Shown here: piece after piece, positions 1-38,872 of the stretch
How positions within the stretch are numbered: the first letter of the stretch is position 1
Layout of the letters: each line of letters opens with the position of its first letter
From: a bacterium
Lineage (GTDB): Bacteria > Verrucomicrobiota > Verrucomicrobiia > Limisphaerales > UBA11358
DNA: 38,872 nucleotides
Assembly: GCA_021780375.1 (NCBI GenBank)
Contig: JAJXYT010000190.1
Span: forward strand, 1 to 38,872
Direction of reading: 5' to 3'
Translations under genes and position numbers: made by a program
Notes under the pieces: model-generated
Told to the model about the DNA's origin: nothing
Databases searched by the model: none
The model's input: only the letters and a program-made list of their open reading frames with translations

Positions 1-615
1 GACGCCGGTTCGGATCTGCACGCCGCGCGCCCGGAGCGCCGCCTCCATCTCCACGCAAAATTCCTCGTCGTAGGCCAGGCTCAAGCAATGCGGCGCGATT
101 TCCAGCACCGTCACCGTCTTGCCGCCGGGTTTTTGAATTTCGTCGGCAAACTCGATGCCGATGAATCCGCCGCCGATCACCACCACCTGCGTCGCGGTTT
201 GCAGCCGCTTTTGCAGGGCTTCCAAGTGCGCCACGTCCTTGAAAATGGGAAAGACGCCGTCCTTGTCGGTTCCGGGCACCGGCACGCGGGCGGGCACCGA
301 GCCGGTGGCCAGAATCAGCCGCTCGTAATTAAATTCGCCCGCCGAGGTGCGGACCGTCTGCTTCGCCAAATCCAGCGCTTCGACTTTTTCCACCGCGATT
401 TTGACGCCTTCCTTTTCCACCAGCGCGTCGGGCATGAGGTTCTTGGCCGGGCTGCCGATGGTGCCGAACACGTAGGGGATGCCGCACGGGATGGACACCT
501 GTTTTTCCTGCCGCACCAGCGTCACTTCCTTTTCGGGATAATGTCGGCGGGCGGTGAGGGCAGCCGTGGCGCCCGCCGCGCTGCCGCCGATGATCAGAAT
601 GTTGGTTTTACGCAT
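1..615 (-). CDS. CoA-disulfide reductase/NADH oxidase-like flavoprotein, C-terminus cut off
   Basis: The first 205 residues of an FAD- and NAD(P)H-dependent pyridine nucleotide-disulfide oxidoreductase; the rest lies beyond the window edge. An N-terminal FAD-binding GGSAAG glycine motif is at residues 10-15. The motif SIPCGIPY places a single cysteine at residue 44, where CoA-disulfide reductases, persulfide reductases and Nox-type oxidases carry their redox cysteine. ATGSVPARVPVPG is the usual second FAD motif, and IGGGFIGIEFAD (about residues 121-132) is the NAD(P)H-binding motif. The start is the ATG at 615, 25 nt after the peroxiredoxin stop, so the two are probably co-transcribed. Family knowledge suggests reduction of CoA disulfide, CoA persulfide, peroxide or oxygen; the missing C-terminal half, including any fused rhodanese domain, prevents a choice. 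Confidence 0.85.
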   Translation of the reverse strand, partial: MRKTNILIIGGSAAGATAALTARRHYPEKEVTLVRQEKQVSIPCGIPYVFGTIGSPAKNLMPDALVEKEGVKIAVEKVEALDLAKQTVRTSAGEFNYERLILATGSVPARVPVPGTDKDGVFPIFKDVAHLEALQKRLQTATQVVVIGGGFIGIEFADEIQKPGGKTVTVLEIAPHCLSLAYDEEFCVEMEAALRARGVQIRTGV

Positions 616-640
616 AAATTATTTTTAATTGAGGCCTTTA

Positions 641-1348
641 TCATTTGGTTTTGGGCAGCTTTTTGAACGTCATGAACCAGTCCAGCGCATAGGCGTTCGG
701 CTCCGGTTTTTCCACCCGTTCCTTGGCCGTGCCGCAGGAACCGGGCGGCGGCACGATGACGTCGTCGCCGGGCTGCCAGTCGGCGGGCGTGGCGCAGTCG
801 TATTGGTCGGTGGTTTGCAGCGCGATCAACAGCCGCTTGATCTCCGGGAAATTGCGCCCGTTGGACAACGGGTAATAGAGCACGGCGCGGATTTTTGCTT
901 TGGGGTCAATGATGAAGACGGCGCGCACGGCCTGCGTGTCGCTGGCGCCGGGCTGGACCATGCCGTAGAGCCGGGCCACCTCCATTTTCACGTCGGCAAT
1001 GAGCGGGAAGGTCACTTCCACGTTGGCCATGTTCTTGAATTTGATTTTTTCCTTGATCGTGCGCAGCCACGCGATGTGCGCGTAGTGGCTGTCAATGGAA
1101 AGGCCCACCAGGTCGCAGTTCAGCTTTTTGAACTCGGGCATCATCGTGGCGAAGGTCATGAACTCGGTGGTGCAGACCGGCGTGAAATCCGCCGGGTGGC
1201 TGAAGAGGATCACCCACTTGCCCGCGTAGTCTTTCGGGAAGTGGATCGGGCCTTGAGTGGTGAGCGCCTCAAAGGCGGGCGCGGTTTCGCCGATCAGCGG
1301 AATGCGGCCGGCGGGGGCGGGTTCGGGGACGGACGGTGTTGTAGTCAT
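641..1348 (-). CDS. Peroxiredoxin, Prx6 (1-Cys) family
   Basis: A 235-aa thiol peroxidase that reduces H2O2 or organic peroxides in the cytoplasm. HPADFTPVCTTE is the Prx active site, with the peroxidatic cysteine at residue 59. The length and the long C-terminal arm (VIVPPPGS..., DWF) match the Prx6/archaeal thioredoxin-peroxidase group. Two further cysteines, 185 and 205, lie in the arm, near where archaeal relatives keep their resolving cysteines, so a 2-Cys mechanism is possible despite the '1-Cys' label. It is first in a two-gene unit with the flavoprotein at 1-615. An ECF-like promoter motif lies 56 nt upstream of the ATG. No clear Shine-Dalgarno sequence is seen. Confidence 0.93.
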   Translation of the reverse strand: MTTTPSVPEPAPAGRIPLIGETAPAFEALTTQGPIHFPKDYAGKWVILFSHPADFTPVCTTEFMTFATMMPEFKKLNCDLVGLSIDSHYAHIAWLRTIKEKIKFKNMANVEVTFPLIADVKMEVARLYGMVQPGASDTQAVRAVFIIDPKAKIRAVLYYPLSNGRNFPEIKRLLIALQTTDQYDCATPADWQPGDDVIVPPPGSCGTAKERVEKPEPNAYALDWFMTFKKLPKTK

Positions 1349-1404
1349 AGTTGTATTTTTTTTGTTGAGCTTTGTTGTTTCGTTAACGTTTCATCCTGAA
1401 GTAT

Positions 1405-1432
1405 TGAGCCGGCAGGGGCGAAAAAGTCACAA
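1405..1432 (-). promoter_or_regulatory. ECF-type promoter motif, copy A (peroxiredoxin)
   Basis: Read on the minus strand: TTGTGAC, 14 nt, CGGCTCA. It matches copy B at 23 of 28 positions and copy C at 21 of 28 without gaps. Conservation is concentrated in the two outer heptamers, as expected for -35 and -10 elements of an ECF sigma factor. The -10 end is 56 nt before the peroxiredoxin ATG. Confidence 0.55.
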
Positions 1433-1633
1433 TCCGCCGGCTTCAAAATTTCGCCGGTCGGTTTCATGTTTTACTTTTCTGGTCCAATGCGGAACAAAAC
1501 GTTTCTCACCCTCCCATTGCCGGCGGGCGGCGCGGCTTTCGGCGCGGGCGCGTTGGCGCCTTTCAGCGGGCTGAAACTGGCCTGGGCTAGATGGCCCTTG
1601 CCGATGGCCCCGATGCATTGCACCGGCTGGCCG

Positions 1634-1652
1634 GCCACAGCCCGGCTGTGGC
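1634..1652. terminator. Short GC-rich hairpin after ilvD
   Basis: GCCACAGC and GCTGTGGC form a perfect 8-bp stem around a 3-nt loop. It lies about 100 bp beyond the ilvD stop in the direction of transcription. There is no T-run on either side, so it is a weak candidate terminator or an mRNA 3'-end structure. Confidence 0.3.
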
Positions 1653-1753
1653 AGGCGTTTCCGGAGATTTTCCGCCCGGCGGGCGTCGGGACAGTCTTGG
1701 AATTTTAAAAATAACGGGAACTGCCGTCTGACGTTGCCGGCAATTCGCCTGAA

Positions 1754-4024
1754 TCAGTCGCCTTGCCAGAGCACGCCGCCCTGGCTGGCGTTGCCGACCA
1801 TTTTCTGGTAGCGGGCCAGCCAGCCGGCGAGTGAACGCTTGACCGGCTGGAAGGATTTTTTGCGTTCCGCCAGTTCGGCTTCCGACACGCCAATGTCCAT
1901 GCGGCGGTTCGGAAAATCAATCCGCACGCGGTCGCCGGCCTTGAGCAGGCCGATCGGGCCGCCTTCCGCCGCTTCCGGCGAGACGTGGCCGATGCACGCG
2001 CCGGCGGTGCCGCCGCTGAACCGGCCGTCCGTGATGAGCGCGACTTTGTCACCCAGGCCCATGCCGACGATGTAGCTGGTCGGCGAGAGCATCTCTTGCA
2101 TTCCGGGGCCGCCGCGCGGGCCTTCGTTGCGAATGACGACCACGCCGCCGGCCTTGACCTTGCCGGCGAGGATGCCGTCGCAGGCTTCCTCCTGGCTTTC
2201 GAAAATCACGCATGGGCCTTCAAATACAAAGTCCGCGCCGCAGTTTTGTTTGAAGGCGGCACTGATGCCGGCGGTTTTGACCACGCTGCCTTCGGGCGCG
2301 AGCTGGCCGTAGAGAATGGCCAGCCCGCCGTCGGGCGAATAAGCGGTGGCTTGGGTGCGGATGCAATCGTTCGCGTCAAACCGGAACGCGGAATCGTAGG
2401 GCATCAGCCCGGAAGGCAGGGCGTCGTTGAGGGGCGTCGCGCGGGTTTCCACGTAGGCTTTCGCGATGAGGCCGCGGCGGAACCGGGAGACGCGCCACAG
2501 GCAGGAACGGTTTTTGGCGCCGCCGGCGTATTGCCACAGCAGCAGGACGGGCGTGCCTTTGAGCGCGGCCAGTTCCGCGCGGATCAGGCCTTTGGCCTGC
2601 TGAAATTGTTCGTTCAGCCAGGACTGAAGTTCCGTCCGGCCTTTGAGCATTTTGTCCGGCGCGGCCTGCCATTCCACGTCTTCGGCGCAACCGGCCAGCA
2701 GCGCTTCGGTTTCACCGGCGTTCCAGGCGGCGGCCGCGCGCCAGAGCGCCACGGCCCGTTCATCCGCCGGAAGAAACAGCAGCGGTTTGGGCGCCAGATT
2801 GCCGCCCGGCGTGCGCGCGGCTGCGCCCAGTTTGTCGTTGGGGTCAAGAACAATGGCCGAAGCGCCGGAGACGCGCACGACTCCGGCTGCCGGCGCGCAT
2901 TGTTCCGAACGCACGTCCCATTCATCAATGTTTTCGCCGAGGGTTTTGCCCGTGGCGGTTTTGCAGTCTGCGTTCAAAAGACCGGCGCGTTTCAGTTCGC
3001 CCAGAATCGTATGGATGCCGCCGGCGCGATGAACGTCCTGCAAATGGTATTGGGACGAGGGCGAGACTTTGCACAGGCACGGCACGCGCCGGGAAATGGC
3101 GTCAATGCGGGCGATGTCGTAGGCCAGGCCGGCTTCGCGCGCGATGGCCAGCGTGTGGAGAATGGTGTTGGTGGAACCGCCCATCGCCACGTCCAGCGTG
3201 AGCGCGTTGTCGAAGGCTTCCGGCGTGGCGAGGTCGCGCGGTTTCAGGTCCAGTTCCACCAGCCGGAGAATCTGTTGTGCGGCCCGGCGGTAAAGGCTCT
3301 CGCGCTCCTTGGAGACGGCCAGAATGGTGCCGTTGCCGGGCAAGGCCATGCCGAGCGCTTCGCACAGGCAGTTCATGGAATTGGCGGTGAACATGCCGGA
3401 ACAGGAACCGCAGGTCGGACAGGCGGTTTGTTCGAGCTTTTTCAAATCGGCCTCGGTGATTTTGCCGGACTGCAACTCGCCGACGGCCTGGAAGACGGAA
3501 ATGAGGTCGGACGACTTGGCCGCCGGCTGGAGATGCGCGGGAAGATCAGCTTGCGTGGTCGTTTGTTCGGCAATCCCTGCGGCCATCGGCCCGCCGCTGA
3601 CGAAGAGGGTCGGGATGTTGACGCGCATCGCGGCCATCAACATGCCGGGGATGATTTTGTCGCAGTTCGGAATGCAGACCATGCCGTCGAAGCAATGCGC
3701 CCGGATCATGGACTCCACGCAGTCGGCGATGAGTTCGCGCGAGGGCAGTGAATACTTCATGCCGCCGTGGCCCATGGCGATGCCGTCGTCAATGCCGATG
3801 GTGTTGAAGATGAACGGCACGCCGCCGGCCTCGCGCACCAGGCGTTTGACCAGCAGGCCCACCTCGTTCAGATGGGCGTGGCCGGGGATGCAATCGGTGT
3901 AGCTGTTGCAGATGGCGATGAATGGTTTGTTGAAATCGTCCTCGGACTCGATGGCGCCGGTGGCGCGGAGCAGGCTGCGGTGTGGCGCGCGTGCGGCGCC
4001 GGTTTTGATCAGGTCAGAGCGCAT
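1754..4024 (-). CDS. ilvD: Dihydroxy-acid dehydratase with an internal NTF2/SnoaL-like domain
   Basis: Dehydrates 2,3-dihydroxy acids to 2-keto acids in valine, leucine and isoleucine synthesis; an Fe-S enzyme. Family landmarks are intact: [11 protein letters not shown] (39-49), [16 protein letters not shown] (74-89), [10 protein letters not shown] (119-128), [17 protein letters not shown] (202-218), AMGGSTNT (280-287), VHRAGG (331-336), DGGLAILYG (565-573), [15 protein letters not shown] (632-646) and TDGRFSGGT (665-673). At 756 aa it is far longer than the roughly 560-620 aa usual for the family. The excess lies between about residues 390 and 545, where residues 423-530 (positions about 2435-2758) read as an NTF2/SnoaL-like fold: [18 protein letters not shown], a DVEW strand, GRTEL, and a final [16 protein letters not shown] hairpin. 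The frame is open throughout, so this is a fusion and not a frameshift. The ATG at 4024 gives the normal family N-terminus. Confidence 0.93.
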
Positions 4025-4114
4025 AAGAAAGGAAGGTTGAATTCACAAAAACAAAATTTTTACCACGATTTTCCGCAATGTCACGCTTCAGGTTCAGCCG
4101 GAATTAACATTCAG

Positions 4115-4756
4115 TCATGCCGTCGGAAACCGGGCGACCAAAACTTCCTCGTGGCAGCCTTTGCCCAGACGGATGGCCAGGCCGCGTTTCCGCAAAAATT
4201 TTTGCAGGTCGCGGAACAAGTGCGGCTCGCGGAGGTGCGTCTTGCCTTCGGCCCGATGCGCGCGGGCCATGTTTTGAAAACCGCGCGGGCTGAAATCGGC
4301 GAGCACCAGTTTGCCGCCGGGTCTGACTACGCGCAGCATCTCTTCCAGCACCGGTTCAAACTCGCGGATGTGGTGCATGGCGTTCATCGTCACCACGGCG
4401 CCAAAGCTGCGATCCGGCCATGGCAGACGGGCGGCGTCTTGCAGAACAAACTTGATCCGGTCTTCCACACGAAAATACCGGGCGTTGAGCCGCGCGTATT
4501 CTTGTTCCTCCGGCGAAATGTCCACGGTCGTGATGTCGGGGACGTGTTGGGCCAACTTCACCAGAAACCGGCCCTTGCCGGTGCCGATTTCGAGCACGGG
4601 ATTTTCCAGCGGCAGCGCCTGCTTCAACACAAACGCGATACCAGCCTGCAAATCGCAACCGAACTGGCGCAGATGGGCATCCCGTTTGAGTAATTGTTTA
4701 TGGTGGGCGAGTACTGCCGGATTGCGGGCAGACGACTTCATGCAGGACAAGGGCAT
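4115..4756 (-). CDS. Class I SAM-dependent methyltransferase
   Basis: A soluble 213-aa protein with a Rossmann methyltransferase fold. VLEIGTGKGRFL is motif I (the SAM-binding loop), TTVDIS the acidic end of strand 2, DAARLPWPDRSFGAVVTMNAMHHI the Methyltransf_11 motif II/III region, and LRVVRPGGKLVLADF the post-motif strand. The substrate cannot be inferred. An internal ATG (residue 6, position 4741) is an alternative start. It lies 90 bp before ilvD and may be transcribed with it, though the products have no obvious link. Confidence 0.82.
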   Translation of the reverse strand: MPLSCMKSSARNPAVLAHHKQLLKRDAHLRQFGCDLQAGIAFVLKQALPLENPVLEIGTGKGRFLVKLAQHVPDITTVDISPEEQEYARLNARYFRVEDRIKFVLQDAARLPWPDRSFGAVVTMNAMHHIREFEPVLEEMLRVVRPGGKLVLADFSPRGFQNMARAHRAEGKTHLREPHLFRDLQKFLRKRGLAIRLGKGCHEEVLVARFPTA

Positions 4757-4891
4757 TGATTTAATTTTCTTACTTCAGCAAAACCCCACTGTTTTATCAC
4801 AGGTCAGCCAGACGCGGCAAACTTTGATGGTGTTCCAATTTTTGTTGCATTTCACGAAATCGAGCCGCCAGGCTGAGGGCGAAGCCGAACG

Positions 4892-5356
4892 TCAGTAAAT
4901 CCAGGGGATAAATCGCCGCACCCGCTGCTCGTAGCCGGTATAATCCGGGAATTGCTCGCGCAGCCAACGCTCTTCGTGCCGGGCCTTCGCGTCCAAAAAA
5001 ATTCCCATCACCAACGAAATGAACGAGGCCGGCCAGCTTTGCCAGACAAACGACCAACCCAGGGCGGCACAAAAGACGGCAGTGTAGAGTGGATGCCGAA
5101 TCAAAGCATAAATTCCGCGCCGGACAAACCGGGTGGTGGCGGATGGTTTGGGGAAGGGCGTCAGGTTTCGTCCCAAAGCCAGCAATCCGGCGAGGCCACA
5201 AATTGCGGAAACCGTGAAAAGGACCAGACCCGCGATGAACATTGCCGGCGGCTCTGAGGTTGCCCGGCAGAGAATGCCCAAAATTCCAATGGCAAAGAAA
5301 AGCAGGGTTTGTCCAACTACCCACCAGCCACCGCGTTGGACAAAACCACTACTCAT
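4892..5356 (-). CDS. Isoprenylcysteine/phospholipid methyltransferase-like membrane protein
   Basis: A 154-aa integral membrane protein of the ICMT/PEMT type. Hydrophobic segments sit near residues 9-28, 36-60 and 90-115. The C-terminal signature includes RGIYALIRHPLY and EERWLREQFPDYTGYEQRVRRFIPW, which in this superfamily bind SAM and the methyl acceptor. The substrate is unknown. I place the start at the ATG at 5356, because there the codons overlap as ATGAGTAG with the stop of the upstream methyltransferase, which suggests translational coupling. An in-frame ATG at 5419 would overlap that gene by 71 nt and add a non-membrane leader. Confidence 0.8.
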   Translation of the reverse strand: MSSGFVQRGGWWVVGQTLLFFAIGILGILCRATSEPPAMFIAGLVLFTVSAICGLAGLLALGRNLTPFPKPSATTRFVRRGIYALIRHPLYTAVFCAALGWSFVWQSWPASFISLVMGIFLDAKARHEERWLREQFPDYTGYEQRVRRFIPWIY

Positions 5357-5951
5357 TTCGACGGGCGAGAATTTGCACCACGGCGCCGCGACCGGCATGT
5401 CCGCCGCCTTCGGTGACATCGCGCTCGAGCTCGCGCCCCATCAGCAATTCCAATCCCGAAAGTTCGTCGCGGAGAGCGGCCAGGGTCATGAGCAATCCGG
5501 GCGATCTCGGCCCGCCGGTGTCGAATGCCAATTGTGCCGGCGTGTAGGCTTCGAGAATAAAAACTCCACCGGGTTGAAGACCCGCCACCACTTCGCGATG
5601 TACCCGGCGCCGCAAGTCCGGCGGCAGGTGCGCGAAGGTCGCGATGATGCCCGCCCACGCGCCGGCCTTGATGGCATAATCGGCGAGATCGGTTGCCAGC
5701 GTTTCGATTTCCACACCGCGCGCTTTGGCCAGGCGCCGGGCCTTGGCCAAACCGACCTCCGATTGGTCCACGGCGGTCACGCGGTGGCCGAGCGTGGCGA
5801 GATGAACGGCATTGCGTCCCTCGCCTTCGGCCAGGCACAACACCGGCCCGGCGGGAATTTGCGGCGCAACTTCCGCCACGAAGGCGTTGGGCGCCTCGCC
5901 ATAAACATGGCCGGCGACAGCGTAGCGGTTATTCCAGAAGGAAACATCCAT
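5349..5951 (-). CDS. Class I SAM-dependent methyltransferase, TehB-like
   Basis: A 200-aa cytoplasmic methyltransferase. It opens with FWNNRYAVAGHVYGEAPNAF, typical of the small TehB-like/thiopurine-methyltransferase-like group. Motif I is VLCLAEGEGRNAVHLA (residues 38-53), strand 2 is VTAVDQS, and LQPGGVFILEAYTP follows the catalytic region. Relatives act on tellurite, selenite, thiols or small metabolites; nothing here fixes the substrate. It overlaps the membrane methyltransferase downstream by 8 nt, so the two are translated as a unit and may modify related substrates. Confidence 0.82.
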   Translation of the reverse strand: MDVSFWNNRYAVAGHVYGEAPNAFVAEVAPQIPAGPVLCLAEGEGRNAVHLATLGHRVTAVDQSEVGLAKARRLAKARGVEIETLATDLADYAIKAGAWAGIIATFAHLPPDLRRRVHREVVAGLQPGGVFILEAYTPAQLAFDTGGPRSPGLLMTLAALRDELSGLELLMGRELERDVTEGGGHAGRGAVVQILARRNE

Positions 5952-6057
5952 ACGACAGGGTACACAAAATTCGTCTTACTCGGCAACCGGATGCGTTTGA
6001 AAAGCTTGTTGGCAACGAGCGATGAGATGAGGAAGCTCCTCCCAAGCCGCGAGGGCA

Positions 6058-8268
6058 TCAAGGCAGAAGCTGTGTGCGATAGAATTCCCGGGGTGGAGTA
6101 TTGGTAATGCTGCGGGACCGGATCAGATAAATCGTTCCCGAGGCATCAAACAATTCCAGTGAAGCTTTCGTGGCCCAGAAACCGGCACTCAGATTGGTTG
6201 AGGATTGAAATTCAAAAAACTGGTCGGGTTCGCCGCCAAACAGGAACAGTTCATACGCCGTCGCCGTGAAATTGGTATGAGTGACCGTTACGTTGGTGCT
6301 GGTCACGAGGACCTGGTCGTACCCTAAAAAATTCACGGGGGTCAGGTCAGACACGATTTGATTGCGCAGCACGATGCCTTCGATGCCCGCAATCACCAGT
6401 TGTCCGTCCGAGACGGCGGCGCTGTAAAGCGACTTGATGGTTGGCACCGGCAAGGGAGTCCAATTGGCGAGATTGGTGCTGGACAGGAGCAAACCCTGGT
6501 TGCCGACGATAAACCAGGTCCCGGCCAGGAACGCCGCGTCATTCAGCCAGCGGGTGGTGCCGGTGGTTCGCGCGGTCCAATTCGTGCCGTTTTCGCTCGT
6601 GTAAAGGGCGCCGTTCTGTCCGAGCACCAGCAGTTGGTTGCCCAACCAGCGCACGCGATAAAGCCAGTTGGTCGTACCCAGGCTGATCCCGGTCCAACCG
6701 GCGGCATCGGGACCGGAACGCAAAAGCGTGCCGCGATTGCCCGCCGCAATCCAACCGCCAGGGAAAGGGGTCACGCTGGAAAGAAAATTGGCGGTCGGCG
6801 CAGCCCGCTTCACCCAGTTCGAGCCATTGCTGCCGGTAAAGATGCTGCCAAAGTCGCCGCACAGCACGAAAATGTCGTCGCTGGCCGCCACGCCTTGCAG
6901 CGAATTGGTGGTGAAGGCGGGCAGATTGGTCCAGATGACGCCGAGGGTGTCAAAGACGGTGTTGGTAATGATGAGGTTTGTCCCGAGGACATTGGTTATC
7001 ATGAGATTGGTCAGTCCGGCGCGGCTGATCAGGACGTTGCCGGCATTGCCAACGGCCAGCAGCAGATTGGTATTGCCTCCCACGCCCAGCAAGACGGTGT
7101 TCGTGTGGGACACCGGCGCCATTTCCCTGGCCCATAGAATGCCGTCGAGGCTTGTCAGTATGGTTGCCAGGTCACCAACCGCAGTGAAGGCGCCTTGCTG
7201 CACACGCACGTCCCAGAGCCAGGCGTGGGAAGAATCCGGCATCGGCTGCCACGCATATTCGCCGGTGCCGCTGTCGCGGTTGCCCTCCACCAGCAATCCG
7301 GTGCGGCCGGCCGCGAGAAAAGTATTCGAGAAACCGCCCGCCGAAAGATACATCCAGGCCGGCGGCGCATTGGAGGCCAATCCAGTGATTTGATTGGTCC
7401 AGGTGGTCGTGCCGGCGGCGCGAAAACGCAATTCCTGGTCGCCGGCAATCAAAACACCGGTGTCATTGAGGGCCACATCAAACAAATTGTTCGTCGTGCC
7501 GCTGTTTGATGAAACCCACCCCGAACCTCCGGTCGGGCTGCTCGACACCACCCCGCCGTTGCCAACGGCCATGAATGCACTCTCGCTGTCATTGCTCAGG
7601 TAACGGACCCGGTTCAAATGCGCCGTGGTCCCGCTGGCAATCCGGTTCCACGAAGCCGCCCCGCTGCCTTGCAGAATCGTTCCATTCTCGCCGACCGCGA
7701 CAAATGTCCCGCCGCCAAACGCCACCCCGCGCAGCCATTCGGTCGTGCCGGAGGTTGTTTTCGTCCAACTCGTCCCGTTGGTGCTCGTGTAAATTGAACC
7801 GTTGTCGCCAACCGCTACGGCGCGTTGGGCCGAAGCGGCCACGCCTTCAAACCAGTCCAATGTGGCGGGTGAGAGTTCGGCGGGTTGAAAAACTTTCCCG
7901 TCATCGGACCAGAGAATGCAGCCGTTCTCGCCGGTCACAATGAACCTGTCTCCCATCAAAGCCACGCCGCGAAGATAATTTGTTGCCCCGGTCACGGCGG
8001 GCGCCCAACGTCCCCCGTCGCGTTGGACATAGACTGTGCCCGCATCACCCACCTGCACGGCGAGGTTGCTTTTTACCAGCATGTCCAGAACGTTATTGCC
8101 GTGAGGCAACGGGTTGGACCACCGCCAGCGTTCGCCGTCCACTTCCACCGCCGTTGCATTCAGGTAAAGGCAGGTGAACAGAACCCAAAGCAACGGAAGG
8201 CAATTGAACCGGGGGCCGGACGGTTTAAGCAAGGGCACAGGCGAAGGCCGGCGGGAGTTGACGGTCAC
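6058..8268 (-). CDS. Exported Ycf48-like beta-propeller repeat protein
   Basis: About 736 aa made almost entirely of repeats of the form TxWLxxVxxxxxxFxAVGxxGxIxxSxxGxxW, the blade motif of Ycf48/photosystem II assembly-factor-like and sialidase-type propellers. At least nine blades can be recognised. The C-terminus (FQSSTNLSAGFWATKAS...EFYRTQLLP) is a domain often seen at the end of large secreted Verrucomicrobiota proteins. I use the GTG at 8268: it puts a positively charged stretch directly before the hydrophobic segment CLPLLWVLFTCLYLNATA, a plausible signal peptide. The open frame extends to an ATG at 8427, but that stretch runs through a perfect terminator-like hairpin. Probably secreted or cell-surface; ligand unknown. 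Confidence 0.75.
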   Translation of the reverse strand: MTVNSRRPSPVPLLKPSGPRFNCLPLLWVLFTCLYLNATAVEVDGERWRWSNPLPHGNNVLDMLVKSNLAVQVGDAGTVYVQRDGGRWAPAVTGATNYLRGVALMGDRFIVTGENGCILWSDDGKVFQPAELSPATLDWFEGVAASAQRAVAVGDNGSIYTSTNGTSWTKTTSGTTEWLRGVAFGGGTFVAVGENGTILQGSGAASWNRIASGTTAHLNRVRYLSNDSESAFMAVGNGGVVSSSPTGGSGWVSSNSGTTNNLFDVALNDTGVLIAGDQELRFRAAGTTTWTNQITGLASNAPPAWMYLSAGGFSNTFLAAGRTGLLVEGNRDSGTGEYAWQPMPDSSHAWLWDVRVQQGAFTAVGDLATILTSLDGILWAREMAPVSHTNTVLLGVGGNTNLLLAVGNAGNVLISRAGLTNLMITNVLGTNLIITNTVFDTLGVIWTNLPAFTTNSLQGVAASDDIFVLCGDFGSIFTGSNGSNWVKRAAPTANFLSSVTPFPGGWIAAGNRGTLLRSGPDAAGWTGISLGTTNWLYRVRWLGNQLLVLGQNGALYTSENGTNWTARTTGTTRWLNDAAFLAGTWFIVGNQGLLLSSTNLANWTPLPVPTIKSLYSAAVSDGQLVIAGIEGIVLRNQIVSDLTPVNFLGYDQVLVTSTNVTVTHTNFTATAYELFLFGGEPDQFFEFQSSTNLSAGFWATKASLELFDASGTIYLIRSRSITNTPPREFYRTQLLP

Positions 8269-8384
8269 GTTAAAAATCTCCGTCTGCCACGCTTTTAATG
8301 GCAATCTCAGGGCCACGGTTTTTTGCTCCGGGAGGACAAGCAAGGCGAGTTCTGCGGAATGATCGGGAAAATCCGGCAGGCAGA

Positions 8385-8422
8385 AACCTCCAGGCGGCCT
8401 GAATGATTGCTGCCTGGAGGTT
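8385..8422 (-). terminator. Perfect 11-bp hairpin after the Asp/Gln/Arg-rich gene
   Basis: AACCTCCAGGC and GCCTGGAGGTT pair exactly around a 16-nt loop, 19 bp past the stop of the 8442-8906 gene. On the minus strand the stem is followed by TCTG rather than a long T-run, so it is a probable but not classical terminator. It also argues against translation starting at 8427. Confidence 0.6.
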
Positions 8423-8441
8423 CTCATGACGTCAATTTTCT

Positions 8442-8906
8442 TTAATCATCACCGCGACGTTCACGATCCTGGGCTTGTTCGCGCGCCTGTTCCATCAATT
8501 CCTGATGGCTCGGCAGGCATTCACGCAATTCCTGCAACCGGTCACGCAACTGTTCCCGGTCCCGGACTTGATCCTGGATGCTGTCGCGCAGTTGATCGCG
8601 GAGCTGGTCACGTTCCTGATCGGTCACCCCGGCGAGTGTCTTGGCTTTTTCCTGCTTTTGCTGTTGATACTGTTCCCGCGCCTTTTTCATGTCCTGCACC
8701 GCCTGCTGAACTTCAGTGGGCAGGCTTTGGTGCAGCCGGGTGCGATCCCGTTCCAGATCGGGGCTGCAATCCTGCAACCGGTCTTGATCGCGCACCTGGT
8801 CCTGCAACTTGTCCTGGTCTCCCTGGGCGGTGCCTTGGGCCAGCGCCGCAACCGTTCCGCAAGCCAGCGCGGCCATCATTGTTACCATCAGTCTGGTGGT
8901 TTTCAT
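8442..8906 (-). CDS. Exported Asp/Gln/Arg-rich coiled-coil protein
   Basis: A 154-aa protein of no family I recognise. Residues 1-23 are a clear Sec signal peptide ending ALAQG. The mature part is extremely rich in Asp, Gln, Arg and Glu, with DQxRD-type repeats near residues 30-50 and 95-130 and almost no aromatics beyond one tyrosine. It looks like a long charged helix or coiled coil in the periplasm. Two cysteines (in LQDCSPD and RECLPSH) could form a disulfide. AAGGA precedes the ATG at good spacing, and a near-perfect sigma-54 promoter lies about 50 nt upstream. Its place directly after an NtrC-type kinase/regulator set makes it the likely target of that system. Confidence 0.75.
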   Translation of the reverse strand: MKTTRLMVTMMAALACGTVAALAQGTAQGDQDKLQDQVRDQDRLQDCSPDLERDRTRLHQSLPTEVQQAVQDMKKAREQYQQQKQEKAKTLAGVTDQERDQLRDQLRDSIQDQVRDREQLRDRLQELRECLPSHQELMEQAREQAQDRERRGDD

Positions 8907-8954
8907 TTTAACTGTCCTTCAATTCTCGACGGTTATCCATGACACCCGTTGCTC

Positions 8955-8970
8955 TGCAATGGACGTGCCA
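8955..8970 (-). promoter_or_regulatory. Sigma-54 promoter
   Basis: On the minus strand the sequence reads TGGCAC, 5 nt (GTCCA), TTGCA. This is the sigma-54 consensus with the invariant GG of the -24 element and GC of the -12 element at the right spacing. The predicted transcript starts about 38 nt before the ATG at 8906. An imperfect palindrome (GAC TTTT / AAAG GTC, 9005-9019) about 40 bp upstream is a possible activator site. Confidence 0.8.
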
Positions 8971-9101
8971 CTTGAGGCACGACGCGAAAGGCGCGAGTTT
9001 CCTGGACTTTTGAAAGGTCGGGTCGTGAACGAGACGAATGGATGGGCGGAATCACCCACACTTTCAATTTGGATTTGGGCGCAAGCGCCCGTTCACGGAA
9101 A

Positions 9102-10541
9102 TCAAACGGGCCGGGCCGGGCTGTCTTCCGCCGGAGCAGGCAGGGGCAAACCCAGCACAAAGGCGCATCCGTTGGCGTTCGTCTCCGCCAGTTCCAAGCT
9201 CGCTCCCAGGTATTCGGCCAACTGTTTCGAGATGGCCAGCCCAATTCCGCTGCCGCCTTCACGCGTGGACTTGCACGGCAAAAAAAGATTCCGGCGCAAG
9301 TGTTCCGGGAAACCGCCGCCTTCATCTCGAACCCGGAAAACCAACCGCTCCGGTTTGTGGTTTAGATTCAACCGGACATTTTTGCCCTCGGGCGTGGCCT
9401 GGATGGCGTTCTCCAACAAGTTCACCAGGATCAGGCCGACCAGATTGGCCGTGCGGCTGGAAAGTTTGGCCTTCGCATCTGTTTTAATTTCCAGAGCGAC
9501 ATTGCGTTTTTGCGCCAACGACTCGACGCGCCGGCGCACGTCGTTCAGGAGTTCTTCAACCGTCAGTTCGTAGGCCGGCGCGCCGCGAACGTCACCCAGC
9601 ACCTCCAAGGTTTGCTCCACGAGCGATTGCATCCGCCGCGCGGCGGACAACGCGTCCTGCCATTCGTCCCCGGCGGGTTCGGAGGCCGCCTGGCCGTGGT
9701 TGCGAACGTACTGGGACAGGCTGGCCAGCGGGTTTTTGAGGCCGTGCATCAGGTGGGCCGAAACCGCCCCCAGCGCCGAGGCGCGCGCCGCCAGGGCCAG
9801 TTCTTCGTTCGCCCGCAACAAACGCTCGTTGCGCTGGGCAAGCTGGCGGTTCAGGTCCTCGACCCGCCGGAGGGCCGGCCAGAGCAGGGCGACCAACAAC
9901 ATTCCGGCGGCGCCAAAGGCCAGGACGGCCAGCCCGCCGAAACGCCGGTCCAGCCGGGCATATTCCTGCGCGATGCTCTCGCCCTCGATGATGAATTGGG
10001 CCGCGCCCGCGAGTTTCTGCTCGTCCCGGCGATGCAGCGGCACGGTCACTTCCAGGGTCGGCACCCGCGCAATGTGTCCGGTGGAAAACTGCGGCAGATA
10101 AATGAAAATATCGCTCAGCGGCGTGTCGGGACGGAACCGGCTGAACGGCTCGAGACGAAGCGCCGCAGCCAGCGCGCCGGCGTCGAGCGGCCGGGGTTGG
10201 ATCGTGGCGGGAAACGCATCCTTGAACTTTCCCGCCGTGTCGTAAAAACGGATGCCCATCACGCCTTTGAGCCGAGACGCCCGAATGGCCGCGTCGAAGC
10301 CGATTTGTTCGTCATCTTCGAGCGGTTCCTTGCCATTGCGCGCATCCAATTGCTCCATCAACGTGGTGGCATGGAGCGCTTCGGCGTCGCGTTGCGCAAT
10401 TTGCTGGCGAACCAGTCCGCGCACAAACAGCCAGCCGGCGAAGATCGTCATCGCCAGCACCAGCAACGCCAGGCCAATCCCCAGCACAAACATGCGCCGG
10501 GTGCGGGGCATGAACTTTTCCCAATGATAATTATGGTTCAT
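9102..10541 (-). CDS. Membrane sensor histidine kinase (NtrB-like)
   Basis: About 479 aa. A first transmembrane helix (FVLGIGLALLVLAMTIFAGWLF) is followed by an extracytoplasmic sensor region of roughly 160 residues, a second helix (LAVLAFGAAGMLLVALLWPAL), a coiled-coil linker and the kinase core. The phosphorylated histidine is in HLMHGLKNPL, second histidine at about residue 266. The ATPase boxes are NLLENAIQ (N), RDEGGGFP (G1) and GGSGIGLAISK (G2). HGLKNP resembles the H-box of kinases that partner sigma-54 activators. The ATG at 10541, 17 nt after the barrel gene and preceded by GGA, is preferred over one at 10595 that overlaps that gene. It presumably phosphorylates the NtrC-type regulator encoded two genes upstream. 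Confidence 0.88.
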   Translation of the reverse strand: MNHNYHWEKFMPRTRRMFVLGIGLALLVLAMTIFAGWLFVRGLVRQQIAQRDAEALHATTLMEQLDARNGKEPLEDDEQIGFDAAIRASRLKGVMGIRFYDTAGKFKDAFPATIQPRPLDAGALAAALRLEPFSRFRPDTPLSDIFIYLPQFSTGHIARVPTLEVTVPLHRRDEQKLAGAAQFIIEGESIAQEYARLDRRFGGLAVLAFGAAGMLLVALLWPALRRVEDLNRQLAQRNERLLRANEELALAARASALGAVSAHLMHGLKNPLASLSQYVRNHGQAASEPAGDEWQDALSAARRMQSLVEQTLEVLGDVRGAPAYELTVEELLNDVRRRVESLAQKRNVALEIKTDAKAKLSSRTANLVGLILVNLLENAIQATPEGKNVRLNLNHKPERLVFRVRDEGGGFPEHLRRNLFLPCKSTREGGSGIGLAISKQLAEYLGASLELAETNANGCAFVLGLPLPAPAEDSPARPV

Positions 10542-10558
10542 ACCGTTCCGGACGGAGT

Positions 10559-11719
10559 TCAAAATTCCACTCCAATGCCACTGCTCGCCGTCCAATCATT
10601 ATATTCATCCAGCGGTTCATTGCTGAAATTCCATTCCCGCCCCGCGGCCGTATAGAGCAGCCAGTGTTTGCCCAGTCGTTTTTCCGCGCGCAGGTCGAGC
10701 GCGTAATACGACCGCTCACGCCGCTCGCCGGCCACGAGTTGGACGCGGTGAAAATACCAGCCCAACCGACCGCCAGCCTTGATCTCCCATCCGTAATTTC
10801 GCCAGCGCAATTGCTGGGCGAACAAAACGCGGTCGTAATCAAAATAGCCCGAACCGTTGTCGCGATTGAGCAGGACGCCGGCCTTGGTCGCCGTCAACCA
10901 ATGGCGGCCGGTGTCCCAATAATGCCGCCATTCGCCGGCGAACTCATGCCGGTTGTAAATGAGGCTCGTATTGGGGACCGCCACGCCAGAGTGATCAAAT
11001 TGATTGCGCGTGTCGTAGAGCCGCTGCCGGAACTGGTAGCCGAAGGAAAATTCCGATTTGTGGCCGTAGCGGTAAAGGAAACCCAATCGGCCGCCCGCTT
11101 CCCAGAAACCGTCCAGTTCGTGCTCATAAAGCTGCCGCAGCATGGCGCCTTCCAATTGCGCGGACCAGCCCCGGCCGAGCGAGTGATTCCAATAAGGTTG
11201 CACCGTGAAACCATGGCCTTTCACCAGCACGCGATACAGATTGGCCTCGCTGTCGGACACGTCGAGCACCTGGTTTTGATAGAGATAAAGCAACCGGCCG
11301 CCCAGTTCGTCGCGCGTTCCAACCGGCTTGAGAAATTGCGCGCTGCCGGATAAAAGCTGTTCCTGCTCAACCGCCGGCGCGTCCGCAAACCGCGTGTCTT
11401 CGCCCAGCAAAAACAGAATGACTTGCGCGCCGCTTTCGGAAAGGCGGATGAACGAGGCCTCCGCCGTGGAGGCAACAAACGCGCTGCTTTCCGGCGCCAC
11501 GCTGGAACTCAGGACATTGTCGCGATAACCGCCCGCGACGGTTGCCCGGATCGTGGTGTCCCAGACCGCCAATGGCGCGCGGCGGGCCGCTGCCGGGACA
11601 GCTTCCTCCGAATTCGCCGCCGATCCGAATCCGGCCAACAACGCCGTCAACCACAGCTTCAACATTCCCGGCTGGCTGCTGGGCTGGCGGAATTCCGTTG
11701 CGTCATCCCGGTTCAACAT
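10559..11719 (-). CDS. Putative outer-membrane beta-barrel protein
   Basis: About 386 aa, with a signal peptide (MLKLWLTALLAGFGSAANS). The mature chain alternates hydrophobic and polar residues, is rich in Tyr, Trp and Arg, and ends in phenylalanine (GIGVEF), all typical of outer-membrane barrels. I do not recognise a named family. It sits between the regulator and the kinase of a two-component system, so it may be a surface sensor or porin working with them, or a structural component they monitor. The start at 11719, 13 nt after the regulator stop, fits the operon; an ATG at 11665 lies directly before the hydrophobic core and is a good alternative. Confidence 0.7.
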   Translation of the reverse strand: MLNRDDATEFRQPSSQPGMLKLWLTALLAGFGSAANSEEAVPAAARRAPLAVWDTTIRATVAGGYRDNVLSSSVAPESSAFVASTAEASFIRLSESGAQVILFLLGEDTRFADAPAVEQEQLLSGSAQFLKPVGTRDELGGRLLYLYQNQVLDVSDSEANLYRVLVKGHGFTVQPYWNHSLGRGWSAQLEGAMLRQLYEHELDGFWEAGGRLGFLYRYGHKSEFSFGYQFRQRLYDTRNQFDHSGVAVPNTSLIYNRHEFAGEWRHYWDTGRHWLTATKAGVLLNRDNGSGYFDYDRVLFAQQLRWRNYGWEIKAGGRLGWYFHRVQLVAGERRERSYYALDLRAEKRLGKHWLLYTAAGREWNFSNEPLDEYNDWTASSGIGVEF

Positions 11720-11732
11720 GAGCTGCGATGGT

Positions 11733-13184
11733 TCAGGACTCGTCCGGTTTACGGGTTTCAGTTGGATTTTCCAGCTTCTCTTTGCGGTCGCCGTGAAGCC
11801 GATAGCGGACGAAATCGCGGGTGACCCCCAGCAACCGCGCCGCGCGCGAAATATTTTCGCCGGACTGGCGCAAGGCCAGTTGCAGCAGCCGGTTCGTGGC
11901 GTCTTCCAGCGCGAACCCTTCTTCCGGAAACACAAAGTGCGAATTCAACCAATCCGGCGGCGGAGCGGCTTTTTCGCCGGATACCGCATCCGCCGATAGA
12001 TGTGAAAAATCCAACGCCGCCGCATCCTCAAACACCAGCGCCCGCTCCAATTCATGGGCCAGTTCCCGCACATTGCCGGGCCAGCGACAGGCCAGCAACC
12101 GGCGCCGGCCGGCCTCGGTGAACCGCCGGGGCGGCAGACGGTGCCCGCGGCAAAGCTGGGACATGAGATGCTCGGCCAATCCAATGATGTCCTCCCCGCG
12201 CTCGCGCAACGGCGGCAGATTGACGCGATACAAATCCAAGCGATGCAGCAGGTCTTCGCGGAAGTCGCCGGATTCGACGGCCGCCCAAAGGTCGCGGCTG
12301 GTCGCGGCGATGATGCGCACGTCCACCTCAATCTGACGGTTCCCGCCGAGCCGGCGGATTTTCCGGTCTTCCAACGCGGTCAAAATCTTGGCCTGCAACG
12401 CCGGGGACAGGCTTGGCAGTTCATCCAGAAACAACGTGCCGCCGTGCGCCGCTTCGAAGAGGCCTTGCCGCGCCGAGCGCGCGTCGGTGAACGCGCCGCG
12501 TTCGTGTCCGAACAATTCGGATTCCGCCAGCGACTCGGGCAGCGCCGGACAATTGATTTCAATCATCGGCTGCGCCATGCGCGGCCCGTGCCGGTGCAGC
12601 CAGCGGGCCAGGCTTGATTTGCCGGTTCCGGTTTCGCCGATGATGAGCACGGGCGGCAGGCGGGTTTGCAACCGTTGATCAGCGGCAATGATTTTTTCCA
12701 ACTGCTGCCGCAACGGCGCCAGCGATTCGCCAAAAAAGAAATTCGCGTCCGGGTCGGCCTGGCGCAAATGTTCGGCCACGCGCGAAGCTTGCCGCGCCTG
12801 GCGTGCGCGCCGCATCACCAGCGGCAGCACGGCGGGATCAAACGGCTTGACCAAATAATCCACGGCGCCCAGACGCATGGCCTCGACGGCATCCGCCACC
12901 GCGCCCTCCGCCGTCATCACCACCACGCCGGTTGTGGAATTAAAAGCGCCTGCCCGCAACAGCTCCATGCCCGAACCATCGGGCAAATGCACGTCCAGCA
13001 GGACGAAGTCAAACTCCAATCCATCGAGCAGATGGCGTGCGGCCGCGATAGTGTCGGCGCCGGTCACATCGGCCCCCAACGCTTCGAGATGCGCCGCAAG
13101 CCGCCGGCGCAAAAGAGATTCGTCATCCACGACCAGGACGCTTAAACCGGCGAGTGATTTTTCCATCTGACCATCCATAAGCAC
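11733..13184 (-). CDS. Sigma-54-dependent response regulator, NtrC family
   Basis: 483 aa in three domains. The receiver (about 13-125) has DD at 20-21, the phospho-acceptor Asp64 in LLDVHLPDG and Lys113 in VKPF. The AAA+ domain (about 150-385) has Walker A GETGTGKS (183-190), LFLDE Walker B (251-255) and the sigma-54 contact loop as GAFTDA (230-235), where the commonest form is GAFTGA. The C-terminal Fis-type helix-turn-helix reads NISRAARLLGVTRDFVRYRLHG. It activates sigma-54 RNA polymerase when phosphorylated, presumably by the kinase at 9102-10541. The perfect sigma-54 site at 8955-8970 is the obvious local target. An ATG at 13166 is an alternative start. Confidence 0.93.
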   Translation of the reverse strand: MLMDGQMEKSLAGLSVLVVDDESLLRRRLAAHLEALGADVTGADTIAAARHLLDGLEFDFVLLDVHLPDGSGMELLRAGAFNSTTGVVVMTAEGAVADAVEAMRLGAVDYLVKPFDPAVLPLVMRRARQARQASRVAEHLRQADPDANFFFGESLAPLRQQLEKIIAADQRLQTRLPPVLIIGETGTGKSSLARWLHRHGPRMAQPMIEINCPALPESLAESELFGHERGAFTDARSARQGLFEAAHGGTLFLDELPSLSPALQAKILTALEDRKIRRLGGNRQIEVDVRIIAATSRDLWAAVESGDFREDLLHRLDLYRVNLPPLRERGEDIIGLAEHLMSQLCRGHRLPPRRFTEAGRRRLLACRWPGNVRELAHELERALVFEDAAALDFSHLSADAVSGEKAAPPPDWLNSHFVFPEEGFALEDATNRLLQLALRQSGENISRAARLLGVTRDFVRYRLHGDRKEKLENPTETRKPDES

Positions 13185-13220
13185 AACGCAAACCCGTCCA
13201 ACATGATGAAACTGGCTAAC

Positions 13221-13361
13221 TTACAACACAGGATAAACCAGGCGCGCTGATTTTTCCAAGATTACTTTTCGACCGCTACAATTTATCATTGCCTTCAACC
13301 GCTCATGGCGGTGTGCTGCAGGCGATACGATCCGGTCAGGTTGCATCCGTGAAAACTGCAT
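13221..13361 (-). CDS. Candidate 46-aa small protein or leader peptide
   Basis: An ORF starting at the ATG at 13361, five nt after a perfect GGAGGT (13367-13372), the strongest ribosome-binding site noticed in the window. The ECF-like motif copy B ends 22 nt before the ATG, almost the same distance as for the anti-sigma gene. The product (MQFSRMQPDRIVSPAA..., one cysteine, basic) matches nothing I know. It ends 36 nt before the NtrC-type gene, so it could be the first gene of that operon or a regulatory leader. Composition alone would not support it; the promoter and ribosome-binding site do. Confidence 0.4.
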   Translation of the reverse strand: MQFSRMQPDRIVSPAAHRHERLKAMINCSGRKVILEKSARLVYPVL

Positions 13362-13383
13362 TGCATACCTCCACGCCGAACAC

Positions 13384-13411
13384 TGAGTCGAGAGGGGCGA
13401 AATAGTTACAA
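13384..13411 (-). promoter_or_regulatory. ECF-type promoter motif, copy B (small ORF and NtrC operon)
   Basis: Read on the minus strand: TTGTAAC, 14 nt, CGACTCA. It starts about 20 bp after the stop of the histidine kinase gene and points toward the 46-aa ORF and the sigma-54 activator. It shares 23 of 28 positions with copy A, including most of the spacer (CGCCCCT). Confidence 0.55.
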
Positions 13412-13431
13412 CTCAGACGGCACAGGCTGCT

Positions 13432-14511
13432 TCAAAGACCAGAAATCTGGCGAACCACTGCGGGATGTGCCCCGTCGGGGGAATCGGGAGCAGGCAATTG
13501 GAGTTGCGACCAATAAAAACGGCCGCGACGACAACGAAAGCGCGCGCCGGGCATTTGCTGTGCGAAGGCGCTCACCAGCCGCAACCCGATTCCGAGCCCT
13601 GCCGCCGGCCGGGGAAGCGGTTGCGCCGCGCGGTTGCCGATCAGGATGCGGACGCCCTGCCCGCGCAGTTTGACCCGCAGTTGGATATTGCCGACGCCGT
13701 GCCGGAGCGTGTTGTTGAGCAGATTGAAAAGGATTTGCTTCAGCGCAGCGCGATCAGCGCGCACCGCCAGACCGGCGGGGCAGGACCAGAGCAGCTTCCG
13801 GCCTTCGGCTTCCGCCAGGCGGCCAAAGGGTTCGAGGTTGTCGGCGAGGAATGCCCTTAAGACAATGGTTTCGGACGCCAGTTCGAGGCGGCCCTGTTCG
13901 GCGCGGGCAATCGCCAGCGCCGTCTCCACGTAGTTCGACAGCCGCGCGATTTCCTCCTGCAATTCTTCGGCCAAGGCCGGGTCCATCGTGGCGGCGTTGG
14001 CTTCAATGCGCAGCCGCATCAATTGGAGCGGCGTGCGCAGTTCATGCGCGACCTGCGCGGTGTAACTTTGCAGATGGGCGAATGAAGTTTGCAGCCGGCC
14101 CAGCAATTCGTTGAAGTGCTGCACCAGTTGGCCGATTTCCGGGTCGGTGTCGGGCGCCTGGATCTGCTGCGAAAGCGTGGCCGCCTCAAGCCGGTCCAAC
14201 TGCTGGTTGATCTGTTGTACCGGCCGGGTCGAGCGCCGCGCGATGAAATACGCCGCGGTCAGCGCCAGGCCGACCAGCGGCACGCCGACCAGCAGCCAGA
14301 ATTGCGCCAGTTCGCCGAGGATGTCACGCACTTCCTGGTCCGTGAAGCTGCCGTGCAGCACCCAGTCCGGCTGGGACGGACGCGTGTGCTCCCATTTTTC
14401 CAGACGCAACTCGTGGTCGAGATGCCAGAGGGCCGATCCCATCAACGCGACCACGACCACCAGCAGGCTGACGGCAAACCAGAGCGTGAGACGCCAGCGC
14501 AGGGATTTCAT
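13432..14511 (-). CDS. HAMP-type sensor histidine kinase
   Basis: 359 aa, classical OmpR-partner kinase. TM1 (about 9-28), a short periplasmic loop of about 40 residues, TM2 (about 70-90), a HAMP linker (RRSTRPVQQINQQLDRLEAATL), HisKA with VAHELRTPL as phosphorylation site, and HATPase_c with NLLNNTLRHG as N-box. The glycine boxes are reduced: GNRAAQPLP replaces the usual DxGxG G1 box and GLGIGLRLV is G2, so ATP binding may be atypical. ATGA at 14508-14511 overlaps the stop of the response regulator gene, showing a translationally coupled pair. The signal is unknown; rubrerythrin upstream hints at redox stress. Confidence 0.9.
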   Translation of the reverse strand: MKSLRWRLTLWFAVSLLVVVVALMGSALWHLDHELRLEKWEHTRPSQPDWVLHGSFTDQEVRDILGELAQFWLLVGVPLVGLALTAAYFIARRSTRPVQQINQQLDRLEAATLSQQIQAPDTDPEIGQLVQHFNELLGRLQTSFAHLQSYTAQVAHELRTPLQLMRLRIEANAATMDPALAEELQEEIARLSNYVETALAIARAEQGRLELASETIVLRAFLADNLEPFGRLAEAEGRKLLWSCPAGLAVRADRAALKQILFNLLNNTLRHGVGNIQLRVKLRGQGVRILIGNRAAQPLPRPAAGLGIGLRLVSAFAQQMPGARFRCRRGRFYWSQLQLPAPDSPDGAHPAVVRQISGL

Positions 14512-15188
14512 GGCGTGTCCGGCGCGGCGAGGGCAAATCCCACCCCGCGCACGGTGCGGATGAGCGAGGGTTCGCCCGCAAGGTCAATTTTGGAACGGAG
14601 GTAGTTGATATAGACATTGACGACGTTGGTGCCGCCGTCGAAATGCTGGTCCCAGACGTGTTCGACAATCGCCGTTTTGGAAACAGTCCTGGGCGAGGCC
14701 TGGGCGAGAAATTCCAACAGGGCAAACTCGCGGTTGGTCAGCTCAATCTCCCGTTCACCGCGGCGGACTTTGCGCGAGGCCAGGTCCAGTTCCAGATCAC
14801 CGACGCGCAACTGGTGGCTCGTTCCGCCGCGCTGCCGCCGGTGCAAGGCGCGCAAGCGGGCGAGCAGTTCGTCCAGCGAGAAAGGCTTGACCAGGTAATC
14901 ATCCGCCCCGGCGTCCAGTCCGGCCACGCGGTCGCGCACTTCACCGCGGGCGGTGATAAGAATGACGGGCACCGTCACGCCGCGCCGGCGCAAGCCGCGC
15001 ACCAGCGTCATCCCGTCCAGTTGCGGCATCATGATGTCGAGCGCCAGCGCGTCGTAGTTGTTGTTTTCCGCCGCCCAACGCGCCTCGGCGCCATCCTGCG
15101 CGCAATCCACGGTGTGCCCGGCTTCACGCAGTCCGGCGGCGAGATGACGCAGCAATTTCAGGTTGTCTTCCGCCAGCAGAATTTTCAT
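14508..15188 (-). CDS. OmpR/PhoB-family response regulator
   Basis: 226 aa. The receiver domain starts MKILLAEDNLKLLRHL; the phospho-acceptor Asp is in ALDIMMPQLDG and the conserved Lys in LVKPFSLDELLARL. The C-terminal winged helix (from about 125) contains ELTNREFALLEFLAQ, VVNVYINYLRSKID and IRTVRGVGFAL, the standard OmpR DNA-binding signature. The ATG at 15188 gives a normal N-terminus; upstream in-frame sequence runs into the DUF2231 gene and is not family-like. Partner of the kinase at 13432-14511. Confidence 0.93.
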   Translation of the reverse strand: MKILLAEDNLKLLRHLAAGLREAGHTVDCAQDGAEARWAAENNNYDALALDIMMPQLDGMTLVRGLRRRGVTVPVILITARGEVRDRVAGLDAGADDYLVKPFSLDELLARLRALHRRQRGGTSHQLRVGDLELDLASRKVRRGEREIELTNREFALLEFLAQASPRTVSKTAIVEHVWDQHFDGGTNVVNVYINYLRSKIDLAGEPSLIRTVRGVGFALAAPDTP

Positions 15189-15261
15189 GGCCGCAGTGCG
15201 GGTCGTTTCACCGCCCATTCTGCCAGCAATGCCGACGCAAGAAAACTCCAAAGCCACGGCG

Positions 15262-15792
15262 CTAATCCGGTTCCGCGGCGCCCCGGGTTTGCCGGGTGGA
15301 CGCAACGTCCGCCGCGCCTTCACCCGGCGTGGCCGGAGCAGTAACAGTGACACCAACTCCATGACGGAAGACCAGCGCTCCGCCGCGATGACCTGTCTGG
15401 TAAAGCGCATAACTGGCGAGACTGGCGATCAGCGCCGTGGCGACGGCAACCGCTCGCGCGATTCGCGGGAAGCGAAATAACCAGACCGAGGCGATCCCCG
15501 CCACCGCGGCGATGGCGGCCAGGGTCAGGGTGTGTTCGGCCCAGTCTTGATGTTCATCGAGCAACGCTGCGGCTTGCGGCGACAGGTTTTCGGCCAGGCC
15601 GCCATCGGACTTCCCGGTTTCAACCGCGGCCCAGGCGCCGAGCGCGCCCAGAGTGAGCAAGGCCGCTCCCAGAACGGGGGCGTGATGCTTGCGCCAGAAC
15701 ACGGCCACAAACGCCACGAAGGTTCCCAGCAGGATCAGGACGACCGGGAAATGAATAATCGCCGGGTGCAAGGGATCGGGAATAGCAGGCAT
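15262..15792 (-). CDS. DUF2231-type membrane protein
   Basis: 176 aa with four predicted transmembrane helices (about 12-32, 40-56, 88-106, 112-130). It opens with IPDPLHPAIIHFPVVLILLG; the paired histidines in HPAIIHFP are the hallmark of DUF2231 proteins, for which heme or redox roles have been suggested but not settled. The C-terminal 40 residues are Ala/Thr/Gly-rich and probably disordered. GAGGT precedes the ATG. It lies 38 bp after the exported rubrerythrin and 73 bp before the OmpR-type regulator, so the four genes may form one transcript. Confidence 0.75.
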   Translation of the reverse strand: MPAIPDPLHPAIIHFPVVLILLGTFVAFVAVFWRKHHAPVLGAALLTLGALGAWAAVETGKSDGGLAENLSPQAAALLDEHQDWAEHTLTLAAIAAVAGIASVWLFRFPRIARAVAVATALIASLASYALYQTGHRGGALVFRHGVGVTVTAPATPGEGAADVASTRQTRGAAEPD

Positions 15793-15830
15793 AAGGACCT
15801 CACAATCAGTGTGGGTTGACGGGGTTATGA

Positions 15831-16439
15831 TCAGTCAATCAGCTCGTAGTTGCTTACGGGTTCCCGGCAGGACGGGCAGTTTTTGGCAGGCAAGGTGGTG
15901 GTCGTGTAACCGCAGACCTTGCAGACGTAGATGGGCACATCCGCCTGCTTGCCCAGGTTGTCGAGCGCGGCCTGGTAGAGCCTGGCGTGCTCGGTTTCAG
16001 CCTTCTGCGCATAAACGAACGTGCGCACGGCTTCCTTGGCCCCGTCTGCCTTTGCCAGGGCGAGGAACTCAGGATACATGGTGTCGCGCTCGTAACTTTC
16101 ACCCTTGATGGCGGCCTGGAGATTTTCAGCCGTGGTGCCGACCTTGACTTCGTCCAGCTTGAAGTCATTGATCTTTCCACCCAGGGCAAGGATGGCCTGC
16201 TTGTGGCTTTCCCGGTGAATGGACTCAGCCTTGGCCGCCGCGCGGAAGAGACGGGCCACATAGGCGTTACCATCGGCCTGGGCCTGCTTGGCGAACGCTT
16301 CGTAGCGGTGGGCTGCGTTGGATTCGCCCTGGAAGGCGGCGTTCAAATTGTCGAGCGTCTTTTGCGAGACTTTCGCCTGCGCGGGGATAACCGCCGCAAT
16401 GACTGCGGCGCCAATGAGCGTCATGAAATAGTTTTTCAT
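15831..16439 (-). CDS. Exported rubrerythrin-family protein
   Basis: 202 aa. Residues 1-22 form a signal peptide (MTLIGAAVIAAVIPAQA), unusual because rubrerythrins are normally cytoplasmic. The ferritin-like di-iron domain keeps its ligands: Glu39 in GESNAAHR, Glu72 and His75 in AESIH, Glu114 in GESYE, Glu148 and His151 in AETEH. The C-terminal rubredoxin-type zinc/iron ribbon has Cys173-x2-Cys176 and Cys188-x2-Cys191. Rubrerythrins reduce hydrogen peroxide, so an exported copy would act on peroxide in the periplasm, with an electron donor not evident here. It is the first gene of a possible rubrerythrin-DUF2231-regulator-kinase operon. Confidence 0.92.
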   Translation of the reverse strand: MKNYFMTLIGAAVIAAVIPAQAKVSQKTLDNLNAAFQGESNAAHRYEAFAKQAQADGNAYVARLFRAAAKAESIHRESHKQAILALGGKINDFKLDEVKVGTTAENLQAAIKGESYERDTMYPEFLALAKADGAKEAVRTFVYAQKAETEHARLYQAALDNLGKQADVPIYVCKVCGYTTTTLPAKNCPSCREPVSNYELID

Positions 16440-16472
16440 AGCGGCGACAGATTACCCGCCCGGCCGTTAGAA

Positions 16473-16487
16473 AATCGTTAAACGATT
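16473..16487. promoter_or_regulatory. Palindrome upstream of rubrerythrin, candidate operator
   Basis: AATCGTT-A-AACGATT, a 15-bp palindrome with 7-bp arms, flanked on both sides by GTTAG (16466-16470 and 16488-16492). It is centred about 40 bp before the rubrerythrin ATG, where a repressor or activator site would sit. It could also be the binding site of the OmpR-type regulator; nothing identifies the protein. Confidence 0.35.
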
Positions 16488-16621
16488 GTTAGAATTTTCC
16501 AATCAAAACGATGCAAGACCGCTTCGGCGGGCGTTCACTGCAAAGGTGATGCGCTTGCGGGTTAGCCGGCGGTTCCCAAGGCGCCTCCATGCGGATCAGA
16601 CTGGCACAACGATCCGCCGGG

Positions 16622-16783
16622 TCAGTGTTTCCGGACCATCCGCAGCATTTTGATGTTGAGCACCACGAACCGGAAAAACTGCCAGAGCAGATTCGTGCGC
16701 ATCCGTTTCGTGAACGGCGTGGGCACCGGCGGATAAAAACTTTGTTCATAAGGCCGGCGTTCGGTTTTTGAAGGTTCGATCAT
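16622..16783 (-). CDS. 53-aa conserved-looking small protein after the SQR-like gene
   Basis: Starts at the ATG at 16783, seven nt after AAAGGAG, 26 bp after the stop of the SQR-like gene. The sequence has a YEQSFYPPVPTPFTKR segment followed by a hydrophobic/basic helix (NLLWQFFRFVVLNIKMLRMV). My impression, not checked, is that small proteins of this shape recur beside SQR-like flavoproteins; it may tether or stabilise the enzyme at the membrane. In-frame sequence before 16783 overlaps the SQR gene and is not used. Confidence 0.65.
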   Translation of the reverse strand: MIEPSKTERRPYEQSFYPPVPTPFTKRMRTNLLWQFFRFVVLNIKMLRMVRKH

Positions 16784-16809
16784 GGCAGGTTCTCCTTTCG
16801 CGGCAAAAG

Positions 16810-18267
16810 TCATTCCGGCACGACGCGCCAGAATGGATTGGCCCTGGCTTTGTAAATGAAACCGAAGTGCAGCAGGTGCTTGATCCAATGGCCGGCCAAT
16901 CCGATTTCACCGGTGGTGTAACGCAACGCGCGGCCGGTTTCCGGATAGGTCTGAAAATCCGGCACGATGGGATACATCGTCATGGCCACGGCGGTGCCGT
17001 TCCAGAAACTGTTGCCGGCGGACGCGATGCACGCCGCGCCCATCCTGGCCAAAGAGGCCTGCCGCGTCGGAACCTCGCTGCGGCCCTGCATCATGTCGGT
17101 GATGTTGAACGCCACCTGCCGGGCCATGACCCCGGACGGCATCCCGGTGCGCGGCGGCGCCGGAAATATCGGCGTGCCTTTCGGACTGGTCATGGGCTTG
17201 GAAATCGCGTGCGGCGGCGCAAAGGCAATGCCGACGGCGAAGATGTTTTTGTATATTGGACTCTGGTAAGTGCTCGGCCAGTCGCTCGGCAGCCATTGGT
17301 CGTAAGGTTTCGGCTCGTAATTGCCGTCCACGAGCATGAATCCACTTTTGGCAAACATCGTCGCGGTGATGTCAGCGCCTTGCTTGTCAAACGCCTTGAG
17401 GCCCACGCCGGCAAACGGCGGCAAAAGCATGGCGAAATCAAACGACACGGTTTTTTCCTCGCCGTCGAGGGTTTCATACAAAATGGTGTTCGGGCCGACT
17501 TCCTTGACGTGCGCCCGCGTGATCCACTTCACGCCGCGCTCGGTGTAGAGCGATTCGGTGAAAATGCGCGAGTGCGTGATGTAACCGCCGCGTTTGATAT
17601 GCATGCCGCCAATGCCGAAATCGCCCAGCTCCTGTTCGTTGGAGATCCAGACGAGGTTCGCCTTGTCGCGCACCTTGCGCCGGCGCAACTCAAATTCCAC
17701 GTTGAACAGATATTCAAAGGCCGCGCCCTGGCAGGTGCAGGTGCCGTGGCCCGTGCCAATCACCAGCGTCTGCTTCTCACCGCGTTGCATCCGCGCGACC
17801 GCTTCATCCAGCGCTGTGGCGGCGTGGGCCGCGTGATCGTAAGTGCACACCGACTGGCTGTGGTGCAGCGGTCCCAGGCCCGGGGTCGCGTCAAAATTCA
17901 ACTTCGGCCCGGTCGAGTTGATGAGATAGTCGTAGGTGACGATTTCCTGCCGGCCCTTTTTCTCCGGCGAGGTGTGCTCGATGGTCACGAACGGCTTCGG
18001 TTGCCCGGCGCTTCCCTCCGGATGGAGGCTGATGGCCTTGGCCTGGTAATGGCTGATGCCTGTTTTGCGGTAAACCGGCGCCAGTGGAAACGTCACCTGT
18101 TCCGGTTTCATCAGCCCGACGCCGACCCAGATGTTCGACGGAATCCAGTTCCACAAACTGTTGGGCGTGACGACCGCGACCTCGTGGCTGCCGCCCAATC
18201 TTTTTTTCGCGTGCAGCGCGGCCGTTTGGCCGGCGATGCCGCCGCCGAGAATGAGCAGACGAGCCAT
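16810..18267 (-). CDS. Sulfide:quinone oxidoreductase-like flavoprotein
   Basis: 485 aa. LLILGGGIAGQTAALHAKK is the N-terminal FAD-binding motif, YDYLINSTGPKL the second motif, and IFAVGIAFAPP the C-terminal FAD motif. Cysteines lie at 141 (SVCTYDH), 177 and 179 (GTCTCQGAAFEYL) and 413 (GAACIAS). SQRs use cysteines near 129, 160-178 and 350; here the third is absent from the AVGIAFAPP region, so it is a divergent SQR or a related sulfur or NADH dehydrogenase. The C-terminus has amphipathic, aromatic-rich stretches (HWIKHLLHFGFIYKARANPFW) suited to membrane docking. AAAGGA precedes the ATG. It lies 26 bp after a rhodanese gene, which supports oxidation of sulfide or polysulfide at the membrane. 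Confidence 0.85.
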   Translation of the reverse strand: MARLLILGGGIAGQTAALHAKKRLGGSHEVAVVTPNSLWNWIPSNIWVGVGLMKPEQVTFPLAPVYRKTGISHYQAKAISLHPEGSAGQPKPFVTIEHTSPEKKGRQEIVTYDYLINSTGPKLNFDATPGLGPLHHSQSVCTYDHAAHAATALDEAVARMQRGEKQTLVIGTGHGTCTCQGAAFEYLFNVEFELRRRKVRDKANLVWISNEQELGDFGIGGMHIKRGGYITHSRIFTESLYTERGVKWITRAHVKEVGPNTILYETLDGEEKTVSFDFAMLLPPFAGVGLKAFDKQGADITATMFAKSGFMLVDGNYEPKPYDQWLPSDWPSTYQSPIYKNIFAVGIAFAPPHAISKPMTSPKGTPIFPAPPRTGMPSGVMARQVAFNITDMMQGRSEVPTRQASLARMGAACIASAGNSFWNGTAVAMTMYPIVPDFQTYPETGRALRYTTGEIGLAGHWIKHLLHFGFIYKARANPFWRVVPE

Positions 18268-18293
18268 AAAGGTCCTTTCTATTTTTTCATGCG

Positions 18294-18662
18294 TTAATTT
18301 TGCCGGTTCAAAATGCTTTTCGCGCGGCCGTAGGAGCCGAGATTGAAGACGTTGGCATAGCCCATCGCTTTGAGGGCGCGCCGGGCGATGCCACTGCGCG
18401 TTCCGCTGAGGCAGTGCAGGAGTAAAACTTGATTTTTATCGGACACGCGGCGCGGCAGGCTGGTTTGCAGTTCGCCCAACGGAATGTTCACGGTCATGGG
18501 CAGATGCCCGGCCTGGAATTCCTGGGCGCTGCGCACGTCCACGACCAAAGCGCCTTCCTCCAAGTGCTTCCGCGCGGTCCCGACAGATACCAATCCCAGG
18601 CGTTTTAAACCCAGGAACACGGCCAAAACCAGGCCGATAATCAAAATGGAACTCCAGCTCAT
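18294..18662 (-). CDS. Membrane-anchored rhodanese-domain protein
   Basis: 122 aa: one N-terminal transmembrane helix (about 5-19) and a single rhodanese domain. The catalytic loop is HCLSGTRSG with Cys84 as the sulfur-accepting residue; VVDVRSAQEFQAGHLPMTVNIPL is the CH2A-type motif. Such proteins carry or transfer sulfane sulfur. Its ATG overlaps the stop of the anti-sigma gene (18659-18662), and SQR follows after 26 bp. This suggests a path in which SQR-made persulfide passes to the rhodanese. Confidence 0.93.
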   Translation of the reverse strand: MSWSSILIIGLVLAVFLGLKRLGLVSVGTARKHLEEGALVVDVRSAQEFQAGHLPMTVNIPLGELQTSLPRRVSDKNQVLLLHCLSGTRSGIARRALKAMGYANVFNLGSYGRAKSILNRQN

Positions 18663-18925
18663 GCCCGCCGCTTTCGATTTTCCGGTTTTTCGTGCGTTTC
18701 CTTCCAGCGTTGCCGCAGGGCGCCGTGGAGCCGTTCCCGGAACGGCACCGGCAAATCGTAGGGCTTGCCTTCCTTGTACAACGTGATGGTCTTGCGGATG
18801 TTGTCCACAACCACCTGACAGGGGTTGCAGCCGGCCATGTGGTGCTCAAAATCCGTGCAAACGGCGGGATCAATCGTGCCGTCCACGTATTCATTCAGCA
18901 TCGCCAACAGTTCTTCGCACTTCAT
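18659..18925 (-). CDS. Zinc-finger anti-sigma factor-like protein
   Basis: 88 aa, no transmembrane segment. MKCEELLAMLNEYVDGTI followed by HHMAGCNPCQVV (His29, Cys33, Cys36, with Cys3 or Cys23 as fourth ligand) is the zf-HC2/ZAS motif of redox- or zinc-sensing anti-sigma factors. The C-terminal half is basic and charged. The start at 18925 gives the standard ZAS N-terminus; upstream in-frame sequence is translated repeat DNA. The gene follows the ECF sigma gene by 176 bp and has its own ECF-like promoter. Inference: it holds the neighbouring sigma factor until its cysteines are oxidised or persulfidated. Confidence 0.88.
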   Translation of the reverse strand: MKCEELLAMLNEYVDGTIDPAVCTDFEHHMAGCNPCQVVVDNIRKTITLYKEGKPYDLPVPFRERLHGALRQRWKETHEKPENRKRRA

Positions 18926-18946
18926 GGTGTGTCGTATTGATCCGTT

Positions 18947-18974
18947 TGAGCCGCCAGCTCCAAAAAGGTTACAA
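18947..18974 (-). promoter_or_regulatory. ECF-type promoter motif, copy C (anti-sigma, rhodanese, SQR operon)
   Basis: Read on the minus strand: TTGTAAC, 14 nt, CGGCTCA, ending 21 nt before the anti-sigma ATG. It shares the outer heptamers with copies A and B while its spacer differs, as expected for a promoter under selection at -35 and -10 only. Confidence 0.6.
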
Positions 18975-18980
18975 GGCCGG

Positions 18981-19079
18981 AAAACATCCAACCTCCAACA
19001 GCCAACATCGAACATCCAGAGGTTTCCATCCGGATCACCCTTGGAGGTTGGGTGTTCGATGTTGAATGTTGGATGTTCT
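18981..19079. repeat. Imperfect long inverted repeat between sigma and anti-sigma genes
   Basis: The left half is built of ACATCCAACCTCC, CAACATCGAACATCC units; the right half is its inexact reverse complement (GGAGGTTGGGTGTTCGATG, TTGAATGTTGGATGTTC). The arms are about 40 bp with a short spacer and could fold as a long hairpin. In my recollection this GGATGTTCGATGTT-type family is scattered between genes in Verrucomicrobiota. It may also end transcription of the sigma gene. Confidence 0.7.
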
Positions 19080-19101
19080 CCGGGTTCATGGGAATGATGG
19101 T

Positions 19102-19752
19102 TCAATGTGCATGGTCATGTTTCTGTCTCACTTGTTTGTCCGGGTCGCCCAAAGAGCGCGTCAACTGTTCGCGCAGTTGCAGGCGCGCCCGGAGCAATCG
19201 CACTTTGGTGTTAGCCTCAGTCAGACCCAGGGCTTCGGCGGTTTCTTTCACGGAGAATCCTTCCACATCGCGCAGGAGGAAAACGAGTCGGTGCTTTTCG
19301 TCCAGTTTGGACAAGGCCTCATCCAGCAGCCGCTGAATTTCGTGTTTTTGAACCAATTGCTCCGGGGATTGCCGCCAATCCGCGATAAATTCCGGATGCG
19401 GGACCGAATCAACATCGCCCGTTTCTTCGGTGGCCTCCTCCAGGGAAACCGTTTTGAGCCCCTTGCGTTTGCGGATGATTTTGAGCGCCGCGTGGGTGGC
19501 AATACGGAAAAGCCAGGTGGCAAAACTGGCTTCACCGCGAAAACCGCTCAGATTTTCCAAGGCGCTGAGAAAGGTTTGCTGGGTGACGTCCTCGGCGTCC
19601 TGCTCCTGCCGCAGCATCCGCACGGCCAGGGAAAAAACCCGCCGCTCGTAACGGGTGGTCAGCGCCTCAAAGGCGCTTAACTCGCCCGCTTGGGCACGGT
19701 TCACCAGCTCGACATCGGCGACTTCAGGCGTTTGCGTATTTTGTGGATTCAT
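19102..19752 (-). CDS. ECF RNA polymerase sigma factor (RpoE-like)
   Basis: 216 aa. Sigma region 2 (about 20-90) includes FEALTTRYERRVFSLAVRML and DAEDVTQQTFLSAL, then FRGEASFATWLFRIATHAALKIIRKRK. Region 4 (about 140-195) includes LDEKHRLVFLLRDVEGFSVKETAEALGLT and a recognition helix in EANTKVRLLRARLQLRE. Region 3 is absent, as in ECF factors. The tail is His/Asp-rich (KHDHAH). A zinc-finger anti-sigma gene follows. Its own upstream region shows no copy of the TTGTRAC/CGRCTCA motif, so it may be expressed from a housekeeping promoter. Confidence 0.95.
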   Translation of the reverse strand: MNPQNTQTPEVADVELVNRAQAGELSAFEALTTRYERRVFSLAVRMLRQEQDAEDVTQQTFLSALENLSGFRGEASFATWLFRIATHAALKIIRKRKGLKTVSLEEATEETGDVDSVPHPEFIADWRQSPEQLVQKHEIQRLLDEALSKLDEKHRLVFLLRDVEGFSVKETAEALGLTEANTKVRLLRARLQLREQLTRSLGDPDKQVRQKHDHAH

Positions 19753-19986
19753 CGTGCCAGTTCTCAGCGGAACCCTCGCTACGCTGGCAGATGGATTGCG
19801 GTCAGGTCAATTTCTTTGTCGAAACGACCGAACGGAAATTGACGGTATTTGCCGACTGCCAGGCGGCGATACGGTCCCGCATGGCCGAACCAATCTGCAC
19901 TATCGGCGTGTACCGACTTCCGGCCCCGGTAAATTTAATTGCAGAAGTCCCTCTTTCTGTTAGCGTGCCTTTCAAGCGGGAAAGTT

Positions 19987-21276
19987 ATGAAGCCTTGGCG
20001 TTTCATCGCGGTTGCGGGGTTGCTGCTGGGCGCGGCGGCCCAGGCCGCGCAGGTAGGTCTGATTAAAATTGACGGCGCCATCGGCCCGGCCACAGCGAGC
20101 TACGTTTCCCGCGCCTTGGACGTGGCGGCGGTGCAACACGACCAGTGCCTCATTATTCAACTCAACACGCCCGGCGGTCTGCTCGATTCTGCATCGGAAA
20201 TCGTCCAGGACTTCTACGACTCGAAGGTGCCGACCGTGGTTTATGTGGCGCCGGCGCCGGCGCGGGCGGGCAGCGCAGGCGTGTTCATCACCATGGCGGC
20301 GGACGTGGCGGCGATGGCGCCCTACACCCGGATCGGCGCGGCGCACCCGGTGGAATTGGGCGCCGGCGGCGAGGTCGAAAGCACCAGCGAGACGATGAAG
20401 ACGAAGATCGAAAACGACACGGCCACGTTCGCGCAGTCCATTGCCGACAAACGCCATCGCAACGCCGCGTGGGCCATCGCTTCCGTCCGCCAAAGCGCCT
20501 CCATCACCGCCGAGCAGGCGCTCAAAACAAACGTGATTGACCTGATCGCGAACGACCTTCCCGATTTGCTCAAGAAACTGGACGGCCGCAAGGTCGGCGA
20601 CAAAATCCTTCGCACCGCGAACGCAACGGTCGTCGAAATCCCCATGAACGCCTGGGAGCGGTTCTCCCAGTTGTTCCTGCGGCCGGAAGTCATGTTCGTC
20701 CTGATGTTGATGGTGATTTACGGGTTTATCGGCGAGTTGAGCAGCCCCGGCGCGATCCTGCCGGGCGTGGTCGGCGCGATTGCGCTGATTCTCGTGCTTT
20801 ACATGTCGGCGATCCTGCCCGTCAACCTCGCCGGGCTGGTGTTGATAGGGCTGGCCGTGGGATTGTTCGTCATTGATATTTTTACACCGACGCACGGGAT
20901 TTTGACGGCCGGCGGCATCATCGCGTTTTTCCTCGGTGCGATGATGTTGTTCAACGGCACGGGACCGGGCTATCATTTGTCCATGGCGTGGATCATTCCG
21001 GGGACGGTGGTGACGGCGGCGTTTTTCATCTTTGTCATCGGCGCGGGTTTGCGGGCGCAATTCAAACCCGTCCGCGTCGGCAAGGGAACCATGCTCGGCA
21101 AAACCGTGAATGCCCTTTCCCGGATTGATTCGCAAAGCGGCCGGGTGTTTATCGAAGGCGAAATCTGGAATGCCGTGAGCGGAACACCCGTTGAAACCGG
21201 CCAGCCGGTCGAGGTGATCGGCGTGGATGGCCTGACCCTGAAAGTTAAACCCAAACCAAACGGAGAAAAATTATGA
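19987..21276 (+). CDS. NfeD-family membrane serine protease
   Basis: 429 aa. A signal-like helix (residues 5-21) precedes a ClpP/SppA-fold protease domain: LNTPGGLLDSASEIVQDF, and the catalytic serine Ser96 in ARAGSAGVFITMAAD, with a lysine general base at 138 or 140 (SETMKTK). This matches the Ser97/Lys138 dyad known from an archaeal homologue. Four to five transmembrane helices follow (about 228-350), then a C-terminal NfeD OB-fold domain (about 365-429). The ATG at 19987 is preferred to one at 19939 because it gives the signal sequence and follows GGGAAAG. It overlaps the SPFH gene by 4 nt; NfeD and stomatin are classical partners and the protease is thought to cleave stomatin. Confidence 0.92.
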   Translation: MKPWRFIAVAGLLLGAAAQAAQVGLIKIDGAIGPATASYVSRALDVAAVQHDQCLIIQLNTPGGLLDSASEIVQDFYDSKVPTVVYVAPAPARAGSAGVFITMAADVAAMAPYTRIGAAHPVELGAGGEVESTSETMKTKIENDTATFAQSIADKRHRNAAWAIASVRQSASITAEQALKTNVIDLIANDLPDLLKKLDGRKVGDKILRTANATVVEIPMNAWERFSQLFLRPEVMFVLMLMVIYGFIGELSSPGAILPGVVGAIALILVLYMSAILPVNLAGLVLIGLAVGLFVIDIFTPTHGILTAGGIIAFFLGAMMLFNGTGPGYHLSMAWIIPGTVVTAAFFIFVIGAGLRAQFKPVRVGKGTMLGKTVNALSRIDSQSGRVFIEGEIWNAVSGTPVETGQPVEVIGVDGLTLKVKPKPNGEKL

Positions 21277-22046
21277 ATGAAGCACCTTTTGATATCCTCG
21301 CTAAAGTTGGAGCGTGGATCGTTGTCATATTTGTTCTGGCGGTCATCGTACTGCCGCAGGCGCTGCGCATCCTGCGTGAATACGAGCGCGGCGTTATCTT
21401 CCGGCTCGGCAAGCTGCTCGGCGCCAAGGGGCCGGGCATCATCTTCCTCATCCCCATCGTGGACCGGATGGTGAAGATGGATTTGCGCGTCGTGACCATT
21501 GACGTGGCCAAGCAGGAAATCATGACCAAGGACAACGTGCCGGCCACGGTGGACGCGGTGGTTTATTTCCGCGTCATCAACCCGATGGACGCGGTGGTGA
21601 AGGTGGAAAATTTCTGGAAAGCCACCTCGCTTATCGCGCAAACCACGCTGCGCAGCGTGCTGGGCCAGTCGCCGCTGGACGATTTGCTGGCACAGCGCGA
21701 CGTGATCAACCAGAAGTTGCAGGAAATCATTGACCGCCAGACCGAGCCGTGGGGCATCAAGGTCACCGCCGTCGAGATCAAGGACGTGTCGCTGCCCGAC
21801 AGCATGAAGCGCGCGATGGCCCGGCAGGCCGAAGCCGAACGCGAACGCCGCGCCAAAATCGTGAACGCCGAAGGCGAATTCCAGGCCGCCGAAAAAATGG
21901 TGCAGGCCGCCAACCTGATCAGCAAGGAGCCGATCGCGCTGCAATTGCGGTATCTGCAAACGATGCGCGAGATGTCCAGCGACCGCAACACCACCACGTT
22001 CCTGCCGCTGCCGATTGATTTGTTCAGCGCGTTTTTGAAGAAGTAA
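21273..22046 (+). CDS. SPFH/band 7 (stomatin-like) protein
   Basis: 257 aa: an N-terminal membrane segment (about 13-32), then the SPFH domain with REYERGVIFRLGKLLGAKGPGI and VDAVVYFRVINP, a conserved LRSVLGQSPLDDLLAQRD stretch, and a charged coiled coil (AMARQAEAERERRAKIVNAEGEFQAAEKM). It ends in FLPLPIDLFSAFLKK. Slipin/stomatin homologues oligomerise in membranes and scaffold proteases. GGAG precedes the ATG, which overlaps the nfeD stop (ATGA), so the two proteins are produced together. Confidence 0.95.
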   Translation: MNEAPFDILAKVGAWIVVIFVLAVIVLPQALRILREYERGVIFRLGKLLGAKGPGIIFLIPIVDRMVKMDLRVVTIDVAKQEIMTKDNVPATVDAVVYFRVINPMDAVVKVENFWKATSLIAQTTLRSVLGQSPLDDLLAQRDVINQKLQEIIDRQTEPWGIKVTAVEIKDVSLPDSMKRAMARQAEAERERRAKIVNAEGEFQAAEKMVQAANLISKEPIALQLRYLQTMREMSSDRNTTTFLPLPIDLFSAFLKK

Positions 22047-22047
22047 C

Positions 22048-22293
22048 GTGCCTCTTTACGAATACGAGTTGTGCGAAGGCGAGTGCAAGGTGTGCGGCGG
22101 GCGATTCACGCTGCGCCGGCCACTGTCAGCCAGGCCGTTGACGCAGTGCCCGGCCTGCAAAAAGCCGGTGCGCAAAATCATCTCCGGTTTCAATACCCCG
22201 ACCAGGCTCAAGCCGTTGTCCATTTCGGACGCCAAGAAAGCCGGGTTTACGGTGCTCAAAAAGGTCAGCCGGGGCGAGTACGAACGGCAGTAA
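22048..22293 (+). CDS. FmdB-like zinc-ribbon protein
   Basis: 81 aa with a GTG start one base after the SPFH stop. The N-terminus MPLYEYEL and paired cysteines Cys13-x2-Cys16 and Cys34-x2-Cys37 match FmdB-type putative regulatory proteins, a very small zinc-ribbon family of unknown function. Unlike common family members it has an insertion with an extra cysteine (Cys9) before the first pair. Co-transcription with nfeD and the SPFH gene is likely. Confidence 0.75.
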   Translation: MPLYEYELCEGECKVCGGRFTLRRPLSARPLTQCPACKKPVRKIISGFNTPTRLKPLSISDAKKAGFTVLKKVSRGEYERQ

Positions 22294-22338
22294 ATCCGTT
22301 TTGACGCACGTGGTAATGTGCGGTAGGATGGGGGTTGA

Positions 22339-23391
22339 ATGGATAGCCGCCCGACCAGTTTGAGATTGTCACTGTTTTTGGCCCTTGCGGCTCTGGTAGT
22401 GGCCCCATTCGCGGAAGCTCAATCGCCGGCGACCAATGCCTGGAAACCCATTATTTTCTCGTCATCGGCCGAAAACGAGATTTCCTCCAACCCGATCTCG
22501 CCTTCAACCCAGCCTGTGGCCCCGGCAGATTTTCGGGGCCTGTTTCAAGACGCGTCACCCATGGCTTCGTTTAATGACTTCGGCCCGGCGCCGGCGCCGA
22601 GCACAGGAGGGCGAATCCAAAAATCCTCCCAGGATCGCCAGGATTGGATTTTCATGACGCCGGCGGAAATTATGGGTGTGTCACCGGAACAAATTCTGCA
22701 ATCCTGGAAACGCAACGAGAACGGCCAGCAGAAAAATCTGTCACCCATGGAACGCTACCTGGAAAGACGAAATCCATCCGCCGGATTTGATCCGTCCGGC
22801 AATGCATCGCAGTCACGAAATTTTTGGGGGCAGGGAAACGACCAGACCAACAACGGCGACAGTTCTTCCGATCTGAATATCAACGGTGCGGAGGACCTCC
22901 AGTCGCCCCCGATTTCCGGCCAGTTTCCCAACTCCGCGCCGGGTAACATTACGTCTGCAAACCCGAATAAGGATTCGGTTTGGTCAAAATTATTTGGCAC
23001 TCCGTCGCCACAACCAACCCCCAGCGCCGCCACGATCGCCAAGCAGCAGACGGAATTGAACCAGTTCCAACAGTTGCTTAACCCGGGCTCCGTGCCGGTC
23101 ACAGCGTCAACGGCGGTCCCGGACAGCCCAGCCGCTTTTAAGCCGCAAAATCCCTTGCCGATCACGGATTCCCCCCAGCTCGGTTCGATCCAGCCGCTGG
23201 TTAATCCCCTTGGCGCCTCTTTTGCCCCATTAAATAGTGGAATTGGCCAACCGGCTGCTTTGGCAACGCTTCCCACGGTCACACGGCAGGCCGGCATCCC
23301 GGCTGTGACTACGCCAGCCTGGGCACCGCAGCCCGCTCCCTGGCTGTCACAAAACCCACAGCCGTTTGTTATCCCGCAGCGTAAATTCTGA
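22339..23391 (+). CDS. Exported Pro/Ser/Asn-rich protein of unknown function
   Basis: 350 aa. A signal peptide (LSLFLALAALVVAPFAEAQ, about 9-27) precedes a low-complexity chain rich in Pro, Ser, Asn, Gln and Ala. The one conserved-looking segment is DWIFMTPAEIMGVSPEQILQSWKRNENGQQKNLSPMERYLERR (about 102-145), which could be a short helical domain. The rest, with proline-rich tail ending IPQRKF, is probably disordered. No family recognised. It converges on the GspE/PilB gene with 14 bp between stops. Confidence 0.75.
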   Translation: MDSRPTSLRLSLFLALAALVVAPFAEAQSPATNAWKPIIFSSSAENEISSNPISPSTQPVAPADFRGLFQDASPMASFNDFGPAPAPSTGGRIQKSSQDRQDWIFMTPAEIMGVSPEQILQSWKRNENGQQKNLSPMERYLERRNPSAGFDPSGNASQSRNFWGQGNDQTNNGDSSSDLNINGAEDLQSPPISGQFPNSAPGNITSANPNKDSVWSKLFGTPSPQPTPSAATIAKQQTELNQFQQLLNPGSVPVTASTAVPDSPAAFKPQNPLPITDSPQLGSIQPLVNPLGASFAPLNSGIGQPAALATLPTVTRQAGIPAVTTPAWAPQPAPWLSQNPQPFVIPQRKF

Positions 23392-23405
23392 ACCAGCGGC
23401 GCAAA

Positions 23406-25142
23406 TCAGTGGGATGAAGTCATCACGATGACTTGTTCCAACGTGGACACACCTTCCCGCGCGCGGTCCAACGCGACCATCCGCAACGTGCGCATGCCCT
23501 GGCTGATGGCCACCTTGGCCAGCTCACGCGTATTGGCGCGCGCAATGATGAGCTTGCGGATTTGATCGGAGACGGTCATGGCCTCGATGATGGCCATTCG
23601 TCCACTGTAGCCGGAATTTTTGCACCGTTCACAACCGCGCCCCCGGTACAACTGCAAACCGTTGAGCGCGGTGGGATCAATGCCGAGGTCTTCAAACATC
23701 TTCGGCGGATAGGTCATCGGCTCCTTGCAGTGCGGACAGATGCGGCGTACCAGGCGTTGGGCGCAGGAAAGGATCACGGAGGAGGAGATCAAAAACGGCG
23801 CGATGCCCATGTCATCCAGCCGGGCAATGGCGCCGGGCGCGTCATTGCAGTGCATGGTACTGAGGACCTGATGGCCGGTCAGCGCGGCTTCGATGGCGAT
23901 TTCAGCGGTCTCCGTGTCACGGATTTCCCCGATCATGATGATGTCCGGGTCCTGGCGGAGGATGGACCGCAACGCGTTGGCGAACGTCAGGCCGATCTCC
24001 TTTTTGGTGGGCACTTGATTGATGCCGGGAATTTGAAATTCCACCGGGTCTTCCACGGTGACGATGTTGTAGATGGGATTGTTGAGTTCGTTCAACGCGG
24101 AGTAAAGCGTGGTCGTCTTGCCGGAACCGGTCGGGCCGGTGACGAGAATCAAACCATGTGGCGCTTCAATGGCGTTTTTGAATTGTTTGAAGGTTTCGCC
24201 GTCCAGCCCGAGCTTGTCTATGCTGGCCGAAAGGTTGGTCTTGTCGAGCACGCGCAGCACGATTTTCTCGCCGTGCACGGTCGGCAGCACCGAAACGCGC
24301 AGATCATAGTCCTTGCCGCTCACGCGCACCCGCATGCGGCCGTCTTGCGGCAGGCGCCGTTCGGCGATGTCGAGGCTGCTCATGATTTTAAAGCGCGAGG
24401 CCAGGGCCAATTGCAACTGCTTGGGTGGAGGCGTGGCATCAATCAACACACCGTCAACGCGATAGCGTAGTCGCATGACTTTCTCAAACGGCTCCAAATG
24501 CACGTCGCTGGCATGGTCCTTGATGGCTTGGACGACGATCAGGTTGGCCAACTTGATCACCGGCGCCTCGCCACTGGAGGCGGCCAGCTGGTCAAGGTTG
24601 ACCTCTTCGAGGGTTTCCTTGATGGTTTCGATGGAAGCATCTTCTTCACTTTCACGCCGTTTTTCAGCGTCTTGAATGATGTCTTCCATGGAACCGCTCT
24701 TGGCGGAATCAATCGCCGCCAGCTTGTCGAGAATGACTTTCTCCGAGGCAATCAGGGGAGCGATTTCCAGACGGGTAAGCCGCTTGACGTCATCGAGCGC
24801 AAGCACATTCAACGGGTCGGCCATTGCCAGAAACAGCTTGTTTTCCAGCCGTGACACGGGAACCACCTTGTAATTATGCGCAGCGTCCCGCGGCAGCAAT
24901 TCGGCGATTTCAAGCGGGATAGTCAAACGGGCGAGGTTCACGGACGGCACGTTAAGGACACGGCCCATGGAAACCGTCAAATCCTGTTCGCTGACATAGG
25001 CTTTTTCGATAATCAATTTGACGAGTCGTGTGCCCCCCTTTTTTTGTTGCTCCAGCAGTGTTTCCACCTGTTGGGCAGTCAACAGCCCGTCTTCGACAAG
25101 GGCGTCGGCGATGCGTTCTCCGAATGATTTGACTTTGGCCAT
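23406..25142 (-). CDS. GspE/PilB-type secretion or pilus assembly ATPase
   Basis: 578 aa. An N-terminal MshEN domain (about 1-150) is followed by the hexameric secretion ATPase: Walker A GPTGSGKTT (336-344), the Asp box VTVEDPVEFQ (361-370), Walker B IIMIGEIRDTETAEIA (401-416), the His box LTGHQVLSTMHCND (421-434) and a zinc-binding tetracysteine (Cys469, Cys472, Cys504, Cys507). It powers type IV pilus or type II secretion pseudopilus assembly at the inner membrane. No other pilus gene is nearby except the TPR-MshEN gene 4 bp upstream, so pilus and secretion roles cannot be separated. Confidence 0.95.
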   Translation of the reverse strand: MAKVKSFGERIADALVEDGLLTAQQVETLLEQQKKGGTRLVKLIIEKAYVSEQDLTVSMGRVLNVPSVNLARLTIPLEIAELLPRDAAHNYKVVPVSRLENKLFLAMADPLNVLALDDVKRLTRLEIAPLIASEKVILDKLAAIDSAKSGSMEDIIQDAEKRRESEEDASIETIKETLEEVNLDQLAASSGEAPVIKLANLIVVQAIKDHASDVHLEPFEKVMRLRYRVDGVLIDATPPPKQLQLALASRFKIMSSLDIAERRLPQDGRMRVRVSGKDYDLRVSVLPTVHGEKIVLRVLDKTNLSASIDKLGLDGETFKQFKNAIEAPHGLILVTGPTGSGKTTTLYSALNELNNPIYNIVTVEDPVEFQIPGINQVPTKKEIGLTFANALRSILRQDPDIIMIGEIRDTETAEIAIEAALTGHQVLSTMHCNDAPGAIARLDDMGIAPFLISSSVILSCAQRLVRRICPHCKEPMTYPPKMFEDLGIDPTALNGLQLYRGRGCERCKNSGYSGRMAIIEAMTVSDQIRKLIIARANTRELAKVAISQGMRTLRMVALDRAREGVSTLEQVIVMTSSH

Positions 25143-25146
25143 GGCT

Positions 25147-26001
25147 TCAACGGAAGGCTTTGCGGATGTTTTGCATCAGTTCAGTCGGTGACGCCAGATA
25201 CCAGAGCAACCGGTTGGTGGTGGTTTCGGCCAGTTCCTTCGCCGCTTGCTGGTTGAACGGATTTGCGGTCGCCACCAGAATGGCCTTGCTCATCCGGTCG
25301 AAGGGCAACAGGCACCAACGCCGGCAAATGGCCATGGGAAATCCCCGCGCCATTTCCATGTCCACCTCATATTTATCCAGCGGCAAATAAGCCAGACGCG
25401 ACTTGTCGGACAGCAGTTTGAGGGATTTCTCGACCGGTAAAACACCTTTTTCTGAAAGTGCATTAATGAAGGGTTCGACCACGTCCGACGGCGCCTTGCT
25501 CAAGTCCGCCGAGCGCCACCATAAATCGAAATCGCCGGCATTGATGATGCGGCCCTCCACAAAAACCTTATGCATCGCCTTGCGGCCATCATCAATTCCC
25601 TCTGCCGCGTTTGACCGCGTCTTCTTTCTGAATCGCCCCGTGTCCGAAGACGGCGTCAGTGCCGTCGGCTCCACCCCCACGATTTGCTGAACCGCCACAT
25701 TGTTGGCCTTGTCTTCAATCTGCTTGAGTGCCGATTGCACATCGGCATCGTTCGGGCGCCTTTGCAACACTGTCTCGTATTCCAAAATCGCCGAGGAAAG
25801 TTGTCCCATTTGGAGGTAAGCCTGCGCAATGCGCTTGGAGGTGTTGATGACCTCCTGCTCGCGACCGAGTTTGGTATAAGCCTCTTTGAGAATCTCCAAC
25901 GACTGGCAATCGTTCGGCTGCGATTGCACAATAACCTCGAACATCTCAATTGTCTGTTGCAATTGAGCTTCTTCACTTGCATTTAACGTCGCTGTAGCCA
26001 T
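25147..26001 (-). CDS. TPR protein with C-terminal MshEN (GspE N-terminal) domain
   Basis: 284 aa. Residues about 8-100 are two to three TPR-like helical hairpins (FEVIVQSQPNDCQSLEILKE, AYLQMGQLSSAILEYETVLQ). A linker rich in Ser, Arg and Lys follows, and about 190-284 resembles the MshEN domain of GspE/PilB ATPases (LAYLPLDKYEVDMEMARGFPMAICRRWCLLPFDRMSKAILVATANPFNQQAAKEL). There is no ATPase domain. The start at 26001 (MATATLNASEE) is preferred; longer frames run back into the divergent debranching enzyme gene. It lies directly upstream of the ATPase, so it probably regulates or localises it; MshEN domains elsewhere bind cyclic di-GMP, which is only a possibility here. Confidence 0.85.
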   Translation of the reverse strand: MATATLNASEEAQLQQTIEMFEVIVQSQPNDCQSLEILKEAYTKLGREQEVINTSKRIAQAYLQMGQLSSAILEYETVLQRRPNDADVQSALKQIEDKANNVAVQQIVGVEPTALTPSSDTGRFRKKTRSNAAEGIDDGRKAMHKVFVEGRIINAGDFDLWWRSADLSKAPSDVVEPFINALSEKGVLPVEKSLKLLSDKSRLAYLPLDKYEVDMEMARGFPMAICRRWCLLPFDRMSKAILVATANPFNQQAAKELAETTTNRLLWYLASPTELMQNIRKAFR

Positions 26002-26190
26002 GCCTCGAAATTCGCCAACGCCATTCTCACCCAGCACATGCGGTAAGACATGTGTTTTCAGCAATTTTCCTGCCAGTTTGAACGTCGCTGGCAACGGACC
26101 CCTGCCAAAACCGCGTAAAGTGCCCCAATGTCCGGCCAAGGCGCTTTTGCGATTTATGTCCTCGCCGTTTCGTGCTAAAAAAAATCGCCA

Positions 26191-29100
26191 ATGGAACTGT
26201 CGATGCCATCCATGACACCCGCACCGGGTGAACGCCTGGTGCGTTTCGTCGGTGATCAAATTCGTTTCACGTTGCGCGCTGGCGGTCCATGCCCCAAACC
26301 GGCCCGGGCGGATGATGCCCACCGCCGTTGGCGGGGCTTGCTCCGCACCAATCTTGGCCGCGGCAGCGCGCGTCGTCGTGAAATCATCGCCGCCCACGCC
26401 GGCGGAGTGGGTCATGCCGGAACTTCCTGGCACGACCTGCCGATGATAAAAAACGGCGGCGCCTGGGAAATCGCATTGCCGCTCGCCGAGGTTGGTTTCT
26501 TCAAGGCCAAACCTTACTTACTGGACGCCCAAGGCTGGCAGCACTGGCCCGCCGGCCCCGATGTCGGCATCAGCGTTCATCCCGATTTTTGCCGCACCGC
26601 CAATGTTATTTATGGCGCCTTCACCCGGCTGTTCGGGGTCACCCGCACCGCCGCGACTGCGGTGGATGCACAATTGAATTTTCAACTTAACCCCCTCGAC
26701 GCCCAGGGTTATGCCGTCATTCCACCCTCTGGAAAATTGCGCGACCTGGCGCGGCAGTTGCCGCACATCGTACAGACGCTCGGCTGCCGCATCCTGCACT
26801 TGCTGCCGGTGCTCCCGACCCCGACCACCTACGCGCGGTTCGGACGGTTCGGCAGCCCGTATGCTGCGCTCGATTTGACGGCGATTGACCCGGCGCTCGC
26901 TGAATTCGATCATCGCACCACGGCCATTGACCAGTTTTGCGAACTCACCTCCGCGGCGCATGCGCTGGGGGCGCTGGTCTTTCTCGATAGCGTCATTAAC
27001 CACACCGGCTGGGGCGCAGTCCTGCAGGAAAATCATCCCGAGTTTTTCTTGCGGAATCCGGACGGCACCTTCGCGAGTCCCGGCGCCTGGGGCGTTACGT
27101 GGGGTGACCTCGTGGAATTGAAACAGGACAACGTTGCGCTTTGGGATATCATCGCCGGTGCGCTGCTGACCTGGTGCCGGCGTGGTGTTGACGGGTTTCG
27201 GTGCGATGCCGGTTACAAAATCCCCGTGCCGGCCTGGCAATATATCATCGCCCGGGTGCAGGAGGAATTCCCCGAAACCGTTTTTTTGCTCGAAGGATTG
27301 GGGGGTTCCTGGGAAGCCACCGAAAACCTGCTTACGGAAGGCGGTATGCAGTGGGCTTACTCCGAATTGTTCCAGAATCATTCCGGACCGGAGGTGGCGA
27401 ATTATCTCGACTATGCCTTGCACCAAAGCGCGCGCGGCGGGCTCTATGTACATTACAGTGAAACGCATGACAACGACCGCCTGGCCAAACGCGGCCGGGC
27501 CTGGTCACTGTTGCGCAATCGCCTTTGCGCGCTGACGAGCCTGAGCGGCGGGTTTGGCTTTACCTGCGGCGTCGAATGGCTGGCCGCCGAAAAAATCAAG
27601 GTTCACGATTGTACCGGGCTGTCGTGGGACAGCCCCGACAACCTCGTTCCCGAGCTGGCGCGCTTGAACCAACTGCTCGCCGACCATCCCTGCTTCTTCG
27701 ATGGCGCAAAACTCACGCGTTTGAGCGCGTCGGATTCGCCGGTTTATGCCCTGTTGCGCGAATCCGCCGAAGGCAAGGATGCGATGCTCGTACTGGTGAA
27801 CACCGACGTTGAAAAGGAAGAGTCAATCATAATCACACACTCCGAACCAGGAATCCCAAACTGTGAATTTGAGTTGCTCGGCCAATCCCCGCCAAAAACC
27901 GCCGCGGCGGGCGGCCAAGTCACCTACACGCTTCCGGCGGGGGCGTGTTATTGCCTGGCGCCGACCTCGAAACCGCTGGGTTTGAGCGGTGACGACTACC
28001 GGCGCGCCCGCGCCCAGGCCGCCTGGGCGGTAGAAGCCTTGAACAAGGCCGTGCCCGCTGAAATTTCCGACGGCTTTGACTGGCGCCGACTGGCCGAACA
28101 GGTGGAACGCTCGCCTGAAAATTTTCTCGCCGCCGCCGCCGAATTTGCCGCGCGTGGCGGAAAAACGCCGCTGTCCCAATTGCTGTCCGACTGCGAAACG
28201 CGGCAAATTTTTCGTCGCGTTGCCCGGTGGACGTTGCTCGATCATCGCCGGATTACACCTGTGCCCCCCGGCCATTGGCTGTTGATTGAAGACAGCGCCC
28301 CGTTTCGAGCCGCGCTGGCAGTCCGCCATGGGAATGGGCCGGGGCAAACACCGCAACATGCCCGATCTATTGTTGTGCGAAACAACCACATCGCCTGTTT
28401 TCCCCCGCAGTCGAATGCTGCTGATGCCGAATTGGTTTTGGAGCGTTACGGCGCGACTTCACAAAGGGTTTCCGCCGCCATTCGTTTCCTTCCGGCAGAA
28501 CCGGAATCCAAAATCCAACATCCAAAACCGGGAGATCTTGTCCTGTTGACCAACGGCATCGGCGGCATGGCGCGTCTTTGTGTGGATTTGGGGCGGGTGA
28601 ATTCGAAATACGATTGCGTCCTGGGGGCAAATTTGCATCCGCGCGTGCCCGTGGACCGTCATGTCTTTGTCAAACGCACCCGCGCCTGGGTGAATGCCGA
28701 CGGTTTCATCTCGCCGCTTGACGCAAAAAACCTGTCGTGGTTCACAACCGGTTCCCCGGCAGTCTGGCAATTTGTCGCCGATGCCGGCGACGGGCGCACC
28801 GTGGAAATCGAGTTGCGCGCCGAAATGCTCGCGGGGAAAAACACGACGGTCTTTCAGTTCAATCGTCCAGCCGCCGGGCGCGCCATGGGCAAACAATTGC
28901 CCGCCGAGGCCGACGTTCGCCTGACCGTGCGGTTTGACATCGAGGACCGGAATTTCCATTGGGAAACCAAACGCAATGGCGGCGCCGATTATCATTTTTC
29001 GACGAACACCCACGAACTCCAGGCCCAGGACCCAAAAATAAAAACCCCGATCGGTTTTGCCTTCACGCCCGCGCCCGACCGCCAATTGCGCGTTTTGGCA

Positions 29101-30576
29101 AAGACCGGCGAATATCATCCCCAGCCGGAGTGGTGTGAAAACATTCCGCATCCGGTTGAGCAAAGCCGCGGCCTGGCCGGCAGCGGTGACGCTTACAGCC
29201 CGGGCTGGTTTGAAATTCCATTGCCCAAAGGCGCAAACGTTACCCTCGTGGTAACCGCAGAGCCGGATGAATCCCCTCCCCTGACCTCCGGCCACCCTCT
29301 CCCCCCCCTGCGGGGAGAGGGACGGGACGAGGGGCGCGTTCAAAAAAATAACTTTGAACGACGACTTCTCGATGCCGCAAAACAATTCGTCGTCCGCCGC
29401 GACCAGGGCAAAACGGTCATTGCCGGCTATCCCTGGTTTTTGGATTGGGGGAGGGATACGCTCGTCTGTGCGCGCGGTTTGTTAGCCGCCGGAATGACTG
29501 AAGACGTCAGGCAGATCCTGCTCACGTTTGCCAGGTTCGAGCAGGACGGTACGCTGCCCAACGCAATCTATGGCGACAACGCTTCGAACCGCGACACGTC
29601 TGATGCGCCGCTGTGGTTGGCCATGGCGTGCGCGGACTTTTCACAGGTCGCACCTCACGATTTTTATTCAACGCCGGTGGATGCCCATCGCACCCTCCGC
29701 GACGTGCTGGCCAGCATCGCGCAAAATTATTCGTGTGGCACTCCCAACGGCATTCGCATGGACGCGGATTCAGCGTTGATCTGGAGCCCGAGCCATTTCA
29801 CGTGGATGGACACAAACCATCCCGCCGGCACACCGCGCGAGGGTTATCCGGTGGAAATCCAGGCGTTGTGGATTCGATTGCTGCGCCAGCTCGAAAAAAA
29901 TTCAACACCCGCTGAACAAAAGAAATGGGGCGGCCTGGCCGATCGCGCGACCGCGTCGTTTGAAAAACTATTCTGGCTGGAAGAGCGGGGCTGGTTTGCC
30001 GACGTGCTGTTCGCGGAGTCACGTGTCCTCGCGCGCGATGCCGCGCCGAGTGACGCACTGCGCAGCAACTGCCTTTTCCCCGTGAGCCTTGGCCTGGCAA
30101 CCGGTGAACGGGCCAAACGCTGTGTTGAAGCAGTACAAACCTATCTGCTTGTGCCCGGCGCCTTGCGCACGCTCGCTCCGCTGCCCGTATCCGTGCCATT
30201 GCCGATCCATGGCAATAGTAACGGTGAACTTTTGAATAATCCCGCCGAGCCGTATTGGCCGCATTACGAAGGCGACGAGGACACGCGCCGCAAACCGGCC
30301 TATCACAACGGCACGGCGTGGACCTGGACGTTTCCGCATTTTTGTGAAGCACTGGCGCGCGCGTGGGATTTTGCGCCGGAAGCGGTCGCAACGGCGAAGG
30401 TGTATCTGGGCAGCATGGAGCAATTAATGGACGAAGGCTGCCTCGGCCAGATTCCTGAAATTCTTGATGGCGATGCGCCGCATACCCGGCGCGGCTGCGA
30501 CGCGCAGGCGTGGGGTGTGACCGAAACTCTGCGCGTGTGGAAATTATTGAATTCGCCCGGCACGCGGGCAAAATAG
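26191..30576 (+). CDS. Two-domain glycogen debranching enzyme (GH13 plus GH133)
   Basis: 1461 aa. A beta-sandwich-like N-terminus (1-150) precedes a GH13 domain with all four signature regions: FLDSVINH (264-271), GFRCDAGYK with nucleophile Asp339, FLLEGLG with Glu368, and ETHDND with His426-Asp427. A middle region (about 770-1025) resembles the GDE N-terminal domain, and about 1055-1455 is the GDE C-terminal alpha/alpha barrel with AGYPWFLDWGRDT (1078-1090), NAIYGDN and HNGTAWTWTFPHF. This combination mirrors the eukaryotic enzyme, with 4-alpha-glucanotransferase and amylo-1,6-glucosidase activities in one chain. Two short repeat elements are translated within it. It ends 4 bp before rfaE2. 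Confidence 0.92.
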   Translation: MELSMPSMTPAPGERLVRFVGDQIRFTLRAGGPCPKPARADDAHRRWRGLLRTNLGRGSARRREIIAAHAGGVGHAGTSWHDLPMIKNGGAWEIALPLAEVGFFKAKPYLLDAQGWQHWPAGPDVGISVHPDFCRTANVIYGAFTRLFGVTRTAATAVDAQLNFQLNPLDAQGYAVIPPSGKLRDLARQLPHIVQTLGCRILHLLPVLPTPTTYARFGRFGSPYAALDLTAIDPALAEFDHRTTAIDQFCELTSAAHALGALVFLDSVINHTGWGAVLQENHPEFFLRNPDGTFASPGAWGVTWGDLVELKQDNVALWDIIAGALLTWCRRGVDGFRCDAGYKIPVPAWQYIIARVQEEFPETVFLLEGLGGSWEATENLLTEGGMQWAYSELFQNHSGPEVANYLDYALHQSARGGLYVHYSETHDNDRLAKRGRAWSLLRNRLCALTSLSGGFGFTCGVEWLAAEKIKVHDCTGLSWDSPDNLVPELARLNQLLADHPCFFDGAKLTRLSASDSPVYALLRESAEGKDAMLVLVNTDVEKEESIIITHSEPGIPNCEFELLGQSPPKTAAAGGQVTYTLPAGACYCLAPTSKPLGLSGDDYRRARAQAAWAVEALNKAVPAEISDGFDWRRLAEQVERSPENFLAAAAEFAARGGKTPLSQLLSDCETRQIFRRVARWTLLDHRRITPVPPGHWLLIEDSAPFRAALAVRHGNGPGQTPQHARSIVVRNNHIACFPPQSNAADAELVLERYGATSQRVSAAIRFLPAEPESKIQHPKPGDLVLLTNGIGGMARLCVDLGRVNSKYDCVLGANLHPRVPVDRHVFVKRTRAWVNADGFISPLDAKNLSWFTTGSPAVWQFVADAGDGRTVEIELRAEMLAGKNTTVFQFNRPAAGRAMGKQLPAEADVRLTVRFDIEDRNFHWETKRNGGADYHFSTNTHELQAQDPKIKTPIGFAFTPAPDRQLRVLAKTGEYHPQPEWCENIPHPVEQSRGLAGSGDAYSPGWFEIPLPKGANVTLVVTAEPDESPPLTSGHPLPPLRGEGRDEGRVQKNNFERRLLDAAKQFVVRRDQGKTVIAGYPWFLDWGRDTLVCARGLLAAGMTEDVRQILLTFARFEQDGTLPNAIYGDNASNRDTSDAPLWLAMACADFSQVAPHDFYSTPVDAHRTLRDVLASIAQNYSCGTPNGIRMDADSALIWSPSHFTWMDTNHPAGTPREGYPVEIQALWIRLLRQLEKNSTPAEQKKWGGLADRATASFEKLFWLEERGWFADVLFAESRVLARDAAPSDALRSNCLFPVSLGLATGERAKRCVEAVQTYLLVPGALRTLAPLPVSVPLPIHGNSNGELLNNPAEPYWPHYEGDEDTRRKPAYHNGTAWTWTFPHFCEALARAWDFAPEAVATAKVYLGSMEQLMDEGCLGQIPEILDGDAPHTRRGCDAQAWGVTETLRVWKLLNSPGTRAK
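28500..28531. repeat. ATCCAAAATCC-type repeat inside the debranching enzyme gene
   Basis: ATCCAAAATCC and AACATCCAAAAC units encode residues 772-780 (ESKIQHPKP), in a linker before the GDE N-terminal-like region. The sequence resembles intergenic AAAATCCAAAATCC repeats and lies between recognisable domains, so it looks like a small in-frame insertion. Confidence 0.4.
29272..29340. repeat. REP-like palindromic element translated in frame
   Basis: CCCTCTCCCC (29295-29304) and GGGGAGAGGG (29312-29321) form a perfect 10-bp stem with a 7-nt loop, within a CCTCCCCTGACC...GGGACGAGGGGCGCG context typical of intergenic REP-like elements. It encodes residues 1028-1050, a Pro/Arg/Gly-rich linker (SPPLTSGHPLPPLRGEGR) directly before the GH133 domain. 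The frame is kept. Confidence 0.65.
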
Positions 30577-30580
30577 CAAC

Positions 30581-31066
30581 GTGAACTTCCGCGATAAGCT
30601 CATCGGCCGGGACCAATTGCCGGCCTGGCGCACGGCTCTGCGTGCCGCGGGCAAAAAACTGGTCGTGACCAACGGCTGTTTTGACCTTCTCCATCTGGGC
30701 CACATAAGTTATCTGGAATCGGCCCGTAACCTCGGTGACGCCCTGCTCGTCGGGCTGAACGGCGACGACTCGGCGCGGCAATTGAAGGGTGAGGGCCGAC
30801 CGGTGAATGCGGCAGCGGATCGGGCCGCCGTTTTGGCTGCGTTGGCCAGTGTGGATGGTGTTTGCATTTTTGCGGAAAAGACCGCCGTGAAATTTCTGGC
30901 AACGGCCCAACCGGATATTTACGTCAAAGGCGGCGATTACACGCCGGACACGCTGAATCAGGACGAACGCCGCACGGTTGAATCCGCCGGCGGAAAAATC
31001 GTGATGATTCCGTTTGTCCCCGGCAAATCCACGACGGCGTTGCTGGAAAAGATTTCGCGGTTGTGA
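30581..31066 (+). CDS. rfaE2: D-glycero-beta-D-manno-heptose 1-phosphate adenylyltransferase
   Basis: 161 aa with a GTG start. TNGCFDLLHLGHISYLESAR (30-49) carries the HLGH nucleotidyltransferase motif; YVKGGDYTPDTL and VMIPFVPGKSTTALLEKI are the usual C-terminal signature of the adenylyltransferase half of HldE. The kinase half is absent, so this is the stand-alone form that makes ADP-heptose for LPS core. It starts 4 bp after the debranching enzyme and its stop overlaps the next gene (GTGA). Confidence 0.94.
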   Translation: MNFRDKLIGRDQLPAWRTALRAAGKKLVVTNGCFDLLHLGHISYLESARNLGDALLVGLNGDDSARQLKGEGRPVNAAADRAAVLAALASVDGVCIFAEKTAVKFLATAQPDIYVKGGDYTPDTLNQDERRTVESAGGKIVMIPFVPGKSTTALLEKISRL

Positions 31067-32127
31067 AAATTCTGGTCATTTCCCTTGCCGGTATCGGCGA
31101 CACACTCATCGCCACACCGTTCATCCGCGAGTTGCGCGAGAATTTTCCCGACGTGACGATTGACGCGCTGGTAAGATGGCCGGGGGCGAAGGATTTGCTG
31201 GAACACAATCCCAACGTCAACCGCGTGTTCCAGAAAGACCTGATGACGTGTGGCCTGTTGGAGGTACTGCGCTTGTTCCGGTTGCTGCGGCGGGAACATT
31301 ACCAGCTTTCCATCAACACGCACCCGCAGGGCCCGAGGCTCTATCGTGTGGCCGCGTGGCTGGCGGGTGCGGACGTGCGCATCAGCCATGAATATGAACG
31401 CTTCACCTGGCTCGACCGGTTGCTCATCACCGGCACGTTGCCGCAGGATTATTCCCGGCACTCGATTGAAAATAATTCTGACGTGCTGCCATTGATTGGC
31501 GCAAAGAAAAAACTGGCGTCGCCGGAAATGGAATTTTTTCTCGAATCGGGCGATGAGCGGTTGGCGGACGATTTTCTGGCAAAACACAAATTATCCGGCC
31601 AAAACCTTCTTGGCATCCACGTCGGCTCCGGCGGAACCAAGAATCTCCGGCTCAAACGCTGGCCGCTGAAAAACTACGCTGGCCTGGTACGGCGGTTGAA
31701 CCAGAAACGTCCGGACCTCCGCATCCTGCTTTTCGGCGGGCCGGAGGAAATCAACGACCAGCCGGTGGTACTGGCGCAGGCGAACCACGATTTGACGGTG
31801 GAAGTCAAAACCCAAAATTTGCGGCAGACGGCGGCGTTGATGAAGCGGTGCAGCGCGTTCCTGAGCGTGGACACGGTGCTCATGCACGTCGCGGCGGCAA
31901 TGAAAGTCCCCAACCAGATTGTCATCGAAGCGCCGACGCTGAACCCAACGAATCTGCCTTATGGCCATCCCTTTACGCTGGTAAAAAATCCCGCCGTGGC
32001 AGGGCGGAATCTGGATTACTACCGTTACGATGGCGGCGATATCAAAGGCACGCGCGAAGAATTGCTGGCGTGTATGGCGTCCATCACCATCGAAAACGTC
32101 TACGACACAGTGACGCGGCTGATTTAG
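31063..32127 (+). CDS. Glycosyltransferase family 9, heptosyltransferase-like
   Basis: 354 aa, GTG start overlapping the rfaE2 stop. The N-terminal Rossmann domain begins KILVISLAGIGDTLIATPFIRELRENFP, the GT9 signature; the C-terminal domain has LGIHVGSGGTKNLRLKRWPLKNYAGLVRRL and SVDTVLMHVAAAMKVPNQIVI, where the heptosyltransferase GDS/TG motif is replaced by SVDT. It probably transfers an ADP-heptose-derived residue to LPS core at the inner membrane. Coupling to rfaE2 supports this. Confidence 0.9.
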   Translation: MKILVISLAGIGDTLIATPFIRELRENFPDVTIDALVRWPGAKDLLEHNPNVNRVFQKDLMTCGLLEVLRLFRLLRREHYQLSINTHPQGPRLYRVAAWLAGADVRISHEYERFTWLDRLLITGTLPQDYSRHSIENNSDVLPLIGAKKKLASPEMEFFLESGDERLADDFLAKHKLSGQNLLGIHVGSGGTKNLRLKRWPLKNYAGLVRRLNQKRPDLRILLFGGPEEINDQPVVLAQANHDLTVEVKTQNLRQTAALMKRCSAFLSVDTVLMHVAAAMKVPNQIVIEAPTLNPTNLPYGHPFTLVKNPAVAGRNLDYYRYDGGDIKGTREELLACMASITIENVYDTVTRLI

Positions 32128-32139
32128 ATTTTCGATTTT

Positions 32140-32179
32140 CGATTTACGCCGGCGGAAATTCAGGTGGCCTCGTAAATCG
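32140..32179. terminator. Inverted repeat between convergent genes
   Basis: CGATTTACG (32140-32148) and CGTAAATCG (32171-32179) form a 9-bp stem between the convergent GT9 and transaldolase genes, with a T-rich stretch on the plus side (GATTTTCGATTTTCG) and ATTTTTAC beyond. It probably ends transcription from both directions. The GATTTTCGATTT/TCGTAAATC wording also resembles a dispersed intergenic repeat. Confidence 0.45.
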
Positions 32180-32200
32180 TAATTCGCATGTCGTAAATTT

Positions 32201-32920
32201 TTACAGGGAGAATCCCGCTGCTTTGGCATCCGCAGCGAAGGTTTTCACCGTGTCCAGCGACATTTCCGGCAGGCCGGTGCCCACCAGCTTCATCGCCTTG
32301 TTCAGAATGTCGTGGGGCACGGTCACGATTTTGCAGCCGCATGCCTCCGCTTGAAAAATGTTGAGCACTTCACGGACACTGGCCCAAAGCAACTCGGCCT
32401 GCGGCAACCCCGCGAGGATTTTATTCGCGTTGCGCATGTGCGGCATCGGGTCCTCCCCGACATCCGCTATGCGGCCCGCAAATACCGACACCACGGCGGG
32501 CACCTTGGGATTGAGCGCTTTGGCCACGCCGGTCACCTGTTCCTCCGTGAACATGGCGGTGATATTAAGTTTCACGCCTTCCTGAGCCAGTTCGCGCACG
32601 AGCGGCAAGGAGGATTCGCCACGGGTGTTGGAGATGGGAATTTTGACATAGACATTTTTCGCCCAGTCCTTGATTTTCAACGCTTGCCGCCGCATTTCCG
32701 GAAAGTCGTCGGAGAAAACCTCAAACGAAATCGGCTTCTCGGTGATGTTTTTCAAGAGGTCGTGCGCGAACGCCTCGTAATCATGCACGCCCGCCTTGCG
32801 CATGAGCGAAGGATTGGTGGTCATGCCCTTGACAAGCGGGTTGGCGTTCAACTGGAGCATTCCGGTTTTGTCGGCACCATCGGCGAAAATTTTTACTTTG
32901 AGACTGGCCAGGTTTTTCAT
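32201..32920 (-). CDS. Transaldolase (TalC/fructose-6-phosphate aldolase-like subfamily)
   Basis: 239 aa. KIFADGADK, VKGMTTNPSLMRKAG, VYVKIPIS with the Schiff-base lysine Lys93, NITAMFTEEQV and VSVFAGRIADVGEDP are conserved transaldolase motifs. The length fits the small transaldolase/FSA group. Transfers dihydroxyacetone units between sugar phosphates in the cytoplasm, linking the pentose phosphate pathway to glycolysis and to sedoheptulose 7-phosphate, the precursor of heptose. The start at 32920 (MKNLASLKVKIF) is preferred to one at 32950, which adds a tail not seen in the family. Confidence 0.92.
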   Translation of the reverse strand: MKNLASLKVKIFADGADKTGMLQLNANPLVKGMTTNPSLMRKAGVHDYEAFAHDLLKNITEKPISFEVFSDDFPEMRRQALKIKDWAKNVYVKIPISNTRGESSLPLVRELAQEGVKLNITAMFTEEQVTGVAKALNPKVPAVVSVFAGRIADVGEDPMPHMRNANKILAGLPQAELLWASVREVLNIFQAEACGCKIVTVPHDILNKAMKLVGTGLPEMSLDTVKTFAADAKAAGFSL

Positions 32921-33365
32921 GCAGCCCACAACATAAAACAATCTTGCCAATCTTCAACTTATTTTGCGCCGGCGAGGATAATTTCGGCTGCTTGCAGCGT
33001 TGAGAGAAGAATTGCCGGTTTGAAATCGGCGCGGGTTTGGCTAACATCCCCGCCATGCGGACAAATCCAAATGCGACCGTGCCCCGGCCACAGTGCGGTT
33101 TTGTTTTGTGCCGGATTTTTGCCGGCTGCTGGTCGGATACCGGGTTCACTGTGGCTCAGTCGTGCTCCTGAGCAGAGGAAAGACCGGCCCATGCACAAGG
33201 ACAGGAGCACAAAACACTTCACGATGAAAATAGTCTGCGCCCGCCCGCGCCGATGGAAGCCGTTTGGCGCCGGCACCAGGCTGCCGGTCCGCCCCCGGCC
33301 GGGAGAAGGTCATTCGGGAGGTTTTGCATGGCGCGCCTTCACCGCGGTCCCTTGGAGCCGCTCCT
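32921..33365. other. Intergenic region before the flippase gene
   Basis: About 445 bases with no supported gene. It must hold the promoter of the transaldolase (minus) and of the polysaccharide locus (plus). It contains a strong stem (33162-33210). A 38-codon plus-strand ORF from 33054 has no ribosome-binding site. The phrase GAGGAAAGACCGG recalls RNase P RNA, but other parts of that RNA are not present. Confidence 0.5.
33162..33210 (+). other. 9-bp stem with 31-nt loop in the flippase leader
   Basis: GTGCTCCTG (33162-33170) pairs exactly with CAGGAGCAC (33202-33210). It lies about 155 nt before the flippase start. A preceding GCTCA/TGAGC pairing overlaps it and could form an alternative fold. 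It could be a leader RNA structure, a terminator for something short, or a protein-binding site. No riboswitch class is recognised. Confidence 0.3.
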
Positions 33366-34640
33366 GTGAATAACGATTCATCAAATTCCAACGGTCGGCG
33401 AGCCGGCGGGTTATTGCAGACCGGCATCGTTTTTTCCGCCATCAGCTTTGTCACCGGCCTGGGCAACATGGCCTTCCAGGGCGTGATGGCACGGCACCTG
33501 AAGGAGCAGGGCCAGTACGGAAATGCGAACAGCGCGCTGAATGCGCTCATGCCCCTGTTAAGTTTGTTGCCGTCCATCGCCACGTTCGCCGTGGCGCATT
33601 ACATTGCGCATTTTAATGCGCGCGGTGACAGCGCGCGGCTGCAGGGATTGCTGTCCGGCTGCCGGAAATTTTTATTCCATCTCACCATTGCCGGCTCGGC
33701 GCTGGCGGTGCTGGCTGTCAAGCCATTGAGCATTTTTTTTCATTACAGCCCGGCCTTGATGCTCACCACCTTGGTTTGCACCTTGTTGACTTTGTGGACT
33801 TCGCTGGCCGGGGCATTGTGTCAGGGATTGGCATGGTTCAAGCGGCTCGCCCTCATCGGGTTGCTCGCCATGTTGCTGCGGGTTGCTTTTGGCTGGTTCG
33901 TGACACTCAAATGGCCGTCGCCGGAAACCGCCGTGCTGGCCTCAACCTTCGCGTTGCTCGCCTATCTCGTCCTGCTGGTTTGGAAGCGTGAGTTGACCAT
34001 GCACAGCGAAGCGGTCTCGCCGTGGAACCGCGAGTTCGTGCATTATCTGGTCGTCAGCGCGACCTGCGTCGGCGGCGGATATTTCTTTACGCAAGGTGAT
34101 TTGCTCGTTGCCAAGAAATTCTTCACCGGTGCGGAAAACGACGCTTACAACTGTGCCGAGCGGCTTGCCATAGCGCTGCCGATCACCGTGTCACCTCTGC
34201 TCACCGTGTTGTTCACCTCCCGTTCCGGCGCCCGTAGCGGGAGCATTGTGGGAGACCAATTGAAGCTGCTCGGACTCTATCTCCTCGGTCTGGCGTTCGG
34301 CGCGACGGCGTTGTTTATTCTGCGGGATTTCTGCGTGAAACTCATCCTGGGCAGGTCATCGCCGGAAGCCGAGGCGATGATCGCCCCGCTGGCCGTCACG
34401 ATGATTTTTGTAGCTCTGCTCCAGGCGCTCGCACTTTGGGCTTTGGCCAGTCGTTGGATGAAAATCTCTTTGCTTTACGGGGTGCTCGGCGTGGGTTACT
34501 GGCTGGCCCTGCTCGTACGCGGACAATCTCCCACGGGTTTGTTGCAGACGATGCCGGTTGCCGCGGGCATCGCTTTTGGCCTGTTGGTGGTTATCTGGTT
34601 TATCACCCTGCGCCGGCATAAACCGGCCATACCGGGCTGA
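33366..34640 (+). CDS. Polysaccharide flippase-like membrane protein (MOP superfamily)
   Basis: About 424 aa with a GTG start seven nt after GGAG. Some twelve hydrophobic segments are visible; the N-terminus TGIVFSAISFVTGLGNMAFQGVMARHLKEQGQYGNANSALNAL is typical of Wzx/MurJ-like oligosaccharide exporters. It probably moves a lipid-linked saccharide across the inner membrane. Sitting at the head of a nucleotide-sugar and glycosyltransferase cluster fits an O-antigen or exopolysaccharide role. Longer in-frame starts run through the GC-rich leader and are not membrane-like. Confidence 0.83.
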   Translation: MNNDSSNSNGRRAGGLLQTGIVFSAISFVTGLGNMAFQGVMARHLKEQGQYGNANSALNALMPLLSLLPSIATFAVAHYIAHFNARGDSARLQGLLSGCRKFLFHLTIAGSALAVLAVKPLSIFFHYSPALMLTTLVCTLLTLWTSLAGALCQGLAWFKRLALIGLLAMLLRVAFGWFVTLKWPSPETAVLASTFALLAYLVLLVWKRELTMHSEAVSPWNREFVHYLVVSATCVGGGYFFTQGDLLVAKKFFTGAENDAYNCAERLAIALPITVSPLLTVLFTSRSGARSGSIVGDQLKLLGLYLLGLAFGATALFILRDFCVKLILGRSSPEAEAMIAPLAVTMIFVALLQALALWALASRWMKISLLYGVLGVGYWLALLVRGQSPTGLLQTMPVAAGIAFGLLVVIWFITLRRHKPAIPG

Positions 34641-34712
34641 TTTGGGTCCGGCCTTGCCGGGGGCTATTTTGCTTGTCAGATGACTCATCTCAATTAAAAC
34701 TCGCACGACAAC

Positions 34713-35723
34713 ATGGCGAAGAAAGCGTTGATCACCGGCATCACCGGCCAGGATGGCTCCTATCTGGCGGAACTGTTGCTGGGCAAGGGTTACGAGGTTC
34801 ACGGCATCGTACGGCGCGCCAGCACGTTCAACCGCGGACGCCTGGACGGCATTTACTCGGACCCGCAATTGAGTGAAACCCGCCTTTTTCTGCATTATGG
34901 CGATTTGGGGGACGGCTCGCTGGTACGCCTGCTGGCCCGGTTGCAGCCTGGGGAAATTTACAATCTCGGCGCCCAAAGTCACGTGCGCGTAAGTTTTGAT
35001 AATCCCGAATACACGACCGATATCAATGCCACTGGCACCGTCCGGCTGTTGGAGGCAATTCGTGAATCCGGCGTCAAATCCCGTTTCTATCAAGCATCGT
35101 CCAGTGAAATGTATGGAAAGGTCCACGAAGTGCCGCAAACGGAAAACACACCGTTTCAGCCCCGCAGCCCTTATGCTGTGTCCAAAGTATATGCCTATTG
35201 GATTACGGTAAATTACCGGGAAGCCTACGGCCTGCACGCCACCAACGGCATCCTGTTCAATCACGAATCCCCCCGGCGCGGTGAAGGATTTGTGACCCGC
35301 AAAATCACCCGGGCCGTGGCCCATATCAAAGCCGGTCTTCAGAACAAATTGTATCTGGGCAATCTGGACGCGAAGCGGGACTGGGGTTATGCCAAGGAAT
35401 ACGTCGAGGCCATGTGGTTGATGTTGCAACAGGACCAACCCGACGATTACGTGATCGCCACCGGCGAAACGCATTCCGTGCGGGAGTTTCTGGAGGAAGC
35501 CTTTGGTCATGTCGGCCTTGATTGGAGTAATTACGTTGTCCAAGACCCCCGTTATCTCCGTCCAACCGAGGTGGATTTGCTGATAGGCGACTGCACCAAG
35601 GCCCGGCACAAGCTTGGTTGGCATCCAAAAACAACTTTCAAAGCCCTGGTAAAGCTGATGGTAGATGCAGACATCGCCCTACTCAAAGCTCATCGGGAGG
35701 GTCAAATTAAAGTTACTTCCTGA
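34713..35723 (+). CDS. gmd: GDP-mannose 4,6-dehydratase
   Basis: 336 aa, extended [22 protein letters not shown] carries the NADP-binding glycine motif; SSSEMYG (129-135), Tyr154 and Lys158 in [12 protein letters not shown] form the catalytic set; [19 protein letters not shown] and [20 protein letters not shown] are strong Gmd signatures. Converts GDP-mannose to GDP-4-keto-6-deoxymannose, precursor of fucose, rhamnose and related sugars. Three bp separate it from a paralogue. Confidence 0.96.
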
Positions 35724-35726
35724 ATC

Positions 35727-36707
35727 GTGCGGCGCGCATTCATTACCGGCATTAGCGGCCAGGACGGCTCCTACCTTGCTGAATTCCTGCTCGGCAAGGA
35801 CTACGAGGTTCATGGTCTAGTCCGAAGGTTCGACACCTCACCTCCTTATCACCTTAAACATCTCTTGACCGATTCCGCTGCCGCTAACCGGCTCTTTCTC
35901 TATCAAGGTGACATAGAAGAGGGAGCTTTGCTCCGTCACCATTTGATTAAAAGTAAATCTGAAGAAGTCTATCACCTCGCAGGCAAAACACAAGTCGGGT
36001 TGAGCTATGAACAGGTTGAAATCACCTGCCAGACAAACGCCATGGGCACGCTCAAGCTGCTGGAAATTGTACGGCATTTGCAGCACCCAGTGAGGCTTTT
36101 CTATGCCTCTTCAAGCGAAATTTTTGGTTGTCCCGACATAATGCCTCAAGATGAGCAAACTCCATACCGGCCCGTAACACCCTATGGTTGCGCTAAAGCC
36201 TTCGCAACCCAAATGGTTTCTGTTTACCGGCGGTCCTTTGGCATGTATGCCTGCAGTGGCATACTCTATAACCATGAATCACCACGTCGGGGTAAACATT
36301 TTGTTACTCAGAAGATTTGTCGAGCCGCGGCGGCCATCAGCGAGGGGCAGCAACAGGAACTAAGACTTGGGAGCCTCGCTGTTCAACGTGACTGGGGCGA
36401 TGCGCGTGACTACATACGCGGTATGTGGCAGGTACTACAGCATCCCAGGCCGGAGGATTTTGTATTTGCAACCGGCGAACTGCACTCGGTGGAAGAAGTC
36501 TTGGAAATCGCTTTTGCCACGGTAAATCTGGACTGGCGAAACTATGTTCATCAGGATCCAAAGCTGTTGCGTCCGGACGAGCCAACACAATCAGTCGGCA
36601 ACCCGGCCAAGGCTCGCCGTTTGCTCGGCTGGAAATGCAGCAGCACCTTTCAACAACTCATCAGAGAAATGACTCTTAGTGCTTGTCGTTCGTCGCATGG
36701 TCAATGA
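35727..36707 (+). CDS. Gmd-like nucleotide-sugar dehydratase/epimerase, tandem paralogue
   Basis: 326 aa, GTG start. [27 protein letters not shown] (128-134), Tyr153 and Lys157 in [32 protein letters not shown] and GSLAVQRDWGDARDYIRGMW parallel the first Gmd along the whole chain. The substrate-facing N-terminal region differs (RRFDTSPPYHLKHLL in place of [15 protein letters not shown]). It may use another GDP-sugar or catalyse a reductase/epimerase step after Gmd; sequence alone does not decide. Codon use is more AT-rich than in the first copy. Confidence 0.88.
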   Translation: MRRAFITGISGQDGSYLAEFLLGKDYEVHGLVRRFDTSPPYHLKHLLTDSAAANRLFLYQGDIEEGALLRHHLIKSKSEEVYHLAGKTQVGLSYEQVEITCQTNAMGTLKLLEIVRHLQHPVRLFYASSSEIFGCPDIMPQDEQTPYRPVTPYGCAKAFATQMVSVYRRSFGMYACSGILYNHESPRRGKHFVTQKICRAAAAISEGQQQELRLGSLAVQRDWGDARDYIRGMWQVLQHPRPEDFVFATGELHSVEEVLEIAFATVNLDWRNYVHQDPKLLRPDEPTQSVGNPAKARRLLGWKCSSTFQQLIREMTLSACRSSHGQ

Positions 36708-36753
36708 CCTCCACAATTCCATTACAATTTTAAAAACTCCTGTAAATGTTCGT

Positions 36754-36782
36754 TTGACATCCTATGGGCTCTTGAATAAAAT
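36754..36782 (+). promoter_or_regulatory. Near-consensus housekeeping promoter
   Basis: TTGACA, exactly 17 nt, TAAAAT: a near-perfect sigma-70-type promoter in an AT-rich gap. Transcription would start near 36790 and run into the methyltransferase gene with a leader of about 110-130 nt. It marks a separate unit from the two gmd genes. Confidence 0.6.
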
Positions 36783-36900
36783 GTTGCTCCTTAATGACAC
36801 TTATCACGCGACAATTCGCCCTCCCCAACACGGCTCGAACAGCTCAATTCCAATAATGTTCAAGTAATGAATAAAAGTTTAAAAAAGGGGGCATCTCCTT

Positions 36901-37581
36901 GTGCCCAGAAGCGTTAAGGCTATGAAGATTATAATAATATTGAGAAGTTTTGCCATCAGCTTACTTCCAAGCATGGCTAACTTCTATGAGAACATCAGAT
37001 TTTTACGCTATCTAACTCAATGGAGGCGTGAAGGTTACTTTATACCTCTGCCCGCCTTGCTAAAGCGGTCACTCATATTAAAAGAAATTTTGCGAATCAA
37101 AGCGGATGTTCTTATCGAAACCGGAACATATCTGGGCGACACAACGTGGTTTTTGCGAAAACATATCAAGGACATTTACACAATTGAAATCGACCCCCAA
37201 CTTGCAACACTGGCACGGTGGCGCTTCCGCAACTGGAAACACATTCATGTAATTGAAGGTGATTCTGGATTCACCCTCGGAGATCTTATTCAAAAAACTG
37301 ACGGGACCATCGTGTACTGGCTTGACGGGCACTACACCCCGGGGATTGGCGGGCGCGGCTCCAAGGACTGCCCCATTTGGGAGGAATTATCAGCCATTTT
37401 ACAACACAGTAGGCAAGGCTTTTCGATATTGATCGACGATGTCCGTTGTTTCGGATCAACTCCCGGCTATCCTTCGGTCAGTGAAATTTCCAAGTTCCTC
37501 TTGGAACACAAGCCCGGTTATGAGTTCAAGGTGGAAGGCGACATCATGTTTTTCACCCCGCTTCTCAACAACTCGGAATAG
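36901..37581 (+). CDS. SAM-dependent methyltransferase-like protein of the polysaccharide locus
   Basis: 226 aa. VLIETGTYLGDTTWFLRKH resembles methyltransferase motif I, YTIEIDPQLATLARWRF strand 2, and VIEGDSG, YWLDGHYTPG and ILIDDVRCFG later motifs of a class I fold common in capsule and O-antigen clusters. It probably methylates a sugar or other polymer constituent; the acceptor is unknown. The GTG at 36901 follows a G-run; an ATG at 36922 is equally possible and gives a hydrophobic start. Strikingly AT-rich compared with the left of the window. Confidence 0.75.
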   Translation: MPRSVKAMKIIIILRSFAISLLPSMANFYENIRFLRYLTQWRREGYFIPLPALLKRSLILKEILRIKADVLIETGTYLGDTTWFLRKHIKDIYTIEIDPQLATLARWRFRNWKHIHVIEGDSGFTLGDLIQKTDGTIVYWLDGHYTPGIGGRGSKDCPIWEELSAILQHSRQGFSILIDDVRCFGSTPGYPSVSEISKFLLEHKPGYEFKVEGDIMFFTPLLNNSE

Positions 37582-37600
37582 TCAGCGGGATTGCTTCGTC

Positions 37601-38692
37601 GTGAAAATAGTTGTTGACTATCACTTGACCAATGCGCGCGAAAGCGGCATGGCTCGTTTCATTCGGGAAATGTTGGCCCACCTTCAAAAACAAGACCCTT
37701 CTTTGGAATTTGTTCTCATTGATTACGATGATATGCGGGCTTTAAAAACAAAACCTGCAAAGATTGTTGCTGTCCTCAAGGAACTACTTTACACGCAATT
37801 CATCATTCCCTTTCGTTCGCTCAAGTACGGCTGGGATCACCTCTATTTCCCGAATCCGCCAAGCCCATTTCTGCCATTAAAAGGGATTATCTTGAATATA
37901 CCCGATCTTTCCTTTTGGGTCCAGGAAAAGCCTTTTCTGCCAATGCGCTTGTATCAATGGTGTGTGTATGCCGCCAGCGCAAATGCAGCAAGACATATAA
38001 CCACTTTTTCAGAAAACTCGGCGCGTGATATAATCCGGGTCTTAAAAGTACCACGAGAAAAAATTACTGTCATCCCGCTTGGAGTAAACGACAGGTATTT
38101 CGCAACCCCGAATTCACCAAATATCGCAAAAGTTAAAAGTAAGTACGGCATCACACGGCCATACATCCTGTCGGTCCTTGGGTCATTCGTGCCACGCAAA
38201 AATGCAAATGATTTAATCGATGCATATGCAGCTCTTTCTTCTACTGTCAAACAATCCGTGCAATTGGTGTTCGTCGGCCAGAAAACCGACAGGTATTTCG
38301 CAGCGATCACTGAATATCTGCGTCGTCAATCAGTCAATGATGACATTGTGTTCACAGGGCTGGTAACAGAAGAGGAATTGCTTAACTTGTATGCTGGTGC
38401 GCGTTTATTTGCCTTTCCTTCGAGATATGAAGGTTTTGGCCTGCCGCCATTGGAGGCCATGGCAGCCGGAATTCCAGCTATCGTTTATGACAACTCCTCC
38501 TTGCCGGAAATCGTCAGTAATGCGGGAATCCTGGTCGCGGATAAAATGGAATTGCGGGACGCTATAAATAAACTTCTGACTGAACAAAATAGATGCGATC
38601 AATTGATACGAGCCGGAAAAGATCGCGCGTTGCTGTTTACATGGGAAAAAGCGGCTCAGTCACTTTTGAAAGTATTTCTTGAGCGCAGATAG
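37601..38692 (+). CDS. Glycosyltransferase family 4
   Basis: 363 aa, GTG start 19 bp after the methyltransferase stop. KIVVDYHLTNARESGMARFIREML is a typical GT4 N-terminus. The C-terminal Rossmann domain has YILSVLGSFVPRKN, FTGLVTEEELLNLYAGARLFAFPSRYEGFGLPPLEAMAAGIPAIVYDNSSLPEIV with the E-x7-E motif that binds the donor nucleotide. It adds a sugar, often mannose or rhamnose, to a growing surface polysaccharide at the cytoplasmic face. Longer in-frame starts overlap the methyltransferase gene and are not family-like. Confidence 0.92.
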   Translation: MKIVVDYHLTNARESGMARFIREMLAHLQKQDPSLEFVLIDYDDMRALKTKPAKIVAVLKELLYTQFIIPFRSLKYGWDHLYFPNPPSPFLPLKGIILNIPDLSFWVQEKPFLPMRLYQWCVYAASANAARHITTFSENSARDIIRVLKVPREKITVIPLGVNDRYFATPNSPNIAKVKSKYGITRPYILSVLGSFVPRKNANDLIDAYAALSSTVKQSVQLVFVGQKTDRYFAAITEYLRRQSVNDDIVFTGLVTEEELLNLYAGARLFAFPSRYEGFGLPPLEAMAAGIPAIVYDNSSLPEIVSNAGILVADKMELRDAINKLLTEQNRCDQLIRAGKDRALLFTWEKAAQSLLKVFLERR

Positions 38693-38699
38693 CAGGGGA

Positions 38700-38872
38700 C
38701 TATAACGTACGGTCCATTGGGGTATTAATGCCACACTCAATAGCATTCCAAGCCGCTTTGGCCCGGGCGTCCCAATCCCATTCTCGGCCGGCAGCGTAAG
38801 CCTCCTGGCTCATTTCGGCATAAAGTCCGGCGTTGGTTAGCAAGCGATGGACACACTCGGTGAATTCTTCAA
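38700..38872 (-). CDS. Glycosyltransferase, C-terminal end only
   Basis: The last 57 codons of a gene entering from beyond the right edge on the minus strand, ending in TAG at 38700. The sequence EEFTECVHRLLTNAGLYAEM, REWDWDARAKAAWNAI is a typical C-terminal helix of GT-B glycosyltransferases (GT4). It converges with the GT4 gene, with 7 bp between the stops. Confidence 0.72.
   Translation of the reverse strand, partial: EEFTECVHRLLTNAGLYAEMSQEAYAAGREWDWDARAKAAWNAIECGINTPMDRTL

Follow-up and report, generated by a model that had tools for sequence, protein, structure and literature searches.

Three 28-bp sequences of the form TTGTRAC-N14-CGRCTCA lie in a 38,872-nucleotide stretch of DNA from a Limisphaerales bacterium (the whole stretch is called the window below). 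Are they promoters read by one ECF sigma factor, and which genes would such a factor control? The original prediction placed the three copies on the minus strand, where all of them were recovered with 0 mismatches. Compared by eye, the pairwise identities (23/28, 21/28, and 19/28) and the two variable positions outside the spacer were also as predicted. Two copies had been said to end 21-22 nt before a start codon; site 3 ends 21 nt before the ATG of an anti-sigma gene and site 2 ends 22 nt before a 46-aa ORF, and site 1 is 56 nt from the ATG of a peroxiredoxin gene. An ECF sigma gene indeed adjoins site 3, ending 127 nt ahead of it, but it is the anti-sigma gene that directly follows the site. 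The relevant features are as follows.

641..1348, minus strand: peroxiredoxin gene behind site 1 (Pfam AhpC-TSA and 1-cysPrx_C; NCBIfam PRK13189, 316 bits, cut-off 211)
1405..1432, minus strand: site 1, predicted ECF-type promoter (exact match; matrix score 31.2, outside the training set)
11733..13178, minus strand: NtrC-type response regulator gene, about 200 nt downstream of site 2 (Pfam Sigma54_activat and Response_reg)
13221..13361, minus strand: putative 46-aa ORF starting 22 nt past site 2 (read from the sequence)
13384..13411, minus strand: site 2, predicted ECF-type promoter (exact match; matrix score 28.4, outside the training set)
15831..16439, minus strand: rubrerythrin-like gene (Pfam Rubrerythrin, 88.1 bits)
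16810..18267, minus strand: FAD-dependent, SQR-like oxidoreductase gene (Pfam Pyr_redox_2, 34.5 bits; weak NCBIfam SQR match, 42.8 bits, cut-off 525)
18294..18662, minus strand: rhodanese gene immediately past the anti-sigma gene (Pfam Rhodanese, 53.9 bits)
18662..18925, minus strand: anti-sigma gene, 88 aa, zf-HC2, RsrA-like Cys-His-Cys-Cys (from the domain and conserved residues)
18947..18974, minus strand: site 3, predicted ECF-type promoter between the sigma and anti-sigma genes (exact match; matrix score 32.4, in the training set)
19102..19752, minus strand: ECF sigma factor gene, the proposed reader of the motif (Pfam Sigma70_r2 and Sigma70_r4_2; TIGR02937, 116 bits, cut-off 42.9)

The sigma and anti-sigma genes

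The sigma protein matches Sigma70_r2 (62.8 bits) and Sigma70_r4_2 (55.2 bits), with no sigma-1.1 or sigma-3 model among the matches. The anti-sigma protein matches zf-HC2 (36.4 bits, cut-off 22.2, scored on the longer ORF 18659-19105) and stays below the cut-off of the NCBIfam RsrA equivalog model TIGR03988 (32.2 versus 62.5 bits). This anti-sigma family is very common, with 2268 protein clusters at E values up to 1e-5. An RsrA-type Cys-His-Cys-Cys zinc set was found in all of the 80 named loci, the His-x3-Cys-x2-Cys part being recognised by pattern in 79 and by eye in L243. Both this part and the N-terminal Cys3 are invariant in 68 aligned sequences. Cys3 aligned with RsrA Cys11 via PDB 5frf (E = 0.04), and it did so again in an alignment with the RsrA sequence. 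The zinc ligands of RsrA are Cys11, His37, Cys41, and Cys44 (PMC4960319).

In 30 fetched loci, including that of the window, the motif always lies 11-35 nt ahead of the anti-sigma start codon. In 21 of these loci, a sigma gene on the same strand immediately precedes the anti-sigma gene; eight others have no sigma gene in the fetched stretch, and the last has one downstream on the other strand. Positive autoregulation, which is common but not universal among ECF sigma factors (PMC8103513), was looked for and is not supported for this motif: none of the 82 sigma-gene records, which partly overlap, has a site scoring at least 15 in the 400 nt upstream.

The predicted promoter motif and its distribution

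TTGTRAC-N14-CGRCTCA has three matches in the 4,010,597-base genome, all in the window, and its reversed form has none. Since the pattern was derived from the same three sites, this count alone is no test. Matches with up to three mismatches in the window (8 versus 8.5 expected), with two mismatches in the genome (49 versus 78 for the reversed control), and with one mismatch to a refined pattern in this genome (6 versus 9) were not above background. Thus, a weight matrix trained on anti-sigma loci and exact hits across genomes were used instead. The matrix was trained on 30 sites upstream of anti-sigma genes, site 3 among them but sites 1 and 2 not. It scored 32.4 for site 3, 31.2 for site 1, and 28.4 for site 2, the next best score in the window being 7.1, and no score of at least 18 occurred on one strand of a 4 Mb Markov-random sequence. 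For named loci outside the training set, a score of at least 20 was found before the anti-sigma gene in 41 of 55. The remaining 14 score below 20; some have a shifted spacing, and the Planctomycetota-titled ones have a different -10 element.

The 30 training sites give the consensus TGTAAC-YTTT-N7-TSNYGGCTC. The motif had been described as fixed ends around a freer spacer; in this consensus, the supposed spacer holds conserved bases. The -35 element carries AAC, a trait of ECF promoters (PMC8103513), with A-A-C in 29 of the 30 training sites. The -10 element is GGCTC or GACTC, and the usual CGT was not found; as a hallmark, CGT is described as being confined to a small early set (PMC8103513). 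The two elements are 15 nt apart in 64 of the 80 named loci, 16 nt in six, and 17 nt in one, and no recognisable pair was seen in nine, while a control stretch gave a pair in one of 78. Judging from the spacing, the CTCA end is a better candidate for the -10 core than CGRC. Comparison of the loci showed the motif to be a single asymmetric block of almost constant length, lying shortly ahead of start codons. The interpretation of the sites as ECF promoters is supported by these sequence comparisons.

Is the motif conserved in relatives, as the original prediction would have it? A comparison of 146 genomes from the order found the core TGTAACYTT-N12-GRCTC in 33 of the 35 genomes with the anti-sigma gene (the exceptions being G093 and G096) versus seven of the 111 without it (p = 1.6e-23). 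The reversed-control pattern was not associated with the gene (p = 0.6). The exact hits numbered 106, versus 23 for the reversed pattern. Two of the seven motif-bearing genomes without the anti-sigma gene have the sigma gene. By this comparison, the motif was shown to be almost confined to genomes with the sigma/anti-sigma pair.

Another ECF sigma factor of the genome might read the promoters, the adjacent one being a mere neighbour. Each genome has many sigma candidates (31 at first look in this one), and nine of the 30 loci lack a sigma gene directly ahead of the anti-sigma gene. Moreover, G003, G030, G062, G099, and G131 have the motif without a sigma or anti-sigma gene, while in G102 and G133 the motif and the anti-sigma gene are present and a sigma match at 1e-55 is missing. 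However, the sigma gene and the motif co-occur across the order, and an unlinked sigma gene is still present in the genome in cases such as G010. A different reader is thus improbable.

Genes behind the sites

The sites had been described as lying ahead of genes and pointing into them; this holds for 124 of the 138 labelled sites, which lie 0-60 nt before a start codon. Nor is the motif equally common inside genes, as 31 of 86 exact hits fall in an open frame of at least 200 aa versus 22 of 23 control hits of the reversed pattern. In keeping with the prediction, the motif stands ahead of many thiol and sulfur genes. Among those found behind further copies are genes for thioredoxin, YgaP-like protein, rhodanese, CoA-disulfide reductase, YeeE-type transporter, TusA, and peroxiredoxin. 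In this genome, the three sites outside the window are all ahead of thioredoxin genes, and peroxiredoxin homologues in G021 (L137) and G039 (L118) are preceded by the motif, as the one in the window is. Genes unrelated to sulfur, such as those for COX1, CcoG-like protein, and Usp, also lie behind sites. Because the labelling seeds were taken from the same sites, the totals describe the gene content behind the sites and cannot serve as a test of enrichment.

The target of site 2 is unclear, and a conserved one was not found. The NtrC-type regulator gene was considered and rejected: the motif is absent from the 500 nt upstream of all 19 other fetched homologues (58-79% identical), and a DNA relative of the 281-bp site 2 region was found in none of the other 145 genomes. 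As for site 3, the rubrerythrin-like gene may or may not be part of its transcript.

Could a DNA-binding thiol or sulfur regulator instead use the motif as its operator, one that overlaps or follows an ordinary promoter? The candidate regulon resembles those of CstR-type repressors (PMC9405070). However, the motif is asymmetric, points the same way with respect to the gene at every labelled site, and keeps a narrow distance from the start codon. The spacing of its elements varies by 1-2 nt. In 148 sites, the information is confined to the motif, and the 60 nt upstream, nowhere above 0.1 bit, hold no conserved promoter element. An operator is thus very unlikely. Chance similarity or dispersed-repeat copies, to which ten identical spacer bases in sites 1 and 2 and the background-level mismatch counts might point, can practically be dismissed given the lack of shared flanking sequence, the excess of exact hits and the co-occurrence in the 146 genomes, the preference for positions outside long frames, and the placement before anti-sigma genes in the fetched and further loci.

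A proposed thiol switch and its known counterparts

The three copies are probably promoters of a single ECF sigma factor, for which the product of the gene at 19102-19752 is the best candidate, and this judgement is made jointly with the following scheme. The best reading of the sequences is that the ECF sigma factor, paired with an RsrA-like thiol sensor, runs a sulfur/thiol regulon together with its own anti-sigma gene, the nature of the signal being deduced. The 88-aa anti-sigma protein would bind zinc via Cys3, His29, Cys33, and Cys36 and, in its reduced state, keep hold of the sigma factor. When the thiols are oxidised or sulfurated by peroxide, disulfide, persulfide, or polysulfide, zinc and the sigma factor would be released. 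The free sigma factor would then drive transcription of the thioredoxin, rhodanese, CoA-disulfide reductase, YgaP-like, YeeE-like, and peroxiredoxin genes and of the anti-sigma gene. With the anti-sigma gene also induced, the response may terminate itself once the thiols have been regenerated by thioredoxin. The sigma gene itself would be transcribed from some other promoter.

SigR-RsrA of Streptomyces coelicolor is similar in pairing an ECF sigma factor with a small soluble zinc anti-sigma protein having the Cys-His-Cys-Cys set (PMC4960319) and in having thioredoxin genes among its targets (PMC3961337). It differs in that the present anti-sigma protein falls below the RsrA model cut-off (32 versus 62.5 bits) and that sulfur-transfer genes are prominent here. 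The promoter also differs: SigR reads GGGAAT...GTTG (PMC3489674), and the GGAAT/GTT of the SigR/SigH regulons was not found, the consensus here being TGTAAC/GGCTC. In SigH-RshA of Corynebacterium glutamicum, as is proposed here, the sigma-dependent promoter drives the anti-sigma gene only, the sigH gene having housekeeping promoters, and disulfide-stress and thioredoxin genes are targets (PMC3489674). Its promoter sequence is different, and the heat-shock, SOS, and proteasome genes described for it were not seen among the labelled genes here.

Sigma-E of Escherichia coli acts in envelope stress, and its anti-sigma factor is a membrane protein. Its promoters resemble the present ones in a -35 AAC followed by T's and a -10 TCA (GGAACTT, TCAAA; PMC2893595, PMC4890791), unlike the TGTAAC and GC-rich GGCTC found here. 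CstR, SqrR, BigR, and FisR have overlapping targets but are DNA-binding regulators rather than a sigma/anti-sigma pair. In Enterococcus, a CoA-persulfide reductase is under CstR control in an operon that also holds rhodaneses (PMC9405070).

It is conceivable, though doubtful, that the switch is dedicated to reactive sulfur, its zinc-thiol site being opened by persulfide or polysulfide and its regulon (rhodanese, TusA, a CoA-persulfide-reductase-like enzyme, YeeE- and YgaP-like membrane proteins, and an SQR-like enzyme) clearing or routing sulfane sulfur. Known reactive-sulfur regulators use multiple cysteines as the sensor, and the terms 'sigma factor' and 'anti-sigma' are absent from the main text of the review that describes them (PMC9774590). 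Literature searches listed no title on this motif or regulon. If true, this reading would mean that CstR and SqrR have a counterpart in Verrucomicrobiota that works through a sigma factor; should persulfide be the trigger, sigma/anti-sigma pairs would count among the known bacterial ways of sensing reactive sulfur. The same presumed switch is seen in many relatives, most of them uncultured. For bacteria known mainly from assembled metagenomes, the motif offers a precise, testable promoter code and the candidate regulon of a redox sigma factor.

Motif copies and their conservation before anti-sigma genes

The original prediction was that TTGTRAC-N14-CGRCTCA is an ECF-type promoter motif in three copies, and all three 28-mers were confirmed in place, among these features:

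1405-1432, minus: site 1, upstream of a peroxiredoxin gene
13384-13411, minus: site 2, after a histidine-kinase gene and before a 46-aa ORF, then an NtrC-type regulator gene
18947-18974, minus: site 3, between the sigma and anti-sigma genes, 21 nt upstream of the anti-sigma ATG
18662-18925, minus: anti-sigma gene (88-aa zinc-finger protein), followed downstream by rhodanese, SQR-like FAD enzyme and rubrerythrin-like genes
19102-19752, minus: ECF sigma gene

Across the whole genome (4.0 Mb, 84.7% complete) the pattern matches three times, each time inside the window and on the same strand; the reversed pattern matches nowhere in the genome. Mismatch-tolerant counts showed no excess over background. 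Thus, the case depends on comparison with relatives.

The anti-sigma protein was searched in 146 genomes of the order, including the window's; 41 match at E <= 1e-3, 35 of these better than 1e-10. In 30 of 30 fetched loci, the window's included, the motif lies 11-35 nt upstream of the anti-sigma ATG and differs from the 28-nt pattern at 0 to 3 positions, and the consensus is TGTAAC-YTTT-N7-TSNYGGCTC with flanks low in information. A weight matrix trained on these 30 sites scores sites 1 and 2, both outside the training, at 31.2 and 28.4 (next best in the window, 7.1), while every score in 4 Mb of random sequence was below 18. Outside the window, sites on contigs C44, C87 and C177 of the same genome (30.3, 37.0 and 31.8) precede three thioredoxin genes, one with a DUF6132 fusion.

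Of the best 80 of 103 anti-sigma loci from named genomes, 66 carry a verrucomicrobial name in the title, in many cases subdivision 3 or Limisphaerales, and five the name of a Planctomycetota group (L227, L235, L236, L237, L239). A matrix score of at least 20, with 13-24 nt from CTC to ATG, was found in 41 of 55 non-training loci, which contain a few near-duplicates (e.g. L207/L209, L240/L242). In the best 80 of 103, TGTRAC and a GRCTC-like element are 15 nt apart in 64, 16 in 6 and 17 in 1, and the pair is absent in 9; as a control, the stretch 300-390 nt upstream shows the pair in 1 of 78. Variation by one or two bases is within what promoter spacing tolerates.

The refined motif TGTAACYTT-N12-GRCTC has 106 exact matches in 40 of the 146 genomes (reversed: 23 in 22). 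It occurs in 33 of 35 anti-sigma genomes versus 7 of 111 without the gene (Fisher p = 1.6e-23, counting related genomes as independent), and the reversed control in 4 of 35 versus 18 of 111 (p = 0.6). Two of the anti-sigma genomes, G093 and G096, contain no exact match. The sigma gene (E <= 1e-55, 36 of 146 genomes) is present in two of the seven motif-bearing genomes lacking the anti-sigma gene, G082 and G087; the other five exceptions are G003, G030, G062, G099 and G131. Among 288 sampled genomes of the phylum, the anti-sigma family was found at 1e-12 in two, one being the window's.

Probable promoter architecture and wiring

In 148 sites (80% identity filter), information is limited to the motif, the 60 nt upstream nowhere exceeding 0.1 bit. 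The motif lies 0-60 nt before the labelled gene in 124 of 138 sites whose gene aligned from its start. As the original prediction required, the motif is less common inside genes than its control: within frames of at least 200 aa lie 31 of 86 motif matches and 22 of 23 reversed-pattern matches. Comparative evidence of this kind suggests a promoter rather than an operator.

According to PMC8103513, AAC is typical of ECF -35 elements and CGT of -10 elements. The motif's -35 element contains AAC, and its -10 element differs from CGT. From AAC there are 14 nt before CGRC begins and 17 nt before CTCA. Since the latter equals the spacing of the Mycobacterium tuberculosis SigH promoter, GGAA(C/T)A-16 nt-(C/G)GTT, i.e. 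17 nt (PMC3489674), CTCA is more likely the -10 core.

No motif at a score of at least 15 was found within 400 nt upstream of the sigma gene in 82 partly overlapping records. According to the abstract of PMC3489674, sigH of Corynebacterium glutamicum is on housekeeping promoters, with a SigH-controlled promoter for rshA alone. This wiring is the same and sets a precedent for the layout; promoter sequence and regulon sulfur content are unlike.

Between the sigma gene and site 3 (18980-19077, minus), 7-nt units, AACATCG and AACATTC among them, make up a long hairpin with a minimum energy of -48.2 kcal/mol and z = -3.55. A 25-nt unit of it has 30 genome matches at <=3 mismatches (reversed control, 0), partly in tandem (e.g. 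C20:3050-3144). The units are a dispersed intergenic repeat.

Genes behind the motif

The fetched loci hold 156 distinct sites; genes were labelled by similarity to seed proteins drawn from these same sites, which labelled 145 and left 11. Family names are from Pfam and NCBIfam, except "LGWNN", a protein without a family match, and "CcoG-like", a putative assignment.

Table. Sites by downstream gene
Anti-sigma: 70
YgaP-like: 21
Thioredoxin: 17
Rhodanese: 7
DUF6132, YeeE-type, CoA-disulfide reductase: 4 each
Peroxiredoxin, "LGWNN" protein: 3 each
C_GCAxxG, MauG: 2 each
TusA, ferritin-like, Usp, COX1, CcoG-like, methyltransferase, YeiH-type, DUF4405: 1 each

A thiol/sulfur gene (as grouped here: YgaP-like, thioredoxin, rhodanese, YeeE-type, CoA-disulfide reductase, peroxiredoxin, C_GCAxxG, TusA) lies behind 59 of the 86 sites other than anti-sigma ones; the loci were chosen for the motif or for the anti-sigma, sigma or another window gene, so such shares are not genome-wide frequencies.

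The "LGWNN" protein (LGWNNLGMHCMDSDYSVFSILPPYNT close to the N-terminal start) stands behind three sites, including loci L144 (6674-7174) and L113; the L144 copy has no Pfam or NCBIfam match. In locus L006 (minus, from ~1527), the ORF behind the motif opens anti-sigma-like (MKCEEIL) and continues as thioredoxin-like, perhaps a remnant or a fusion. One 23.6-kb contig (loci L133 = G087:C548:1-19000, and L134) has six exact refined-motif copies, followed by genes including those for ferritin-like, Usp, COX1 and MauG proteins. A response-regulator gene recurs near the sigma/anti-sigma pair of several relatives (window 13432-15410, L130, L136, L161; regulator 45-47% identical), with a histidine-kinase gene alongside in two cases. 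Two relatives have the SQR-like FAD protein (window 16810-18267; L130:1132-2586; L137:851-2305) at 87% identity, against just 74-76% for their sigma proteins, which may reflect recent transfer or strong constraint.

The anti-sigma protein and its possible signal

A simple hydropathy scan found no membrane-like stretch in the window's anti-sigma protein. All of 68 aligned sequences have Cys3, His29, Cys33 and Cys36, and the pattern of these four plus Cys23 occurs in 79 of 80 named loci (best 80 of 103); the exception, L243, lacks Cys23 and has the other four residues. PMC4960319 gives Cys11, His37, Cys41 and Cys44 as zinc ligands of RsrA and Cys11 as required for its redox release. RsrA is the top NCBIfam model, yet under its cut-off, and among weak PDB matches DdvA (E = 0.027) is better than RsrA (0.04). 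The protein is not an RsrA equivalog; it may work like RsrA.

The genes behind the motif point to thiol, peroxide and sulfane-sulfur handling. Persulfide, disulfide or peroxide would each be a candidate trigger, the sequence favouring none. In Enterococcus, a CoA-persulfide reductase is under the control of CstR (PMC9405070), and the gene set here is similar. The COX1 and CcoG-like genes, each behind a single site, would instead suit a link to respiration.
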